NCBI GenBank assembly: GCA_900120395.1
Contig: LT635553.1
Span: forward strand, 150,721-214,720
Direction of reading: 5' to 3'
Length of the DNA: 64,000 nucleotides
Source of the DNA: Porphyromonadaceae bacterium FC4
GTDB lineage: Bacteria > Bacteroidota > Bacteroidia > Bacteroidales > Porphyromonadaceae
In this document: positions 1-64,000 of the stretch, piece by piece
Layout: every line of letters starts with the position of its first letter
How positions within the stretch are numbered: the first letter of the stretch is position 1
Position numbers and translations under genes: made by a program
Notes under the pieces: model-generated
The model's input: only the letters and a program-made list of their open reading frames with translations
Database searches by the model: none
What the model was told of the DNA's origin: nothing

Positions 1-712
1 TGATTTGTGCCTTGGGATTGATACGTTTGAGCAGTTCACTGGCTGGCTCGTCCGCAGGGTTTTGGGGGACAAGTTTGCCGTGAATGGCGAGGTCAAGTAT
101 TTTGGATTTAGTTTGCTTAATGGTGTCTTGCAAGTTTAATGTGCTTGTCTCTACACTTTCAACAAATGACAACCATTTATTCACTTCATCCAAAATTCGT
201 CTTTGTTCTTTCAAAGGGGGGATTGGAATATAGAAGTTTTTAAGCACATCAAAAGGAGGTATGTTTTTGATTGCTGTCCCTTTGCTACTAGTGTTTGCTT
301 CTTCTTTCAAGATGAAGTCAAAATATAGAAGATAGAATTGCTCAATTTCACGACAGTAAAGCCTTATAAGCATCAAAGCTTGATTGATAATCCCTTTCTT
401 TATATGCTGTGGCAATACATAGGTTTCTCCAATTGTTCCTGCACAACTTACAATTATATCGAATGGTTGAACAGCAAAACCAAAAAGCGAATCATATTTT
501 TCTTTTGAAATGTAATATGTTCCAAGTGTGCAATCTTTTTGTATTGCATTCTTTTGCTCATAAACCTTGTATGTATCATCACCTTTAGGAACAAACATAG
601 CTTTTGTGAGACTACTTCCAAAAGGTCCTTTCTTGTAAAAAGCCAAGTCATCCAACTTGCACCACACCCACCCCTCTGGCAACTCGTAGGGATAATGGGG
701 CGTATCAGAAGA
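1..712 (-). pseudogene. hsdS: type I restriction specificity subunit (HsdS), start-less fragment
   Basis: Reading leftwards from 712 the frame is open to the window edge (about 237 codons) and gives a target-recognition domain opening with YELPEGWVWCKLDDLA. This is followed by the family signatures IPIPPLKEQRRIL and, in the conserved helical spacer, LAIHGKLVPQNPADEPAS. HsdS selects the DNA target of type I restriction-modification complexes. No ATG lies between the mobA stop codon (713-715) and the first domain, and the frame is the same as mobA, so the 5' end of hsdS is missing. It may be a silent cassette for specificity switching or a remnant; the rest of the system would lie left of the window. 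The HsdS identity is firm and its expression state is unknown. Confidence 0.85.
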
Positions 713-1123
713 TTATCCCTCTTCCTGATATTCCTTCGTTAATTGCACAGCTTGCTGTTGCAGTTTGATTAGAGCTTGGGAATAAGCTTCGAGTTGATCC
801 AGCATTCGTTGAGCAGTGGCAACAGAATGATAAGTATTGAGGGCTTTCACGGCTTCGTTGTACAGCACGCCTATCTTATTCATCATGGTGACGATTTCGG
901 AGAGTTTATCCAAGTAAGGCTTCTTTGAAGGATCTTCCGTGATGACCTTAAAGGCTTCACCTAAAAGTCTTGCTCGGACAAAATCGCTCTTCGTCTTTGC
1001 TCCCGACTTTTGATAGAGCCTGATAAGTGTCTGCTGGTCTTCGCAATTAGGTATCCTGATGTGCCATCTGTCCCATCGTGGGCAGGTGGCACATCTGCCA
1101 TCAGGCTTCTTTCGTTTCGTCAT
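713..1123 (-). CDS. mobA: MobA-type mobilization (relaxosome) protein
   Basis: 136 residues, close to the usual ~140 of Bacteroides CTn MobA proteins. The family pattern is visible: a central KSGAKTKSDFVRARLLGEAFKV, then IGVLYNEAVKAL and a C-terminal helix with QLTKEYQEE. MobA assists the MobB relaxase at oriT during conjugative mobilization. An N-terminal CATC segment is present. In intact elements mobB follows directly, but here the stop codon is followed in frame by the hsdS fragment, so no relaxase is seen in the window. A dyad and an AT-rich repeat cluster lie just upstream (1173-1470), where an oriT would be expected. Family recognition is from memory of conserved spacing, not from a search. 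Confidence 0.75.
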   Translation of the reverse strand: MTKRKKPDGRCATCPRWDRWHIRIPNCEDQQTLIRLYQKSGAKTKSDFVRARLLGEAFKVITEDPSKKPYLDKLSEIVTMMNKIGVLYNEAVKALNTYHSVATAQRMLDQLEAYSQALIKLQQQAVQLTKEYQEEG

Positions 1124-1172
1124 TTTTCATTGCATCCTAATCACGACTTTGGAGTGATTTACCCCCCTTCGG

Positions 1173-1227
1173 GGCAAGGGTCTTTGTGGTACAAATGGCA
1201 ATTTGTGGTACAAAGACACACCTTGCC
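1173..1227. repeat. inverted repeat upstream of mobA, candidate oriT/nic region
   Basis: An imperfect dyad: GGCAAGGGTCTTTGTGG on the left is mirrored by CAAAGACACACCTTGCC on the right. The centre carries two direct copies of TTTGTGGTACAAA (1183-1195 and 1202-1214). It begins about 50 bp upstream of the mobA start. Position and symmetry fit a relaxosome binding or nick region, but no known nic sequence was recognised. Confidence 0.45.
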
Positions 1228-1275
1228 AATATCAAGAATTGATGCCACCCACTTAGGGGCGATTGGAAATTAGCT

Positions 1276-1470
1276 TTTGACTTTCTGAGCTAAGTTTTGA
1301 GTCTGGTTAAGACTTGGCTCAGTTTTGACTCAACTCAAAATTGACTTAGCTCAAGAGTTAGGTTTTGACTCAACTCAATTTTGACTTGACTCAATTTTGA
1401 CTTTGGTCAATTTTGACTTGAGTTAAAACCCTCTTCTTGACCAGACCAAATCTTGACTTACCCAACTCTT
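1276..1470. repeat. cluster of TTGACT/AGTCAA-type short repeats
   Basis: A gene-free stretch of many degenerate copies of TTTTGACT and its reverse form TCAAAA/AGTTAA, with blocks such as TTTTGACTCAACTCAAAA forming small palindromes. It sits 150-350 bp upstream of mobA. The rest of the gap up to 1704 holds no convincing gene. Such iteron-like clusters are usual at transfer origins or recombinase and partition sites; here the role is unknown. Confidence 0.6.
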
Positions 1471-1704
1471 AACCGAAATCCCCTATGGCTTACTCATTTG
1501 ACCGTAGGTAATTGTAAGTTCAGATTAAACGCTGAAAACGCACCGATGAAGTCAACAATCCCCAAAGAGGAACAAAAGCACGCACACCGATGGAAGAATT
1601 GACACTCTCCGAGAGATTGTATGCTCTTGACGTCAGCGTTCCCGAGTTCAAATGAGTATCCGCTAAACCATATCTCAACTCACTTCTTTTACCCCGCTGT
1701 TCAA

Positions 1705-2013
1705 TTACTTATTTATCTTATATATAGGATTATAGTACCTTTCAAGCATCGCTTGTATATCGCTCTGTTTGTAGAGTATCTTGCCTCCGATTTTGTGATA
1801 AGCTATTGTTCCACTGTCTCGGTACTCTTGGAGCGTGCGACTACTCAGACGTAACAGTTTGCAGACTTCCTCACTTGTAAGGTAAACCTCTCCGCCCAAC
1901 ATAGGACGTGCAGTAGCACAATAACGCTCCAGCTTCTTCAAGACGCTCTCCATAAGTTGTGCAAACATCTGCATTTGCGGGTCTTGTTGTGTAATGATTT
2001 CGTTCTCTGACAT
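1705..2013 (-). CDS. helix-turn-helix (excisionase-like) protein
   Basis: 102 residues with a C-terminal winged-helix/MerR-like DNA-binding domain: YLTSEEVCKLLRLSSRTLQ followed by YRDSGTIAYHKIGGKILYKQSDI. This layout is common in small proteins next to Bacteroides tyrosine recombinases, where they act as excision or regulatory factors. The N-terminal ~45 residues are predicted helical and unlike the domain. It is the second of two tandem paralogues, 20 bp after the previous stop. A role as recombination directionality factor is inferred from domain and context only. Confidence 0.75.
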   Translation of the reverse strand: MSENEIITQQDPQMQMFAQLMESVLKKLERYCATARPMLGGEVYLTSEEVCKLLRLSSRTLQEYRDSGTIAYHKIGGKILYKQSDIQAMLERYYNPIYKINK

Positions 2014-2033
2014 AGTTCATTCAGTGTTTGAGT

Positions 2034-2330
2034 TCAGTCTTTCTTTGCATTCAGTATCTCAGTGATGTCGCTCTCTTTGTAATAGCATTTATGCCCAATC
2101 ATAGAGAACGGGATTTTACCCGTATCCCGATAGTGTTGCAGAGTGCGCTTGCTAATACCAAGCCTACGGCATACGGCTTCATTGTCGAGCCATTCCTCCG
2201 TTTCGGGAGGACACCCGATAAGCCGTTCAATACGATGGATGAAATCTGCAAAGGAGGAGCAGTGCTGCTCCCATGCCTTGCGGTCGATGATGATAAGTTT
2301 CATTGCATTGTTGTTGATTACGTTATTCAT
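2034..2330 (-). CDS. helix-turn-helix (excisionase-like) protein, paralogue
   Basis: 98 residues from the ATG at 2330. The C-terminal half has WLDNEAVCRRLGISKRTLQ then YRDTGKIPFSMIGHKCYYKESDI, matching the neighbouring 1705-2013 protein domain for domain. The longer reading frame starting at 2381 is rejected because a -7 box lies at 2379-2386, so that ATG would be at or before the transcription start. An ATG at 2303 is also possible. It probably forms an operon with the downstream paralogue and shares its putative regulatory or excision role. Confidence 0.75.
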   Translation of the reverse strand: MNNVINNNAMKLIIIDRKAWEQHCSSFADFIHRIERLIGCPPETEEWLDNEAVCRRLGISKRTLQHYRDTGKIPFSMIGHKCYYKESDITEILNAKKD

Positions 2331-2378
2331 ACTCGGCAAACGAGCAGTTTTTCTGTCGATTGCCCTTCTTGTTGGATG

Positions 2379-2386
2379 CAAAAGTA
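2379..2386 (-). promoter_or_regulatory. -7 promoter box TACTTTTG
   Basis: Minus-strand TACTTTTG matches the Bacteroidetes -7 consensus TAnnTTTG and places the transcript start near 2372, upstream of the ATG at 2330. Confidence 0.5.
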
Positions 2387-2874
2387 ACCCCTCTAAAGCA
2401 GAAAAAGAAAGAGTAAGGAAGAATACGGAAATAGTTAGGACACAAGGGAAATGGCGAACAAAAAAGTCTAGGCTATTGCGGTAATGAGATGAGGTGCTGG
2501 TTCGTTCCGTACTAGCGAAAATAAAATCAGGTCACTCTTGAGTGTTCGATTGCTTCGACATCTCTCTATCAATTAACAGAGCAAGAGTACACTCTTTGGC
2601 TCAATTGATTGGTGGAGTATTTGTTTTGTCGCTTCTTGCGTCCAAAGAGCCTGAGTATGCCGTATTCGTTCGGGCTTATTCTTTTGGTGGTTAGCCTATT
2701 GCTGCAAGGTTGGAGCGAAAAATACGACCGCACTAACAATCAAATTTTTGCAAGTATGATAGTAGCAAAGCACAGAGAAAAGCCCTGCGGTGGAGATTTT
2801 TCACTCCATCCGCAGGACTTGACCTTGCAAGCAATCAAGGCAACCGCCATACCTTTGCCCGACCGATTACGGCT
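2387..2874. other. gap between HTH genes and recombinase
   Basis: No convincing gene in 488 bp. It contains the terminator hairpin at 2784-2816 and otherwise AT-rich sequence. Short plus-strand frames here have no recognisable content. Confidence 0.5.
2784..2816 (-). terminator. hairpin terminator after recombinase pair
   Basis: CCTGCGGTGGAG pairs with CTCCATCCGCAGG across an 8-nt loop. On the minus strand the stem is followed by GGCTTTTCTCT. It lies about 60 bp after the stop of the minus-strand recombinase. Confidence 0.6.
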
Positions 2875-4143
2875 TCAGGGCTTTTTGGAAGGATCTCTTG
2901 GCGGACAGACACGCAATGCCTTTCTTAGCTCTCTTGTGGTATCACTTCCCATCAGTGGTTGCATTTCACGTGCGATTTTGCTCTTGCTAACCTTTGCGTA
3001 GAGTTCGGTAGTGGAAATAAAGCGATGTCCGAGCATCTTACTGACAGTTTCTATCGGTAAGCCATTCTCCAAGCAAATAGTTGTCGCAAAAGTGTGTCGT
3101 GCTGTATGCGAGGTAGCTTCGGTATGTGGTGGCAATCCTGCTTTGAGGATAATCTCTCTTATCTTGCGATTGAAATGGCTGTTAGTAGGAAACTCTCGAA
3201 AGAATAACCCCTCCGTTCTTCCACCTCTAAAGATGGAAAGGATTTCTTCAGCAATAGGCAGTAAAGGAACAATACACCTATTCTGTGTTTTTGTGCGACA
3301 GAGCGATATGTACCTACGCCCATCACTAAGCGTGTAAACATCATCCATTCTAAGTTTCTTTAAGTCAGAGAATGCTAGACCCGTAAAGCAACCTAAGAGA
3401 AAGATGAGCCTGCAATGGTTGTCTACCGATTTGTGCGGACGAAATGAAAGCAATTTGTGTAGCTCGTCAGAAGTAAGGGCATTCCGCTCGTATGTGGGTG
3501 TTTCTATATCAATGAAGTCGAAAGGGTCTTCACGGATATACTGCTCCTGCAACGCTTTACGGATGACTTGATGCAGGTGACGCAGTCGATTGGAAACGGA
3601 GCTTTCCTTGTTCCCCAAGTCTCGTAGCATAAACAAACGGTAGCTTTCTATAAGGTCTTTGTCAACCGATTGTGGAAGACACTCTTCATTGTTACTAGCC
3701 CTTAGGAAACGGACAAAGCTCTTTTGGCTGTCCTTAAATGCCCTCACTGTAGCCTTACTGAGCGTATGCCCCTTTAATTCCTCTTTGCTTTCAGATAGGG
3801 ATTGATAAAGTTCTACAAGCGTTGGGATAGGCTTCGTTTGTCGTAGATACTGTTCTTTGAGATATTCAGCTGTCACATAGTTCTCTTCCCTTAATGTGAG
3901 TTCATACAGTGTATGAAGTCGTTCATCCATTGAGTTCAGTTGCAGATTGACAAGGTTCGCTCTGTTTGCCCCCTCTTTGATACGAGCTTTCCTCGCTAAC
4001 CAATCATTGGGAGACGTACACAAGCCTGTTGAGAAAGAAGATGATGTCCCATTGCAAGTGATACGACAACGAATAACGCATCTACTCTGTTTATTTGTCT
4101 TGCTCCTATCTATGTAGAATAGAACTGAAAATGTACTTTTCAT
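2875..4143 (-). CDS. tyrosine recombinase (integrase) 1 of tandem pair
   Basis: 422 residues with an N-terminal arm-binding/SAM-like region, a core-binding domain around residues 105-215 and the catalytic domain after that. Visible catalytic residues are HTARH (His-x-x-Arg), MLGH and the nucleophile Tyr in TTELYAK. At the first-arginine position the sequence is TGLAFSDL, so Ala replaces Arg, as the IntDOT branch also lacks it. It follows the second recombinase by 14 bp and is probably cotranscribed with it. Paired recombinases next to two HTH genes are typical of Bacteroides integrative and mobilizable elements. The target site is not known from the sequence. Confidence 0.9.
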   Translation of the reverse strand: MKSTFSVLFYIDRSKTNKQSRCVIRCRITCNGTSSSFSTGLCTSPNDWLARKARIKEGANRANLVNLQLNSMDERLHTLYELTLREENYVTAEYLKEQYLRQTKPIPTLVELYQSLSESKEELKGHTLSKATVRAFKDSQKSFVRFLRASNNEECLPQSVDKDLIESYRLFMLRDLGNKESSVSNRLRHLHQVIRKALQEQYIREDPFDFIDIETPTYERNALTSDELHKLLSFRPHKSVDNHCRLIFLLGCFTGLAFSDLKKLRMDDVYTLSDGRRYISLCRTKTQNRCIVPLLPIAEEILSIFRGGRTEGLFFREFPTNSHFNRKIREIILKAGLPPHTEATSHTARHTFATTICLENGLPIETVSKMLGHRFISTTELYAKVSKSKIAREMQPLMGSDTTRELRKALRVCPPRDPSKKP

Positions 4144-4157
4144 TATTCTTGAACTCT

Positions 4158-5411
4158 TTAGTTGGTTAAATGGTATTGAGTAATGAGTGGGAGAATCTTC
4201 TCTACGTCCCGAAAGACACGCTCAGGGGATGTCTCCGCATACACTTGTGTAGTCTTAATTTGGCTATGCCCGAGCATCTTTGATACGCTTTCAATGGAAA
4301 CGCCTTCTGAAAGTGTCATCTGCGATGCAAAGGTGTGCCGAGCCATATGAAAGGTTAGCTTCTTTGTGATACCACAGAGCCGTGCTATCTTTTTGAGGTG
4401 GATATTAACGGTATCACAACCAGGAATGGGCAGGAGATAACCTTTGGGCGGTTCGTGGCGAAATGCCCTTGTATGGATGCCCCTATACCGTTCAATAATA
4501 GCAGAAGCTTCGGGCAATAGCGGAATGTAGCAGATATTTCCCGTCTTCACTCTCGGCTTGCGTATCCAAGTCATGCCATCTTCCTCTACAAGATGTTCGG
4601 TTGTAAAGTGGTAAATATCCGTGTACGATAAGCCTGTATAGCAGGAGAAGAGAAACATATCCCTCGACACCAGCTCATAGCTTTGCAAGTCTTTCTCACT
4701 TAACGCTACTATTCGACCCACTTCTTCCTTTGTGATGTATCGAGGTGTACCCACATCCCAACGGATAGAATGAGCGATGAAAGGATAAGTGTCAATAACG
4801 TGTCGCTTGTACAGGTCTTTGAGCAGAGAGGCCAGCATTGAGAGATAGCCAGCTGACGTGTTGAGCTTAAACTCCTTGTCTTTGGCAAAATACTCCTCCA
4901 ACTCTTTGACAAAGCTGATATCAGCTTTCTGTACAGGCATATCCTCCATATGGTAGCGACATCTTATAAATTCAAACAGATGTCTGCGGAAGAGCAACAA
5001 ACATTTTAGCCTTCGTTCGCTACGGTCTATGCCCACTCTGTCTTGGAATCGTGCAATATATTCGTCCAAGAAGTGAAGTAACCCTTGCGATTTGCTGTTC
5101 AGCCCGAAGACTAACTCTCTTACCTGCCCTGCTGTAACGCTATTGCCCAACTTGCTCGAAAGCGATTCATAAACTTGATGAATGCTTACTTGCAGTCTGT
5201 CGATTTCCTTATTTACCGATACCGCTTCGGCACTCTTACCCACAAGTCTTTGTTTGCGACTATCCCAAAGGTTACGAGTACAGGCGCATTTACAACTGAA
5301 CTGAACCATCGAGCGACCGATGCTGATACGTCCCATAATGGGACTTTTGCCGTTTTTGTTCTGTGTGCTTTTCTTGAGATAGAAAAGCAACCTCATTTTT
5401 TCTTTTTCCAT
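4158..5411 (-). CDS. tyrosine recombinase (integrase) 2 of tandem pair
   Basis: 417 residues from the ATG at 5411. The frame stays open to 5531, but a -7 box at 5429-5436 favours the short form. The N-terminus MRLLFYLKK and phrase GKSPIMGRI are typical of Bacteroides integrases. Catalytic signatures are HMARHTF, MLGHSQIKTTQ and Tyr in QVYAE. The first catalytic Arg is replaced: TGLSYTDI. It is upstream of recombinase 1 in the same operon. The recombinase end of this element lies against the cut helicase gene at 5674, suggesting the attachment site is in 5437-5673. Confidence 0.9.
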   Translation of the reverse strand: MEKEKMRLLFYLKKSTQNKNGKSPIMGRISIGRSMVQFSCKCACTRNLWDSRKQRLVGKSAEAVSVNKEIDRLQVSIHQVYESLSSKLGNSVTAGQVRELVFGLNSKSQGLLHFLDEYIARFQDRVGIDRSERRLKCLLLFRRHLFEFIRCRYHMEDMPVQKADISFVKELEEYFAKDKEFKLNTSAGYLSMLASLLKDLYKRHVIDTYPFIAHSIRWDVGTPRYITKEEVGRIVALSEKDLQSYELVSRDMFLFSCYTGLSYTDIYHFTTEHLVEEDGMTWIRKPRVKTGNICYIPLLPEASAIIERYRGIHTRAFRHEPPKGYLLPIPGCDTVNIHLKKIARLCGITKKLTFHMARHTFASQMTLSEGVSIESVSKMLGHSQIKTTQVYAETSPERVFRDVEKILPLITQYHLTN

Positions 5412-5428
5412 TGTCGTTATATTGTTTG

Positions 5429-5436
5429 CAAAATTA
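5429..5436 (-). promoter_or_regulatory. -7 promoter box TAATTTTG for recombinase operon
   Basis: Minus-strand TAATTTTG fits TAnnTTTG and lies 18 bp upstream of the ATG at 5411, giving a very short leader. Confidence 0.5.
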
Positions 5437-5673
5437 CATCTCCAAGAGGAACTTATGATTGTGCAATACATTGATAATGAAAGAGAAAACACCGCTTTAG
5501 TTACCGCTTCTTTCCGCTCTTTTCCTTTCATCGTTTCTCGAACGATTTGGTAACTGAACTCTTGCCTTTTCGCTCCTTTTTTCGCCTATTCCCTTTGATG
5601 TAATCCCATGAAGAAAAGAGTAATACACTCTCTACTCCAGCGAGATACAGACATTTTCTCCTTTTCTTGCTTT
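5437..5673. other. junction between recombinase module and cut helicase gene
   Basis: A 237-bp stretch without a gene. It includes a small dyad ATCGTT-n5-AACGAT (5529-5545). The helicase frame stops at 5674 where homology to its family should continue, so the element boundary or attachment site is probably here. No repeat partner is visible in the window. Confidence 0.4.
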
Positions 5674-8600
5674 CTACTCCCATACTTCCGCATAGAAGGC
5701 TGCCAGCTCTGGCACTTTAATAAAGGTTCTGAAGCGTTCCTTCTGTATGATGTCATTGGTGATGGAGAACTCGTAGTCGGTAGACTTCTTCGCAAAGACA
5801 GCAGCCCAGGCATCAAAGCTATTGATGCCTTGCTTTTCGAGTGCTTGAGGACGTAGGTACTTGAAGAGCAGATAGAGCTCTGTGAGTGAGTTGCTGATGG
5901 TTGTACCACTGAGGAAAGTAGCTCCTAAGTCTTTCCCCGACCGCTCCTGAATAGTACGTATGGCAAAAAGCATATTGAGTGCACGCTGTGACCCTTCTGG
6001 GTTACCTAAGCCAGAGACTCGGTCGTGACGGGTGTTGAACATCAGATTCTTAAACTGATGACTCTCGTCCACAAAGAGGTGATCGATGCCCATCATTTTG
6101 AAGTCTACAGCATCATCCTTACGCTCGGCAATACTATCTTGAATGCCTTGTAGTTTGGCTTCGAGGGTCTGCTTTCGTTTCTCCAAGCCCTTGAGCATAG
6201 CTCGGGAAATGTCTGCTCCTTGCTGACGAAGGACTTCTAGGTTTTCCTCTATAGAGTCTTTCTCCTTTTGCAAGATTGCCTCTTGTATCTCTAAAGCTTG
6301 AGGTATCATTCCAAACTGCTCATGGGTCAATATGATGCAATCCCAATCGTTGTTCTTAATGTCGTTAAAGATGCGTTGGCGGTTTTGCTTATTGAAGTCG
6401 TTCTTGCCCGGATAAAGGACTCTAGCATTGGGATAAGCCTTTCTAAAAGTGTCGGCAATATCGAAGACATTTGCCTTTAGTCCGATAATCATCGGCTTGT
6501 TTGCTAAGCCCAAGCGTTTCATCTCATAGGCTGCTGCACACATGATGAGGGTCTTACCAGCCCCTACTTCATGGTCACAAATACCCCCGCCATTGGTTTT
6601 GAGCATCCATACGGCATCCTTCTGACTTTTGTAGAGGTCAGAGATACCTAGCCCTTTCAGATTTAGATCGGGAAAGGATTGATGCGCACCGTCAAAGTTG
6701 GGACGCACGAAGCAGTTGAATAGCTTATTATATCTGTCGGATAGTTGTTGCTTAAAGCTCTCTGGCGTTCTGCCTAGCCAATCCACAAAGCCCTGACGTA
6801 TCTCCTCTATCTTAGCATTAGCCATCTGTATCGCATGCCCATCACGCACTTTGATCGTTTTCGTCTCGCCTGTCTCTAGATCTCGTACCTCTTTATTCTT
6901 ATTGATATCGGGGATGGTATTGTGTAGTGCATGCTTTAAGAGATTAAGCCCATCATAGCGTCTGAACTCTCCCTGCACGGCATACTTATGCCAAATGTTG
7001 CCATTGCGTCTATCACATTGCAAAACATATTCATCCATCGTACTCTGATAGGAGACGGTGATCTCTGTCTCAAAGAATTCTGAGGCAAAAGCACTATAGA
7101 CTTTAGCCGGTATCCACCGCTCCCCAAGGTTGAAGTCAAGCTCAGCAAAGGGTATCGGTGTAGGTGTGGCAGCTCGCAGGGCAGCTAAGCTTTGCTGTGC
7201 TTCTTCATGATCGGGATGCTCTAGTAGCCACGACTCAATCTGCTCGCTCCTCTCTATCACATTGCCTGAAATAAACTTGTCTGCCACCTCGTAACCATCT
7301 ACTTCTGGATTGTAGTAGATACGTCCCTCTAGAGCTGAGATGATGTCACTCTCCTCCATCTCTGGGAGAAGCGAACTCATATAGTCTAGCTCCACAGAGC
7401 CATACTTATTCAGAGAAGAGACGAGAGCTTCCGTAGGGTCGGCAGCTACTGTCACCTCTGTAGTGGCAAAGGCGGTAGGATGATCAAAGATGTCCGCCTT
7501 GATGTATTTCCCCTGATCGGATCGCTCTAAGAAGAGTATCTCGACCCCAGTTGCGTCCATCTTGATGAGGTCTGTATTGCTCTTCTGATTAAGGTACCCC
7601 CAGCGACTGACGAAGTCGTCATAGAGCCGATTGAGTTTTATACGCTCCTCGCTATCCTCACATCTATTGTTCGCTTCGTAGTCGTATAGCCGATGATAAC
7701 TCTCTCGTATCTCGATGTACGCTTTGAGCTTGGTTAGGCGCTCATAGGGTAAGTCCATCGGATGAAAAGTGGGCTGTCGCTTCAGATTGGAGAGATACCC
7801 CACTTGTCCATTTTGCAACACGATCGACCCATCTCGTAGATGTGAGTCGGGCAAAGAGAGGAATGGACGAGGTGAAGCATCAAACGATTTCTTAACCTCT
7901 GTAACTGGCTGTACTTCTCTCTCCACTTCTGCAAAATCAAATAGAGATGGCTGCTCGATTGAGGAGAGCTTAGTACTTCTTCTTGCTCTTGGACGCTTTA
8001 CTAAACTTTGCTTGGGCTTAGAGGCTGTCTGTTGCTTATTGACCTCTTTGATCTCCTTGTTAACACGAGCGACCTCCTGCGTCCAAAGTTCGTACTCTTC
8101 GGGAGCAAACAAATAACCGGCCTTTTCCAGACCGACATCTGTAGTATCCATCACGGGATGATGGTCGTCATCAAAGTAGACCATCTGTCCGCCCATCTCT
8201 CGTGGGGCTTCTAAATCTGTACGTATATCCGCTTCGTATTGATGCTGTAGCGTTAAAGCTGGCACACCTTCGGGAGCTGGTGCTAACATTGAAGAGGCTT
8301 GCTCCTGCTGGGTGGGTTCTACCAATTCACTCTTTTCGATGGAGTTGACGGGAGTTCCCTCTGAAGGGGACTTATCCACGACATCTTCCGTTTGGGTTTC
8401 TGTTTGTACCACCTCTTTGCTATACCGTCCTTGGACAAGCTCTTCTAGCTCGGCTATCTCATGCAGTGCTGTAGGAGAAAAGTGAAGGTCACGCTCAATC
8501 CCCAAGCCATGTATCTTGACCTCTTTCATTTCGTCCAAGGAGATGTAGCCGAGCTCCCAACCGTAACCCATTGTAACTGCTCCAAACCCAAGACGTTCCT

Positions 8601-10065
8601 CTGGGTTGTACTCTAAGAGGTAGGCTGTATAGGCTCCCAGCGGGAAGAAGTATCGTACATAAGCTGTACGATCGCCAATAAGTTGCTTCTCGGTGTCATA
8701 TAGCTTGGGTAGTTGACTCTTGATGCTATCAGGCATTAGATCATAAGCGTTGTCTGTTTCTTGCTCTTCGTCTACTTTAGGCTCCACCCCAGGCAATCCG
8801 ACCGTTACGCCCAGCTTACGCAATTGTTTCTCGGCTTCATTCTGTCGCTCCTCCTCGCTCATCGCTATTCCCGTCTCATAGAGCTTGCGGTCAAAACGTG
8901 CTGCCACATCTTGCGTGAGCTGTATTCGGAGACTCTCAGCCATTTCCTCCATAGTTCCCTCAAAGCGATACTTCCAAGTTGGCTTGCCGTAAGGGTCTCT
9001 ACCCAGCTCACGACTGGTGGCTATGGTGCGAGGCACCACATCATCCCACGAGCCCTCGAAAAGTGAGTTATGGTTGAAACCCATAGAAAAACCATCCCCC
9101 TTGGGTACGGCAACTGTCTGAACAAACTGCTTCTCCAGCTCCTCGCCAATCTCTTTGCCTGACTGCTTTTGCAAGACAATCAAGTCGCTTCCGACCTCAG
9201 TCCCTGCCTGCTCGCTAAACATACCTGATGGCAGACGGATAGCAGAGATGAGTCGGCTGTTTTGCATCAGATAGCGTCTGATAGGCTCATTTAGTGCTGC
9301 ATCGAGTACACCTTGTGAAGTGATAAATGCAACGAAACCTCCCTCTCTAGTGCAGTCCAAGCCCTTTACGAAGAAGTAATTATGAATGGCTCGTGTTGAC
9401 TCCTTTTTGAAAAGATCATTCCCCCTACTATACTCACGGTCATAGACCATAAAGTCTCCAAAGGGGATATTGCTGGTTACAAGGTCATACTTCTCCGCCT
9501 CTTCTAGGGGTGCTATCGCTTCAAAGGGTTCATTTCGCACGAAGATGTTGCCTTCGCCATAAGGGTGCAACGCTTGACTGATGCGAGCCGTGAGCAGATC
9601 TTTCTCCAAGGCATCAACAACGCCCACCTGCTTGGCAAATGTTTCGGCAAAAGCACCCATCCCCGAGGAGGGGTCGAGGCACCGTTTGAGCGTCACACCA
9701 CTTGTTGCCAGAGCATCTGAAATAGCAGAGACGATACGTCTATCTGTATAAAATGAGGTGAGCACACTCGCCTTGATGCTCTCCCAATACCGCTTGGCGG
9801 TGTGAGCATCAACCGCTTCCCGATAGATCATCTGCTTGAGCTGTTGTGTCGGAGCAAAAAGCTCTTGCTCCGATTTACTCCAATAGCGGATGTCCGCTGG
9901 CGTGTCTGTGCGGTTCAATACGCACTTCAGACCTCCGAAACCTTGGTAGCCACGCAAGATGCGTTTCTCTGCTTCAGTAGCTGGACGATGCTCTTTTTCT
10001 AATCGTAGCACCACACGGATTGCTTCTGTATTCGCTGCCAAAACTGCTTTCTTGTTGTATGCCAT
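5674..10065 (-). pseudogene. ICE N6-DNA methylase / SNF2-type helicase, 3' truncated
   Basis: About 1463 residues from the ATG at 10065 (MAYNKKAVLAANTEAI). The N-terminal third is an N6-adenine methylase: motif I DPSSGMGAF and the catalytic-type motif SNIPFGDF. The C-terminal third begins a helicase: Walker A GAGKT in DHEVGAGKTLI and a DESH box in DHLFVDESHQFKN. Family members are near 1900-2000 residues and continue into the second RecA-like helicase domain. Here the frame ends at FYAEVWE, so the last ~400 residues are missing. It probably acted in processing or protecting ICE DNA. Truncation next to a recombinase pair suggests disruption by another integrated element. The remaining methylase half could still fold. 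Confidence 0.85.
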
Positions 10066-10210
10066 AGAGGTACTCTGTTTGTTGATGATAGTTGTTAGCC
10101 ATGGAGGGAGGAAGTCAATCCCACGAAATGGGTTGAGACACCTCCACGAAAATGGAATTACGATTACTTGATCTTTTTGCTCTTCACGTGAATTAGTGGA
10201 GTCTAGTCTG

Positions 10211-10420
10211 AGTGGAACTGTTGCTCCCCCGTCACTCCTCAGTTTCATCCGTATGGGAAAAGTTTCCCATAGGCTTGGCACTGGAGTTTCTTCCCCATGA
10301 AACTGCAGTTTCTCCTAGATGAAACTAGAGTTTCCTCCGCATGAAACTGTAGTGCCAATAGGGGTTGGCACTCGAGTTTCTCCCCTATGGAACTACAGTG
10401 CCAAGGGGTATTGGCACTAC
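10211..10420. repeat. 22-bp-period array of 14-bp palindromic elements
   Basis: Between topB and the helicase gene, 14-bp cores occur at 10233, 10255, 10277, 10299, 10321, 10343, 10367, 10389 and (half) 10413, spaced 22 or 24 bp. Each core is GAAACT or GGCACT, two bases, then AGTTTC or AGTGCC, in mixed combinations. Examples are GAAACTGCAGTTTC (10299, perfect palindrome), GGCACTGGAGTTTC (10277), GAAACTGTAGTGCC (10343) and GGAACTACAGTGCC (10389). The outermost units are degenerate. The array starts about 145 bp upstream of the helicase/methylase start. Possible roles are an operator array, replication or transfer iterons, or a protein-binding scaffold. Confidence 0.8.
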
Positions 10421-10540
10421 ATCTCTCCGCTAAGAAACCACAAAGGCTCCCCAATCGGCTTCCTATTAACTACGACAGAACATGTGGGGAGTGTCGTGAG
10501 AGATAGTTGTGGCACTGAGCCCAGTCGCTTGTGCGGACTA

Positions 10541-12613
10541 TCACTTCTTTCTCTTTTGCTCGAATTCAAATTTGGTCGAACTATCCTCTTGTAGAACCAA
10601 TCGGGCATTGAACTTCTTACCTGCCTTGCTCGTCAAGCCTTTCAAGATGGGGGTACGCCCCTTGGTTATGAGGTCTCGGATATTCTCTTCGGAGAGATAC
10701 GTACCGCATACTTCACGGAATATGTGGAAATCACAATCGTCATTCTTGCATCTCGCCACCTTGGCATAGATCCCCACACTTTCACGTCCACACTTAGGAC
10801 AGTGATATGTAGGGTACCTTTGCGGTCTAGGTGCAGGAGCGAGGGAGAGCAACTCCTCGCAGATGGTGGAAACGTAGGAGTTGATGCCTTGTGCAAACTT
10901 CCCAGCATCCATACTTCCTGCCTCAATTGCAGCTAGTGCCACCTCCCACGCTCCTGTCATCTCCGCATTGGCAATGCGTTTGTCCTTAACGATTTCATAG
11001 ACGGCTAACCCTTTCTCCGTTGGGACTATGCTCCTCTTCTCCCTACGGATATAGTCACGTAGGATGAGTGTCTCAATGATGTTGGCTCGTGTGGCTGGTG
11101 TGCCTATGCCACACGCTGCCAAAGCCTTTTTACTTGCAACATCCTCTACCTCCTTGCCTGCATGCTCCATGGCAGAGAGCAGAGTCGCTTCTGTATAGAG
11201 TGGCTTTGGCTTGCTCTTTTGCTCAATTACGTCTGCTTGTTGCAGGGGTAAAGTTTGCCCCTCAGTCAAGTTGGGCAATGAGGATACAAGTGGCTCGTCT
11301 TCTTCGCTCTCTTTATGCTCTTGAGGAGTGGCACTCTGCACAGATTTCCAACCCAAAGAGACTTGACGGCACGCTTTCCAGACATAGCTGTTGGTCTCGC
11401 CCTTGAGTACTACCTGCATACGCTCCTCTTCTGAGTGTGCCGAGAAGGCTTCTGCGAAGCGGGTAACGACCATTTGATAAAGCGTGGTCTCATCTACTGA
11501 CAATGCCGATGCGGTTTCTCCCGTGGGGATAATGGCATGGTGGTCGGTAACTTTGCTGTCATCTACGGAGTGGCGATTCAGCTTTTGGGGTAATGATTTG
11601 CCAATCTTGCAAAGGAGGTCGGGAACTTCCTCAAAAACATCTTCACTGATATATCGACTACCCGTACGGGGGTAGGTGGTGAACTTCTTCTCATAAAGCG
11701 ACTGTGCGAGGGTGAGGGTCTTATCTGCAGAGAAGCCGTGACGTACATTAGCCTCCTTTTGCAGAGCGGTCAGGTCATACAAGAGGGGTGGAGCTGTATG
11801 CGTTACCTTTCTTGTGACCTCTGTGACCGTAAGCGAGCCGATACTGCGCAACGAAGTGAGCGCAGTTTGGGCAGCAGCTTCGTTATCAAAGTTCTGTAGG
11901 CTCACGGCTTTGATGGATAAGCCCCCGTCCTCTATCATCGCAGTGAGCTTCCAATAAGGGACAGAGGTAAAGTCTCTATGCTCCATATAGCGATGACACA
12001 CCATTGCCAAAGTCGGGGTCTGCACTCGTCCTAGTGAGTAGCCTCCACGATAAGCAATGGAGAGTGCTCGGCTGGCATTGATTCCCATCAACCAGTCAGC
12101 TTCTGCTCGTGCTTGGGCTGCGTAATAGAGATGGTCATAATGACTCCCGGGCTTGATATTCGCTAGCCCCTCTCGGATAGCTTTGTCAGTAAGGGAGGAG
12201 ATCCATAAGCGATCAAAGGGCTTGTGACTATTTAAGTGTCGGTAAATCCAGCGAAAGATGAGCTCTCCTTCTCTTCCTGCATCTGTTGCCACGATAATAC
12301 GATCTGCCTGATTAAAGCAGGAGCCTATTGCCTTGAGTTGCTTGAGTGCTGCAGGGTCTTCGTGGTACTCTTTGTCCTTACGCACTTGTCGGACAATGAG
12401 CTGGAAGGGATTGGGGCAAATGGGCAACTCTTCTGCTTTGTAATTAGAATGGCCGTAGGCATCGGGCATGGCAAGTGTAATGAGGTGTCCCATAGCCCAC
12501 GTGACGAGGTAACCGTTTCCTGCTAAATAACCGTCTTGCTTTGTTGTCGCTCCAACGATTCGGGCTATATCTCGTGCTACCGAGGGTTTCTCGGCGATAA
12601 TACATGTTGTCAT
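10541..12613 (-). CDS. topB: DNA topoisomerase III (type IA)
   Basis: 690 residues. The Toprim domain opens with TCIIAEKPSVARDIA and contains VATDAGREGELIFRW. The strand-passage domain has GYSLGRVQTPTLAMV, and the active-site Tyr is in FTTYPRTGSRYIS. A C-terminal zinc ribbon follows (CPKCGRES...CKNDDCDFHIF), then about 40 residues resembling one repeat of the DUF3945 family (LKGLTSKAGKKFNARLVL). It relaxes or decatenates single-strand-containing DNA during ICE processing. It starts 21 bp after the DUF3945 gene and probably shares its transcript. Complete, with no missing catalytic residue seen. Confidence 0.95.
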   Translation of the reverse strand: MTTCIIAEKPSVARDIARIVGATTKQDGYLAGNGYLVTWAMGHLITLAMPDAYGHSNYKAEELPICPNPFQLIVRQVRKDKEYHEDPAALKQLKAIGSCFNQADRIIVATDAGREGELIFRWIYRHLNSHKPFDRLWISSLTDKAIREGLANIKPGSHYDHLYYAAQARAEADWLMGINASRALSIAYRGGYSLGRVQTPTLAMVCHRYMEHRDFTSVPYWKLTAMIEDGGLSIKAVSLQNFDNEAAAQTALTSLRSIGSLTVTEVTRKVTHTAPPLLYDLTALQKEANVRHGFSADKTLTLAQSLYEKKFTTYPRTGSRYISEDVFEEVPDLLCKIGKSLPQKLNRHSVDDSKVTDHHAIIPTGETASALSVDETTLYQMVVTRFAEAFSAHSEEERMQVVLKGETNSYVWKACRQVSLGWKSVQSATPQEHKESEEDEPLVSSLPNLTEGQTLPLQQADVIEQKSKPKPLYTEATLLSAMEHAGKEVEDVASKKALAACGIGTPATRANIIETLILRDYIRREKRSIVPTEKGLAVYEIVKDKRIANAEMTGAWEVALAAIEAGSMDAGKFAQGINSYVSTICEELLSLAPAPRPQRYPTYHCPKCGRESVGIYAKVARCKNDDCDFHIFREVCGTYLSEENIRDLITKGRTPILKGLTSKAGKKFNARLVLQEDSSTKFEFEQKRKK

Positions 12614-12634
12614 AGTCTTGGAATGGATAATGGG

Positions 12635-14041
12635 TTACATCTTACGTCCTCGAGACTTCTTCTGCTTGTTCTCGTCCTGCTTCTGCTTTTGTTCAGCAGT
12701 TGGTGCTGTTTGCCCCTTTTTCAGGGGCTCTTTCACCTGCTTGGTAGCTTCGTTGGTCTTGCCGTGGTTATTTACGGCTACTTGCGTCTTGTGTTCTTCC
12801 GCTACGGCTTCAACCTTTCCCGTTCCTTGCTTCTTGTCAGGGTTCCATTTGTAGAAGCGTGGGCGGTTTTGCTCTTTGTCCATACGGACATAAGCATTGA
12901 AGGGTTGCCCCTCTTTATCGATCATGTTTTTGAGATAAAGTGTGCGACCGTTGTCTAAGGCTTCTCGTTGCTTCTCTGACAACTCTAGACCACAAAGCTT
13001 GCGGGGTGCCTTGCCTTGTTGACGATCTTGTCGCTGTTCCTGACGCTCTTTGAGACTCTTGTTCTCTCCGAAGATGAACTCAATGCCTTTCTTCTCTGCA
13101 TTGACCTGAAGCGTAGCATCGAAAGACTTACCACTCTTAGCGGTCATACCTTCTACTTTCACCGCTTTGCCCTCCACTAGATCTTTGTATTGTTGGTCAG
13201 AGAGCGTGACGCCTTTGATCTCTTGAGGAATGCTTACTCGGTCGGCACGCAAGGCGATAATCTCATTGGTCTGCGGATCGATGGAGACGTAGGCTGCAAA
13301 AGGCTCTCCGCTCTTGGGTGTTACCTCGATGGTTTTGCCGAGATTACCAGTTGCGAGTAGTTGTTCCTTCTCTTCGGGGGAGAACTTGTAGCCCATATAG
13401 GGATAGTCGAGCTGTGGTTCTTTACGCATAGCGTGTATGGCTAACCCGATATTACCCTCATTATCTGTGCGGAAGGCAAGGCGAGCCTCTGTGTAGATAG
13501 TCGTATCTCCTATGGGGATAGCTATGGTCACGAGGTTACTCTTCTGCCAGTTGAGCATCTTCTCTAGCTCACCACTCTGCTCTAACCGCTCACGGGAGAG
13601 TCCGAGACTGTCGAGCATCTTCCAGTCTACCTTGTCTGCATCAATGGCTGTGCTCTTCTTCTGCTGTGGCAGATAGTCTTCAAAGGGTACACCGACCTCT
13701 GCCAACTGCTGTCTGCTTTCGGGAGTCTCTCGGTTTTGGAGCAGAGTGCGCAGGTTATCTACGCCTTGCTCCACATTGTTTGCTAACACCTTGTATAGCC
13801 CGAAATGGGAGGGGTTGTTGAACTGCTTGAGAAAGTTGGTCATAAAGTTCTTCAGCAGTCCATCCTTGCTATTGAACTTTAGAAATGCCGCCTGATTAGC
13901 TTCAAGTGGCTCAGTTGTTTTGAGCTTGCCTTTATCATCAATACCCGAAACCACGGAGAGTTTCCCAGCTTCTTGCTGGTTCTTTACCTCGGTGCGATCC
14001 TCTAAGACCAGCACGTAGTTGTCATTGCTATTTGCTTCCAT
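12635..14041 (-). CDS. DUF3945-type ICE protein
   Basis: 468 residues, hydrophilic, with three C-terminal repeat units of the pattern GKTIEVTPKSGEPFAAYVSI, GKAVKVEGMTAKSGKSFDAT and GRTLYLKNMIDKEGQPFNAY. These are followed by a Lys/Gln-rich tail ending KSRGRKM. The N-terminal part (VLVLEDRTEVKNQQEAGKLS) matches the DUF4099/DUF3945 proteins encoded with topB in Bacteroides ICEs. Biochemical function is unknown; the repeats also occur at the end of the adjacent TopB, suggesting a shared binding module. The promoter is probably the -7 box at 14091-14098. Confidence 0.8.
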   Translation of the reverse strand: MEANSNDNYVLVLEDRTEVKNQQEAGKLSVVSGIDDKGKLKTTEPLEANQAAFLKFNSKDGLLKNFMTNFLKQFNNPSHFGLYKVLANNVEQGVDNLRTLLQNRETPESRQQLAEVGVPFEDYLPQQKKSTAIDADKVDWKMLDSLGLSRERLEQSGELEKMLNWQKSNLVTIAIPIGDTTIYTEARLAFRTDNEGNIGLAIHAMRKEPQLDYPYMGYKFSPEEKEQLLATGNLGKTIEVTPKSGEPFAAYVSIDPQTNEIIALRADRVSIPQEIKGVTLSDQQYKDLVEGKAVKVEGMTAKSGKSFDATLQVNAEKKGIEFIFGENKSLKERQEQRQDRQQGKAPRKLCGLELSEKQREALDNGRTLYLKNMIDKEGQPFNAYVRMDKEQNRPRFYKWNPDKKQGTGKVEAVAEEHKTQVAVNNHGKTNEATKQVKEPLKKGQTAPTAEQKQKQDENKQKKSRGRKM

Positions 14042-14090
14042 AAATCACTCTGTTTGATTTGAATAATACCTTTCAGACAGCAAATATATA

Positions 14091-14098
14091 GGCTAAAA
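14091..14098 (-). promoter_or_regulatory. -7 promoter box TATATTTG
   Basis: Minus-strand TATATTTG, 50 bp upstream of the DUF3945-topB gene pair. Confidence 0.5.
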
Positions 14099-14330
14099 TC
14101 ACCTCTTCTAAGTCTCAGGGATTTATAAGGAAAGGTGGTGATGAAAAAGAAAATTCGCCCAAGATCTGGTAGTTTGATCTTTTATGTCAAACTTGGCACT
14201 CAGAAGGAACATTATTACAGTAGTACTAAGCGATGATAAGGGCAAGCTCGAAAAGACAAAGAGTCAAAGGAGCTAGTAACCAGCTAAATAGAACATATTT
14301 CAGCAAAGAGAGAAGAGACTGAATTTTTCA

Positions 14331-14449
14331 TTTTCAATCGGAACACAAAGAGCGGCAATACCCCTGACACACCAAACGCCCTCCGCTCCGCTACAGGCGT
14401 TTGGCTTAGTCTGTTGCATTGCCGACGGGGAGTTTATCCGATTTGAAAA
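14331..14449. repeat. nested three-tier palindrome (cruciform or structured RNA)
   Basis: Three concentric arm pairs share one centre. The outer pair is TTTTCAATCGGA (14331-14342) with TCCGATTTGAAAA (14437-14449). The middle pair is CGGCAAT (14353-14359) with ATTGCCG (14418-14424). The inner pair is CCAAACGCC (14372-14380) with GGCGTTTGG (14396-14404). It lies in a 510-bp gene-free gap upstream of the DUF3945 gene and of the small plus-strand genes. No gene explains it. Confidence 0.7.
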
Positions 14450-14551
14450 AGAAAAAAAACAAGCCCGGGGTATACCACGAAAAGCTACCCCAAAACTACC
14501 AGAGTCAACTAAAATCAGTATCTTTGGAAAGTCAAGACAACTCATTCTAAT

Positions 14552-14665
14552 ATGACGACGAAAACGATGTCAACCGAAATCAGTTTCAGCAAAAAAATAA
14601 GTCAACCATTTTCAGGGAACGACATGTGCATAAAAAGAATTACTACGCAAAAAAAATATGGGTAA
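14552..14665 (+). CDS. small ORF, 37 residues, unknown
   Basis: Starts MTTKTMSTEISF and ends KKYG. Its stop codon TAA at 14663 overlaps the ATG (14658) of the next frame, an arrangement typical of translational coupling. No family is recognised. It may be only the leader of the IS-cut gene that follows. Confidence 0.35.
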   Translation: MTTKTMSTEISFSKKISQPFSGNDMCIKRITTQKKYG

Positions 14666-14816
14666 ACATAAAGTGACGGGGACAAAGCCCGAAAACAAAG
14701 AAATGGCTGAAGAAGTACGGATGGAATTTATAACATCAAAAGTATACAAAAAAATCCTTACACCTGAGTTGTTTAGGGAAATAGAACGTGTAAATATCAA
14801 AGATGGAGTATTTGAG
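14658..14816 (+). pseudogene. 5' fragment of a gene cut by an IS
   Basis: 53 codons from MGKHKVTGTKPENKEMAEE are retained before the IS end at 14817 interrupts the frame. No family is recognised; the fragment is charged and helical. In the un-inverted arrangement its continuation would lie beyond the IS on the traK side, but no continuing frame is seen at 29620, so material was lost. Confidence 0.5.
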
Positions 14817-14901
14817 TGTCCTCTTCCTGAAAAAAGTACACAGTTGGGGAGGTGTTACTGAGATGGTACACGGGTTATTTTTGTTAGTCCTGTGAGCGTA
14901 C

Positions 14902-15963
14902 TCATCTGTTCGTTTTACTCCTGCTGGGGTACACGACTTGTGTCGTCTTTACTGCGGAGGTACACAAAGATAGCTCTTTGTCGGGAGTTGGGCGGCATAG
15001 GCTCGGAGTTTTGAGGCTCGGAGCTTTTGGAGAATTGTTCTTAGATGTCTGGTTCTTAGACGGTTGTGTGGTTAGAGGGTTGGGGTATTCTGGTATGAGC
15101 ATCTGCATCGGAGTCTTCTTGTTGAGGGCTCGATGAGGACGCGCTGTATTATAAAGGGCAATAGTTTGAGAGAGGATCTCTCGAACTTGATCTATGGGCT
15201 TATCCTCGAAGTTGTAGAGCCAGTCGTTCTTGATGATCCCGTTAAGTCGCTCTGCCATAGCGTTGTGGAGGGGGTTGCCTGTCTGGGTAACGCTGGTTAC
15301 GATGCCTAGGCTGGCCTCGTAGTCGGTCATCTGCTTGGAGACGTATTGACAGCCTCGGTCGCTATGGAAGATGAGTCCTTTGAGGTCAAAGCCATGCTTT
15401 TGGTAGAAGTCAACGGTCTGTCTTAGTGCGTTGTAGGGACCCTCTGTGGAGAGCGTGGGCTGCAGGTCAAAGCCTGTGATGATGCGACTATAAGCATCCA
15501 TCGTCAGGGAGAGATATGCGAAGCCCCCTAAACATTTGACGTAGGTTATGTCTGAGACGGTGAGCCGGCAATGGTCTGTGGCGATGTACTTAGGGGTGGT
15601 GTTCAGGTGGTCTTGGAAGCCATGATTGACCACGCCTTTGGTCGTCTGGAGTGGACGCTTACGCTTGCGACTTCTTAGCAGCATATCGTTGGCTCCTAAC
15701 ACTTTGTAGAGCCAGTCTCGACCTACTTGGAAGGTCCCTTTGAAGTATTTGTTGGTACACTCCTGGAGGGTGTCTACGCCTGCCCTGGGGAGCCAACTGC
15801 GCACATACTGGCAATAGTGCAGGACGGAGGCTACTTTGACATCTTCGTCTTGCTCGGTGAAGGTGTGCTTGTAGTAGCCTTTACGGCTGACTTCTAACAG
15901 CTGACAAAGGTAGGTTATGGAGAGCTTTTGATCTCTCACTTGGGCGGACTCAAGCTGTCTCAC
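14902..15963 (-). CDS. IS3-family transposase OrfB, copy 1
   Basis: 353 residues with a DDE integrase core: Asp in VSDITYVK, Asp in IFHSDRGCQYVS and Glu in MAERLNGIIKNDW. The C-terminal tail is rich in Lys, Pro, Ser and Thr. It is expressed as an OrfAB fusion by -1 slippage at the A-run at the end of orfA. Identical in sequence to the copy at 30047-31108. Confidence 0.93.
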   Translation of the reverse strand: MRQLESAQVRDQKLSITYLCQLLEVSRKGYYKHTFTEQDEDVKVASVLHYCQYVRSWLPRAGVDTLQECTNKYFKGTFQVGRDWLYKVLGANDMLLRSRKRKRPLQTTKGVVNHGFQDHLNTTPKYIATDHCRLTVSDITYVKCLGGFAYLSLTMDAYSRIITGFDLQPTLSTEGPYNALRQTVDFYQKHGFDLKGLIFHSDRGCQYVSKQMTDYEASLGIVTSVTQTGNPLHNAMAERLNGIIKNDWLYNFEDKPIDQVREILSQTIALYNTARPHRALNKKTPMQMLIPEYPNPLTTQPSKNQTSKNNSPKAPSLKTPSLCRPTPDKELSLCTSAVKTTQVVYPSRSKTNR

Positions 15964-15965
15964 GG

Positions 15966-16340
15966 CTACAAATCGGTCTTTTTTTTTAGATCAATGTGGT
16001 AGCGATTCAAGACCACTTCGAGTAGCGTTTTGTTGACTAAAGCCTTGCTCTCAGCCTGAAAGAGGGCTGCTTTGAGGCGAGCGTTTTCGCGCTTGAGTTC
16101 TGCGTAATCTGGATCTACGGCTTTGTGCTTGTTTGTCTTGCTCATAGTGCTAGGGGTGCTTTGGTTGGGTAACTCTACACCAAAGGTACGCAACCAATTT
16201 CGAATGGTGCGTGTGGTGATGCCGTAGCGCTGGCTGGTGGTGGCGATGCTCTCGCCGGTGGCTAGGAGGTCGTCGATGACTCTCCACTTGAAATCTAGGG
16301 GATATCCCTTTCGTCCTCGGTTACTTTTTTCTGGTTTCAT
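15966..16340 (-). CDS. IS3-family OrfA (HTH), copy 1
   Basis: 124 residues from the ATG at 16340. An HTH covers FKWRVIDDLLATGESIATTS and YGITTRTIRNWLRTF, followed by a leucine-zipper-like helix (ELKRENARLKAALFQAES). It binds the IS ends. The end of the gene is an A9 run that permits -1 frameshifting into orfB. An upstream TTG (16364) would extend it by 8 residues but lies against the inverted repeat. Confidence 0.9.
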   Translation of the reverse strand: MKPEKSNRGRKGYPLDFKWRVIDDLLATGESIATTSQRYGITTRTIRNWLRTFGVELPNQSTPSTMSKTNKHKAVDPDYAELKRENARLKAALFQAESKALVNKTLLEVVLNRYHIDLKKKTDL

Positions 16341-16412
16341 TGTTGTTGGGGTTGGCTTCCCCAACTGTGTACTATTTCAGGAGAGGACAGATACACATAG
16401 GGTGGTTTTTGG

Positions 16413-16420
16413 TACCTTTG
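16413..16420 (+). promoter_or_regulatory. -7 promoter box TACCTTTG for acyltransferase operon
   Basis: TACCTTTG lies 33 bp upstream of the ATG at 16453. The -33 region would fall at about 16388-16394, on the edge of the IS (end at 16389), and no good -33 box is visible. Confidence 0.55.
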
Positions 16421-16452
16421 GCGAAGGTATACGCACGTAGGGCACCGACAGC

Positions 16453-17322
16453 ATGAAACTCGAGACGAAGATCAAGTGGGCAAAAAGACTATGGCGCGGG
16501 CTGGGCAAGCTCCCGTCCTGGGCACTGTACCCGCTCTCGGACATCGTCGGCTTCGTCCTCTACCATATTGTCCGCTACCGTCGCGACGTCGTGGCGGACA
16601 ACCTTCGGATCGCCTTTCCGGAGAAGAGTGACCGCGAGAGGCGGGTGATCGGGCGGCGGTTTTACCGGTACTTCTGCGATACCTTCCTCGAAGCACCGAG
16701 GATGATGGCGTGGTCTCCCGAGGAGATGCGTCGGCACTTTACCTTCGAGGGGACAGAGGCGATGCTGGAGGCAGCAAGGAAGGGCAAAAACTCCATCCTC
16801 TTCATCGGTCACTACGGTCAGTGGGAGTGGATCCCATCCATAGCCCTGTGGCTGCCCGGTATGGCGTGTGCACAGATCTATGACCGACTGAGAGATCCTA
16901 TCGCTGACGAACTGATGCTCCGGAATCGCCAAGCCAACGGCAGCAAGTCGGTAGAGCGACACGAGACCCTTCGGTACATGGTCCGTATGGATCAGTCGGG
17001 CGAGCCCTTTGGTATCGGCTTTGTAGCCGATCAGTCCCCGTCTATCAATCAACTGCTGCACTACGAGACCTTTTTCGGCCTGGAGGTGCCGGTCCATCTC
17101 GGAGCCGAGAAGCTCACCCACCGCATGGATCTCGAGCCCTTTTTCCTCGACCTCAGACGCGTGCGTCGTGGGTACTGGACGATACAGGTACGCCCCATGA
17201 AGCCCTTGGCAGGAGCCAAACCTTTGACAACCACATTTTACGAACTTCTGGAGGAGATGATCAGGCGTCAGCCGGCCTACTACCTCTGGAGCCACAAGCG
17301 TTTTCAGTATGCCAAACACTAA
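16453..17322 (+). CDS. lysophospholipid / lipid A acyltransferase (LpxL/HtrB family)
   Basis: 289 residues, near the usual ~300. An N-terminal membrane segment (YPLSDIVGFVLYHIV) and the acyltransferase motif H-x4-E in IGHYGQWEW (around residue 118) are visible, with ADQSP further on. It transfers a secondary acyl chain to lipid A at the inner membrane. Its 3' end overlaps the Stealth gene by 14 bp, so the two are probably translated together. The GC-rich codon use is core-like and contrasts with the IS and ICE beside it. Its promoter may be altered by the IS. Confidence 0.85.
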   Translation: MKLETKIKWAKRLWRGLGKLPSWALYPLSDIVGFVLYHIVRYRRDVVADNLRIAFPEKSDRERRVIGRRFYRYFCDTFLEAPRMMAWSPEEMRRHFTFEGTEAMLEAARKGKNSILFIGHYGQWEWIPSIALWLPGMACAQIYDRLRDPIADELMLRNRQANGSKSVERHETLRYMVRMDQSGEPFGIGFVADQSPSINQLLHYETFFGLEVPVHLGAEKLTHRMDLEPFFLDLRRVRRGYWTIQVRPMKPLAGAKPLTTTFYELLEEMIRRQPAYYLWSHKRFQYAKH

Positions 17323-18313
17323 TCCCCACGACATCGACTTCATCATCACCTGGGTAGACATGCATGACCCGGAGTGGCAAAAAGACTTCATCAAGTACTC
17401 CGGCAAGGAGAGTGGCAACGCCGTCTCTATCGCCCGGTTTCGGGACTATGGACTGATCCGCTACTGGTTTAGAGCGGTGGAGAAGTTCTGCCCCTGGGTG
17501 CGCAAGATCCACTTCGTCACCTGTGGCCAGCACCCGGAGTGGCTCAACCCCGACCACCCCAGGCTCGCCTTTGTGGACCACGAGGACTACATGCCGCATG
17601 AGGCACTCCCGATGTTCAACTCCAGCCTGCTGGAGCTGTTTTTCCACAAGATCCCCGACCTGGCAGAGCACTTTGTCTACTTCAACGACGACTTTTTCCC
17701 CATCTCACCCATAGAGCCGGAGCGCTTTTTCCGGGACGGACTGCCCTGCGACATTGCGGCGTTTCGCTACAATAGCGGCATAGGGCTATGGTCCACCTGT
17801 CTCAACAACAACATGCGTCTGATCAACGAGCGATTTGACAAGCGGGAGATCCTGGCACGCGATCACGACAAGTGGTTTCACCCGTCCTATGGCAGCAAGG
17901 CACGGCTCACACGGCTCATGCAGTGGTACCCCCGCTTCCTCACCCTACGGGTGCCGCACAACGCTCAGCCATACCTCAAGCAGACCTACCAAGAGGTCTG
18001 GGACTACGCCGGAGATGAGCTGAGCAAGATGATCCCCCACCGATTCAGGACGCGCGAGGACTACACGCAGGAGCTCTTTCGGATCTGGCAGATCTGCCGC
18101 TCCAACTTCACCCCCTACAATACCTACCGGGATACCAAGATGTTTCCCCTCGCCCTGCGCTCCGCCGGAGCCATACGCGCCATACGGGAGCAGAGCTACA
18201 AGCTGATCTGCATCAACGACAGTGCCCACATCCGCAACTACGATGAGGTGATGGGCAATATCCGAGACTCGTTTGAGGCGATCTTACCGGAGCCGTCCTC
18301 CTTCGAGCGGTAG
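17309..18313 (+). CDS. Stealth-family sugar-phosphate transferase
   Basis: 334 residues with Stealth conserved regions: IDFIITWVDMHDPEWQ near the N-terminus, RFRDYGLIRYWFRAVEKF with WVRKIHFVTCGQHPEWL, the acidic catalytic-type segment YFNDDFFPISP, and a C-terminal region ending KLICINDSAHI. Family members transfer hexose-1-phosphate or GlcNAc-1-phosphate in capsule or glycan synthesis. Overlap with the upstream acyltransferase suggests co-regulation in surface polysaccharide or LPS assembly. The exact substrate cannot be told. Confidence 0.85.
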   Translation: MPNTNPHDIDFIITWVDMHDPEWQKDFIKYSGKESGNAVSIARFRDYGLIRYWFRAVEKFCPWVRKIHFVTCGQHPEWLNPDHPRLAFVDHEDYMPHEALPMFNSSLLELFFHKIPDLAEHFVYFNDDFFPISPIEPERFFRDGLPCDIAAFRYNSGIGLWSTCLNNNMRLINERFDKREILARDHDKWFHPSYGSKARLTRLMQWYPRFLTLRVPHNAQPYLKQTYQEVWDYAGDELSKMIPHRFRTREDYTQELFRIWQICRSNFTPYNTYRDTKMFPLALRSAGAIRAIREQSYKLICINDSAHIRNYDEVMGNIRDSFEAILPEPSSFER

Positions 18314-18315
18314 GC

Positions 18316-19146
18316 TCATTTCTCTTCGGTCAGGCAGTCTTGTCGCAACGAGAGCCACTGCCTGAGCTTGCGTAGGCGGTAAGCGCGTCGGTCGCACGTC
18401 ACGCCCGGGATACGCTCCACACCCAGCTCCCGGGCGATCGTCAGCACCCGCTCGCGGGCATGCCTGCGATCACGCTGACGACGCTCGTGAGCCTCTCTGC
18501 CGGAGTGCTTCATGATCGACCCGGGCGTCCGTACATAGAGGTACTCAGCCCCGGGGACCGTCACCAGAGAGGAAGTCAGGCAGACTGCTGCGAACGAAAA
18601 CGGCAGATCCTCGATCAGACGCCCCTCCTCAAAAGAGAGCCCGTTTTCTCGCAAAAAAGAGGTCCGAAAGAGGTAGCGCACCGCATAGCCCCAGCGACCC
18701 ACCCAGGTGACCCGGAGCCGGTCGTAAAGGTCGGAGTAGACCCGGCTCTCGCCAAAGAGCTGGGTCTTGCCACGTGCCGCCTGGTGAATCATCCCACAGC
18801 ATGCCGTCTCAGCACCGCCGGTCCATAGCGCCTCCACCATCTGCTCGTAAAAGCGACTGTTGATCCGATCATCGATGTCCATGAAGTGCAGGTATGCCCC
18901 CCGTGCCTCGCGGATCCCTCGGTTGCGGGTATACGCCAGTCCCCTGTTTTGCTCGTTGCGCAGGAGACGCACCTCGGGATAGTTCGCCCAGATACGCGCC
19001 GACTCATCGGTAGAGCCGTCGTCAATGGCGAGTAGCTCCAGATGCGTATAGCTCTGCCTGCGCATCATTCGCATCAGGGTGTCAATGTGCTCAGCACCGT
19101 TGTAGCACGGGATCACCACCGTCACAAGAGGTCTTCGGTCAAGCAT
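18316..19146 (-). CDS. family 2 glycosyltransferase
   Basis: 276 residues. The GT-A fold start VTVVIPCYNGAEHIDTL, the nucleotide-binding IDDGSTDESA and the DxD-type motif FMDIDDR are visible in order. It converges with the Stealth gene, the stops being 2 bp apart. It likely adds a sugar to a cell-surface glycan. The last ~50 residues are Arg-rich. Confidence 0.9.
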   Translation of the reverse strand: MLDRRPLVTVVIPCYNGAEHIDTLMRMMRRQSYTHLELLAIDDGSTDESARIWANYPEVRLLRNEQNRGLAYTRNRGIREARGAYLHFMDIDDRINSRFYEQMVEALWTGGAETACCGMIHQAARGKTQLFGESRVYSDLYDRLRVTWVGRWGYAVRYLFRTSFLRENGLSFEEGRLIEDLPFSFAAVCLTSSLVTVPGAEYLYVRTPGSIMKHSGREAHERRQRDRRHARERVLTIARELGVERIPGVTCDRRAYRLRKLRQWLSLRQDCLTEEK

Positions 19147-19379
19147 AGATCACAGTATATATAGTGTACTCGGTCAGGTTGGAAATAAACAGAGGGACAT
19201 CCGGAGGATGCCACCGACACCAAAAGGTACCCCAAAAACCCCTCATCCACAACCCCAGCTCCCTCGAATCGTAGCGAGAAAAGCCCCCCGAAGGTCATCA
19301 TCGGGGTATTCCCCCCTATAATTAGCCCATATATTTGTGTGATCAAAGAAAAGTGTGTACATTTGCACACGTCAGCTAT
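19147..19379. other. gap between GT2 gene and tRNA-Ser
   Basis: 233 bp, no gene. It holds the upstream regions of the minus-strand GT2 gene and the plus-strand tRNA, and a small dyad GTGTG-TACATTTG-CACAC just before the tRNA. Confidence 0.4.
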
Positions 19380-19466
19380 GGAAGTGTGGGTGAGTGGCTG
19401 AAACCACCAGTTTGCTAAACTGACGTACGGGCAACCGTACCGGGGGTTCGAATCCCCCCGCTTCCG
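19380..19466 (+). tRNA. tRNA-Ser (GCT)
   Basis: An 87-nt cloverleaf with a long variable arm. The acceptor GGAAGTG pairs with CGCTTCC, the T-arm is GGGGG-TTCGAAT-CCCCC, and the anticodon loop TTGCTAA gives anticodon GCT. CCA is not encoded. Its 3' end adjoins the ICE integrase module and is the likely attachment site. Confidence 0.95.
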
Positions 19467-19480
19467 CAAGAGGTCTTATT
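19447..19480. other. candidate ICE attachment site at 3' end of tRNA-Ser
   Basis: Core-like GC-rich sequence changes to AT-rich ICE sequence at the tRNA 3' end, and an integrase gene starts 356 bp further on. Integration into tRNA 3' ends is common. The exact core repeat cannot be set because the second end is not in the window. Confidence 0.55.
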
Positions 19481-19521
19481 TAGAGTTTCAACAAGGTATT
19501 CAAATAAGGCTTCAAATCAAG

Positions 19522-19560
19522 GAAAAGTCGTTGTAGAACAAGCTTCTACAGCGACTTTTC
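19522..19560 (+). terminator. strong hairpin terminator after tRNA-Ser
   Basis: GAAAAGTCGTTGTAGAA (19522-19538) pairs with TTCTACAGCGACTTTTC (19544-19560) over a 5-nt loop, with A and T runs on both sides so it can work in both directions. Confidence 0.75.
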
Positions 19561-19626
19561 TCGTATACACTGACTACCGATGAATACCTATAGATGGTGT
19601 TAGGTATTCGCCAAAAGGTCATTTTC

Positions 19627-19807
19627 TGCTACATTTTCTGCTACACTAACTTTGGGTAACCGAAAAATGTAGCAGTGACTACCAAATGACCACTAAATTG
19701 ACCGCTGTAAGTCGCTTGTTTTCAGAAAGATATTTACGAACTTTGTGGCAGTTATGCTACATTAGTTTTGGCGCATTTTGCTACAGAATTAGTGTGCTTC
19801 TGCTACA
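19627..19807. repeat. TGCTACA repeats, candidate integrase arm sites
   Basis: TGCTACA occurs at 19627, 19639, 19755, 19779 and 19801, and reversed (TGTAGCA) at 19668. All lie between the tRNA end and the integrase start. Such short direct repeats flanking the core are typical of arm-type binding sites. Nothing else explains the gap. Confidence 0.5.
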
Positions 19808-19821
19808 CAAAACTAAGTGAC

Positions 19822-21066
19822 ATGAGAAGACAGTTTAAGGTGTCCTTCTACCTACGCTCTAACTACGAGAATAAAGAAGGGAAATCTCCAATCATGCTTA
19901 GGATCTTTCTCAATCGAGAAATGGCAAACCTTGGCACTACAAAACTCTTTGTAAAGAAGAGTATGTGGAATAACTCCACCAGTCGGATGAAAGGACGTAC
20001 GGCTGAAGCACTAACCCTTAACGCCTCCTTAGACTCACTTTCCACCTCTCTATATGAGATGTTTGGGAAAATGAAAGAAGAGGAGGACTTAACAGTCGAA
20101 AGACTAAAGCAAGTATATCTTGGCAGAGACAAGGAGTTTACTACTTTACTCCCAGTCATAGATAGATATCTAGACCATATAGCACAACAAGTGGGAAAGT
20201 CTCTTAGTAAAGACAGCTTGCAGAAATACACCGTGGTTAAGACACACTTCGTGCGATTCTTAAAATCCACCTACAACCGAGAGGATATAGGTCTCTTAGA
20301 GTTTACACCTTCAGTGGTTATGGACTTTGAACTCTACCTTAAGACAAAAGCTAATTTAGCTCATAACACGGCACAGAAGAAGCTCAAGCTTCTTAAGACA
20401 ATGACAATATTCGCACAAAAGAGGGGCATAATCATGCATGACCCTTTCCTTGACATCAAATTCCACACGAAACCTGTTGACAGAGGTTTTTTAACGGAAG
20501 ATGAGGTATCCCTTATTGTTGCCAAAGATTTAACAAGACTGCCACGGTTGGAACTTGTAAGAGATATATTCATATTCTCTTGCTTTACCGGTTTGGCTTA
20601 CATTGATGTACGCAACCTAACGCCTGAGGATATAGTAGTTATGGATGACAAAGAATGGGTTATGTCAAAAAGGAAAAAGACTAACATTGCATTTAATGTC
20701 CTACTCCTTGATCTTCCCAAAGCCATTATTTCTAAGTACAACCATGACACATATAGAGATGGCATGCTCTTCCCTATCCTTAGCAATCAGAAGATGAATT
20801 CGTATTTGAAGGAGATTGCAGATATTTGTGGTATCAAGAAGAATTTGACCTTTCACTTAGCTCGACATACCTTTGCCACTCTCTGTCTCAGTAAGGGTGT
20901 TCCTATGGAGAGTGTATCTAAGATGCTAGGTCATACCAATATCCGAACAACGCAAATCTATGCCCGGATTACCAATAAGAAGATTGAACATGACATGGAG
21001 CAGTTTGCTGACAAGCTAGGCAAGTTCAATACGGCTATGGGTATCGGGGAGAATAGCTGTCAATAA
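19822..21066 (+). CDS. ICE tyrosine recombinase (integrase) at tRNA-Ser
   Basis: 414 residues from the ATG at 19822 (MRRQFKVSFYLRSN); an upstream in-frame start at 19768 lies within the TGCTACA repeats and is less likely. An arm-binding N-terminus with GKSPIMLRIFLN, a core-binding domain around residues 105-205 and the catalytic domain follow. Visible residues are HLARHTF, MLGHTNIRTTQ and nucleophile Tyr in QIYAR. The first Arg is replaced (TGLAYIDV). It probably catalyses integration at the adjacent tRNA-Ser. Confidence 0.92.
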   Translation: MRRQFKVSFYLRSNYENKEGKSPIMLRIFLNREMANLGTTKLFVKKSMWNNSTSRMKGRTAEALTLNASLDSLSTSLYEMFGKMKEEEDLTVERLKQVYLGRDKEFTTLLPVIDRYLDHIAQQVGKSLSKDSLQKYTVVKTHFVRFLKSTYNREDIGLLEFTPSVVMDFELYLKTKANLAHNTAQKKLKLLKTMTIFAQKRGIIMHDPFLDIKFHTKPVDRGFLTEDEVSLIVAKDLTRLPRLELVRDIFIFSCFTGLAYIDVRNLTPEDIVVMDDKEWVMSKRKKTNIAFNVLLLDLPKAIISKYNHDTYRDGMLFPILSNQKMNSYLKEIADICGIKKNLTFHLARHTFATLCLSKGVPMESVSKMLGHTNIRTTQIYARITNKKIEHDMEQFADKLGKFNTAMGIGENSCQ

Positions 21067-21093
21067 GTGCAACCATTAAAACCAAATAAGAAG

Positions 21094-21567
21094 ATGAATA
21101 CAACGAATAAGAAAGAACTATCCTACTTCCGCTTAAAGCTGGAGAGCTACCTTAGTGAGCATTTCCCTGAAAAGGTGGAAGACAAGCCATTTATCACGGC
21201 ACGAGCTGATGAAGCTCTTGCTACCTACTGTGATGCTGTAGAAGAAGGATTCTCATATCCCGAAGCAGAGAGTATGGCAAGTGAAGTGCTGTATCGTGAC
21301 CTGCATTTCTCCAAATACGACACGCTTGTGTCCGTCTTGGAGAATGAGTTTGAAAAAGAACTCCCCTCCCCACTCCCCGAACGACTTGCTCCGATATTGC
21401 TAAAGAATCGAGCGATCCAAGAGACCTTTGACAAATACAATCTTACGGATGAATTTGTTGCAACACCTGAGTATGACACGCTCTACACAGAACTGACAGG
21501 AACAGTTGTACTTCTTATCGAAGCTAATCAACTTCCCACGGTAGGCAATGTGAGTGCATTAGAGTAG
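21094..21567 (+). CDS. DUF1896 family ICE protein
   Basis: 157 residues from the ATG at 21094 (MNTTNKKELSYFRLKLESYL). The pattern EHFPEKVEDKPFITARADEA with AVEEGFSYPEAESMASEVLY matches DUF1896, a small acidic helical family found only in Bacteroidetes integrative elements. Function unknown. It starts 27 bp after the integrase and is probably cotranscribed. From memory this family often sits beside topB and the helicase, which here are in the other ICE fragment. Confidence 0.8.
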   Translation: MNTTNKKELSYFRLKLESYLSEHFPEKVEDKPFITARADEALATYCDAVEEGFSYPEAESMASEVLYRDLHFSKYDTLVSVLENEFEKELPSPLPERLAPILLKNRAIQETFDKYNLTDEFVATPEYDTLYTELTGTVVLLIEANQLPTVGNVSALE

Positions 21568-21605
21568 ACAATGTAGATTATCCCTATCTCGTGCGCCTTT
21601 TGAGC

Positions 21606-21700
21606 TTCAAGAGCCAAGATAGTCTCTCTGCTCCATACGTCAAGAGTATATTCTATCTCTTGTCTTTATGTCGCATAGTCTCTTGGCTCTGCTCTTGAAA
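21606..21700. repeat. long inverted repeat in leader of membrane protein gene
   Basis: TTCAAGAGCCAAGA (21606-21619) mirrors TCTTGGCTCTGCTCTTGAA (21681-21699), with ATAGTCTC repeated next to both arms. It sits 20 bp before the ATG at 21720 and could act as a terminator, attenuator or recombination site. Confidence 0.55.
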
Positions 21701-21719
21701 ACTCTAAAAGACTCCGAAT

Positions 21720-22067
21720 ATGAATAGATCTCTCATGAACAAAGACCTGCACAGTCCAGCCTTCATACGGGCAAGTGTTCCTGCAGATAAAGAGGAACCA
21801 TTACAAGTTGCGTCCAAAACAACTCCAAGCAACGAGATCAAATGGTCTCGCATCATCCGACTTACCTTACTTATGGGTATCCTATTGGGTGGAGTGTACT
21901 TACTCTCTAAGTTAATCACAGCACAGGTCGTAACAGCTCTATTGATACTAATTGGCTTTGTGGTACTACGATTTATCGTTCGTACCGTTCTGCAAATCAC
22001 ATTTACGCTTCTACGCTACCTCTTTTGGATTGTTGTACTAGCCGTAATACTGCTTTGCGTGCTATGA
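21720..22067 (+). CDS. small inner-membrane protein, unknown
   Basis: 115 residues. The first ~45 are polar; the remainder forms two to three membrane segments (IIRLTLLMGILLGGVYLL, VVTALLILIGFVVL, YLFWIVVLAVILL). No family is recognised. It lies alone between a long inverted repeat and a terminator, so it is probably its own transcription unit within the ICE. Confidence 0.6.
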   Translation: MNRSLMNKDLHSPAFIRASVPADKEEPLQVASKTTPSNEIKWSRIIRLTLLMGILLGGVYLLSKLITAQVVTALLILIGFVVLRFIVRTVLQITFTLLRYLFWIVVLAVILLCVL

Positions 22068-22103
22068 CATAGCACCTCTCTCACTTCAGAGAAACAACTC
22101 TTT

Positions 22104-22150
22104 GGGTGACTAGCTCTCTTGCGAAGCTGGTCACCCTTTTTGCTTCTTCT
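22104..22150 (+). terminator. hairpin terminator
   Basis: GGGTGACTAGCTCTC pairs with GAAGCTGGTCACCC (to 22146), followed by a T-run, 37 bp after the stop of the small membrane protein gene. Confidence 0.75.
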
Positions 22151-22214
22151 GTTTAGGCATTGCACTTCTGCTTATTAGTCATAGCTCCCCAGTTATGCAG
22201 TGGTCAAATCGGAA

Positions 22215-22393
22215 GCTGATTCTTTTTCATCGCAAAGGTAGTACGGGGCTTAAAGACTTTCCCAAGGTCAGGCCGTTCGGTTTGTCTGGAAAATCTCCAC
22301 ACCTATGCTGTTCGCTTCGGGTAGTATTTCCCGCCAAAACCTTGTGTAAGTCTCGCCCCGCTACCTTGTTTTTGCTTGAAAAAAGGAATCAGC
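22215..22393 (+). ncRNA. candidate structured RNA or leader closed by a ~35-bp imperfect stem
   Basis: The arm 22215-22249 (GCTGATTCTTTTTCA ... GGTAGTACGGGGC) is complementary to 22355-22393 (GCCCCGCTACCTTG ... GAAAAAAGGAATCAGC). The ~105 nt between them hold further small dyads such as GGGTAGTATTTCCC. It ends 39 bp before the ATG at 22432, so it may be the leader of the following operon, a separate RNA or a DNA hairpin used in transfer. No known riboswitch or retron partner is present. Confidence 0.5.
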
Positions 22394-22431
22394 ATACTCC
22401 GATCTTTGAACGCATAAAAAAAAGGTCTCTT

Positions 22432-22863
22432 ATGAATAAGCAGAAAGTAAACATGACATCATCAATGAAAGAAAAAGGATATAGCTCCTCCTCTCATTAC
22501 CGCATAAGTTCTGAGTTTGAACAAAGTGAGCAGGCGTTGGCTACCAAGTTCGTCCATTGGGACGTACCCCCATTGGAAAGCCTTTGTGACAGCTCTGTAT
22601 ATCTCCTGAGAGCAAAGCTTAATCGTGGCGAGCGAATGAGCCGCGAGGCTAAGGATTGGCTTTGTGAAGCGGTGAATAACAATACCTACTTCCGCTCTGC
22701 CGTACCGCTACAAGGATGGCGATTTGACTTCATCGATGTATTGAAGAAGTACCTCGTCAATCAATATGGACAGTGGACAGAGTACTATGCTCCCGACCGC
22801 ACCAGCCTACGCAACTACCTCTATGGACCTATCAACCAAATCGTAGAGATACCCAAGCAGTAA
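22432..22863 (+). CDS. ICE hypothetical protein
   Basis: 143 residues from the ATG at 22432. The upstream reading frame to 22195 runs through the structured element and is not used. Contains WDVPPLESLCDSSVYLLRAK, SREAKDWLCEAV and a Tyr-rich C-terminus (QYGQWTEYYAPDRTSLRNYL). No named domain is recognised, though small proteins of this kind are regular companions of PcfK/PcfJ genes in Bacteroides ICEs. It is first in an operon with pcfK and pcfJ (22 bp gap). Confidence 0.6.
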   Translation: MNKQKVNMTSSMKEKGYSSSSHYRISSEFEQSEQALATKFVHWDVPPLESLCDSSVYLLRAKLNRGERMSREAKDWLCEAVNNNTYFRSAVPLQGWRFDFIDVLKKYLVNQYGQWTEYYAPDRTSLRNYLYGPINQIVEIPKQ

Positions 22864-22885
22864 CAGCACTAATACCGATAAGACA

Positions 22886-23326
22886 ATGAAAGGAACAGAA
22901 CAATTTACCCGAACGATAGCCGAATACCTTAATGGACGTGCGATGACAGACCCTTTGTTTGCACCCAATCTACAGAAGCCCCATAAGAACATAGAGGAGT
23001 GCATTCTCTATATCTTGAGTGAGGTGCAAAGAAGTGGTTGTAATGGCTTTGCCGATGAGGAGATATACTCAATGGCAGTTCACTACTATGATGAAGATGA
23101 TATAGAGGTGGACAAAGTAGCTGGTTGCAAAGTTGTGGTTAATCACGTTGTAGAGCTCTCCGAAGAAGAGAAAAAGCAAGCACGGCAGGAAGCTATCAAG
23201 CAATACCAACAAGAGGAACTTGTTAAATTGCAGAAGCGAAACGAGCGACCCAAGAGAACTGAAAGACCCGAGACAACATCTTCTACACAACCGCAACCCA
23301 CACTATTTGACACCCTTGCCCTATGA
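22886..23326 (+). CDS. PcfK-like protein
   Basis: 146 residues. The N-terminal part matches PcfK-like proteins (TRTIAEYLNGRAMTDPLFA, NIEECILYILSEVQRSG, GFADEEIYSMAVHYYDEDDIE). The C-terminal third is a charged, Gln/Lys-rich coiled coil and ends TLFDTLAL. PcfK-like genes accompany conjugation genes; their molecular role is unsettled. Its stop overlaps the ATG of pcfJ (ATGA at 23323), so translation is coupled. Confidence 0.8.
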   Translation: MKGTEQFTRTIAEYLNGRAMTDPLFAPNLQKPHKNIEECILYILSEVQRSGCNGFADEEIYSMAVHYYDEDDIEVDKVAGCKVVVNHVVELSEEEKKQARQEAIKQYQQEELVKLQKRNERPKRTERPETTSSTQPQPTLFDTLAL

Positions 23327-24588
23327 AACCTAGGAACAAGTTTGAGAAAACCGTAATGGCACTGAGTACGAGACTATGCCCGATAACAAAAGCGCAGCAT
23401 CAGTGGGCATTCCGAGAGTGCATAGACCACTTTGCCTTCCGCTTACCTAAAGGTCGTACGACTTGTATGGATTGCGGTTATAGTTGGACTTTAGAGCAGC
23501 CTATAGATACTTGCACTTGCCCTCAATGTAGGGCAAGTCTGCAAGTCAAGACAACAAGAATGCGGAAGATACAACAGAAGCAGTACTTCACGCTACTAAC
23601 CACTTGTGGCGAGTATCAAGTGTTGCGAATGTTTCTCCTTGTTGTAGGTATGGAGAAAGGTTGCAGAGCACAGACCTCTGTCATTGAGATTGGGCATTAT
23701 TGGTGGAACGATGCAGGGAGACAAGCACTAGTAGCCATACAGCGTACTTTTGGACATTATATTGATAGCTTCTCTTTTTACTCTCCGATGGCTATTCGTA
23801 ACGATAGCGAAGCTTACCGATATGTCGCCTCTTCGCAGACATATCCGAAGCTAAAGGTCACGAATAGGCTTTATAGGAATGGCTTCAACGGAGAGCTTCA
23901 CGACATAGCACCTACTCAACTCATCCCCGCTCTACTTACTGATAGTCGTGCAGAAACAATGATGAAAGCAGGACGATACAAGGATTTAAGACACCTCCTA
24001 TCAAGGGGCAAAGGACTTGACAACTATTGGGACTCATACAAGCTGACACTTCGTCACCACTACATAATAAGCGACATTGCCTTATGGTGTGACTATGTAG
24101 ATATGCTCAAACGATTGGGTAAGGACATCCACAATCCGAAATACATCTGCCCCTCCGACCTCAGAGGAGAGCATGACAAACGAGAAGCGGAGCTGCGCAG
24201 ACAGCGTGAGCGGGAGGCGATGGAGCGAAAGCGGGAAAAGGCAATGGCGGACGAAGCGCGTTTTCGTGAACTCAAGTCAAAGTTCTTCGGCATCTGTTTC
24301 ACGGACGGCACAATCCAAGTACACGTCCTGGAGAGTGTGCAGGAATATATAGACGAAGGAGCTGAATTGCATCACTGCCTATTTTCAAATGAGTACTATC
24401 TCAAAGAGAACTCGCTCATTCTGTCGGCTACTATTGAGGGCAAGCGGATAGAAACGATAGAGGTCTCTCTTGACACTCTCCAAGTAATCCAAAGCCGTGG
24501 CGTATGCAACCAAAACACCCCATACCACGACCAAATAGTGAGCCTTGTCAATGCCAATAGCCAACTGATACGGGAAGTTGTACGATGA
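23323..24588 (+). CDS. PcfJ-like protein
   Basis: 421 residues. A zinc-ribbon-like motif CMDCGYSW ... CTCPQC sits near residues 48-70. The C-terminal region EYIDEGAELHHCLFSNEYY with TIEVSLDTLQVIQSRGVCN is the PcfJ signature. An Arg/Glu-rich coiled coil (REREAMERKREKAMADEARF) lies between. It is conserved in Gram-positive and Bacteroidetes conjugative elements; biochemical role not established. Translationally coupled to pcfK. Confidence 0.8.
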   Translation: MKPRNKFEKTVMALSTRLCPITKAQHQWAFRECIDHFAFRLPKGRTTCMDCGYSWTLEQPIDTCTCPQCRASLQVKTTRMRKIQQKQYFTLLTTCGEYQVLRMFLLVVGMEKGCRAQTSVIEIGHYWWNDAGRQALVAIQRTFGHYIDSFSFYSPMAIRNDSEAYRYVASSQTYPKLKVTNRLYRNGFNGELHDIAPTQLIPALLTDSRAETMMKAGRYKDLRHLLSRGKGLDNYWDSYKLTLRHHYIISDIALWCDYVDMLKRLGKDIHNPKYICPSDLRGEHDKREAELRRQREREAMERKREKAMADEARFRELKSKFFGICFTDGTIQVHVLESVQEYIDEGAELHHCLFSNEYYLKENSLILSATIEGKRIETIEVSLDTLQVIQSRGVCNQNTPYHDQIVSLVNANSQLIREVVR

Positions 24589-24626
24589 AGGTCGGTAAAG
24601 GAGCTGTCGGCTCTTTTTCACTAAGT

Positions 24627-25163
24627 TTATTTCAAGAATTTGATATGCTTCTTTATTTTCTTCATCGCCCAATCGTAATGACTTGCCGTTACCGAGACAC
24701 AATATGCTCCGAGTATAGATGTCCCAGTCCAAGGCAATGAGCCTTTGGCAAAAAGTTCATCATTGGAATAATTTTCTATCAAAGCCATTACAGCATTATG
24801 AGACGCTTTCAAGTTTTCCTTTGCTTCCTCCAACGATGTGCTTTGGTGCTTCTTCCAAAACTCAACATTCAGTGCTGGGTAGGTTCTCCAATTGTAAGGT
24901 TTGGGAAGAAAAGGCTTAGGCACCCCATTGCTATTGGCTTGGACCCAATTCAATAGCAGATTATGCCACTCGTACAGATGCACAAGTACATCCCTTAGGT
25001 TCTTGTCTCTTCTCCAATGCGTTTCTTTACCGCTTGTAGTCATTTCCACAGCAAAAGGTGTCGCTTGTTGCTCCTCACTCATACTGTCGATGAGCTCCCA
25101 CATCTTCACAAATTGTTGATTAGCAGATGTCATCAAATCCGCCTTTGTTGTAGCTCTTGCCAT
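24627..25163 (-). CDS. ClbS/DfsB-family four-helix-bundle protein
   Basis: 178 residues from the ATG at 25163. The earlier in-frame start (25190) overlaps a -7 box and is rejected. Signatures: ATTKADLMTSANQQFVKMWELI, KNLRDVLVHLYEWHNLLLNW and SVTASHYDWAMKKIKKH. The family (DUF1706, DinB-like fold) includes ClbS, which protects producers from colibactin. Its partner here is unknown and no colibactin-type genes are visible. It lies between the pcfJ gene and the tra operon as cargo with its own promoter. Confidence 0.8.
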   Translation of the reverse strand: MARATTKADLMTSANQQFVKMWELIDSMSEEQQATPFAVEMTTSGKETHWRRDKNLRDVLVHLYEWHNLLLNWVQANSNGVPKPFLPKPYNWRTYPALNVEFWKKHQSTSLEEAKENLKASHNAVMALIENYSNDELFAKGSLPWTGTSILGAYCVSVTASHYDWAMKKIKKHIKFLK

Positions 25164-25187
25164 ATCCTCTTTATTTTTTGTTTGTCT

Positions 25188-25195
25188 CAAAGGTA
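25188..25195 (-). promoter_or_regulatory. -7 promoter box TACCTTTG for ClbS-like gene
   Basis: Minus-strand TACCTTTG, 25 bp upstream of the ATG at 25163. Confidence 0.55.
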
Positions 25196-25242
25196 AGTAA
25201 AAGGATGAAGATTCGGAACCTTGTTCGTAGATTCAATAACAA

Positions 25243-25290
25243 AAGCCCCCAAAAGGGTGCCGACAGACGGCAACACTTTCGGGGGCTTCT
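25243..25290 (-). terminator. terminator of the tra operon
   Basis: AAGCCCCCAAAAG pairs with CTTTCGGGGGCTT, with an inner dyad GTGCCG/CGGCAA. T-runs follow on both strands. It lies 82 bp after the traQ stop. Confidence 0.8.
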
Positions 25291-25371
25291 TTTCTTTGTC
25301 TTTGAGTACGGGCAGGCGACCAAAAGAAAAGAAGCAAAAGAAAGTCGCAATCAAGAAGATTACACTTCTTC

Positions 25372-25836
25372 CTAAGTTGGCTGTATTTCTATTGATGATT
25401 TTGGTTTATCCTCTCTTTCATTGTTGAAGTTGAAAGTCCGTTGCTGAAGCTGTCCGAAGTTGTCCTCCACGTAGATATCAATCGTTTGTCGATCAGTAGA
25501 GAGTGAAGTGTAATAGAGACGGAAGAGATCTTTCGTGAGCGGATATCGGTCATTCGGTTTGAATACAGTGCCATCATCCATCTTCAAGCAACCCTTGCCA
25601 TCCGGCTGGAAGTAACGGATCGTGTATTGCGTATTGGCAAAGCGACCACTTCTTTTGAGACTACAGCGTATTTCAGCCGTTTCCCCCTTAGCTATGGAGT
25701 TCTGCACCGGCATCACTTCGAGCGAGAAGTCATAAGCCTGCTGTACATCCAGCTTACGAGTACAAGCAGATAGACAAAAGAGGGCGAGGGCAATCCCTCC
25801 CACAGCCCATATCGTATTCACTAGGAACTTTTTCAT
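25372..25836 (-). CDS. traQ: conjugative transposon protein TraQ (DUF3872)
   Basis: 154 residues with a lipoprotein signal ending LALFCLSAC. The body matches CTnDOT-type TraQ (DFSLEVMPVQNSIAKGETAEI, TIRYFQPDGKG, LYYTSLSTDRQTIDIYVED). It is part of the mating-pair apparatus at the envelope and the last gene of the leftward tra operon. In CTnDOT-type operons traP lies between traO and traQ; it is absent here, the two being 12 bp apart. Confidence 0.85.
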   Translation of the reverse strand: MKKFLVNTIWAVGGIALALFCLSACTRKLDVQQAYDFSLEVMPVQNSIAKGETAEIRCSLKRSGRFANTQYTIRYFQPDGKGCLKMDDGTVFKPNDRYPLTKDLFRLYYTSLSTDRQTIDIYVEDNFGQLQQRTFNFNNEREDKPKSSIEIQPT

Positions 25837-25848
25837 TGTTGTTGGTAG

Positions 25849-26430
25849 TTAGATATTGAACTTGAGTCCTGCTGAGATAGCGGGACGAAAACGATGCAGG
25901 TCAGAGCCAAAGAGCAGTCGCCCTTGAGCTTTGAGGACGAAGAGCAGATTGTCTGTTAGGAACAGTTCCACCGAGCTATGTATCGCTCCACCATAAGTAA
26001 AGCGAGATCGATCCAGGAGTGTAGCCCCATCGGGTAGCAACCGTTTATCCTCGTTTAGCTCTTCATAACCGCAGAGAGCGGATAGTCCCAAGTAGCCAAA
26101 GATATTCTTCCCCCGATCCGAGAGTATCGGGTGCATATAGCCGAAATGCAGGAGTGCATCACGCAGTGGAACATTGTAAGAGCGATAAGTCAACCCTTGC
26201 TGCTCATATTCCGCCAAGAGAAAAGCGTAGTTCGCCCGCTTGAAGTAGTGTGCGAACTCAAGACCTACCCCAAAACTCTCCTTTGCGCATAGTCTCTCCC
26301 CCTTGATAATCGGCATAGAACCGACCAGCTCAACGCTATTTTGCCTAGGGATTAGTCGCTGTGCGTACGATGGCATAGCAGCAACCATAGCCACCATCAC
26401 GCAGACCATCATGGATAACCATCTCTTCAT
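25849..26430 (-). CDS. traO: conjugative transposon protein TraO
   Basis: 193 residues from the ATG at 26430, which overlaps the traN stop (ATGA). An upstream GTG (26436) is possible. A signal peptide ending AMPSYAQ is followed by alternating hydrophobic segments of an outer-membrane beta-barrel-like protein (GVGLEFAHYFKRANYAFLL) ending SAGLKFNI. It is an outer-membrane component of the Bacteroides-type conjugation machine. Confidence 0.85.
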   Translation of the reverse strand: MKRWLSMMVCVMVAMVAAMPSYAQRLIPRQNSVELVGSMPIIKGERLCAKESFGVGLEFAHYFKRANYAFLLAEYEQQGLTYRSYNVPLRDALLHFGYMHPILSDRGKNIFGYLGLSALCGYEELNEDKRLLPDGATLLDRSRFTYGGAIHSSVELFLTDNLLFVLKAQGRLLFGSDLHRFRPAISAGLKFNI

Positions 26431-27371
26431 CACCACTTCAGTTTAAGGTTATCAATCTTCTTAGTTAGCAAAAGGTCTTCAGGCTCCACATATAAAGTGA
26501 GCGTGCGACTCCCGTTTCGCTCGTAGAGCGTCACTTCAAGCTGCTTATCCTCCGATAGCGTGAACTGCTCCAAAGCAAAGACTATTCTCTCAGAGCGTCC
26601 CGCCCCAATCCACATCACCTGATGAAAGGCACGTAGTGGCTGTAGCATTCGCTCCTGTATAGCTGTATGCTTCGCCACCTTCTTGTCCACCACCTTGAAC
26701 GTGATGAAGTCTACCGCATACGGCATATTAGACTCATTATCCATACGGACGTGGAAGTAAAGCAACCCATTGTGGGCATATAAGCCACGCAGTAGGAAGC
26801 GCATCCCGAATTGCTTCGCTCCAACATGTTTGATAATTCGCTTATCATTTTGGTAGATGCTCTTCATAATCAGCTTAACCAATACGGGCGACTCACTTCC
26901 CAGCTCTTTGAAGTAGATGTCCGCACGATTGCTCGGCAGTCTTCCCTCCGTAGGAGATAGAAAGTCCTTCATCTCCATGCTGAGCTTCTCTGGTTCATCC
27001 GCATACTTCACATTGAATGCATAGAATGAACCATCCTCGCAGATGACACTCATATTGGTCTCCGTCTCAAACTCACGGACGGCAGCCTTTACACGCAGCA
27101 CATTCTCCGCATCGTCAGCTTTCCCAGCAATAATGTTTTGCGACCCGAGGTCTACATAGCGTATAGCTGCAGGAAAGATGAGATGCACCGTTTTTTCAAA
27201 CGTAACCTCCAGCCCGTAGGGCAACACGACCCGTCCATTCGGTATCGATCGGCTCATCCCTTGGTAAAGGTCTCCGCTACTCAGTAGTTGATTGTTTCCC
27301 TCCACATGTTGTGCCATAGCGGGGAGCGTTATCGTAGCACAAACTACGATAGATAAAATCCATTTCTTCAT
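26430..27371 (-). CDS. traN: conjugative transposon protein TraN (DUF4138)
   Basis: 313 residues with signal peptide ILSIVVCATITLPAMAQ. TraN features include LEVTFEKTVHLIFPAAIRYVD near the start and HNGLLYFHVRMDNESNMPYAVDF near the centre. It is a periplasmic/outer-membrane partner of TraM, VirB9-like in function. It lies 36 bp after traM in the operon and its end overlaps traO. Confidence 0.88.
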   Translation of the reverse strand: MKKWILSIVVCATITLPAMAQHVEGNNQLLSSGDLYQGMSRSIPNGRVVLPYGLEVTFEKTVHLIFPAAIRYVDLGSQNIIAGKADDAENVLRVKAAVREFETETNMSVICEDGSFYAFNVKYADEPEKLSMEMKDFLSPTEGRLPSNRADIYFKELGSESPVLVKLIMKSIYQNDKRIIKHVGAKQFGMRFLLRGLYAHNGLLYFHVRMDNESNMPYAVDFITFKVVDKKVAKHTAIQERMLQPLRAFHQVMWIGAGRSERIVFALEQFTLSEDKQLEVTLYERNGSRTLTLYVEPEDLLLTKKIDNLKLKW

Positions 27372-27407
27372 AAGTATATCAGTTGTTATTGTTAGAGTTC
27401 TAAAAGC

Positions 27408-28655
27408 TTACTTCGTCTGTACAAGGAATAGTCTATATCCCCCTTTGAGCGTCACCTTAATCGTGCGGAGCTTCTTCTGTAGTAGTTGTCCAGCTCCCTG
27501 CATCACCCCTCTAGTCACCTCGGAGATGATTTGGTCTTTAGCCGAAGAGGAAAAGGTGAAAGAGGTACCCATCGATCCCCCGACATTTGCCCCCATCTCC
27601 TTGAGTGCTGACACCTCTTCAGAGCCAGGAATATAGACTCCCATCTGTCCGTCTGTATCATAGGCAGATAGTTTGACCGGCAGAATGCGTCCATTCACCT
27701 CTATGCTCTTAATCACTAGCTGCATTCGGTTGCCATCTATCTTAGCTTGTGCCATTAAGATACTATGCTTCGGGATTGAAGTTTGCTGCACACGAGCGGT
27801 CTCTAGTAGGCGAAGAGCAACGTAGTCACCCTCTTTGAGGGTCGTTGTTTTGTCCACCACTACGCAAAGGGCATTGCGCTCGCCAGAGTGTACGGAGCTA
27901 TTAGAGAGCGAATGAAAGCTCATATTCCGCTCCTTGGCTCCGTACATCTCCATAAACTCCTCGTCACTCATTGGCTGGTCCAGTGCTGAGACCAACGGCT
28001 TGTGGTCAGCTATTATCTCCATTGGAGCCTCATCCTTGGCAGCTCCACCGCTAGGCGGAGAGACCATCTGAGACTGCTCACCCATAGGCATAGCACCATG
28101 GGCAGGAGAGGCACCAGCTGCGGGCAAGTACTTAGCCGCCATTTGGTAGCTCTTCTCCATAAGAGCTAGTTGCTTAGCTTCCTCATCATCGTCTTGTTGG
28201 CTAAGCTCGTGCAGTTCGCGTCTGAGGTCATCAATCTCCTGTTGCATAGCTTCTCGTTCCTCCTCATAAGGGTCAGAGCCGTAGAAGTCCGCTAGCAGAC
28301 GATTGTTCTCCTCGTAGCGTTGCATCGAAGACTCAATCTTATTCCCAACGACCGCTTCCTGCGGGTCGCTCTCAGACGAATTTCCCTCCTGCTGAAAGTA
28401 CTCCGCCAGTCTCCCCACCTCCTCACGAGCTTGCTCCTCTTGAGTTGTATGGTCAACTAGTTCATAGGCTTTGAGTTTATTCTCCGTAAGCTTTTCGGTC
28501 GTAGCTTGTGGTATGTTGTCATTCAACCCCTCACCAGCGTCCGGTTGTTCCTTTGTGGCGGGTGCAAATATAAACCACATAGCAAGGGCAAAGATAATCC
28601 CTAGCCCTGCGAAGACTAACACCTTCTTCAATTGTTCTTTCTGTTTATGCTCCAT
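27408..28655 (-). CDS. traM: conjugative transposon protein TraM
   Basis: 415 residues with one N-terminal membrane segment (VLVFAGLGIIFALAMWFIF), a long acidic coiled-coil periplasmic region (residues ~50-190) and a C-terminal VirB10-like domain (SLSNSSVHSGERNALCVVV, GTSFTFSSSAKDQIISEV, KLRTIKVTLKGGYRLFLV). It bridges inner and outer membranes of the transfer channel. Overlaps traL by 11 bp. Confidence 0.9.
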   Translation of the reverse strand: MEHKQKEQLKKVLVFAGLGIIFALAMWFIFAPATKEQPDAGEGLNDNIPQATTEKLTENKLKAYELVDHTTQEEQAREEVGRLAEYFQQEGNSSESDPQEAVVGNKIESSMQRYEENNRLLADFYGSDPYEEEREAMQQEIDDLRRELHELSQQDDDEEAKQLALMEKSYQMAAKYLPAAGASPAHGAMPMGEQSQMVSPPSGGAAKDEAPMEIIADHKPLVSALDQPMSDEEFMEMYGAKERNMSFHSLSNSSVHSGERNALCVVVDKTTTLKEGDYVALRLLETARVQQTSIPKHSILMAQAKIDGNRMQLVIKSIEVNGRILPVKLSAYDTDGQMGVYIPGSEEVSALKEMGANVGGSMGTSFTFSSSAKDQIISEVTRGVMQGAGQLLQKKLRTIKVTLKGGYRLFLVQTK

Positions 28656-28932
28656 AGTTACTAATCGCTAAATGTTCCATTCTCTTGATGTAGGTTGTAT
28701 CCCTCCGTATCGGGCTGTCCACCAGCTCCCCCATAGGGATAGGTGGTATCTCCTCACGGTGTGGGAGGAAGAACTGTGCCACCATCCAGATTGAGCAGGC
28801 TAGGTAGACGAGACTCAGTCCGTAGACAATAATCTGTCGCTGTCTGTTCGTTAGCATATTGCACCGCTCTCTTAGCCGTACTTGCCCCCTCAAATAGCTT
28901 CTTCTGAGGGTAGGTCTACTTCTCCGCTTCAT
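28645..28932 (-). CDS. traL: conjugative transposon protein TraL (DUF3989)
   Basis: 95 residues from the ATG at 28932, just after the traK stop; a start at 28962 inside traK is possible. A single membrane segment (IIVYGLSLVYLACSIWMVAQFF) is followed by a short periplasmic tail with IPMGELVDSPI. Size and order (K-L-M) match TraL. Confidence 0.8.
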   Translation of the reverse strand: MKRRSRPTLRRSYLRGQVRLRERCNMLTNRQRQIIVYGLSLVYLACSIWMVAQFFLPHREEIPPIPMGELVDSPIRRDTTYIKRMEHLAISNYGA

Positions 28933-28936
28933 AGTC

Positions 28937-29560
28937 TTATCGCTTGTAAGTTTGGATGTCACGATTCTCTCGTACGAGGAAGTGCTCCATCAGAAACCCT
29001 TGCGGATTGTTATCCGAGCGAACTGAGTTTTGTAGCGAGCAACTAGTCACCAAGCTCCGCTCCGTGACATTGCTCTGTCGGATAATAAACTGCCGAGCGA
29101 AGGTGGTTACTTCATAGGGGTAAGAGTCAAAGTCACACCGTATGGAGTCAATCTCTATACGTTGGTTGACATTGCCCGAGATAGCTCGATTGTAGTAGCC
29201 CTTCTCCGCTAGATCCTTGTAGTAATTAAAGGCGGACTTGTCGCACAGTTGGAAAGCACGCTCCATATTCTTCTCAATAGCATCCTTGTCGGGTGCAATC
29301 GTGAAGAAAAGCTCGTGAAAGCGTCTTACATGCTCTCGAGCCTCCACCGGACGGTTCATCGAAGCGTCTTGGCTCAGAGCCAGCATCAGAGACTTCCCTT
29401 GGTCTAGTACGTACACCTTCTCACGCTGCTTCTTAGCAAAGCTGTACGAAGCATAGACCGCATAGCTACTGACCGCTATGCAGACTATCGCAAAGATGAT
29501 AGCGTAGAGCCGAATCTGCTTGAAAGAGGTCTCTATGTTTGTGAGTGATTTGAATTCCAT
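28937..29560 (-). CDS. traK: conjugative transposon protein TraK
   Basis: 207 residues with one N-terminal membrane segment (LYAIIFAIVCIAVSSYAVYA) and a VirB8-like periplasmic domain: EFKSLTNIETSFKQIR at the start, then HELFFTIAPDKDAIEKNME, and ending LMEHFLVRENRDIQ. It is an inner-membrane scaffold of the conjugation channel. First complete tra gene; only the last codons of the gene upstream survive before the IS. Confidence 0.9.
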   Translation of the reverse strand: MEFKSLTNIETSFKQIRLYAIIFAIVCIAVSSYAVYASYSFAKKQREKVYVLDQGKSLMLALSQDASMNRPVEAREHVRRFHELFFTIAPDKDAIEKNMERAFQLCDKSAFNYYKDLAEKGYYNRAISGNVNQRIEIDSIRCDFDSYPYEVTTFARQFIIRQSNVTERSLVTSCSLQNSVRSDNNPQGFLMEHFLVRENRDIQTYKR

Positions 29561-29586
29561 ATTCCATTATTCTAATTGTCTTATAT

Positions 29587-29620
29587 CTAAAAACTTCTGA
29601 GGGGTAGTCTAGTGCCAATG
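29587..29620 (-). pseudogene. traJ: possible 3' tip of traJ, cut by IS
   Basis: Between the IS end and traK one minus-strand frame reads IGTRLPLRSF then TAG (29587-29589). Its place directly before traK fits the end of traJ, but 10 residues cannot prove it. traA-traI and the rest of traJ are not in the window. Confidence 0.3.
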
Positions 29621-29669
29621 TGTCCTCTCCTGAAATAGTACACAGTTGGGGAAGCCAACCCCAACAACA

Positions 29670-30044
29670 ATGAAACCAGAAAAAAGTAACCGAGGACGAA
29701 AGGGATATCCCCTAGATTTCAAGTGGAGAGTCATCGACGACCTCCTAGCCACCGGCGAGAGCATCGCCACCACCAGCCAGCGCTACGGCATCACCACACG
29801 CACCATTCGAAATTGGTTGCGTACCTTTGGTGTAGAGTTACCCAACCAAAGCACCCCTAGCACTATGAGCAAGACAAACAAGCACAAAGCCGTAGATCCA
29901 GATTACGCAGAACTCAAGCGCGAAAACGCTCGCCTCAAAGCAGCCCTCTTTCAGGCTGAGAGCAAGGCTTTAGTCAACAAAACGCTACTCGAAGTGGTCT
30001 TGAATCGCTACCACATTGATCTAAAAAAAAAGACCGATTTGTAG
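29670..30044 (+). CDS. IS3-family OrfA (HTH), copy 2
   Basis: 124 residues from the ATG at 29670; identical in sequence to the copy-1 OrfA. HTH near the N-terminus and a leucine-zipper-like helix near the C-terminus. The 3' end carries CTAAAAAAAAAG (30023-30034), where a -1 shift reads on through KKKDRFVAV into orfB. Confidence 0.9.
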   Translation: MKPEKSNRGRKGYPLDFKWRVIDDLLATGESIATTSQRYGITTRTIRNWLRTFGVELPNQSTPSTMSKTNKHKAVDPDYAELKRENARLKAALFQAESKALVNKTLLEVVLNRYHIDLKKKTDL

Positions 30045-30046
30045 CC

Positions 30047-31108
30047 GTGAGACAGCTTGAGTCCGCCCAAGTGAGAGATCAAAAGCTCTCCATAACCTAC
30101 CTTTGTCAGCTGTTAGAAGTCAGCCGTAAAGGCTACTACAAGCACACCTTCACCGAGCAAGACGAAGATGTCAAAGTAGCCTCCGTCCTGCACTATTGCC
30201 AGTATGTGCGCAGTTGGCTCCCCAGGGCAGGCGTAGACACCCTCCAGGAGTGTACCAACAAATACTTCAAAGGGACCTTCCAAGTAGGTCGAGACTGGCT
30301 CTACAAAGTGTTAGGAGCCAACGATATGCTGCTAAGAAGTCGCAAGCGTAAGCGTCCACTCCAGACGACCAAAGGCGTGGTCAATCATGGCTTCCAAGAC
30401 CACCTGAACACCACCCCTAAGTACATCGCCACAGACCATTGCCGGCTCACCGTCTCAGACATAACCTACGTCAAATGTTTAGGGGGCTTCGCATATCTCT
30501 CCCTGACGATGGATGCTTATAGTCGCATCATCACAGGCTTTGACCTGCAGCCCACGCTCTCCACAGAGGGTCCCTACAACGCACTAAGACAGACCGTTGA
30601 CTTCTACCAAAAGCATGGCTTTGACCTCAAAGGACTCATCTTCCATAGCGACCGAGGCTGTCAATACGTCTCCAAGCAGATGACCGACTACGAGGCCAGC
30701 CTAGGCATCGTAACCAGCGTTACCCAGACAGGCAACCCCCTCCACAACGCTATGGCAGAGCGACTTAACGGGATCATCAAGAACGACTGGCTCTACAACT
30801 TCGAGGATAAGCCCATAGATCAAGTTCGAGAGATCCTCTCTCAAACTATTGCCCTTTATAATACAGCGCGTCCTCATCGAGCCCTCAACAAGAAGACTCC
30901 GATGCAGATGCTCATACCAGAATACCCCAACCCTCTAACCACACAACCGTCTAAGAACCAGACATCTAAGAACAATTCTCCAAAAGCTCCGAGCCTCAAA
31001 ACTCCGAGCCTATGCCGCCCAACTCCCGACAAAGAGCTATCTTTGTGTACCTCCGCAGTAAAGACGACACAAGTCGTGTACCCCAGCAGGAGTAAAACGA
31101 ACAGATGA
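30047..31108 (+). CDS. IS3-family transposase OrfB, copy 2
   Basis: 353 residues, DDE catalytic core as in copy 1 (SDITY, HSDRGCQ, AERLNGII). The first codon given is GTG, 2 bp after the orfA stop, but production as an OrfAB fusion by -1 frameshifting is more likely because the orfB frame is open back across the A-run. Confidence 0.93.
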   Translation: MRQLESAQVRDQKLSITYLCQLLEVSRKGYYKHTFTEQDEDVKVASVLHYCQYVRSWLPRAGVDTLQECTNKYFKGTFQVGRDWLYKVLGANDMLLRSRKRKRPLQTTKGVVNHGFQDHLNTTPKYIATDHCRLTVSDITYVKCLGGFAYLSLTMDAYSRIITGFDLQPTLSTEGPYNALRQTVDFYQKHGFDLKGLIFHSDRGCQYVSKQMTDYEASLGIVTSVTQTGNPLHNAMAERLNGIIKNDWLYNFEDKPIDQVREILSQTIALYNTARPHRALNKKTPMQMLIPEYPNPLTTQPSKNQTSKNNSPKAPSLKTPSLCRPTPDKELSLCTSAVKTTQVVYPSRSKTNR

Positions 31109-31193
31109 GTACGCTCACAGGACTAACAAAAATAACCCGTGTACCATCTCAGTAACACCTCCCCAACTGTGTACTTTTTTCAGGAAGAGGACA

Positions 31194-31283
31194 AAAAGTT
31201 TCCTACTGGAAACCGTTTGCTACTATCCGTCAAATCGTTCTCTTTCCTACTGGAAACTTTTCGCTACTATCCGTCCAATTTTT
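31194..31283 (+). repeat. interspersed ~90-bp repeat, copy A
   Basis: Two tandem ~44-bp units, each with the hairpin TTTCC-TACT-GGAAA followed by GCTACTATCCGT and an A/T-rich tail. The IS ends exactly at its first bases. It lies upstream of the M16 peptidase promoter (box at 31357). Confidence 0.9.
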
Positions 31284-31356
31284 CCCCCCCGATCCTCCGT
31301 TTTCTCCGTGTCATGTACTCCTTTGGAACTTTGCCCCCGGGGTAAGCTGAATAATT

Positions 31357-31364
31357 AGTACTTT
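31357..31364 (+). promoter_or_regulatory. -7 promoter box TACTTTTG
   Basis: TACTTTTG fits TAnnTTTG and puts the transcript start near 31371. This excludes the in-frame GTG at 31364 as the start of the peptidase gene. Confidence 0.55.
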
Positions 31365-31423
31365 TGTGTGCTCTGCAGGAGGTGGTTTGCTCCTGCAGGA
31401 GCTGTTTTTATAGAATTGACGAC

Positions 31424-32665
31424 TTGAATACCGATCCCTACTCTACTCATACCCTCTCCAATGGTCTCACAGTGGCGCTGCTCCCGTCGAAGAGCCGTGC
31501 CGTGTACTGTGGCTTTGCAGTCCGGTGCGGGAGTCGCAACGACCCCGAGACGCTGCCGGGGCTGGCGCACTTTGTGGAGCACATGCTCTTCAAGGGGACC
31601 ACGAAGCGGCGTGCTCACCACATCATCAACCGTATGGAGGCAGTCGGGGGTGACCTCAATGCTTATACGACGAAGGATGAGACGTTTTTTTACACCTCGG
31701 CGCCCCGTCGGGAGCTGGTGCGAAGTATGGAACTGCTCAACGACCTGGTGCGCCATGCTACGTTCCCGATGAAGGAGCTGGTGAAGGAGCGTGTGGTGGT
31801 GGCGGATGAGATCAATATGTACAAGGATACGCCATCGGACCGGATCTTTGACGACTGGGAGGCGCTCTTCTTCCGCGGGACAGCGCTGGAGCATCCCATC
31901 CTCGGCTCCACAAAGGCACTGGCGCGGATGACTCCGGACGATCTGCTGGCATACACGCAGCGGTACTTTACCCCGGACAGGCTGGTCTTCTTCTGCATGG
32001 GACAGGTGAGCGAGGAGCGTTTTGTGGAGCTGGCGGAGCGGTATCTGGGTGAGCCCTTTGAGACGCTCTCCTCTCCTGAGGTGGAGCCTCTGGACCCGGT
32101 GCGTCCGGCTCCCTTTAGGGAAAAAAAGAGGACGACCACCCACCAAGCGCTGACCCTCATCGGCGGGCTGGCGTATGACCTGAACCATCCTCGCCTTACT
32201 GAGGCCAATATCCTCTGCAGCCTGCTTGCCGGCAACGGGATGAATACCCGGCTCAATATCCTGCTCCGGGAGCATCGGGGCTGGGTCTACGATGTGGATG
32301 CCTTTCACGTCGCACTCTCGGACATCGGGTGGTGGCAGATCTACTTTGGCAGCGACCCGGTGCATGCGGCGCCGGCGCTGGAGGTGACGCTGCAGGAGCT
32401 GGATCGACTCTGTCGTGAGCCCCTGACCACCAGGCAGCTGCATGCCTGGATCAAGCAGATCAAGGGGCAGGTGACGATGAATACGGAGCAGAGCGAGGCG
32501 ATATTTTTGAGCTTCGGGCGCCAACTCCTCCACAAGGGATACTACGAGACTACCCCGGAGCTGTACGAAGACCTCAACCGCGTCACCTCCGAGAGCCTGA
32601 ATGCCACGGCGCGAGAGCTCTTTGACCCCCAAAACATCCACACACTCGTCTACAGCGGTCGCTGA
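31424..32665 (+). CDS. M16 family zinc peptidase (PqqL/processing-protease type)
   Basis: About 413 residues, a usual size for single-unit M16 proteins. It has the inverted zinc motif HxxEH in GLAHFVEHMLFKGTTKR with the downstream Glu in the helix KERVVVADEINMYKDTP. The N-terminus THTLSNGLTVALLPSKS is typical. No ATG is available in frame near it. TTG at 31424 (LNTDPYSTHTL) is chosen because the -7 box at 31357 rules out the earlier GTG; the exact start is uncertain. No signal peptide is seen. Confidence 0.85.
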   Translation: MNTDPYSTHTLSNGLTVALLPSKSRAVYCGFAVRCGSRNDPETLPGLAHFVEHMLFKGTTKRRAHHIINRMEAVGGDLNAYTTKDETFFYTSAPRRELVRSMELLNDLVRHATFPMKELVKERVVVADEINMYKDTPSDRIFDDWEALFFRGTALEHPILGSTKALARMTPDDLLAYTQRYFTPDRLVFFCMGQVSEERFVELAERYLGEPFETLSSPEVEPLDPVRPAPFREKKRTTTHQALTLIGGLAYDLNHPRLTEANILCSLLAGNGMNTRLNILLREHRGWVYDVDAFHVALSDIGWWQIYFGSDPVHAAPALEVTLQELDRLCREPLTTRQLHAWIKQIKGQVTMNTEQSEAIFLSFGRQLLHKGYYETTPELYEDLNRVTSESLNATARELFDPQNIHTLVYSGR

Positions 32666-32691
32666 CCGGCGGCCTCCTTTTGGGCAAAAAA

Positions 32692-32730
32692 GAAGTGGCA
32701 CGTGCGGACCATGTCCGTTTGCGCCACTTC
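32692..32730 (+). terminator. hairpin after M16 peptidase gene
   Basis: GAAGTGGC pairs with GCCACTTC across a 23-nt loop containing a GGAC-CAT-GTCC dyad. There is no strong T-run. Confidence 0.45.
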
Positions 32731-33403
32731 AGTAATCCATGCACGGCAGCCATCGATCTCACGACTGACAGCGGAGCCTGGTATGTTATATCTTGCCACA
32801 AGAAGGGCAGGTCTGCTCTTGTGCTTGTTGGAAAGGGAATTTGTTGTTCAAGAGCATAGCCGCCTTTTCTCTGTTTTTTTCTCTGTGGCATCTTCTCTCC
32901 TAACCCTCGAGAGAGATATCTGTATAGATGCACGCAACGGCAGGTTTTCTGACTTCCTCCCTTCGGCAGCACCTTCCCATAGTGTAAAGAGATGATACCA
33001 CAGTGGTGTTTGCTAAAAGGGTCGAGCTCTGCCTATATGCGCACTGATCACAGTCTGGTGTGGTCAGCTGTCGAGCTCGGTGTCTGAATCCCTTTTTCCA
33101 CCGAAGGTTGATGAGGTACACAGCAGCGGGGCTGTACGAGAATCTCACTCGTTTCCCTCTTCTTCCGCCCGATCACGACGGAAGCACCGTTGGTGCAAAT
33201 ATAGATAATTTAATCCAGAACGCTAAACAGTATTCGCAGGGTAATTGTGTCGGACTCCCCACCCCTTGTCGATGAACCCTCCTGGATCGACTCCGGGAAA
33301 AAACAGGCAATCCTCCATCTGATTGCCCGGACGTCATGCACTGATTTTGTAAGGGGTTAACGATCCTTAACTAGATAGGGGTGCTTGCGTAGCGACATTG
33401 TAT
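32731..33403. other. long intergenic region
   Basis: About 670 bp without a credible gene. The short frames on both strands have no recognisable content. A small dyad GGCAATC/GATTGCC lies at 33306-33327. Composition is core-like in the first half and AT-richer near the GH92 promoter. An unannotated RNA cannot be excluded. Confidence 0.4.
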
Positions 33404-33411
33404 TATATTTG
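33404..33411 (+). promoter_or_regulatory. -7 promoter box TATATTTG for GH92 gene
   Basis: TATATTTG with TTG at 33384-33386 as a possible -33 element; 54 bp upstream of the ATG at 33465. Confidence 0.55.
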
Positions 33412-33464
33412 TACTACGTGACCGAAGCCTACAACCATTGACAGACCCTACTATCGGACCTAAT

Positions 33465-35825
33465 ATGACTCCTAAAATCCTGAAGCCTGTTCTTCTCCTT
33501 TTTATGTTTTTTGTATGCCCTGGCTCCCTTTTTGCACAAGAGCCTCGTGGCACTCTCGAGCCTGTGGACTACGTCAATCCTTTCATCGGTACTGCGGGGA
33601 TGGGGCATGTCTTTCCCGGCGCATGCACGCCCTTTGGTGCGGTGCAGCTTAGCCCCGATACCGATACCATACCGCACAATATCGGTGGCATTTACCAACA
33701 GGAGGTGTATGCCTACTGCGCCGGCTACCAGTATACCGACCCCACGATAGTGGGCTTTAGCCATACGCACTTCAGTGGCACGGGGCACTCGGACCTCGGT
33801 GACCTCCTGGTGATGCCTACGGTAGGACCGCTAAAGCTGAGTCCCGGTAGGGCTGAGCACCATACTGAGGGCTACCGTTCGGCATACCGTCATGAGCAGG
33901 AGGCGGCTGAGCCCGGCTACTACCGCGTCCACCTGGATGACTATGCAATAGATGCGGAGCTAACGGCCTCTCCCAGAGTAGGCGTACACCGCTACACCTA
34001 CCCCGCGGACGCCGATACAGCACGGGTAGTCCTGGATCTCAACCACGGTATCTACAACTACGATGGCAAGACGCTCTGGGCGAGCTTGCGTGTGGAGAGC
34101 CCGACGCTCATCACCGGCTACCGAATCACCAACGGCTGGGCGCGTACCAACTATGTCTACTTCGCCATCTCCCTCTCCAAGCCGATCATCAACTACGGCT
34201 ATACCGACCATGAGCCGGTCAGGTACAATGGCTTTTGGCGGAAGTTTGATCTCACGTCCAACTTCCCTGAGATGGCAGGGCGGAAGGTCGTCGCTTACTT
34301 TGAGTTTGATAACACCAGCTCGCAGGAGCTGGAGGTGAAAGTGGCACTCTCCGCTACCGGTACCGATGGGGCACTGAAGAATCTTCGTGCAGAGACGGAG
34401 GGGAAGAGCTTTGACACCCTGCGGCAGGAGGCGCGCGGTCGCTGGGCCAAAGCGCTCGATGTCATAAGGGTGGAGGGGACGCCGGAGCAAAAAGCGATGT
34501 ACTACACCTCACTCTACCACACCATGATCAACCCCTCACTCTACATGGATGTGGATGGAGCCTACAGGGGATTGGATGGCAATATCCACCGGGCGGAGGA
34601 CTTCACGAACTACACCATCTTTTCTCTCTGGGACACCTACCGTGCGGAGCACCCGCTGCTGCTCCTGCTATGCCCCGATCAGGCTGCGAGCATGGGTACC
34701 TCCATGGTCCGGCATCAACAGCAGAGTGTCCACGGACTACTGCCGATCTGGAGTCACAACGCTAACGAGAACTGGTGCATGAGCGGCTACCACTCTGTGT
34801 CGGTGCTCTCCGACCTGATCGACAAGAATGCCGGCATCGATGCAGAGGCTGCCCTTGCTGCTATGGTGGAGACTGCCGGTGTCCCGTACCTTGATGGACT
34901 AGGCGACTATATCGAACTGGGCTATGTCCCATGGGAGGCAAGCGGCACCTCAGCCTCCAACACCCTGGAGTACTGCTACGATGACTGGACAATCTACCGG
35001 GCGGCAAAGACCCTTGGGAGGCAGGATGTAGCGGATGCCTTTAGCAAGCGTGCGCTCAACTACCGCAACCTTTTCGACCCTGAGACCCGCTACATCCGTC
35101 CCAAGCTAAAGGATGGCTCCTTTCGGTCGTCTTTTGACCGACTGCAGACGCATGGAGAGGGATTTATAGAGGGCAACTCCCAAAACTTTACCTTTCATGT
35201 GCCGCACGATGTGGCAGGGCTGATGGAGCTTATCGGAGGGGATCGCCAATTCATCCGTCGGCTGGACGAGCTCTTTGAGTCCGACCTTCCGAAGGTGTAC
35301 TACGAGAAAAACGAAGACATCACTGAGGAGGGGATCGTGGGTGCCTACGTGCACGGCAATGAACCTAGTCACCACATCCCCTACCTCTATGCCTGGACCT
35401 CACAGCCCTGGAAGACACAAGAGCGGGTGCGAGATATCATGAACAAAATGTATCACGCTGAGATCCGAGGCTTGCGGGGCAATGACGACTGTGGGCAGAT
35501 GTCTGCTTGGTACATCTTTACTGCGATGGGCTTTTATCCGGTCTGCCCGGGCACCGATCAGTACATACTTGGTGCTCCCTACCTGCCATACCAAAAGGTC
35601 AGCCTACCTAACGGCAAGATCCTCGAGATCAAAGCTCCAAAGGTGAGCGACCGATACCGATACATCCGTAGAGTCACGCTGAATGGCAAACCGCTGACCC
35701 GGACGTTCATCACCTATGACCAGATCATGGCGGGAGGAGTGCTGGAATTTGAAATGAGCTACAAGCCCAATAAGAGATGGGGGACCGCCCCAAGCGATAA
35801 GCCCTACTCACTCTCGACAGAGTGA
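33465..35825 (+). CDS. GH92 family alpha-mannosidase (secreted)
   Basis: 786 residues from the ATG at 33465, with a signal peptide (LKPVLLLFMFFVCPGSLFAQ). GH92 hallmarks: VDYVNPFIGTAGMGHVFPGA near the N-terminus, TPFGAVQLSPDT, and the catalytic-domain segments FSLWDTYRAEHPLL, ENWCMSGYHSV and GNDDCGQMSAWYIFTAMGFY. GH92 enzymes are calcium-dependent exo-mannosidases that trim host N-glycans, often alpha-1,2-linked mannose. It is complete and standard in length. It stands as a single gene followed by a lipoprotein protease, suggesting host glycoprotein use. Confidence 0.93.
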   Translation: MTPKILKPVLLLFMFFVCPGSLFAQEPRGTLEPVDYVNPFIGTAGMGHVFPGACTPFGAVQLSPDTDTIPHNIGGIYQQEVYAYCAGYQYTDPTIVGFSHTHFSGTGHSDLGDLLVMPTVGPLKLSPGRAEHHTEGYRSAYRHEQEAAEPGYYRVHLDDYAIDAELTASPRVGVHRYTYPADADTARVVLDLNHGIYNYDGKTLWASLRVESPTLITGYRITNGWARTNYVYFAISLSKPIINYGYTDHEPVRYNGFWRKFDLTSNFPEMAGRKVVAYFEFDNTSSQELEVKVALSATGTDGALKNLRAETEGKSFDTLRQEARGRWAKALDVIRVEGTPEQKAMYYTSLYHTMINPSLYMDVDGAYRGLDGNIHRAEDFTNYTIFSLWDTYRAEHPLLLLLCPDQAASMGTSMVRHQQQSVHGLLPIWSHNANENWCMSGYHSVSVLSDLIDKNAGIDAEAALAAMVETAGVPYLDGLGDYIELGYVPWEASGTSASNTLEYCYDDWTIYRAAKTLGRQDVADAFSKRALNYRNLFDPETRYIRPKLKDGSFRSSFDRLQTHGEGFIEGNSQNFTFHVPHDVAGLMELIGGDRQFIRRLDELFESDLPKVYYEKNEDITEEGIVGAYVHGNEPSHHIPYLYAWTSQPWKTQERVRDIMNKMYHAEIRGLRGNDDCGQMSAWYIFTAMGFYPVCPGTDQYILGAPYLPYQKVSLPNGKILEIKAPKVSDRYRYIRRVTLNGKPLTRTFITYDQIMAGGVLEFEMSYKPNKRWGTAPSDKPYSLSTE

Positions 35826-35907
35826 CCAACCTAGAAAGCCCATCGGACAGAACCCCTTGAACCAATCCCTTGTATCCAATCCATCCTAACATTATACCTC
35901 AAGTACT

Positions 35908-36696
35908 ATGAACTACTTTCGTACGCTAGTCAGCGTCCTATCCCTTCCACTATTGATGTTCACGAGTTGCTCGTCCACCCATGAGTCGGAGGAGCAGGCT
36001 GCTGCAGCGGACTGGTCCGGCTACGATGTTGGCACCATCGTCTTTGTGGACGACGCTCCGTCTTCAAGAGGCTCTGAGATCTACCATGAGCTCATCCCCG
36101 ATCCGGAGAGCTACATCCGCGAGCAAGCCCGAGTGGTCCTGAGTACCCTCTACTTTAGTCCCAACGACAGTATCACCCCGGTGGAAGAGATTCTATACAC
36201 TCTAGAGGACCGTGACGGTATCTCTGCCAAGGGCGGTGGAGATGGCCAGGTGCAGGTCTACTACAGCACCCGGTACATCGAGAAGGTGTTTGCCGAAGAC
36301 CCGAGCAGTGAGCGTATGCTCTTTGAGACCCGCGGAGTATTGCTTCACGAGCTGACTCATGCGTATCAACTGGAGCCGCAGGGCATCGGTACTTACGGGA
36401 CCAATAAGACCTTTTGGGCGCTCATCGAGGGAGTGGCTGATGCGGTAAGGGTCGTCAATGGAGGCTTCAAAGGTCCGCAGGACCGACCGGTCGGTGGGCA
36501 CTACATGGATGGCTACCGCCATGCCGGATACTTCTTTGCATGGCTGCAGGAAAACAAGGACCCGGACTTCATCAAGAAGCTCAATCTAAGCACGCTGGAG
36601 CTCAACCCATGGAGTTTTGAAGAAGCATTCAAGCTGATCCTGGGCAATGAAGCCGATCCCGAAGCACTCTGGACAGAGTACCAAGCGAGTCTATAG
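35908..36696 (+). CDS. BSP-family metalloprotease lipoprotein
   Basis: 262 residues with a lipoprotein signal (SLPLLMFTSCSS). The zinc-binding HExxH is in GVLLHELTHAYQLEPQG, followed by the family segment FWALIEGVADAVR and GGHYMDGYRHAGYFFAWL, as in basic secretory protein peptidases (PF04450). It is expected at the cell surface or outer membrane. It lies 82 bp after the mannosidase and has its own strong terminator. Substrate unknown. Confidence 0.8.
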   Translation: MNYFRTLVSVLSLPLLMFTSCSSTHESEEQAAAADWSGYDVGTIVFVDDAPSSRGSEIYHELIPDPESYIREQARVVLSTLYFSPNDSITPVEEILYTLEDRDGISAKGGGDGQVQVYYSTRYIEKVFAEDPSSERMLFETRGVLLHELTHAYQLEPQGIGTYGTNKTFWALIEGVADAVRVVNGGFKGPQDRPVGGHYMDGYRHAGYFFAWLQENKDPDFIKKLNLSTLELNPWSFEEAFKLILGNEADPEALWTEYQASL

Positions 36697-36714
36697 ACGT
36701 TATTTACCAAAGAT

Positions 36715-36760
36715 CCCCGTGCTCTGAGGTGTTAGTCCTCAGAGCACGGGGATTTTCTTT
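36715..36760 (+). terminator. strong intrinsic terminator
   Basis: CCCCGTGCTCTGAGG (36715-36729) pairs with CCTCAGAGCACGGGG (36737-36751), then ATTTTCTTT. Confidence 0.9.
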
Positions 36761-36762
36761 GG

Positions 36763-36794
36763 GGACGTGTCGGAGCGTCAGCCCCGACACGTCC
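36763..36794 (-). terminator. hairpin after tpiA
   Basis: GGACGTGTCGG pairs with CCGACACGTCC (36784-36794), 12 bp after the tpiA stop on the minus strand. It has no T-run of its own but lies back to back with the stronger terminator at 36715-36760. Confidence 0.6.
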
Positions 36795-36805
36795 TCACGC
36801 TCTAT

Positions 36806-37564
36806 TTAGAGAAATGCCTCAACGATCGGGAGGAACTTCTCAGCGGCGAGTGATGCGCCACCGATCAGACCACCGTCGACATCCGGCTTGGAGAAGAGCT
36901 CGTGTGCGTTTCCGGCATTGCAGCTACCGCCGTACAGGATGGTTGTGTCCTCTGCCACCTGCTCGCCGTACTTATCGGCAACCACCTTGCGGATGTGTGC
37001 ATGTATCTCCTGCGCTTGGTCGCTGGTTGCGGTCTTGCCGGTGCCGATAGCCCATACCGGCTCGTAGGCGAGGATGATCTTGCGGAAGTCCTCCTCCGAC
37101 AGGTCAAAGAGTGCTTCCTTCACCTGAGTCTCTACGACGTTGAAGTGCTGCTCCGCCTCACGCTCCTCCAGCTTTTCGCCGATGCAAAAGATCACGCCCA
37201 GCCCGTTGTCGAGTGCGAGACGTACCTTCTTTGCCAGGATCTCGGAGGTCTCTCCGAAGTAAGCGCGACGCTCACTGTGTCCGAGGATGACCAGCTTAGC
37301 ACCGGTGCTTGCCACCATCTCTGCGGAGACTTCACCTGTGTAGGCTCCCTTGGCTTCGCTTGCACAGTCTTCGGCTGCCACCTTGATGTCCGATCCCTCG
37401 ACAGCATCTACGACCGCTGCCAGGTGCGTAAAGGGCACACCCAGGATCACATCGCACTTCTGTGGCTGGATCGCCAGGCCTTTCTTGACTTCGGTTGCCA
37501 GGTGGATACCTTCCTTGAGGTTGGTATTCATTTTCCAGTTACCTGCTACTACGTTCTTTCTCAT
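36806..37564 (-). CDS. tpiA: triose-phosphate isomerase
   Basis: 252 residues, standard size. GNWKMNTNL near the N-terminus supplies the active-site Asn and Lys. The catalytic His is in [12 protein letters not shown], the catalytic Glu in [11 protein letters not shown], and the phosphate-binding GGLIGGASL is near the C-terminus. It interconverts dihydroxyacetone phosphate and glyceraldehyde 3-phosphate in glycolysis. It follows the DoxX gene by 16 bp and is probably cotranscribed with it and the DUF1599 gene. Confidence 0.98.
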
Positions 37565-37580
37565 GTCTTGTCTTATTTAT

Positions 37581-38855
37581 CTAGTTATTATTTGTGGAAA
37601 TAGTCTCTGTCTGTTGCGGTTCCTTTCGGTAGTAGATGCCCATGATGAGGAGCATCAGCAGTCCGGCAATCAGGGGACCAAAGGTGAGTGCCCGCCTGTG
37701 CCGTAGGTCGTTTGCCGTCTGAGGGGTGTAGGGGTCGGCTCTAAAGCTTGCCTTCTTGAGCAGCTCGCGCAGATCCGGCGCCGAGCTCTTGCGGACGATC
37801 TTCCCACCGTCGATGACCATCAGCCCGGGGTTGCTCCGGATGACGGTGGAGGCGGTGGAGCGGTCGAGAAAAAGGATGTCCGAAAAGCCCACCGCCGCTT
37901 CACCCAGCTGCGACGATGCCAGCTCATCAAACGCATGGGGCATGACCAGGGTCACCGGCTCTCCGGTCTCCTCCTGCAGTCGCAGTCCGGTAGCTAGGTC
38001 TTTCTTGCTCAGCCTCGCTAGGTCCGAAGTGATGTAGAGCAGAGCCTGCCCCGATGGTGTGGCGAGCTCCGGTGTTCTAGGCGTGCCGGACTGATCCAGC
38101 AGCACCAGGTCCACACCGAGGGGCTCCTCCGGCTCGCGGAGGACTACCGTCGCATCGCGCAGATAGGTCCAGGTGCTGTCCAGCTCTGCGATCTCATTCA
38201 GGTCAAAAGTCTGCTCCACCCCCTCTCTTTCGTACACAAAGCGGTAGTCGTACTCCCCGTCGGTCCCGGACTGCGTGAGGGTATAGAGGTCGCTCCCCAC
38301 TTGGTAGGGTCTAAAGTCCACCACCGGCAGGTGGCGCAGCGGGTAGACGTTGAAGTAGACGAACAGCAGTGCCGCCACACCCAGTATGGTCGGGCTCATC
38401 GACTCCGGAGCGAGTCGCCACAGGCGTGTGGGGAAGAGGAATAGGAGCACCGCCAGCAGTAGGATCACCACGTTTTTCCAAAAGGTGGCACTATTGCTGA
38501 TCACCAGTGCGTCGCCAAAGCATCCACAGTCCGCCACGGGGTTGGCTACGGCGATGTAGAGCGTCAGAGCGGTCATGGGGATCATGAAGATGAGCAACAC
38601 CAGCGTGCTGACCCGTCGCCACATACCACTCAAGAGGGTCACCCCCAGGAGTGCCTCAAAGACATTGAGCACCACCGCCAGCACTAGCGAGATGCCCTCA
38701 CCCAGAGGGATCCCAAAGGATGCCGCATACTCTCCTATCTTGATAGCGGTACCCATGGGGTCGATCCCCTTCATGAGCCCGGAGAAGATGAAGAGCAGCC
38801 CCAGCAGCCACTGAGCCACTCGGATAAGTAGGGTAAGTGTCTTGCTCTTTTGCAT
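37581..38855 (-). CDS. DoxX/MauE-type membrane protein with thioredoxin-like C-terminus
   Basis: 424 residues. Four membrane segments fill residues ~8-145 (WLLGLLFIFSGLMKGIDP, VVLNVFEALLGVTLLSG and others) with a redox-type CGCFGD after ANPVAD. Another membrane segment is at ~160, then a soluble domain ending GLMVIDGGKIVRKSSAPDL, resembling a thioredoxin fold without a CxxC. A last membrane helix is near the C-terminus. It may serve periplasmic thiol chemistry. Conserved next to tpiA and DUF1599 in the phylum. Confidence 0.8.
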   Translation of the reverse strand: MQKSKTLTLLIRVAQWLLGLLFIFSGLMKGIDPMGTAIKIGEYAASFGIPLGEGISLVLAVVLNVFEALLGVTLLSGMWRRVSTLVLLIFMIPMTALTLYIAVANPVADCGCFGDALVISNSATFWKNVVILLLAVLLFLFPTRLWRLAPESMSPTILGVAALLFVYFNVYPLRHLPVVDFRPYQVGSDLYTLTQSGTDGEYDYRFVYEREGVEQTFDLNEIAELDSTWTYLRDATVVLREPEEPLGVDLVLLDQSGTPRTPELATPSGQALLYITSDLARLSKKDLATGLRLQEETGEPVTLVMPHAFDELASSQLGEAAVGFSDILFLDRSTASTVIRSNPGLMVIDGGKIVRKSSAPDLRELLKKASFRADPYTPQTANDLRHRRALTFGPLIAGLLMLLIMGIYYRKEPQQTETISTNNN

Positions 38856-38868
38856 AAAAGGTGGTGGT

Positions 38869-39438
38869 TTAGCTCTCTGCAGCTCCCTCGTCCAGACGTA
38901 TCACCGCAAAGGCGGCGTAGTTGATCATATCCAGGTAGTTGGCATCGATCCCCTCGCTGACGCTGACCGCTCCGCGGTTGTCCTCGATCTGCTTGGTGCG
39001 GTAGATCTTTTGGAGGATGATGTCGGTGAGCGAGGAGATACGCATGCTGCGCCACGCCTCGCCGTAGTCATGGTTTTTGGAGAGCATGAGTCGCCGTGCC
39101 TTGGCTACGTACTCGTTGTACCACTTGATCAGCGTCTGATGATCCTGCTCGGGAGCGTTGGAGTAGCCGTGCTCGAGCTGCACGAGCCCCATGATCCCGT
39201 AGTTGACGATGGCGATGAACTCGCACCGGATCCCTTCGTTCACGAGGCTCTGCCCCTTCTCCTGTATCGAGCGGATGCGCTGTGCCTTGATGTAGATCTG
39301 GTCGGTCACGGCTGTCGGGCGCATGACCCTCCAGGAGGCGCCGTAGTCGTCAAATTTCTTCTGAAACAGCGCCTTACACTCGGCAAGCACCTTGTCGTAC
39401 TGGGCTGCGGTATCGGGAGACTTCGTTTGTTCGTCCAT
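38869..39438 (-). CDS. DUF1599 family protein
   Basis: 189 residues made of two similar halves, each with the pattern K-x-x-DYG-x-x-WR-x-MR: KKFDDYGASWRVMRPT and SKNHDYGEAWRSMRIS. The family is proposed to act on modified nucleotides; no activity has been established. It is 13 bp upstream of the DoxX gene and 14 bp after pepE in a minus-strand operon. Confidence 0.85.
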   Translation of the reverse strand: MDEQTKSPDTAAQYDKVLAECKALFQKKFDDYGASWRVMRPTAVTDQIYIKAQRIRSIQEKGQSLVNEGIRCEFIAIVNYGIMGLVQLEHGYSNAPEQDHQTLIKWYNEYVAKARRLMLSKNHDYGEAWRSMRISSLTDIILQKIYRTKQIEDNRGAVSVSEGIDANYLDMINYAAFAVIRLDEGAAES

Positions 39439-39452
39439 GGTGCCGGGCTGAT

Positions 39453-40163
39453 CTATACTCTGAGCAAAAAGGAGACATCCTCACCCGGTGCCAGCTCGCG
39501 GGGCTCCTCACCGTTGTGAAAGAGGCGCATGGGGTTGGCACCCAGCAGAGTCATCCGGTCCCCCTCGACCAGCAGTCGGCTGCCCTCGCGCAGTCCTGCG
39601 ACATAGATCGTGGGGTTGGAGGTGATGTACTCCTGTATCCTCATCTCGCGCGTCTCACCGCCGTGGTTGGAGGGGTGAGCGTCGAGGTAGTGGGGGTTGA
39701 TCTGAAAGGGTATGAGCCGGAGGGTGTGGAAGCTCTGCGGTTCCGTGATCGGCATGTCGTTGGTGGTGGAGAGTGTGGGGCATGCGACATTGCTGCCGGC
39801 ACTCCAGCCGGAGTAGGGGACACCGGCAAGTACCTGCTCCCTGATCACCTCCATGAGCCCCTGCTCCTGCATCATGCGGGTGAGCTGCCACGTATTGCCC
39901 CCGCCTACCAGGATCGCACTGGCATGGCGCAGAGCTTGGATGGGATCCTTCGCCTCATGCACACCATGCACCTTGATTCCGTGGTGACCGAGGGCGTTGT
40001 TGACCTTCGTCACGTACTCGTCAAATGAGTAGGTGACCGCCGCATAGGGGATGAAGACAATGTTGTCTGTCGCATTGTCTAAAAACTTTGCCAAGTCATC
40101 GCCGGCCTTCTCAAGGTACTTCTCTCCCGGAGAGGCAGAGTTGCTGATCAGTAGTAGTCTCAT
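39453..40163 (-). CDS. pepE: dipeptidase E (peptidase S51)
   Basis: 236 residues from the ATG at 40163 (MRLLLISNSASPGEKYLEKA). The nucleophile Ser is in YSGWSAGSNVA, with GGGNTWQLTRMM before it and the expected His region FQINPHYLDAHP after it. It cleaves Asp-x dipeptides in the cytoplasm. First gene of the pepE-DUF1599-DoxX-tpiA run. Promoter box at 40224-40231. Confidence 0.93.
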   Translation of the reverse strand: MRLLLISNSASPGEKYLEKAGDDLAKFLDNATDNIVFIPYAAVTYSFDEYVTKVNNALGHHGIKVHGVHEAKDPIQALRHASAILVGGGNTWQLTRMMQEQGLMEVIREQVLAGVPYSGWSAGSNVACPTLSTTNDMPITEPQSFHTLRLIPFQINPHYLDAHPSNHGGETREMRIQEYITSNPTIYVAGLREGSRLLVEGDRMTLLGANPMRLFHNGEEPRELAPGEDVSFLLRV

Positions 40164-40223
40164 ATCCGTGTCTGTATATCTGTCTGTGTTGTATGGATAC
40201 AACGAGGTGTATAACTATCCAAA

Positions 40224-40231
40224 CAAAGATA
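40224..40231 (-). promoter_or_regulatory. -7 promoter box TATCTTTG for pepE
   Basis: Minus-strand TATCTTTG, 61 bp upstream of the pepE start. Confidence 0.55.
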
Positions 40232-40305
40232 ACGATTTTTGCCCCCCTTGCATAATCATTTGTCCCCCTCTTTTTGCCCTGCCTATTTCCCTCACGCAGA
40301 GGGGC

Positions 40306-40398
40306 AAAAAGTTTCCTCCTGGAAACCGTTCGCTTCTATCCGTGAAACATTTCTCTTTCCTACAGGAAACATTTCGCTTCTATCCGTCAATTTTTTTT
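40306..40398 (+). repeat. interspersed ~90-bp repeat, copy B
   Basis: Same two-unit structure as copy A with a few changes (CTCCT and TACAG in the loop regions, GCTTCTATCCGT). It lies between the pepE start and the radC end in a 353-bp gap that is otherwise empty. Confidence 0.9.
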
Positions 40399-40516
40399 GC
40401 CCTAATACGGGCGGTGAAATATAGTGGGGTCCGATGACTGTTGCGTCGGTCAAATGGCTGCTTCTGTCGAGGGGTTAACGCCTTTGAGCGAGCGGTGAGT
40501 GCTGGGGTCGCCGGTA

Positions 40517-41308
40517 CTACAGAATGTGGGCGTGGTCGTGGTAGCTGTAGTAGCCGTGGTCGGTGATGATGAGGTGGTCGAGGAGGGAGATGTTGAGGAC
40601 GCGGGAGGCGTCGAGGAGCATTCGGGTGAAGTGGTCGTCCTGATCGCTGGGACTGAGGCTGCCGCCGGGATGGTTGTGCAGAACCATGAAGGCGGGACCG
40701 CCCAGTCGGATGACGTGGCGGAGAATGGTGCGGATGTCGGCAGTGACCTCCGAGATGCCTCCTCGGGTGACGTTTTGTACCGCTGAGAGGGTGCAGCCGC
40801 TACTGACGATGACGACCCACATCTGCTCTTCGGTAAGCCCGATGAAGTGGTGCTTGACCTGATTGTAGACTACCTTAGAGGAGTTGAGGACCACCGGTGC
40901 GCTCTCCTCGTTCTCCAGCCGGTGTAGGATCCGCAGACCGAGCTCCATCCCGGCAAGGATGGTGATCTTCTTGACATCTCCGAGGCCTGATATCTGCTGG
41001 CAGGAGCCACTGAGAAGGTCTCGGTAGAGGGCGTAGAGGTTGTTTTGGTAGGTCGCGAGGAGGGTCTTGCTGAGCTCGAGGACGTTTTGGCGCGCAGTGC
41101 CGGTACGGACTAGGATGGCGATCAGCTCGGCATCGGTGAGGGATTTGACGGAGAGTGGATCGCTGAGGATTTTTTCGCGCGGTCGCTCCTCCTCTTTCAG
41201 TTCGCACAGACGCAGCCCGTTGTCCGCTTCGCCGGCGACGGGAGCAAAGGCGTTGTCCGACTTTTGAAAGGAGTGCTGAGCCATCCGCTGGGTGGGCTTA
41301 GTCGACAA
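40517..41308 (-). CDS. radC: RadC/JAB-domain protein
   Basis: 263 residues. The N-terminal UPF0758 region is EERPREKILSDPLSVKSLTDAEL, followed by helix-hairpin-helix QQISGLGDVKKI. The C-terminal JAB metal motif is FMVLHNHPGGSLSPSDQD with the downstream Asp. RadC is annotated as DNA repair, but its true role is uncertain. The ATG at 41308 overlaps the manC stop; an ATG at 41284 is also possible. Confidence 0.93.
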   Translation of the reverse strand: MSTKPTQRMAQHSFQKSDNAFAPVAGEADNGLRLCELKEEERPREKILSDPLSVKSLTDAELIAILVRTGTARQNVLELSKTLLATYQNNLYALYRDLLSGSCQQISGLGDVKKITILAGMELGLRILHRLENEESAPVVLNSSKVVYNQVKHHFIGLTEEQMWVVIVSSGCTLSAVQNVTRGGISEVTADIRTILRHVIRLGGPAFMVLHNHPGGSLSPSDQDDHFTRMLLDASRVLNISLLDHLIITDHGYYSYHDHAHIL

Positions 41309-42398
41309 ACTTCTCGTCGATGTTCATGGCTTCGGGGATGACCTGCTTGAGCTTCTCGCCTTCACTCTTTCGGCAGATGACGAGGACGTCATCCTTTTGG
41401 ACGACGATGAGGTCGTTGACCCCCTGTAGTACGACCAGCCCGTCGGGCTTGTCGAGAACGACGAGGTTGCCACTGCTGTCGTTGTAGATGGTAGGAGTGG
41501 CACCGATGGTGGCGTTGCGGTCGGCATCGTGCTCGGTGAGGGTGTATATGGTGTTCCACGAACCGACGTCCGCCCAGCCTATGTCGCAGAGGAGCATCAC
41601 GGCGTTTTGGCTCTTTTCCATCACGGCGTAGTCAAAGGAGATGCTCGGGCAATAGGGGTAGCGCTCGCTGATGTAGTCTGATTCGCGGTCGGTGTTCCAG
41701 ACGCTGCTGTCCTGAAAGAGGCGCTCGGTCAGCTCGGGCATGTTTACCTCCAGCTCGTGGAGGAAGTGGCTGCACTGACCGATGAAGATGCCGGAGTTCC
41801 AAAAGAACTCGCCGCTGTCTACCAGGACCTTTGCCATGTGCATGTTGGGCTTCTCGGTGAAGGTCTTGACCGGGTAGAAGTGTCCCTCCCGGAGGTCATC
41901 GCTGCCGTCCTGCGCCGTCGCCTGGATGTAGCCGTAGCCTACCTCGGGGTAGGTGGGCTTGATGCCGAGGGTGACGATGGTCTCCTTGGTCGCTGCGAGC
42001 TCCAGTGCTTGGCGGATGCGCTCGGCAAAGATTTGCTCCTTGGTGACCAGGTGGTCGGAGGGGGCTATGGCGAGTACCGCATCGGGATTGACCGCATGGA
42101 TGTGCTTGGCGGCATAGGCGATGGCTGCGGCGGTGTTGCGCTGAATGGGCTCTAGGAGGATGGACTCGGAGGGGAGGTCCGGCAACTGCTCGCGGACAAA
42201 TGCCTCGTAGCGGGTATTGGTGACGATGTAGATGTGTCCTTTTGCAAAAACCGGAGCATACCGGCGGTAGGTCTGCTGCAGCAAGCTCTCTCCGGTGCCA
42301 AAGAAATCAAGAAATTGCTTGGGTCTCCTTTTGCGGCTGTAGGGCCAAAAGCGGCTGCCGATCCCCCCGGCGAGTATGATGCAGTAGTTGTTGTCCAT
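41298..42398 (-). CDS. manC: mannose-1-phosphate guanylyltransferase
   Basis: 366 residues. The nucleotidyltransferase motif LAGGIGSRFWPYSRKRRPKQ is at the N-terminus, with IAPSDHLV, FTEKP and FWNSGIF following. It makes GDP-mannose for glycan or LPS synthesis. It lacks the extra C-terminal isomerase domain of longer ManC proteins. It partly overlaps radC. Confidence 0.93.
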   Translation of the reverse strand: MDNNYCIILAGGIGSRFWPYSRKRRPKQFLDFFGTGESLLQQTYRRYAPVFAKGHIYIVTNTRYEAFVREQLPDLPSESILLEPIQRNTAAAIAYAAKHIHAVNPDAVLAIAPSDHLVTKEQIFAERIRQALELAATKETIVTLGIKPTYPEVGYGYIQATAQDGSDDLREGHFYPVKTFTEKPNMHMAKVLVDSGEFFWNSGIFIGQCSHFLHELEVNMPELTERLFQDSSVWNTDRESDYISERYPYCPSISFDYAVMEKSQNAVMLLCDIGWADVGSWNTIYTLTEHDADRNATIGATPTIYNDSSGNLVVLDKPDGLVVLQGVNDLIVVQKDDVLVICRKSEGEKLKQVIPEAMNIDEKFVD

Positions 42399-42472
42399 AT
42401 GGGTGGTAGGTTGGTTTCTTCTTGCTTGGTGTAAAGGTACCCATTTCGTGCCAAGGTGCCACGGGCTGGCGG

Positions 42473-43117
42473 TCAGTCGTACATGAAGTGGGTGCGCTCG
42501 TGCTCGATGGTGGTGGTGCCCCCGTGCCCGGTGAGTACGCGTGTCTCCCCCGGCAGGGTGAAGAGCTGCGTGCGGATAGAGGTGATCAGCTGCCGGTAGT
42601 CGCCGCCCCAGAGGTCGGCACGGCCCATGTCTCCGCCCTCGAAGAGGACGTCGCCGGTAGCCACCAGGGCGTCCTCCGGGCTGTAGTACGCCACATGCCC
42701 CCGTGTGTGCCCCGGGACATGCAGGATCCGGAAGGTGCTCTCGCCGAAGGCTACAACATCGGTCTCGGGTAGGGCGCGGAAGGGGATGCTGAGGATCTTT
42801 TGGGCAAAAGGTGAGCCTGACTCGATCAGTCCCTGCATCAGGTGCGGGAGGTCGTCGATGTCGATCTGAGGAGCCTCGGGGACTACCCGGTACTTCTCCA
42901 TGATGTGGGGTGCGCCCCAGAGGTGGTCGAAGTGCAGGTGGGTGTGCAGGCAGCGGGTAAGGGTCAGCCCGTGCTCGGTGATGAAGTGATCCAGCTGGGC
43001 TTCTTCCTCGGGCGAACTAAACCCCGGATCGATCACGCAGGCTTGCTTTGTTTCGTCCCAGAGGAGGTAGCTGTTTTCTTGTATCGGGTTGACCGCAAAC
43101 CGGTGGTACTGTATCAT
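42473..43117 (-). CDS. MBL-fold metallo-hydrolase (glyoxalase II-like)
   Basis: 214 residues from the ATG at 43117 (MIQYHRFAVNPIQENSYLLW); the upstream extension lies inside rsmG. The metal motif is HTHLHFDHLWG, with further His in VPGHTRGHVAYY and the Asp in ATGDVLFEGGDMGRADLWGG. Likely a thioester hydrolase or glyoxalase II-like enzyme. Its start overlaps the rsmG stop (ATGA-type). Confidence 0.88.
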   Translation of the reverse strand: MIQYHRFAVNPIQENSYLLWDETKQACVIDPGFSSPEEEAQLDHFITEHGLTLTRCLHTHLHFDHLWGAPHIMEKYRVVPEAPQIDIDDLPHLMQGLIESGSPFAQKILSIPFRALPETDVVAFGESTFRILHVPGHTRGHVAYYSPEDALVATGDVLFEGGDMGRADLWGGDYRQLITSIRTQLFTLPGETRVLTGHGGTTTIEHERTHFMYD

Positions 43118-43749
43118 AGGGGGATGTAGATCACTTTTTTGTTTTCGAAGAATGGTCGGTCGGGGAAGTACTGCTCGATCTCCTCGATGGAGCATATCCT
43201 GCGGTAGGGCTTGAGTTCCTCGGTGAGGTCTCCGCCCTTGAGCATGATGACGCCATTGGGTAGAGCACCGATCTGGTCTTTGGGGTCCACCACGCGCTGT
43301 GCGATCCTCATGAGATCGCCTGCCGGCATGGCGGCTCTGCTGACCACGTAGTGGCATGGACCGTCTAGGCGCTCACCGCGCTCCTGGATGGCGGTGACGT
43401 TGGTGAGCCCGATGGTCTCGGCAATTGCCTCGGCTACCCGTACCTTTTTCCCGATGCTGTCCACCAGGGTAAAGTGTGCCTGAGGGAAGAGAATGGCGAG
43501 AGGGATGCCCGGCAGACCGCCGCCGGTGCCAATGTCGTAGATGCGTACGCCGTCGCCAAACCGTGTGAAGCGGGCGATCGCCAAGGAGTGCAGGAGATGG
43601 TGCTCCTCGACGTTGTCGATATCTTTGCGTGAGATGACATTGATCTTGGCATTCCACTCGCGGTAGAGCTCCGGTAGCTGCGCCAGTTGTTGTCGCTGCT
43701 GCTCGCTCAGGTCAGGGAAGTACTGCGTGATCAGAGGTAAGTTGGTCAT
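43114..43749 (-). CDS. rsmG: 16S rRNA (guanine-527-N7) methyltransferase
   Basis: 211 residues from the ATG at 43749 (MTNLPLITQYFPDLS). The SAM motif DIGTGGGLPGIPLAILFP and VISRKDIDNVEEHHLLHSL are characteristic. It modifies 16S rRNA G527. The start overlaps the end of the DUF3298 gene by 38 bp and the end overlaps the MBL gene, so the three are likely one operon. Confidence 0.95.
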   Translation of the reverse strand: MTNLPLITQYFPDLSEQQRQQLAQLPELYREWNAKINVISRKDIDNVEEHHLLHSLAIARFTRFGDGVRIYDIGTGGGLPGIPLAILFPQAHFTLVDSIGKKVRVAEAIAETIGLTNVTAIQERGERLDGPCHYVVSRAAMPAGDLMRIAQRVVDPKDQIGALPNGVIMLKGGDLTEELKPYRRICSIEEIEQYFPDRPFFENKKVIYIPL

Positions 43750-44581
43750 AGGGCGCAAGTAGGTAGGGGCGTAGTTCGTCGTAGGAGAGGGTGACAAAGA
43801 CCTCGCCCATGGCGTATGGGCCGATCTCGTAGACGTTGTAGATCAGGGTCACTCCTTCGTCGGAGAGGTAGAGGTTGTCGGTGATGGTGACTTCGTCGAA
43901 GTTGACCAGATCTCCGTAGAGCGGGTAGTCGCTGTCGGTATCCTGCTGCTTATCCATCGCGAGGATCTTGTCTCGGATCAGGCCGAGTATCTCCTCGCTG
44001 CGGCTAAGGTCGAGCAGCACCTCCGGCGTGATGGTCTGCTGCAGCTCGAGATCATAGCTCTTGGCTTGGTTGCCGTACATGCCGTGAGCACCACCGGTGT
44101 AGCTTGTGTAGAAGAGGATCATGGAGAGAAGTCCGTCTTGGTTGTACGCGATGCTATCCTTGGCACTCAGTTGGTTGGTGAGGATAAAGGTGAGGGTACC
44201 CATCTTACTGTCGTTGTAGTCCTCAAAGAACTCTTGTCGTCTCTGCTGTGCCAGCCGGTTGGCAAGAGTGTCCAGAGGTACGTCCGCTCCCCTACTCTCC
44301 AGGGATTGCATCAGCCAGTCGTACCGCTCTCTCACGAAACCCCGTACACCCTCTTCGAGTGGCTTGTACTTCTTCTCCGGAATATTGGGCTCCAGTAGGT
44401 CAAGCTTGGTCTCGTAGGTGTCCCCGAACTCCCGGTTCGAGTACTCCTCCGGGCTAAAGTGATCCTCTACGGTGACTTCGTGCCACCGGACCAGGTTATT
44501 CAGTTCGGTCCCCTTCTTCTCCCTATGACAGCCAAAGCAGAGCAGGCTGAAAATGACTAGGAGTGTCACTCTTTCTTTCAT
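43712..44581 (-). CDS. DUF3298/DUF4163-type lipoprotein
   Basis: 289 residues from the ATG at 44581 with a lipoprotein signal (LLVIFSLLCFGCHRE). Conserved YTGGAHGMYGNQAKSYDLE and the C-terminal LSYDELRPYLLAP match the DUF3298 region also found in RsiV-like proteins. Periplasmic or outer-membrane. Its role is unknown. A longer start (44599) is possible. Confidence 0.8.
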   Translation of the reverse strand: MKERVTLLVIFSLLCFGCHREKKGTELNNLVRWHEVTVEDHFSPEEYSNREFGDTYETKLDLLEPNIPEKKYKPLEEGVRGFVRERYDWLMQSLESRGADVPLDTLANRLAQQRRQEFFEDYNDSKMGTLTFILTNQLSAKDSIAYNQDGLLSMILFYTSYTGGAHGMYGNQAKSYDLELQQTITPEVLLDLSRSEEILGLIRDKILAMDKQQDTDSDYPLYGDLVNFDEVTITDNLYLSDEGVTLIYNVYEIGPYAMGEVFVTLSYDELRPYLLAPYDQLTSDHAVLP

Positions 44582-44630
44582 GGTGGTCGTGGTGTTCAAA
44601 AAAGCTTTGGTAGCGTTGGGTGAGAGCTTA

Positions 44631-46817
44631 CTAGTTAGCCATTTCGGAGATGAACTTCAGTCGGACGAGCCGGATCTCATCCTCCTCGCAGTCGCCGAGT
44701 TCGCTCATGGCGGTGTCCAGGTCGTCTGTCTCGGACTCCTTGAAGTACTCGTAGATATCCTCTACCTTATCCTCGTCCATGACATCATCGATGAAGTAGT
44801 CTAGGTTGATCTTGGTCCCGCTATAGACGATGGACTCTATCTCATCCAGCAGCTCGGAGAAGTCCAGGTTGTGTGTGTTGGCTATGTCCTCGAGGGACAC
44901 CTTTCGGTCGATGAGTTGGACGATTGCCACCTTGAGCTTGGACTTGTTGGGTACGGTGCGTATGCGCATATCCTCGGGTCGTTGGATATCGTTTTCCTCC
45001 ACGTACTGCATGATGACCTTCAGGAAAGGTGCGCCGTACTTCTTTGCTTTGGAGCGACCGACGCCGCTGATGTTCTGTAGCTCCTCCATCGTGATGGGGT
45101 AGTAGCTTGCCATATCCTGCAGGCTGGCGTCCTGAAAGATCACGTACGGCGGCAGGTTCTTTTCGCGTGCGGTCTTGCGTCGGAGGTCCTTGAGGATGGA
45201 GTACATGACCGGGTCGGCAGCGCCGCTGTCGCTCAGGCTTGCCCGCGAGTCGTCCTCGGACTCCTCATCGTCGGGGGTGGACACCTTGAAAGACTTGGGC
45301 TTCTTCATGAACGCCTTCCCCGTCTTTGTGATCTCCAGTGCCCCGTACTTTTCCGTATTCTTCTGTATATACCCATCGATCTCAGCTTGCTGTAGGATGG
45401 TCTCCAGTAGCTCTTCATCCTCTCCCTCGCATATCCCAAACTCGTCCAGCTGGTCATGCTTATAGTTTTCGATATCTGCTGTCATCTCTCCACTGACGAA
45501 GTCGATGACGTAGTCAGTCTTGAATTCACCCTTCAGAGCATTCAGGGCTTTGAGTACTTTTTGTAGCGTGTCTTTTGCTTCCACTTGTTTATGATTTGCC
45601 TTACAGTTATCGCAGTTGTGGCAGTTGTCCTGCCCGTATGTCTCACCAAAGTAGTGCAGTAGTATCTTTCGCCGGCAGATGGGGCTCTCGGCATACTCCT
45701 TGATCTCGCTGAGCAGCAGCCTGCCTACTTCTGTCTCGCTATTGCTCTTCTTCTTGCTTTGGAGGAGCTTGTCCATGTGCTTGATATCCTCCATGCTAAA
45801 GTAGGCGATGCACTTCCCCTCGCCATCGTCCCGTCCGGCACGTCCCGTCTCTTGGTAGTAGCTCTCCATGCTCTTGGGGATGTCGTAGTGGATCACATAG
45901 CGTACATCCGGCTTGTCTATCCCCATGCCAAAAGCGATGGTTGCGACGATCACGTCGATCTCTTCGTTGAGAAAAGCGTCCTGGGTCTGTACCCGCACCT
46001 TGGCATCAATGCCGGCATGATAGGGTAGCGCCTTGATGTGGTTCGCCTGCAGTACTTCTGCAAAGGTCTCCACCGTCTGTCGGCTCATGCAGTAGACGAT
46101 ACCGGTCTTATTGGGGTTTGACTTGACAAACTTAATAATATCCGCATCAATCCCCTCATCTTTCTTACGTATTTCGTAGTAAAGATTGGGTCGGTTGAAC
46201 GAACTGCTGAAAACCTTGGCATGCTCCATGCCCAGGCTCTTCTGTATATCCTCCCGGACCAGAGGGGTTGCTGTAGCGGTGAGAGCGATGATGGGGCGAC
46301 GCATGATCGCATCCACCACGTCCCGTATGCGCCGGTACTCCGGGCGAAAGTCGTGCCCCCACTCGCTGATGCAGTGCGCCTCGTCTACGGCATAAAAGGA
46401 GACCTTGATCTCCTGCAGCAGCTCGATGTTTTCTTTCTTGGTCAGGCTCTCCGGTGCCACGTAGAGCATCTTCGTCGCCCCGCTCCGGAGATCCTCATGC
46501 ACCTCGTCCAGCTGGGCACGGGTGAGAGAGGAGTTCATGAAGTGTGCGATGCTGTCGTGCTCCGAGCAGGCACGGAGCGAGTCGACCTGGTTTTTCATCA
46601 GCGCTATCAGCGGAGAGATGATCACCGCCGTGCCCTCGCTGATCAGGGCGGGGAGCTGATAGCAGAGACTCTTGCCGCCACCGGTGGGCATCAGCACGAA
46701 GGTATCGTGCCCGTCCAGGACGCTGTTGATGATGTCCAACTGTAGTTCCTTGAAGGAATCAAACCCAAAGAAGTGCTTCAGGGTCTTGTGCAAAAGGGCG
46801 ATCCGATCATTATCCAT
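44631..46817 (-). CDS. recQ: ATP-dependent DNA helicase RecQ
   Basis: 728 residues from the ATG at 46817. Walker A MPTGGGKSLCYQLPAL, DEAH box AVDEAHCISEWGHDFRP, motif VI QETGRAGRDDGEGKC, the zinc cluster CRRKILLHYFGE..CHNCDNC, winged helix, and an HRDC domain (LPPYVIFQDASLQDMASYYP) are all in order. An extended acidic C-terminal tail follows (EESEDDSRASL linker and DLDTAMSELGDCEEDE end). It unwinds DNA in recombination and repair. Complete. Confidence 0.97.
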   Translation of the reverse strand: MDNDRIALLHKTLKHFFGFDSFKELQLDIINSVLDGHDTFVLMPTGGGKSLCYQLPALISEGTAVIISPLIALMKNQVDSLRACSEHDSIAHFMNSSLTRAQLDEVHEDLRSGATKMLYVAPESLTKKENIELLQEIKVSFYAVDEAHCISEWGHDFRPEYRRIRDVVDAIMRRPIIALTATATPLVREDIQKSLGMEHAKVFSSSFNRPNLYYEIRKKDEGIDADIIKFVKSNPNKTGIVYCMSRQTVETFAEVLQANHIKALPYHAGIDAKVRVQTQDAFLNEEIDVIVATIAFGMGIDKPDVRYVIHYDIPKSMESYYQETGRAGRDDGEGKCIAYFSMEDIKHMDKLLQSKKKSNSETEVGRLLLSEIKEYAESPICRRKILLHYFGETYGQDNCHNCDNCKANHKQVEAKDTLQKVLKALNALKGEFKTDYVIDFVSGEMTADIENYKHDQLDEFGICEGEDEELLETILQQAEIDGYIQKNTEKYGALEITKTGKAFMKKPKSFKVSTPDDEESEDDSRASLSDSGAADPVMYSILKDLRRKTAREKNLPPYVIFQDASLQDMASYYPITMEELQNISGVGRSKAKKYGAPFLKVIMQYVEENDIQRPEDMRIRTVPNKSKLKVAIVQLIDRKVSLEDIANTHNLDFSELLDEIESIVYSGTKINLDYFIDDVMDEDKVEDIYEYFKESETDDLDTAMSELGDCEEDEIRLVRLKFISEMAN

Positions 46818-46966
46818 TGGTCCAGATATCATATTACAAATGTGTGGCAGCACGATAGCCTGGCGATCCAGGAGCTACCTTATCTATAAAGGTAGCAAAA
46901 AAAATGAAAGTGCATGCCCGCCCTCTATAATTTTCCCCCGATCGGTTGGAAAACACACCGGGAGCC

Positions 46967-47010
46967 AAAAAAGAAAGTGCCGAAGCAGCAGCTCCGGCAC
47001 TTTCTTTTTT
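46967..47010 (-). terminator. bidirectional terminator
   Basis: AAAAAAGAAAGTGCCG pairs with CGGCACTTTCTTTTTT over a 12-nt loop, 35 bp after the stop of the NlpE-like gene. Confidence 0.9.
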
Positions 47011-47044
47011 CTTCGGTACTAGTCTGTACCGCTGAGGAGAGGGC

Positions 47045-47488
47045 TTAGATGGCCTTCTTCACCAGGCGATACATGTCAGGAGTCTCAGGCATGTTGCCCT
47101 CACTGTCTACCAGGACTACAGATGTGCCCTCGTAGTGGAACTTCTGTACCATGCCGTCTGCTGCGGTCAGGGTCACGATGTTGCTCTCTGCGTCGACTGC
47201 ATAAGTACCCTCAAGCGTCTCTGCTGTGCCTTCGCCACCGTTTGCGGTCTGAGTGAATGCAAATGTATTGTCATCCTTCAGCTCCAGGGTGCTTACGAAT
47301 CCTGCGCCATCAGCCTGAGCGATGGTGCCCTCATAGGTACCTACCCACTCAGCGACCTCGATCGCCTCTTGGATCTCCATCATCTCGGATGCAGCGCCTT
47401 GGCCTTCTTCGTTCTTCTTTTTATTGTCGCAAGCAGCAAACGCTACGGTAGCGGCAAGTGCTACGGTCAGTAAAATAGTTTTCTTCAT
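47045..47488 (-). CDS. NlpE-like lipoprotein
   Basis: 147 residues from the ATG at 47488, lipoprotein signal LTVALAATVAFAACDN. The body resembles the NlpE N-terminal barrel (WVGTYEGTIAQADGAGFVST, LELKDDNTFAFTQT, LEGTYAVDAESNIVTL), which senses envelope or copper stress in other bacteria. A CxxC motif is not present, so a sensing role is doubtful. Confidence 0.8.
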   Translation of the reverse strand: MKKTILLTVALAATVAFAACDNKKKNEEGQGAASEMMEIQEAIEVAEWVGTYEGTIAQADGAGFVSTLELKDDNTFAFTQTANGGEGTAETLEGTYAVDAESNIVTLTAADGMVQKFHYEGTSVVLVDSEGNMPETPDMYRLVKKAI

Positions 47489-47541
47489 GTCTTTGTTTTC
47501 TTTTTTAATTCTGGTTGAATGATGTGAATCAATCACAACCG

Positions 47542-47549
47542 CAAATTTA
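47542..47549 (-). promoter_or_regulatory. -7 promoter box TAAATTTG for NlpE-like gene
   Basis: Minus-strand TAAATTTG preceded by a T-run, 54 bp upstream of the start at 47488. Confidence 0.5.
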
Positions 47550-47637
47550 CAAAAAAAAGTGATACGATGTATTCGCGTACCTTTTTTATCAAAGAATTGT
47601 CCCGGGCGGGTCGTAAAAATGAAGTGCCCGGTCGCAA

Positions 47638-47729
47638 GAAAAGTTTCCTACTGGAAACCGTTTGCTTCTATCCGTGAAACGTTTCTCTTTCCTACTGGAA
47701 ACATTTCTCTACTATCCGTCAAATTTTTT
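47638..47729 (+). repeat. interspersed ~90-bp repeat, copy C
   Basis: Two-unit repeat, same orientation as the downstream smpB, ending 64 bp before the smpB -7 box. Confidence 0.9.
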
Positions 47730-47792
47730 GGCTCGGTGCGGGTGCAGGAAAAATCAGAGCGGTCTCGGATACGAAGACCCTGGTTTTTTGAG

Positions 47793-47800
47793 TACCTTTG
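47793..47800 (+). promoter_or_regulatory. -7 promoter box TACCTTTG for smpB
   Basis: TACCTTTG with GGTTTTTTG upstream; 14 bp before the ATG, giving a near leaderless message. Confidence 0.55.
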
Positions 47801-47813
47801 TAGCACTAAATTT

Positions 47814-48290
47814 ATGGCAAAGAATAAGGATAACAACAGCAAGCGCGTGCTGATCAAGAACAAGCGCGCCACCTACGACTACGAGATCCTGGAGACCTTC
47901 ACCGCCGGGCTGGTGCTGTACGGCACCGAGATCAAGTCCATCCGGCAGGGCAAGGCATCTCTGGTGGATACCTTTTGCCTGGTGAGCAAGGGCGAGGTGT
48001 GGGTGAAAAACATGCATATAGCGGAGTACTTCTTTGGGAGCTACAACAACCACGTGCCCCGGCGCGACCGCAAGCTCCTGCTGCACAAGCGCGAGATCCG
48101 CAAGCTCCTGGAGGCCTCCAAGGACGTGGGGCTGACCATCATCCCGCTGAAGCTCTTCGTCAACGACCGCGGGCTGGCAAAGCTTGAGGTCGGGATAGCA
48201 AAGGGTAAGAAAGAATACGACAAGCGCAACGCCATCCGGGAGCGTGAAATCAAGCGCGAACTCTCCGATGCAAAGAAAATTCGCTGGTGA
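47814..48290 (+). CDS. smpB: SsrA-binding protein
   Basis: 158 residues from the ATG at 47814. The upstream open frame runs through repeat copy C and is not coding. Signatures: [34 protein letters not shown], and a basic C-terminal tail ([20 protein letters not shown]). It binds tmRNA to rescue stalled ribosomes. The tmRNA gene is not in the window. Confidence 0.97.
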
Positions 48291-48388
48291 GTCCTTGGTG
48301 GTTTGAAAGATTTGTACTATCTTTGCAAAGCAATTCTCAACAAAAGGTCATCAGAGGGTGACCACCGAGAAGTGCCCATACGGCAAAT

Positions 48389-48461
48389 GGCGCCATAGCT
48401 CAGTTGGTAGAGCAGCGGACTGAAAATCCGTGTGTCCCCGGTTCAAATCCTGGTGGTGCCA
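48389..48461 (+). tRNA. tRNA-Phe (GAA)
   Basis: 73-nt cloverleaf: acceptor GGCGCCA with TGGTGCC, D-arm GCTC-AGTTGGTA-GAGC, anticodon loop CTGAAAA, T-arm CCCGG-TTCAAAT-CCTGG. CCA is not encoded. Confidence 0.96.
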
Positions 48462-48568
48462 CTTTCCCTCCCCCTGAAGCCCTGCGAGCTACCTATTTTG
48501 GTACCGCAGGGCTTCGCTTTGTCTTTCCCCGTAGGGTCGTCTTCCTGCCCTCACGATGGTGTCAAAAA

Positions 48569-48616
48569 CAAACCCTCCCTGTAGCACGCTATCGGTGGCA
48601 TACAGGGAGGGTTTGT
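48569..48616 (+). terminator. bidirectional terminator after tRNA-Phe
   Basis: ACAAACCCTCCCTGTA pairs with TACAGGGAGGGTTTGT, followed by TGTTTT. It separates the tRNA from the convergent lipoprotein operon. Confidence 0.85.
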
Positions 48617-48644
48617 TGTTTTGAGAATGGAAGAGAAGATTCTA

Positions 48645-49340
48645 TTACTTTTGTACTCTTCCTTTTATCTCTTTTGGCCCGGCAGAAGCAGTCCGGTCTT
48701 TATCAAAGTCAGGCCCGTACTTCCCATTCGGAAGGTCTGAGAGTACAAAGGTGTTGGCACGGCGAGCACCTACGACATGATCCGTGAGAGCCGTAGATAC
48801 GGTGTTGGCCAAGAGGTTGACGAGCGCGTTGCTGGTGGAAACACCCGCCGAGCAGTCTACCGTCAAGTCTGCCGACCTTTGGAAGAGTACCTTATTGTCC
48901 TTGGTAGACTTGAGGATGTACTCGATCTCTACATTGATGGTCGAGAGAAGCGACATCTTCTCCCATTTTTTGATGACGGTAAAGAGCGCTGCGTCTGCTA
49001 CGAATACTTGCCGGAATGGCAGTAGGTTGCCATCGATAAACTGCTCTGCATCGTCTGCACTTTCGCTCTGGAGTAGTTCCTCCGCAAGTATTGGTGAAAA
49101 CACATAGTACCCCTGCTCCACGAGCGGATGGTACAATGAGGCATAGACGGCTTCCTTGGCTTCGACTTTGTCCGTCTTGTTGATCGGCGGCATCACAAGT
49201 ATACTGAGGGGCTTTTGAGCGTAGAGCTCAGGGTAGGCTTGCTCCTTGAGGAGCGTATTGCTACTGCCACAGGAGGAGAGCAGTAGGACCATCGAAACGA
49301 GCGATGTGACACCTATTAGGAGGGATTTAGTTGCTTTCAT
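48645..49340 (-). CDS. DUF799 (GNA1162-type) lipoprotein
   Basis: 231 residues, lipoprotein signal VSMVLLLSSCGSS. SILVMPPINKTDKVEAKEAV and PLVEQGYYVFSPILAEELL are family features of the DUF799/GNA1162 fold. Probably acts with the CsgG-like and DUF4810 proteins encoded upstream at the outer membrane. Overlaps the DUF4810 gene by 4 bp (ATGA-type). Confidence 0.85.
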   Translation of the reverse strand: MKATKSLLIGVTSLVSMVLLLSSCGSSNTLLKEQAYPELYAQKPLSILVMPPINKTDKVEAKEAVYASLYHPLVEQGYYVFSPILAEELLQSESADDAEQFIDGNLLPFRQVFVADAALFTVIKKWEKMSLLSTINVEIEYILKSTKDNKVLFQRSADLTVDCSAGVSTSNALVNLLANTVSTALTDHVVGARRANTFVLSDLPNGKYGPDFDKDRTASAGPKEIKGRVQK

Positions 49341-49690
49341 TTCTCAAATTGCTTAATGATTCGTTTGATGAATACCGTGCTTTCGGGATACAGTTCCACT
49401 TCTTTGTTGAGGAGTTTCAGCCCTTCTTCCCTTTTGCCCATCTTGAGGAGTAGATAGCCATACTCCGCACAGATGCCCGGCTGGATGGTCTTGCGGGTTC
49501 CGCCCGGCTTGTTGATTAGCTTCTCGTACGTGTCCATGAGCGCTTGCTCACTCTTGGGTGTGTGGGTTTTTGTATAAGTATGCACCGTGCTGTCGTAGTC
49601 GTACCAAGAGTAGAGAGTCTTGGTTGTTCCGCAGCCACACAGCAGGAGCGCAAAAAATCCCACCAGTAAAGTCTTGGAGATTGGTTTCAT
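49337..49690 (-). CDS. DUF4810 lipoprotein
   Basis: 117 residues, lipoprotein signal GFFALLLCGCGTT. LYSWYDYDSTVHTYTKTHTP near the start and a TPR-like GYLLLKMGKREEGLKLLNKE are typical of DUF4810. Second-last gene of the CsgG cluster. Function unknown. Confidence 0.85.
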   Translation of the reverse strand: MKPISKTLLVGFFALLLCGCGTTKTLYSWYDYDSTVHTYTKTHTPKSEQALMDTYEKLINKPGGTRKTIQPGICAEYGYLLLKMGKREEGLKLLNKEVELYPESTVFIKRIIKQFEK

Positions 49691-49711
49691 AATGTGAATT
49701 GTTGCTGTTGT

Positions 49712-50056
49712 TTAACGAAGTTCTATCACTTTGGTCTTTCCTGCTGAGAGAAAGATCTTGGAGTCATATAATACCGTACCCATCCGGTCACTTACTTGTA
49801 TGGTGTGTGTCCCGGGCTTTAGGATAAAGTGAGGCTCAGACCTTACTGCCTTTTTTGCATCCAGGACAATCGCTTCCCGTGGGCTTTGTTTGTCGATGCT
49901 CACGGCGACTGTTGTTTCGATGAGTTCGGGGTTCTTGCTTACGACTTTCACGTATCCCTCATCTGCATATCCTCCGGTGGCACTACCGACTGATCCGCAG
50001 GCGGTGAGTAGAGCTGCCAGACTGAAAAAGAGTAGGAGTAGAGTTGTTTTTTTCAT
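49712..50056 (-). CDS. small lipoprotein of the CsgG cluster
   Basis: 114 residues, lipoprotein signal FFSLAALLTACGS. The body is a single small beta domain (HFILKPGTHTIQVSDRMGTV) resembling a carbohydrate-binding or PEGA-like fold. No family is named. It is inserted between the CsgG-like and DUF4810 genes. Confidence 0.7.
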   Translation of the reverse strand: MKKTTLLLLFFSLAALLTACGSVGSATGGYADEGYVKVVSKNPELIETTVAVSIDKQSPREAIVLDAKKAVRSEPHFILKPGTHTIQVSDRMGTVLYDSKIFLSAGKTKVIELR

Positions 50057-50070
50057 GGTTATGTGGGTTT

Positions 50071-50973
50071 TTACTTTATTTCTTGGACGTAGTACTTCGT
50101 CAGGTCAGTAGGGTCTATCGCGCCCTCCACGACAGTGACGATCGAAAACTCTGTCAGGGGCGTGTCTCCAAGGGTTGCATCGATGGTGATGGAGCCTACC
50201 TTCTTGCCCGGGAGCTCTATCTCTACTCCAGTCTGAGGGTTCTTCACCTTCTTGCCTTTTGTGTAGATGTCAAAACGGTCGCCTACCATAAGTCCTTGTG
50301 AGGCTCCGCCTGCTATGATCGTGCCGTCCTCGCCTGCGGAAATGAGGTAGGTGCGCCACGGTTTGTCAGAGCACTTGTTGATGATGTTTTCCACCAATTG
50401 ATCAATCGCGGCAGAGATAGCCTTGTCGCCAAGCGAGGCGTCGTAGCCGCTCTTGCCCCCGAGTCCCAGGGTGCTCTTGCTTACGGTAGTGGCGTGCCCC
50501 TTTGCCTCTTCGGAGTAGGTGGCAATCCCGGTGGCTACATCTACCAGCCTGAGGCTGACGGCAGCCTCGACCTGCTGGGTCTTCTCGGCTGTGAACAGCC
50601 CGTCCTGACCGGTAGTCTTCCGTCCAAATTCTGTGACGGAGCCGAGGATGACGTAGTCTGCCTTTATCTTGTTGGCACTCGTGCCCTCTTCGACCTCTTG
50701 GACAAGAGCCTCTGCATCCGACCGCTCGAGGAGGATAAACTTGCCCGAGGCAGCCAGCTTGGCAGAGAGTATGTCCAGAGCTTGCTTGGCGATGGGGTCA
50801 TTTTCTCTGTCGTAAAAAATGCCTTTGCCGTACTGTGTCTCGTTGGAAAAGCGACCAATGGCTACCTTCCATTTTAGAGAGCGACCGGTCTCGGCTTGCC
50901 CAAATGCAGGCTGCAGGGCAGAAAATAAAACAGCTATAAGCGCTAAGCCTAAGTTTATTTGTGATCGTTTCAT
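50071..50973 (-). CDS. CsgG-family outer-membrane secretion-type protein
   Basis: 300 residues from the ATG at 50973. A longer frame to 51333 runs through repeat copy D and is rejected because a -7 box is at 51012-51019. It has a signal peptide (LALIAVLFSALQPAFGQ), CsgG-like KWKVAIGRFSNETQYGKG, ILSAKLAASGKFILLERSD, ADYVILGSVTEFG and RLVDVATGIATYSEEA, then a C-terminal beta domain (QGLMVGDRFDIYTKGKKVKN). No lipobox Cys is seen. Such proteins form or assist outer-membrane export pores. Confidence 0.88.
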   Translation of the reverse strand: MKRSQINLGLALIAVLFSALQPAFGQAETGRSLKWKVAIGRFSNETQYGKGIFYDRENDPIAKQALDILSAKLAASGKFILLERSDAEALVQEVEEGTSANKIKADYVILGSVTEFGRKTTGQDGLFTAEKTQQVEAAVSLRLVDVATGIATYSEEAKGHATTVSKSTLGLGGKSGYDASLGDKAISAAIDQLVENIINKCSDKPWRTYLISAGEDGTIIAGGASQGLMVGDRFDIYTKGKKVKNPQTGVEIELPGKKVGSITIDATLGDTPLTEFSIVTVVEGAIDPTDLTKYYVQEIK

Positions 50974-51011
50974 ATATCTGTGTACCTTTAGTGGTTTGTT
51001 GTATTTCCGAC

Positions 51012-51019
51012 CAAATGTA
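51012..51019 (-). promoter_or_regulatory. -7 promoter box TACATTTG for CsgG operon
   Basis: Minus-strand TACATTTG, 39 bp upstream of the start at 50973. Confidence 0.55.
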
Positions 51020-51075
51020 CGTAAAAAGATAATACGATATATAAGATATGTGGGGATTTTTTGTGATCTGCTCAC

Positions 51076-51167
51076 GAAATTTGACGGATAGTAGCGGAAT
51101 GTTTCCAGTAGGAAAGAAAACGATTTGACGGATAGGAGCGAACTGTTTCCAGTAGGAAACTTTTTGC
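51076..51167 (-). repeat. interspersed ~90-bp repeat, copy D
   Basis: Reverse orientation, matching the direction of the CsgG operon downstream of it. Contains TTTCCAGTAGGAAA twice and GACGGATAG twice on the plus strand. Confidence 0.9.
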
Positions 51168-51337
51168 CCTCAGGTACCAAACTTTTTTTGTGATCTGTAT
51201 CTATTTGTCTATCAGGACGGTACGGCATTCTCTCTGCTGCTTGACCAAGAGGGGACAAAAACGGCAGAGGGACATGCATTTGAGCTATGGAGGCTTTGGA
51301 ACAAGGTCTCGGATTGCGTGCGCCTTTACTCACTCTC

Positions 51338-52072
51338 TCAGGGTAGAGTGCTCGGGGTCGCTGTATTCAGCTCTACTTCGCCTCTCAGCTCCCTTCCGTC
51401 TCCTAGCTGGAGAAGTACAGAAATCCTCTGTGTCGGGACAGAGGGAGGAGCTGTCAACTCGAGGTACATAACGAATGCTTCTATCTCGAGGATTTTCGAA
51501 AGGCGGGTGTATTGGCGAAATCCAAGAGCCGGATGTCTGATGGGAGAAAGGTCTGTAATCTTTGGTGTCTGCCGGATGTCCCTCCGAGTTGTTTCGGGTG
51601 AGACGGAGTGGACGTTCTTTCCAAACTCCGGATCGAAGAAGCTATAGCTTAGTGTCGCAATATCGTTCAGAGAGCTACCTTCCGGATGAGTGTCGTTGTA
51701 TTTCGAAACAGCTACGATTGAAACCTTTTCTATAGAGGTGCTGATCGTCAAGTTGTCTGCCGGAGTGGCATGCACGTACCCCTCTTTTTGAGGCAAGTCT
51801 CCTATTGCCCTCGCCAGAGTCTCGAATTCATCGTGCGTATTGCTATTATACGGGGTGTAGAACTTTCCTGTCAGTGTCACCTGCAAAGTCGTATTGTGTT
51901 CGACTCCGGACAAACTAATGGGGTGTATCTGTAGTTGTGTCGGATTGAGAATGCCTGTAAAGAAATAGGGACTGATGGTGCCCTCTCCATCGATACCGTT
52001 ATTTCCTTTTTGGCAACTTGCGCAGACCATTGCTACCAACATTGATAGCGTAAGAAATACTCTATTTTTCAT
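51338..52072 (-). CDS. hypothetical lipoprotein
   Basis: 244 residues, lipoprotein signal LSMLVAMVCASCQKG. Beta-rich body (TLQVTLTGKFYTPYNSN, IEKVSIVAVSKYNDTHPEG) without a recognised domain. It lies upstream of the CsgG operon, separated by repeat copy D, and is probably a separate transcription unit. Confidence 0.65.
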   Translation of the reverse strand: MKNRVFLTLSMLVAMVCASCQKGNNGIDGEGTISPYFFTGILNPTQLQIHPISLSGVEHNTTLQVTLTGKFYTPYNSNTHDEFETLARAIGDLPQKEGYVHATPADNLTISTSIEKVSIVAVSKYNDTHPEGSSLNDIATLSYSFFDPEFGKNVHSVSPETTRRDIRQTPKITDLSPIRHPALGFRQYTRLSKILEIEAFVMYLELTAPPSVPTQRISVLLQLGDGRELRGEVELNTATPSTLP

Positions 52073-52436
52073 CTCCGTATTCCCTTGATGATTTGGTGAT
52101 TGTACTGAAAGTTATTAAATGTCCTTGGAGCATTTCCACTGTTGGCACCGCTGCTTTCAAGACATTGATTTCCCTGCTACAGGATGTTATAAGTCCTATA
52201 AAAAGGATGACGAAGAGCAATGATTGTTTTTTGAAAAAGTGTAATTTCCCGTGACTTAAACGAGTTTAGTAGTTGATGGATTTCTTTTGCAAAAGATACA
52301 AAAAGAGATGAGAAAAAGAAAACTACGGCTGGGTAGAGTGCAGAATCATCGCATTTGCCCCCTCTCCTGAGGGGAAAACCTCAAAGGGGAGAGTCCGTTG
52401 GATAGAGGGGAGGTGTGCTTTATTTGAAGTCTGCTA
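52073..52436. other. intergenic region
   Basis: 364 bp without a gene. A weak GC-rich hairpin (CCTCTCCTGAGG ... CCTCAAAGGGGAGAG, 52361-52395) near its right end may terminate the DUF4296 operon. Confidence 0.4.
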
Positions 52437-53276
52437 TTATTCTTCCTCGGTGGGACTCTGCTCTGGTTCGGTGGTGGTGAGGGAGTCGGTCGGGAGCTCG
52501 ACGGGCTCGTGGCGCAGGAGGGTGATGCTGTCGAGTAGGACGGGCGGGTAGGCTCCGCGGGTGGTGTCTCTGCGACTGAGGTAGAGCAGCTGCAGGAGCA
52601 GGGAGGCCTTTTCGGGCAGACTGTCGGGCAGGGCAAAGGCGTAGGTGTAGCCCTGCTTGCCGCTGGGGACGATCTGTCGCTCGCGGTGGGCGATCTGCCC
52701 GGTGCTGTCCTTGGCAAAGAGTGCGAAGTGCAGCTCCTGCAGGCTGTCGAGCGGGGTGAGGTGAAGGCTTAGGTCAAGGGTGTCTCCGCCGGCAAGATCT
52801 GTGTCGGTGCTGCTCAGGTACTGTGTGAGCATGAAGAGCCGGCGCTCCGATGGGATGACGATACGGCTGCTATTCGTCCAGAGGCTCTGTGGGGCTTCGT
52901 AGCGTATGCGGAACAGTCGGGTGGAGTCCACGAGTGCACTGTCGAGGGCGGTGGCGTTGTCTTGGAACTCCGTCATCAGCTCGGAGTAGATGCCGTTGAG
53001 GATTGGGGCATTTTTGGCATACCACACCAGCGAGGAGTCGTAGTCTGCCCGGGAGATGTGGTGTTTTTTGAAGACGGACTCGTAGTGGAGTACCCGTATG
53101 GAGTCGGGAGTGTACTGGCTGTCGAGGTAGGTCTCGGTGAGGGTCATGTCTCGCAGGACGTCCCGCATCTTTTCGCGCGAAAGGACGTTGGAGGGGCGGA
53201 CATGGCACTGCACCAGGAGGAGTACCAGCAGTAGAAGTGCCGTGAGCTGCGGAGGTATGACTCTAGCGGACTTCAT
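52437..53276 (-). CDS. DUF4296 lipoprotein
   Basis: 279 residues, lipoprotein-type signal ALLLLVLLLVQCHV. The DUF4296 core EKMRDVLRDMTLTETYLDSQ and KKHHISRADYDSSLVWYAKN is near the N-terminus. The C-terminal half is Leu- and Ser/Thr-rich, ending in an acidic tail. It overlaps lspA by 14 bp. Function unknown; it regularly follows lspA in the phylum. Confidence 0.85.
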   Translation of the reverse strand: MKSARVIPPQLTALLLLVLLLVQCHVRPSNVLSREKMRDVLRDMTLTETYLDSQYTPDSIRVLHYESVFKKHHISRADYDSSLVWYAKNAPILNGIYSELMTEFQDNATALDSALVDSTRLFRIRYEAPQSLWTNSSRIVIPSERRLFMLTQYLSSTDTDLAGGDTLDLSLHLTPLDSLQELHFALFAKDSTGQIAHRERQIVPSGKQGYTYAFALPDSLPEKASLLLQLLYLSRRDTTRGAYPPVLLDSITLLRHEPVELPTDSLTTTEPEQSPTEEE

Positions 53277-53970
53277 CGGTGGGTGTCTCCTCTGCGGTAG
53301 TTGTTACCTTTGGCGCACTGAGGAGTGCAGTGAAGGAGTGACTGTAGAAGAGGAGCAGGCAGATGACCCCTACGGAGATGCAGGCGTCGGCGAAGTTGAA
53401 GATCGGCTGGAAGAAGATCAGCTCCTGACCACCCACCCAGGGCATGCCGTCGGGCCAGGTCGTGTTGATGATGGGGAAGTAAAACATATCCACCACTTTG
53501 CCATGGAGCCAGCCGGCGTAGCCTCCTTCGGCCGGAAAGAGTGTGGCGACCTGTCCGGTGCTGTGGCTGAAGATCTGTCCGTAGAAGATGGAGTCGATGA
53601 TATTGCCTACAGCTCCGGCGAATATCGCTGCAATGCAGAGTAGGAAGCCTGTGCCAAACTGCCGCGAAGCAGTCCGCCACAGCAGGTAAGCCAGGTAAAT
53701 GCTCGCCACGATGCGGAAGACGGTGAGGAAGCCTTTGCTAAAGACCTCCCAGCCGAAAGCCATCCCGGGGTTCTCTGTGAAGTAGATGTAAAACCAGTCG
53801 GTGACGCGGATGCTCTCTCCGAGCATGAGGTTGAGTTTGACGGCGAACTTGATCGCCTGATCAACCACCAGGAGGAGCAGGACAAAGCCCACCGCCACGA
53901 GCATACGCCGGGTGGCGGCTTTTTTGTCCAACGAATGGGCAGCTATATATATAGGAGGGCGACGGCTCAC
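53263..53970 (-). CDS. lspA: signal peptidase II (lipoprotein)
   Basis: 235 residues, longer than the usual ~165. The catalytic Asp pair is in GAVGNIIDSIFYG and IFNFADACISVG. Membrane segments: LVAVGFVLLLLVVDQAIKF, IVASIYLAYLLW and VICLLLFYSHSF. It cleaves prolipoprotein signals, consistent with the many lipoproteins here. Overlaps the DksA-like gene by 4 bp. Confidence 0.95.
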   Translation of the reverse strand: MSRRPPIYIAAHSLDKKAATRRMLVAVGFVLLLLVVDQAIKFAVKLNLMLGESIRVTDWFYIYFTENPGMAFGWEVFSKGFLTVFRIVASIYLAYLLWRTASRQFGTGFLLCIAAIFAGAVGNIIDSIFYGQIFSHSTGQVATLFPAEGGYAGWLHGKVVDMFYFPIINTTWPDGMPWVGGQELIFFQPIFNFADACISVGVICLLLFYSHSFTALLSAPKVTTTAEETPTDEVR

Positions 53971-54344
53971 TTGTATCCCGCCTTTTTGGCTTCGATGCTG
54001 AGGGTGGCGTGAGGTACGGCACGTAGTCGCTCCTTGGGGATCAGCTTGCCTGTCGCACGACAGATGCCGTAGGTCTTGTTTTCGATGCGCACCAGTGCCG
54101 CTTCGAGGTTCTGTATGAATTTTCGCTGGCGTGCTGCGCTGGCTGCCGTCTCTTGCTTGGCAAGTAGGGTGGCGGACTCGCCCAGGTTTTTGTACGTCGG
54201 CATGGTGTCCGTGATGTCTGTGCCGTCGTGGCTATCCATGCTGGCTAGGAGGATGTTGTAGTTCTTGCGGGCTTTCTCGAGCTTCTTATTGATGATCTCG
54301 CGAAATTCCTCCAGTTCTTCGTCGCTGTATCTGTTCTTTTCCAT
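53967..54344 (-). CDS. DksA/TraR-like protein with degenerate zinc finger
   Basis: 125 residues, N-terminal coiled coil (EEFREIINKKLEKARKNY) and the DksA-type C-terminal YGICRATGKLIPKERLRAVPHA. The four Cys of the zinc finger are reduced to one. DksA proteins bind RNA polymerase with ppGpp; this form may fold without zinc. It lies 15 bp after ileS in an ileS-dksA-lspA-DUF4296 operon. Confidence 0.85.
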   Translation of the reverse strand: MEKNRYSDEELEEFREIINKKLEKARKNYNILLASMDSHDGTDITDTMPTYKNLGESATLLAKQETAASAARQRKFIQNLEAALVRIENKTYGICRATGKLIPKERLRAVPHATLSIEAKKAGYK

Positions 54345-54358
54345 ATCTCAAAAGGGTG

Positions 54359-57300
54359 TTAGTTGATCTTGGTAATCTCCACAAAAATATTGAGGTCCTC
54401 ATCGAGGTCCAGGCATTCACCTGACTGCAGGTCCGGGACTTCGGTGAGCTGTGGTGCCTGCACCTGAGCCTGTATGTAGTCGGCGTGGTGGGTCAGTACT
54501 TCGTGTATGGTGGGGTGCGCTTGGAGCTGCACCTGTATCTTGTCCGTCACCTCGAAGCCACCGGACTTGCGGAGGTTCTGGATGCGGTTGACCAGTTCGC
54601 GAGCATAGCCCTCGAGGCGTAGCTCTTCGGTGATGGTTTCGTCGAGTGCCACGGTGATGTTGCCGTCGTTTTGCACCAGCCAGCCGGGAACATCCTCGGA
54701 GATGATCTCGACGTTTTCCACACTAATGGAGTGGTCGCCGTAGGGGATTGCCCCGGCGCTCTCCAGAGTGGCGATGGTCGTTTGGTCCAGCTCCTCTAGG
54801 TAAGCCGCCACCGCTTTCATCTCTTTTCCGAAGATTGGTCCCAGCTTCCTGAAGTTGGGCTTCACACGCTTCACGACCAGCCCGGCATCACTTGTGGCAA
54901 AGACGAGCTCCTTCACGTTCACTTCGTTTAGGATGAGATCCTGAACGTGCGCTATAGCTTTCTTGGCCGTTTCGTCCGCTGTCAGTACCAGGATCTTCTG
55001 TAGTGGCTGGCGCACCTTGGTGTCCATCTTGCGGCGGAGAGCCAGTACCATGCTGGAGATCCGCTGCGCATAGTCCATGGCGTTCTCGAGGGGAAGGTCC
55101 TTCCACTGTGGGTCCGCTGTCGGGTAGTCGGTGAGGTGGACGCTTCGGTCTTTGCCTGTAAGGTCTCGGTAGAGACGGTCGGCGTAGAATGGTGCAAATG
55201 GAGCAATCAGCCTGGAGATCACCTCCAAGCAGGTGTAGAGGGTCTCATATGCCGAGCGCTTGTCTTCGGACATGCCACTGCCCCAGAAGCGCTTACGTCC
55301 CAGACGCACATACCAGTTGCTGAGCTGATCGTTCACAAAGTCGTTGATTGCACGCCCTGCTTTGGTCGGCTCATAGTCGTCCAGGTCTGCCCTTACCTCG
55401 TCGATCAGGCTGCCCAGGGCGGAGAGGATCCAGCGGTCCAGCTCAGGGCGCGCGCTGTGCTCTACCTGCATCTCGCCGGGGACAAAGCCGTCCAGGTTTG
55501 CATACAGGGCAAAGAACGAGTAGGTATTGTACAGGGTGCCAAAAAACTTGCGGGACACCTCCTCCACGCCGTCGAGGTCAAACTTGATGTTGTCCCACGG
55601 CGAAGCGTTGGTGATCATGTACCAGCGGAGAGGGTCCGACCCGCTGTCCCGAATGGTCTTGAAGGGGTCTACCGTATTGCCCAGTCGCTTGGACATCTTA
55701 TTGCCATCCTTATCGAGCACCAGCCCGTTGGAGATGACGTTTTTGAAAGCGACGCTGTCAAAGAGCATAGTTCCCAGCGCATGCAGGGTGAAGAACCACC
55801 CACGCGTCTGATCCACTCCCTCGGCGATAAAGTCTGCCGGGTAGTAGAGGTGCTCATCGATCAGTGCTTTGTTTTCGAAAGGATAGTGCAGCTGCGCATA
55901 CGGCATCGCACCGGAGTCAAACCAGACATCGATCAGGTCTGTCTCGCGGTACATGGGGCGTCCATCCTTGGCGGTGAGGACGATCTCATCCACATAGGGG
56001 CGGTGGAGATCCACACGGTCGTAGTTCTCTTTGGAGTAGTCGCCCGGCACAAAGTCTTGCCAGGGGTTGGACTTCATGTTTCCTGCCTGTACCGACTGCT
56101 CGATCTCCTGTATCAATTCCTCCAGCGACCCGATACACTTCTCCTCCTTGCCGTCCTCTGTTCGCCAGATGGGCAGGGGGGTCCCCCAGTAGCGGGAGCG
56201 GCTGAGGTTCCAGTCCTGGAGGTTCTCCAGCCATTTGCCAAATCGTCCCGTGCCGGTGCTGGTAGGCTTCCAGTGGATGGTGTCGTTGAGCTCCATCATT
56301 CGCTCACGCTTGGCGGTGCTCCGGATGAACCAGCTGTCCAGCGGGTAGTAGAGGATCGGCTTGTCCGTACGCCAGCAGTGTGGGTAGCTGTGGGTCATCT
56401 TCTCGATCCTAAAGACCTGCCCGCGCTCCTTGAGCTGCATGCAAAGGCTGATGTCCAGCGACTCGGCATCCTCGGCGAGGGTGTCGTCGTACTGGTTCTT
56501 GACGAAGCGTCCGGCATAGCTCCCGTAGGCTTTTGCGTCCATCTTCTCTGCGACGAAGTCCGGATTGAGATCCTCCAGGCGGTAAAACTTCCCCTCCAGA
56601 TCCACCATGGGGCGGAGGTTATCCTCCTTGTCGAGCAGCTGCAGGGGTGGTACTCCGGAGGCTTGGGCTACGCGGTAGTCATCGGCTCCAAAGGTCGGTG
56701 CTGTATGCACAATGCCGGTACCATCCTCTGTGGTGACAAAGTCTCCGGTGATGATCCTAAACGCCCCTTCACCCGGATTGACCCACGGGAAGAGCTGCTC
56801 ATACGCCATGCCGTCCAACTCGGCGCCGGTCCATCGTCCCACGATGCGGTAGGGCAGCACCTTGGTCCCTTTCTCCGGCTGCTCCATGGGCAGCTGCTCC
56901 CCCTCCTTGTCGAAGTAGGCGTGCAGGAGTGGTTCACCGAGCACTACAGTGATCGGCTCCAGCGTGTAGGGGTTGTAGGTGCGGACTGCCACGTAGGTGG
57001 TCTTGGGTCCCACGGTAAGTGCGGTGTTGGACGGCAGGGTCCACGGGGTGGTGGTCCAAGCGAGGAAGTACGGCGTGCCAAAGCCCTCCATCTCGGGCTT
57101 CGGATCCTTGACCACAAACATTGCGGTACAGGTGGTATCCTTCACATCGCGGTAGGTGCCGGGGATGTTTAACTCGTGGGAGCTCAGACCCGTACCTGCT
57201 GCCGGTGAGTAGGGCTGGATGGTGTAGCCCTTGTAGAGCAGTCCCTTTTGGTACAGCTGCTTGAGGAGGTACCAGAGGGTCTCGATGTACTTGTTGTCGT

Positions 57301-57760
57301 AGGTGATGTAGGGGTTGTCGGTATCGACCCAGTAGCCCATTTGCTCGGTCAGCTCGGTCCACTCGCTCGTGTACTTCATCACCTCCTTCTTGCAGGCGGT
57401 GTTGTACTCCTCCACGGAGATCTTTGTGCCGATGTCTGCCTTGGTGATGCCGAGCTTCTTCTCCACGCCCAGCTCTACGGGCAGTCCGTGTGTATCCCAT
57501 CCTGCCTTGCGGTCAACGAGGTACCCCTGCATGGTCTTGTATCTGCAGAAAATGTCCTTGATCGTACGGGCGATGACGTGGTGGATACCGGGCAGACCGT
57601 TTGCTGAGGGAGGACCCTCGTAAAATACAAACCGCTCTGCACCCTCGCGGAGAGCCAGGGATGCCCTGAAAAGCTCCTCACTCTTCCACGTTTCCAGCAT
57701 AGATTCGTTGACCTCGTGTAGGTCTAGCTTATCGTACGTGTTGAACTGTTTTTCTGTCAT
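54359..57760 (-). CDS. ileS: isoleucyl-tRNA synthetase
   Basis: 1133 residues from the ATG at 57760 (MTEKQFNTYDKLDLHEVNES). The HIGH-type motif is in PPSANGLPGIHHV, KMSKS in DGNKMSKRLGNTVDP, and the class-Ia editing domain contains TTPWTLPSNTALTVG. The C-terminal region is the long type found in Bacteroidetes. It charges tRNA-Ile. Promoter box at 57791-57798. Confidence 0.98.
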   Translation of the reverse strand: MTEKQFNTYDKLDLHEVNESMLETWKSEELFRASLALREGAERFVFYEGPPSANGLPGIHHVIARTIKDIFCRYKTMQGYLVDRKAGWDTHGLPVELGVEKKLGITKADIGTKISVEEYNTACKKEVMKYTSEWTELTEQMGYWVDTDNPYITYDNKYIETLWYLLKQLYQKGLLYKGYTIQPYSPAAGTGLSSHELNIPGTYRDVKDTTCTAMFVVKDPKPEMEGFGTPYFLAWTTTPWTLPSNTALTVGPKTTYVAVRTYNPYTLEPITVVLGEPLLHAYFDKEGEQLPMEQPEKGTKVLPYRIVGRWTGAELDGMAYEQLFPWVNPGEGAFRIITGDFVTTEDGTGIVHTAPTFGADDYRVAQASGVPPLQLLDKEDNLRPMVDLEGKFYRLEDLNPDFVAEKMDAKAYGSYAGRFVKNQYDDTLAEDAESLDISLCMQLKERGQVFRIEKMTHSYPHCWRTDKPILYYPLDSWFIRSTAKRERMMELNDTIHWKPTSTGTGRFGKWLENLQDWNLSRSRYWGTPLPIWRTEDGKEEKCIGSLEELIQEIEQSVQAGNMKSNPWQDFVPGDYSKENYDRVDLHRPYVDEIVLTAKDGRPMYRETDLIDVWFDSGAMPYAQLHYPFENKALIDEHLYYPADFIAEGVDQTRGWFFTLHALGTMLFDSVAFKNVISNGLVLDKDGNKMSKRLGNTVDPFKTIRDSGSDPLRWYMITNASPWDNIKFDLDGVEEVSRKFFGTLYNTYSFFALYANLDGFVPGEMQVEHSARPELDRWILSALGSLIDEVRADLDDYEPTKAGRAINDFVNDQLSNWYVRLGRKRFWGSGMSEDKRSAYETLYTCLEVISRLIAPFAPFYADRLYRDLTGKDRSVHLTDYPTADPQWKDLPLENAMDYAQRISSMVLALRRKMDTKVRQPLQKILVLTADETAKKAIAHVQDLILNEVNVKELVFATSDAGLVVKRVKPNFRKLGPIFGKEMKAVAAYLEELDQTTIATLESAGAIPYGDHSISVENVEIISEDVPGWLVQNDGNITVALDETITEELRLEGYARELVNRIQNLRKSGGFEVTDKIQVQLQAHPTIHEVLTHHADYIQAQVQAPQLTEVPDLQSGECLDLDEDLNIFVEITKIN

Positions 57761-57790
57761 AAGTCTCTGAATGGTCTCAAAATATATGTG

Positions 57791-57798
57791 CAAAGGTA
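57791..57798 (-). promoter_or_regulatory. -7 promoter box TACCTTTG for ileS operon
   Basis: Minus-strand TACCTTTG, 31 bp upstream of the ileS start. Confidence 0.55.
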
Positions 57799-57929
57799 CC
57801 ACTTTCTTGCCTAACTTGGTAGGTCATTTCCGCTAGCAACCAAGGGGATGGCTCAGGGGCAAGGGCAGGTGCTCCCGTGCCACTTACGGGAAGCGATGGT
57901 GAGGTTTGTGAGGGTGAAGAGGAGGGGGC

Positions 57930-58511
57930 TTACGCTTCGGGCTGCTTACCCAGCTTGTGCCAGCGGTACCAGCCCAAGACGGCGACCACACTGTAGATGA
58001 CAAAAAAGTAGCCGGTAACCGTGAAGCCCTGCAGGAAGTAGAGCGTGCAGTAGATGACGTTGCTCAAGATCCAGCAGTACCAGGTCTCGATGTACTTCTT
58101 GGCCAGCAGCCACATGCCGACCAGGCTCACGGAGGTGGCTATGCCGTCCCATATGGGGTAGGGGCTGCCCATGTAGTGCTTCAGCAGCGGAGTGATGAGG
58201 ACGACCCCTGCCACAGCGATCAGCAGAGTGATGAGTGCCGTCCGAACGGGCATATAGCGGATGCCGGCGGTGTCGTCGCCGGCTTCGCCACGGCTCCTGT
58301 GCCAGGCGATCCAGCCAAGGATGCAGGCGATGATGTAGTAGACGTTGACGACGATGTTGCCGTACACCCGGCTCTCCCACGAGATGTAGATGTAGAAGAG
58401 GGGGAGCACGATGCCGACCGGCCAGAGCCAGCGACTGGCGCGCATCTCCAGCCACACATAGATGATCCCTATGGTGGCGGCGACAATCTCTATGATCTGC
58501 ATCTGATCCAT
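57930..58511 (-). CDS. pnuC: nicotinamide riboside transporter PnuC
   Basis: 193 residues from the ATG at 58511. Seven or so membrane segments fill the protein. Family signatures: AATIGIIYVWLEMRASRWLWP, WESRVYGNIVVNVYYIIACI, WLLAKKYIETWYCWILSNVI. It imports nicotinamide riboside or a related vitamin. It stands alone, with no thiamine-type riboswitch seen upstream. Confidence 0.93.
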   Translation of the reverse strand: MDQMQIIEIVAATIGIIYVWLEMRASRWLWPVGIVLPLFYIYISWESRVYGNIVVNVYYIIACILGWIAWHRSRGEAGDDTAGIRYMPVRTALITLLIAVAGVVLITPLLKHYMGSPYPIWDGIATSVSLVGMWLLAKKYIETWYCWILSNVIYCTLYFLQGFTVTGYFFVIYSVVAVLGWYRWHKLGKQPEA

Positions 58512-58520
58512 AACCAGAGA

Positions 58521-58528
58521 CAAAGGTA
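58521..58528 (-). promoter_or_regulatory. -7 promoter box TACCTTTG for pnuC
   Basis: Minus-strand TACCTTTG, 10 bp upstream of the pnuC ATG, giving a nearly leaderless message. Confidence 0.5.
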
Positions 58529-58576
58529 ATAAAAACAAACAGATATGGGGCGTGAAAAAAGCGACGCCCGGCGGCG

Positions 58577-58668
58577 AAAAGTTTCTTACTGGAAAGAGAT
58601 CGCTACTATCCGTGAAACATTTCTCTTTTCTACTGGAAATATTTCGCTACTATCCGTCCAATTTTTTG
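58577..58668 (+). repeat. interspersed ~90-bp repeat, copy E
   Basis: Two-unit repeat with some drift (TTTCTTACTGGAAA, TTTTCTACTGGAAA). It lies between the divergent pnuC and HAD genes. Confidence 0.88.
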
Positions 58669-58819
58669 TCCGAATCTGAGGGACAAAAAAATTGGGGGCT
58701 TCCGGTGGGGAAACTTCGGGTATGGAGCCTGACTAATCCTGGGGTCTCGGAGGAAAATGAGTATATTGTGTCACCATTTCTTTTATTGAACAATACCAAC
58801 CGGTAGATACCCATACGAT

Positions 58820-59449
58820 ATGATCAAGAATATACTATTCGACCTGGGCGGAGTGCTGATCACGCTGAACCGCGACCGTGCCGTGCAGCGATTTGAGGCG
58901 ATCGGTGTGCATGATGCGGATCGGATGCTCGACCCGTACCTGCAGAGCGGACTTTTCCTGCATCTGGAGTCGGGCGAAGTGACTGAGGATGAGTTTGTAG
59001 CCGCACTCCGTGAGCGCTACGGCGACCAAGTTACCCACGAGGCTGTGGAGCATGCCCTGCTGGGCTTTTTTGAGCGGGTGGATGAGGAAAAGCTGGACTA
59101 TATCTACGAAGTGCTTCGTCCGAAGTACCGTCTCTTTTGCCTCTCGAATACCAATCCCATCGTTTCGCGCACCACGCTTTCTCCCGACTTTCTCCGGAGC
59201 GGGCGGCGGCTGGAGGAGCACTTTGAGAAGCTCTATTTCTCATACCGAATGAAGGTCTGCAAGCCGGATCCGACAATCTTTGAGACCATCATCAGCGACA
59301 GCGGGATCCGCCCCGAGGAGACCCTCTTTTTGGACGACGGGGCTGCCAATACGGCTGCTGCACGGGAGCTGGGCTTCATTACTTTTCGTCCCGAGAATGG
59401 GGCTGACTGGCGTGATGCCATCGACCGACTGGTGGGGGAGCAGGCGTGA
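58820..59449 (+). CDS. HAD-superfamily hydrolase
   Basis: 209 residues. HAD motifs in order: NILFDLGGVLITL (motif I), FCLSNTNPIVS (II), KVCKPDPTIFE (III), TLFLDDGAANTAAA (IV). Motif I has DLG instead of DxD. Other HAD phosphatases with this change exist, so activity is not excluded. Its stop overlaps the GTG start of the next gene. Confidence 0.9.
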   Translation: MIKNILFDLGGVLITLNRDRAVQRFEAIGVHDADRMLDPYLQSGLFLHLESGEVTEDEFVAALRERYGDQVTHEAVEHALLGFFERVDEEKLDYIYEVLRPKYRLFCLSNTNPIVSRTTLSPDFLRSGRRLEEHFEKLYFSYRMKVCKPDPTIFETIISDSGIRPEETLFLDDGAANTAAARELGFITFRPENGADWRDAIDRLVGEQA

Positions 59450-60057
59450 ACGAGTACCGGAGTATAACGTCTGCCGTGTCGGCACAGTATACGGAGAAGC
59501 GTAGTCGCTTCATAGCGCATGCGCTGCCGGTGCGGACCGTAGAGGAGGCGATGGAGCGGATCGAGTCTTTTCGAAAGGAGTACTACGATGCGCGCCATGT
59601 CTGCTGGGCATACCGTATCGGGCATGATGAGGAGGCGGATGAGCGAAGCAACGACGATGGTGAGCCCTCGGGTACGGCGGGAAAGCCGATCTTGGGGCAG
59701 CTCTTGAGCTACGATCTCAGGGATGTGCTGGTCGTGGTGGTGCGCTACTTTGGTGGGGTCAAGCTGGGTACCGGAGGGCTGATGGTGGCGTACCGGACCG
59801 CAGCAGCTGAGGCGCTGGATGCGGCAGAGCAGATCAGGTATGTCCTCTACACGTACTACATCCTCCGCTTCCCGTACGATCTGATCAACCCCGTGATGAT
59901 GCTCCTGCGCGAGCACGAGGTGGAGACGCTCGATAGTGATGCTGATCTGGAGGGGTATATCTGGAAGGTGCGTGTGCCAAACGGTAGTTGCCGACCCTTT
60001 GAGGCAGCTACTGAGCCGCTTTATCAGCTGGATCTCGAGAAGACGCACGAGGAGTGA
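59446..60057 (+). CDS. IMPACT/YigZ family protein
   Basis: 203 residues starting at a GTG that overlaps the HAD stop (GTGA). The UPF0029 signature DDGEPSGTAGKPILGQL, ARHVCWAYRIGHDEEADERS, and VVVVRYFGGVKLGTGGL are clear. The C-terminal domain is the ferredoxin-like DUF1949 type. Its function in bacteria is unsettled. Confidence 0.9.
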   Translation: MNEYRSITSAVSAQYTEKRSRFIAHALPVRTVEEAMERIESFRKEYYDARHVCWAYRIGHDEEADERSNDDGEPSGTAGKPILGQLLSYDLRDVLVVVVRYFGGVKLGTGGLMVAYRTAAAEALDAAEQIRYVLYTYYILRFPYDLINPVMMLLREHEVETLDSDADLEGYIWKVRVPNGSCRPFEAATEPLYQLDLEKTHEE

Positions 60058-60135
60058 GGGGGAGTCCTTTCTCTCTTTCTCCTCGTGTTGTCGTTGGAGG
60101 AGGTTTTGCTTTTAGAGCTCTTTGGGGATAAAACA

Positions 60136-60174
60136 AGCGGGTGTGTCAAAACTTTGAGTCTTGACACACCCGCT
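60136..60174. terminator. bidirectional hairpin terminator
   Basis: AGCGGGTGTGTCAA pairs with TTGACACACCCGCT over an 11-nt loop between the convergent IMPACT and M16 peptidase genes. Confidence 0.8.
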
Positions 60175-60219
60175 CTCTATCTGAGGTACTCCGGGTGGTG
60201 GAGTATCTATGAAGCTGAC

Positions 60220-63063
60220 TTACTTGGCATCGGGCTTACCGGATGCGATCATCTCGAAGTAGCGGTCGTTGGTCACGATCTGCTCCACATACTTGCGGAT
60301 GTCCTCGGGAGTGATGCTGCGCAGGGTCTCCAGGTACGCATCGTGAGACTCTTCGCCCCAGATCACCTTGTTGATGAGCAGTCCGCCCCAGTAGCTGTTT
60401 GACTCCTGAGCCTCGGAGAAGCTCTTTTCGCGGTTGAGGACCGCCTTGGTGAAGTAGCTCTCGTTGATGCCATCCTTGGCAATCTCCTTGAGCTGCTTCT
60501 TGACGATCTCATTGAGTCGTACCGCTTGCTCAGGGTTGGTCTTGAACATCACGCCCAGTGATCTCTGACCCTCGGGGTTTCGGTCGATGTTGCCCATGAC
60601 GCTCACTCCGTAGGTGCCGCCCTCGTCCTCACGGATGGAGACGTGGAAGGTCTGGTTGAGCACGTCGGTGAGGAGCCCCATGAGGAGCTTCTCGCGGAGG
60701 TTGTACGCACCGTCGCCGACGTACATGTCAATAACCGACGAAGTGGGGGTGTCCATCTTGAAGTCGAAGTGGGTGGTCCTGCCCTCGGAGAGGTACTTTA
60801 GGACCTTGCTGCGATCCTCGCGCTCTACACGCTTGGTAGAGGGTAAAGCACCGAGGTACTGAGCCACGAGGGGCTTCATCTCCTCCGGGTCGAAGTCTCC
60901 GCTGATGAAGAAGACAAAGTCATCCGCATTGGCAAAGCGGTCGCGGTGCATCTCCAGTATCCTGTCGTAGTTCACCGACTCTACATCTTCGGTGGTAAGT
61001 GGTCGTGCCATGATGTTGTCCCCATACAGGAGATAGGGCACGCTGTCTTGCATGACAGTGTTCAAGGGGTTGGCTTTTTGCGCTTGGAGGCTTGCCAACA
61101 TCCGCTCCTGAGTTTTCTTGAAGAATGCGGTGTCGGGACGAACATCGGTCATGTAGAGGTAGACGAGCTGGAACATGTCCTCAATGTCGCTGGAGTTGGA
61201 GCTGCCACTCACCTGCTCCATCAGCCTGCCTACCGACGTGCTCGCAGATACGCTCTTGCCGGTAAGGACTCGGCTGAGCTGGATGGGGTCGTACTCGCCG
61301 ACACCACCTATGGTCGCAAAGGTATTGAGCGTGCGGATCTCGTTGCTCTCCTTTGTTTCGTCGTAGAGCGAAGTGCCACCAAAGCTTACTCCGGAGAGAG
61401 AGACCTGGTTCTTCTCATGAGTCAGGGGCTGTAGGTAGACCCGGACACCATTGCTGAGGTGAAGTAGCGTGGAGCCAAATGGCTGGTTTTCTTCCACGCT
61501 GACGATCGATCCGCCCTTGGGGAGCTCCGTCATGAGGTCTTTGGCTACTGCCTGCTCCTCGTAGGGCTCTACCTCTTGCTTCATCGCTTCATTGTACTGC
61601 CGGAGCAGCTCTTCTTCGGTCGGATACTCGAGGTCGTCAGCTGAGGGCGCCATGAGGTAAAGGGTCAGGTTGTTGCCGTTCTTCAAGACCAACTGCTGGA
61701 AGATCTCGTTGATCGCCTCTACCGGTACTTGCTGAGAGATGGCGTTGATCCACTGGTGCTCCACCTCGATGCCGGGGATGTAGCCACCCTCGGTGAAGAA
61801 GGTCGAGTACTCCTCTGCATACTGACCGTTTTCTCGGTTGTCTTTGCTCTTGAGGAGGTTGTCGTAGGCGGTGAGGTAATTGGTACGGGCACGCTCGTAC
61901 TCACTCTCTGTGAAGCCATACTGTGCCGCTTGCTTGAGATCAGCAACGGCTGCCTCCATGGCAGGCTTGTACTTGCCCTTGTCGGCAGTTACCTGCAACG
62001 TGAGGGCGTCGCGGGTGAGGGCTATGAGGTAGGGACCATAGCCGACTGCTGCGCTGAGGTAGGGGCAGTCTGCCTTCACGGAGTGCTCTGCAAAGCGCTG
62101 GTTCATCATGGATGAGAGCATGCTCATGGCATAGCTCTCCATCATGTGAAGCGGGGTGTTGCGTTCGTTGATGGAGGTGGCCTTTGTGCTGTACATGACA
62201 TTCACGCTGGTGCCCACAATCTCGGGGTCGGTGACCACGATACTGATGGGTGCCTCCAGGTCGGGTACTTCGATGTACTCGCGCTCGGGGCGTGAAGGAT
62301 CCAGCTCGATGTGCGAAAAGGTCTCCTTGATCTTCTCCTCGACTGCATCTACGTCCACATCTCCCACGACGATGATCCCCTGTAGATCCGGACGGTACCA
62401 GCGGTGGTAGTAGTCGCGCAAGGTCTGGTGGTCGAAGTTGAGCACTACGTCCATGCTACCGATGGGCATGCGTTTGCCGTAGCGATTGCCTTCGGGGAAT
62501 GCTCGCTCAAAGATCTTATTATACGCACGCATCGATCCGTTGTCCCGTGAGCGCCACTCCTCGTGGATCACTCCGCGCTCCCTGTCGATCTCGTCTCCCT
62601 CCAGTGAGATAGCTGTGCTCCAGTCGTGGAGGATCAGCAGGCAGGAGTCCACCATGGATGAGCGGGTAGACGGAGCATTCATGATCATGTAGACCGTCTG
62701 GTCAAAGGCGGTGTAGGCATTGAGGTTTTCTCCAAACTTGATGCCGTTTTCCTCCAAGTAATTGATGAGGTTTTTGCCGGGGAAGTTCTTAGTCCCATTG
62801 AATGCCATGTGCTCCAAGAAGTGTGCCAGTCCGGACTGACTATCCTCCTCCTGCATGGATCCGACGCGCTGAGCGATGTAGAAAGTCGCACGCTGCGCAG
62901 GCTTTTCGTTGTGACGAATGATGTACGTCAGCCCGTTGTCCAGCTTGCCCATCCGGACACTAGGGTCGATGGGGAAGGGTTCCATCAAAGGATTCTGAGC
63001 TGTGGAGCTTAGTGCAAAAAAAGCACAAAACACCACAGTTAGAGTGTGTAATAACTTATGCAT
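60220..63063 (-). CDS. large M16 family zinc peptidase (secreted)
   Basis: 947 residues with a signal peptide ending FFALSSTAQN. Two M16 halves: the first holds HxxEH in LAHFLEHMAFNGTKNFPG with the downstream Glu in RERGVIHEEWRSR. The second half (residues ~480-940) is inactive, as usual. Members of this class are often exported processing or scavenging proteases in Bacteroidetes. The gene stands alone. Complete. Confidence 0.93.
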   Translation of the reverse strand: MHKLLHTLTVVFCAFFALSSTAQNPLMEPFPIDPSVRMGKLDNGLTYIIRHNEKPAQRATFYIAQRVGSMQEEDSQSGLAHFLEHMAFNGTKNFPGKNLINYLEENGIKFGENLNAYTAFDQTVYMIMNAPSTRSSMVDSCLLILHDWSTAISLEGDEIDRERGVIHEEWRSRDNGSMRAYNKIFERAFPEGNRYGKRMPIGSMDVVLNFDHQTLRDYYHRWYRPDLQGIIVVGDVDVDAVEEKIKETFSHIELDPSRPEREYIEVPDLEAPISIVVTDPEIVGTSVNVMYSTKATSINERNTPLHMMESYAMSMLSSMMNQRFAEHSVKADCPYLSAAVGYGPYLIALTRDALTLQVTADKGKYKPAMEAAVADLKQAAQYGFTESEYERARTNYLTAYDNLLKSKDNRENGQYAEEYSTFFTEGGYIPGIEVEHQWINAISQQVPVEAINEIFQQLVLKNGNNLTLYLMAPSADDLEYPTEEELLRQYNEAMKQEVEPYEEQAVAKDLMTELPKGGSIVSVEENQPFGSTLLHLSNGVRVYLQPLTHEKNQVSLSGVSFGGTSLYDETKESNEIRTLNTFATIGGVGEYDPIQLSRVLTGKSVSASTSVGRLMEQVSGSSNSSDIEDMFQLVYLYMTDVRPDTAFFKKTQERMLASLQAQKANPLNTVMQDSVPYLLYGDNIMARPLTTEDVESVNYDRILEMHRDRFANADDFVFFISGDFDPEEMKPLVAQYLGALPSTKRVEREDRSKVLKYLSEGRTTHFDFKMDTPTSSVIDMYVGDGAYNLREKLLMGLLTDVLNQTFHVSIREDEGGTYGVSVMGNIDRNPEGQRSLGVMFKTNPEQAVRLNEIVKKQLKEIAKDGINESYFTKAVLNREKSFSEAQESNSYWGGLLINKVIWGEESHDAYLETLRSITPEDIRKYVEQIVTNDRYFEMIASGKPDAK

Positions 63064-63307
63064 AAGCGATATTGATAGTGTATTTTGGTATTTATTTTAT
63101 CCTAATGATAGTAAGTGCAAGTTACACTTTTTCTTTGAATTAGCCCCAAAAGCTGACCCTGTAACCAGGGCTCACGCATTTGAAGTTTAGAAGTAGTCGG
63201 GGGTAATGATGTCGGTGGAGTCTTTGGTGGCATTGATTTTTGCAGTGCCGCCAGGGCTCTTTTCTTCTTTTTCTTCAACCTCTCAAGAGAGAAGTTGACG
63301 TGTACTG

Positions 63308-63398
63308 AAAAAGTTTCCTACTGGAAACAGATTGCTACTATCCGTCAAATCATTTTCTTTCCTACTGGAAACATTTCCCTTCTATCCGTCAAATTTTC
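63308..63398 (+). repeat. interspersed ~90-bp repeat, copy F
   Basis: Two-unit repeat inside the inverted-repeat segment, 245 bp upstream of the M16 peptidase start. Confidence 0.9.
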
Positions 63399-63486
63399 CA
63401 CCCCTCCTCAAGCGGCAAAAATAGGGGAACTTGATGCCTTGTCGTCTTCTTTAGTTCGTCACCTACTTGATGTCGTCATTGATGAT

Positions 63487-63554
63487 AAAGTCTGGCTTCT
63501 CCATAAAGTCATAATGCTCAAAAGTCTGGCTTCTCCATAAAGTCATAATGCTCA
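63487..63554. repeat. perfect 34-bp tandem duplication
   Basis: AAAGTCTGGCTTCTCCATAA followed by AGTCATAATGCTCA occurs twice head to tail (63487-63520, 63521-63554) without a mismatch, right beside the right-hand inverted repeat. Confidence 0.9.
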
Positions 63555-63624
63555 GCCCCCACCGACTACCTCTAAACTTCAAATGCGTGACCCCTGACCC
63601 TATAATTGTATATGTCTGCTCTGT

Positions 63625-64000
63625 TTACTCGTGATCCGCAAGTCGGAGGTAGGGTAGAGCGTTGGCATCGGAGCAGGCTGCGCAGACGGCGTCGATACCC
63701 TCGTGGATGTGGAGCCCGCGGTTCACACAAAAGAGTCGGCGTGCCATGCGGCTCAGTGTACCTATGTCGTGCGATACCATGATGATGGCTGTCTCCTTGT
63801 TGACTTCCGGCAGGATCTGGTAGAGCCGGTTCTCAAAGCCCTTGTCCACATATGTATTCGGCTCGTCGAGAATCAGGATGTCCGGCTTGCTCACGAGGGC
63901 TCTTCCCAGTAGTACACGCTGCAGTTGTCCACCGGAGAGGGCACCGATCTCTGTGTCGGCATAGTCGGTCATCCCCACTTGCTCCAGGATCTTGGTGCCT
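63625..64000 (-). CDS. ABC transporter ATP-binding protein (metal type), partial
   Basis: Only the C-terminal ~125 residues are in the window; the frame runs open past the edge. The ABC signature ALSGGQLQRVLLGRAL, Walker B DILILDEPNTYVD and switch His MVSHDIGTLS are present. The C-terminal CVNRGLHIHEG resembles zinc/manganese uptake ATPases (ZnuC-like). It powers import through a membrane partner that would lie beyond the edge. Confidence 0.9.
   Translation of the reverse strand, partial: GTKILEQVGMTDYADTEIGALSGGQLQRVLLGRALVSKPDILILDEPNTYVDKGFENRLYQILPEVNKETAIIMVSHDIGTLSRMARRLFCVNRGLHIHEGIDAVCAACSDANALPYLRLADHE

What the first reader, a model, noticed from the sequence alone, without database searches (positions are those of the whole stretch)
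31194..63398. Six copies of a ~90-bp two-unit repeat upstream of core genes, absent from mobile DNA
Copies at 31194, 40306, 47638, 51076 (reverse), 58577 and 63308 share two ~44-bp units, each TTTCC-TACT-GGAAA then GCTACTATCCGT and an A/T-rich end. This is one per ~5.5 kb in the core part and none in the ICE blocks. All lie in the 5' regions of genes, and in copies A and C the repeat ends about 65-75 bp before a -7 box. Such density suggests a genome-wide family with a role in transcription, chromosome packing or RNA processing, or a very successful non-autonomous element.
Basis: seen in the sequence. Interest (0 to 1): 0.75.

Follow-up and report, generated by a model that had tools for sequence, protein, structure and literature searches.

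The report
Evenly spaced four-site DNA repeat arrays
This bacterium's chromosome carries about 250 copies of a short four-part repeat, between genes and spaced far more evenly than chance, and related species carry repeats of the same design but different sequence, which may point to an unrecognised system that marks or organises bacterial chromosomes.

Summary
The six copies are real members of a family of about 250: 235 found by four junction patterns plus 14 from a sample. In a 40% sample, 96 of 102 copies are two 44-bp units, i.e. four 22-bp sites. They follow intergenic DNA without 5' preference and are evenly spaced: 7 of 247 gaps are under 3 kb, where uniform placement gives 74; intergenic-limited nulls are rejected too. 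Within the array, common alleles are nearly unlinked beyond 15 bp and no sampled pair of cores reaches 97% identity, which does not fit simple recent copy-paste. The sequence is absent from 37 relatives at up to 3 mismatches, but all 10 relatives sampled have their own intergenic family of about 22-bp units; in the one mapped, spacing is as even. Best reading: sites of an unidentified chromosome-organising protein that co-evolves with its sites. Main rival: a self-excluding mobile element. Against: no protein found, positions not demonstrably shared between species, rare variants not site-concentrated. Eight library searches found no description.

The parts
31193..31284 (+). Array copy A, 92-bp core (two 44-bp units, four 22-bp sites)
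   Evidence: (0 and 0 mismatches in the two units), core limits
40306..40397 (+). Array copy B, 92-bp core
   Evidence: 2 and 2 mismatches
47638..47729 (+). Array copy C, 92-bp core
   Evidence: 1 and 1 mismatches
51074..51165 (-). Array copy D, 92-bp core
   Evidence: 0 and 1 mismatches
58576..58667 (+). Array copy E, 92-bp core
   Evidence: 1 and 1 mismatches
63308..63399 (+). Array copy F, 92-bp core; one of 10 sampled copies with the left end TTGACGTGTACTGAAAAA or a near variant; about 8 of them also share a degenerate right-hand block
   Evidence: 0 and 2 mismatches
31359..31366 (+). TAnnTTTG box 84 bp past the last conserved base of copy A, before the gene at 31424
   Evidence: consensus match only
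47793..47800 (+). TAnnTTTG box 73 bp past copy C, before the gene at 47814
   Evidence: consensus match only
51012..51019 (-). TAnnTTTG box 64 bp past copy D, before the gene ending at 50973 on the minus strand
   Evidence: consensus match only

Best explanation
The repeat is a chromosomal site made of four 22-bp subsites (palindrome GTTTCC-N4-GGAAAC alternating with the box CTATCCGTSAAA), each about two turns of DNA, so a protein could bind all four on one face. About 250 such sites are spread evenly (median gap 7.3 kb), independent of gene direction and replication arm. I propose that they are docking sites of a chromosome-organising, nucleoid-bridging or domain-forming protein, that too-close sites are selected against or excluded, and that protein and sites change together, so each Porphyromonas-type species has the same design with different letters. 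Shown: anatomy, number, intergenic position, even spacing in two species with unrelated arrays, near-absence of linkage between alleles, counterpart families in 10 of 10 relatives sampled. Inferred: protein binding, the protein, a structural function, co-evolution.
For: Even spacing: 7 of 247 gaps under 3 kb versus 73.7 expected uniformly, CV of gaps under 18 kb 0.42 versus 0.77. In the sample 4 close pairs under 3 kb versus 16-24 in six intergenic-limited nulls; per-20-kb variance/mean 0.45 versus 0.77-0.84. GC-rich palindromes of the same genome, 25 clusters, behave randomly under the same test. A relative with unrelated arrays shows the same: 1 of 78 gaps under 6 kb versus 21.5, CV 0.47 versus 0.98, and the two hazard curves nearly coincide when scaled by their medians. 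Alleles more than 15 bp apart have r2 0.010-0.024 (1/n is 0.010), and 287 of 378 site pairs show all four combinations. No pair of 4560 reaches 97% core identity. Relatives: 3-5 units of 21-23 bp, 63 of 63 counted arrays intergenic. No orientation bias (63/64 and 36/36 on the two arms of C4; 125 of 247 neighbours co-oriented) and even density from ori to ter.
Against: No binding protein was identified. Rare private variants (83) are spread over core sites about as a Poisson process (variance/mean 1.09), so site-by-site purifying selection is not shown; short-tract homogenisation would also explain the near-equilibrium. Genes next to an array in a relative are not significantly more often next to one here (12 of 33 versus 61 of 233, P = 0.15). 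Beyond about 6 kb the hazard of the next copy is flat, so nothing enforces a maximum spacing, and a simulation of insertion with soft exclusion comes close to the data. The -7-box peak could mean a transcription role. Even spacing in relatives was tested in one species only.
Confidence: 0.42

Rival explanations
1. Self-excluding mobile elements: the arrays are non-autonomous elements, perhaps transposase-binding ends, and a copy inhibits insertion nearby, as in the target immunity of Mu, Tn7 and Tn3 (recalled). Each species has its own active family; purging leaves copies between genes.
For: Short-range exclusion with a flat hazard beyond is what immunity predicts, and a soft-exclusion simulation at 6 kb gives CV 0.45 against 0.42 observed. 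Positions are not demonstrably conserved between species. Ten sampled copies carry a longer, mobile-looking left end. Arrays of 22-bp sites recall Mu and Tn7 ends (recalled, no call).
Against: No copies at or above 97% core identity among 4560 pairs and alleles nearly unlinked beyond 15 bp, against a copy-paste genealogy. Flanking arms show no left-right complementarity beyond chance (209 of 1000 shuffles). Three of the closest inverted pairs enclose host genes or GC-rich palindromes, no transposase seen. Copies with the mobile-looking end lie closer to neighbours than the rest (median 4.2 versus 5.9 kb, P = 0.035, n = 10). The exclusion range scales with mean spacing across two species.
Confidence: 0.25
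2. Upstream regulatory elements: arrays bind a global regulator that acts on nearby promoters.
For: In 54 copies with a co-directional downstream gene, 27 TAnnTTTG boxes lie 50-128 bp past the array, 14 of them at 80-100 bp.
Against: Only 26 of those 54 copies have such a box. On the 5' side boxes are broad (46 at 40-220 bp in 62 copies). Twelve of 97 copies lie between gene ends, as expected from intergenic DNA. Even spacing is not predicted.
Confidence: 0.14
3. REP/BIME-type extragenic palindromes moved by a Y1 (RAYT-type) transposase.
For: Palindromic, intergenic, high copy, different in each species. The only Y1_Tnp match in the genome has an array about 0.76 kb downstream.
Against: That gene is surrounded by its own GC-rich palindromes. 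The tetranucleotide at the hairpin foot is not conserved: GCTWC has A in 31 of 96 (unit 1) and 55 of 96 (unit 2); CTAC/GTAG is present in the loop instead. Even spacing and near-equilibrium of alleles are not REP features that I know of.
Confidence: 0.08
4. Self-marks for DNA uptake or recombination (USS- or Chi-like).
For: Lineage-specific, even, absent from the mobile blocks of this window.
Against: The box alone is not in excess outside arrays: 648 hits minus 179 reversed-control hits is 469, about the 473 unit hits. Ninety base pairs once per 8 kb is unlike 9-12-mers about once per kb (recalled).
Confidence: 0.06

Closest known systems
REP/BIME palindromes and RAYTs
   Same: intergenic, palindromic, multi-unit, high copy, species-specific
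   Different: no tag at the hairpin foot, 44-bp direct (not alternating) units, even spacing, nearly unlinked alleles; the genome's single Y1 gene has other palindromes around it
BrickBuilt and other MITEs of Porphyromonas gingivalis (PMC4596501)
   Same: tandem 22-23-nt units between genes in the same family of bacteria
   Different: BrickBuilt: 19 copies, up to 18 repeats of AGAYCATARTATCCTCTCRTRTG, leader and tail with IS5-like ends (abstract, passages and part of section 7 seen); here about 250 copies of fixed 2 x 44 bp without such ends. BrickBuilt-like arrays were seen in G017 beside its other array family
BOX elements of pneumococcus (recalled)
   Same: modular left arm, repeated middle unit, right arm
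   Different: unit number almost fixed at two (96 of 102); no relatedness tested
Noc, MatP and parS-type chromosome sites (recalled)
   Same: palindromic sites scattered over a chromosome and bound by an architectural protein
   Different: those are single short sites with defined ori or ter zones; here four-site arrays, uniform from ori to ter
Mu and Tn7 transposon ends (recalled)
   Same: arrays of 22-bp sites and local exclusion
   Different: units here contain palindromes; no cognate transposase found or searched for
USS/DUS uptake sequences (recalled)
   Same: lineage-specific and evenly spread
   Different: short words, far denser; here no excess of the box outside arrays

Membership tests
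REP/BIME (RAYT-mobilised) | conserved GTAG/GGAG-type tag at the foot of the hairpin | tested here: not met
   the candidate GCTWC is A in 31 of 96 and 55 of 96; CTAC/GTAG occurs inside the loop, not at the foot
REP/BIME (RAYT-mobilised) | flanks the cognate Y1 transposase gene on both sides | tested here: inconclusive
   one Y1 gene; one array about 0.76 kb away on one side; GC-rich palindromes on both sides
MITE | terminal inverted repeats | tested here: not met
   arm complementarity 1.84 versus 1.74 in shuffled partners, 209 of 1000 shuffles reach it; only A-run/T-run ends are shared. One copy (L056) has TIR-like ends on both sides
MITE | target-site duplication and empty sites | not tested
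   no second strain or close relative was available; the relative with the best IleRS match has 72% protein identity
MITE | copy-paste genealogy with recent near-identical copies | tested here: not met
   0 of 4560 pairs at or above 0.97 core identity; 287 of 378 site pairs four-gamete
BrickBuilt | 23-nt unit AGAYCATARTATCCTCTCRTRTG in long tandem runs | not tested
   sequence differs by eye; the BrickBuilt unit was not searched for in this genome
CRISPR array | identical repeats separated by unique spacers | tested here: not met
   linkers between units are conserved across 96 copies
USS/DUS | short word over-represented in coding and non-coding DNA | tested here: not met
   the 12-mer with up to 2 mismatches is 469 over control, about equal to the 473 unit hits; sampled arrays are intergenic
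Nucleoid-protein binding sites | bound by a specific chromosomal protein | not testable with these tools
   needs pull-down or ChIP
Mu/Tn7-like ends | cognate DDE transposase and AAA+ partner between two ends | not tested

The most novel reading that the evidence does not exclude
A family-wide, previously undescribed chromosome-spacing system: every Porphyromonas-type species maintains its own evenly spaced set of roughly four-site, 22-bp-period arrays bound by a fast-evolving protein, a bacterial analogue of rapidly evolving centromere sequences, with one array allele graded from origin to terminus (2% to 39%) as a positional code.
Probability: 0.27. Interest if true: 0.95.

Novelty: categorically new. 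Interest (0 to 1): 0.86.

Why it matters
Bacterial interspersed repeats are usually explained as mobile junk or local hairpins. A family that is spaced evenly over the chromosome, whose alleles are nearly unlinked, and that recurs in each related species with the same design but different letters, needs another explanation. It would make the origin of regular spacing along a bacterial chromosome, and the rapid co-evolution of DNA sites with their binder, directly testable in culturable anaerobes. 'Categorically new' refers to this combination of properties; the function itself is unproven, and if the self-exclusion rival is right the fair label would be a new variant of a known kind.

Tried and rejected
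Apparent one-strand bias on contig C4: an artefact of a listing that stops at 100 places; counts are balanced. Left-right arm pairing across the core: not above shuffles. Orientation along the replication arms and clustering of orientation: none. Location-dependent overall similarity of copies: Mantel r -0.02, P 0.096, though one linked group of alleles is graded. Naming the organism through genome contigs: 13 loci, none from a near relative. IMG/VR: 0 exact matches. Orthologous array positions: not significant, and the IleRS neighbourhood keeps too little gene order to decide. RAYT: its own palindromes surround the gene. Reading the right-hand block of some copies as a transposase end: the frames are degenerate and no gene was identified. 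Degenerate copies being closer to neighbours: no correlation (Spearman 0.10, P 0.32).

Rows dropped: 4 of 106 unit groups with more than 6 mismatches; 4 edge copies and one overlapping a predicted gene end from the context count; 6 of 102 copies not of standard two-unit form or too near a stretch end from column, LD and identity work (96 used); 3 of 10 G002 pattern clusters judged false by eye; G012 places above C1:1,466,500, where the list lacks reverse-strand places; one of the 11 GTGTACT copies (window 31199), because its left end is not of that type. The 14 sample-only copies were left out of the allele-gradient counts.
Full report
WHAT WAS CHECKED. The six copies are present as described. 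The window lies at C4:150721-214720 of a 2,121,386-bp genome in 4 contigs. Relative G017 carries BrickBuilt-type runs that match the published P. gingivalis consensus, and its length of 2,354,886 bp is, from memory, that of strain ATCC 33277; G012 has the length that I recall for P. asaccharolytica DSM 20707. These names are inferences.

SAMPLE AND MAP. I read the window and 39 systematic stretches of 20 kb: 844 kb, 40% of the genome. It holds 102 copies: 96 with two units, 5 with one, 1 with three. Units with up to 6 mismatches number 208, against 0 in reversed sequence. Four junction patterns without mismatches found 42, 94, 62 and 37 copies genome-wide, with 0 in each reversed control. Their recall on the sample is 88 of 102; with 14 sample-only copies the map has 249. 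The true number is probably somewhat higher, since outside the sample about one copy in seven may be missing.

ANATOMY. The conserved core is 92 bp: AAAAA, then GTTTCCTACTGGAAAC, linker, CTWCTATCCGTSAAAY, T-rich linker, the same two blocks again, and a T run. It reads as four 22-bp sites, two of them palindromic. Tandem Repeats Finder reports both 22- and 44-bp periods in this genome. CTATCCGT and the following AAA of unit 1 are invariant in 96 of 96 copies. In unit 1 the loop TACT is replaced by its reverse complement AGTA in about a sixth of copies; in unit 2 hardly ever. Weakly conserved arms of about 20 bp with A-runs lie on either side; they do not pair with each other beyond chance. As DNA, 40 copies fold with mean z -3.4 against -0.7 for 26 other intergenic pieces.

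POSITION. Of 98 copies with both neighbours known, 97 are between predicted genes; with a 20-bp tolerance 102 of 102. Genes were called with a simple codon model of my own, not a standard annotator. Relative to flanking genes the copies are ++ 24, -- 31, -+ 30 and +- 12, which follows the intergenic bases available. On the 3' side of copies that face a gene, TAnnTTTG boxes (the Bacteroidetes -7 element, recalled) peak 80-100 bp past the array; on the 5' side they are spread over 40-220 bp.

EVEN SPACING. Gaps have mean 8.4 kb and median 7.3 kb. Seven of 247 are below 3 kb, against 73.7 expected and a minimum of 53 in 2000 uniform simulations; the CV of gaps below 18 kb is 0.42 against 0.77, minimum 0.67. 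Restricting random placement to intergenic sites does not explain it: under 3 kb there are 4 pairs in the sample against 16-24 in six nulls, under 5 kb 17 against 28-37, with P at most 0.0005, and the per-20-kb variance/mean is 0.45 against 0.77-0.84, P about 0.006. GC-rich palindrome clusters of the same genome show no such effect (25 clusters, variance/mean 0.99). A caution: divergent gaps, which cannot be adjacent by construction, also have a low ratio of 0.53. Repulsion holds for both relative orientations but is stronger for direct neighbours (8 of 125 under 4 kb against 18 of 122, P 0.04), so loss by recombination between direct repeats may add to it. Eight gaps exceed 18 kb; the one in this window is mobile DNA, while another, read in L064, holds ordinary genes including an aminotransferase and a radical-SAM protein, so not every large gap is mobile DNA.

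HOW COPIES DIFFER. Mean core identity is 0.855, maximum 0.967, and 0 of 4560 pairs reach 0.97. Among 28 common variable sites r2 falls from 0.28 at 1-3 bp to 0.013 at 15-24 bp (1/n is 0.010), with 0.024 at 50-91 bp, and 287 of 378 site pairs show all four combinations. Copies from a few recent sources would keep linked haplotypes. Either each copy is an old site toggling among tolerated letters, or very short tracts are exchanged among copies. Against the first, rare private variants are spread evenly over the core (variance/mean 1.09), although the first box and the second hairpin have few (6 each). Distance along the chromosome hardly matters (Mantel r -0.02).

ORIGIN-TERMINUS GRADIENT. The unit-1 allele CCGTGAAA makes up 1 of 45, 2 of 40, 7 of 43, 10 of 51 and 22 of 56 copies in successive distance bins from dnaA, with counts by arm of 0/1, 0/2, 3/4, 5/5 and 8/14 (dnaA at C4:1132459; rank test P 8e-7). 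This was noticed after the fact. The origin is taken to be at dnaA and the orientation of contig C3 is unknown. The matching unit-2 site shows no such clustering (position 76, P 0.21).

RELATIVES. The pattern with up to 3 mismatches is absent from 37 of 37 relatives in two genus groups. I sampled 10 of those 37. Self-comparison of the stretches, without using our motif, showed in each a different dispersed family of units of about 21-23 bp (own genome as positive control). Examples: GTCGTTARACTYGATGACGAAA (G002), AAATCAAGCCTTGATTT (G003), TTTATTCCTAGGAATAAA (G004), GAGATGCAACTAAGCAATTGCC (G005), TTCTTCCTATAGGAAACAG (G007, which resembles ours), ACTAATACCGGTATTAGT (G001, G006), AAGTTGGGAACTTAG (G011), TCCACGTGGA with ACTTCGGAGGAAT (G012) and GGCGCGAGAATTTTTT (G017, the weakest case, fold z -1.3). 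Arrays counted number 63, all intergenic, at one per 13-42 kb; for G001, G006 and G011 only two arrays each were seen in 26-39 kb. Loci of other genera have fewer such tandem repeats (31 per Mb against 55-136), which is only a rough control. In G012 126 places match; the list is complete below 1,466,500, where 79 arrays have mean gap 18.6 kb, 1 of 78 gaps under 6 kb against 21.5 expected, and CV 0.47 against 0.98. Genes flanking arrays are not significantly shared with ours: 12 of 33 against 61 of 233, P 0.15.

HOW IT MOST LIKELY WORKS. The even spacing, indifference to gene direction, fixed four-site design and per-species sequence suggest docking sites of a chromosome-organising protein that changes together with its sites (0.42). 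That a protein binds is inferred. The strongest rival is a mobile element whose copies exclude one another (0.25): a flat hazard beyond the excluded zone and a soft-exclusion simulation fit it. Against it stand the near-equilibrium of alleles and the closer neighbours of copies that carry a mobile-looking end (median 4.2 against 5.9 kb, P 0.035, n = 10). That the excluded zone is about 3 kb here and about 7 kb in G012, in proportion to the mean gap, is also awkward for a fixed molecular range.

LITERATURE. Eight searches of the held library listed no paper whose title or listed abstract describes such arrays. I saw the abstract, passages and part 1 of section 7 of PMC4596501 (BrickBuilt; it mentions 41-, 23- and 22-nt tandem repeats in strain W83 without locations) and passages of PMC5771137 (its authors say that they did not annotate repeats of 3-31 bp). 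All other papers were seen as search listings only. Subscription papers are largely outside this library.

Noticed in passing
own genome C4/C3: A linked group of alleles in unit 1 (CCGTGAAAC) rises from 2% near dnaA to 39% near the presumed terminus, on both arms; on C4 those copies are 23 plus to 6 minus.
   Followed up: partly
L033 (C4:786159-789500): The only Y1_Tnp match in the genome (frame L033:1489-1917, 142 aa) is surrounded by GC-rich palindromes such as GACCCCGACGGATGTCGGGGTC, a likely RAYT/REP system of its own; 25 clusters of GC-rich palindromes of this kind were counted in the sample.
   Followed up: partly
window 1-16400 and about 19500-31000: Two blocks of conjugative mobile DNA (DUF4099/DUF3945/Toprim_Crpt, N6_Mtase with SNF2 domain; TraM, DUF4138, integrase beside tRNA-Ser at 19380) around a core island at 16453-19467 with a lipid A acyltransferase gene. 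Outer limits are approximate.
   Followed up: partly
window 32922-33205 (-): Cobalamin riboswitch aptamer, 61.7 bits.
   Followed up: no
own genome, 10 of 102 sampled copies, e.g. window 63308: Left end TTGACGTGTACTGAAAAA or a near variant; about 8 of the 10 share a degenerate right-hand block of roughly 100 bp; L056:5857 has such ends on both sides.
   Followed up: partly
own genome, unit 1 of arrays: The hairpin loop TACT is inverted to AGTA in about a sixth of unit-1 hairpins but almost never in unit 2.
   Followed up: no
G004 stretches L132 and L141: A second 22-23-bp tandem family (GAGTTTCTCCCCAGAGGGACTCC) beside the A/T-rich one.
   Followed up: no
G005 stretches, e.g. L151-L157: Many clusters of GC-rich palindromes and GTCGGACAAG-type short tandem repeats near the arrays.
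   Followed up: no
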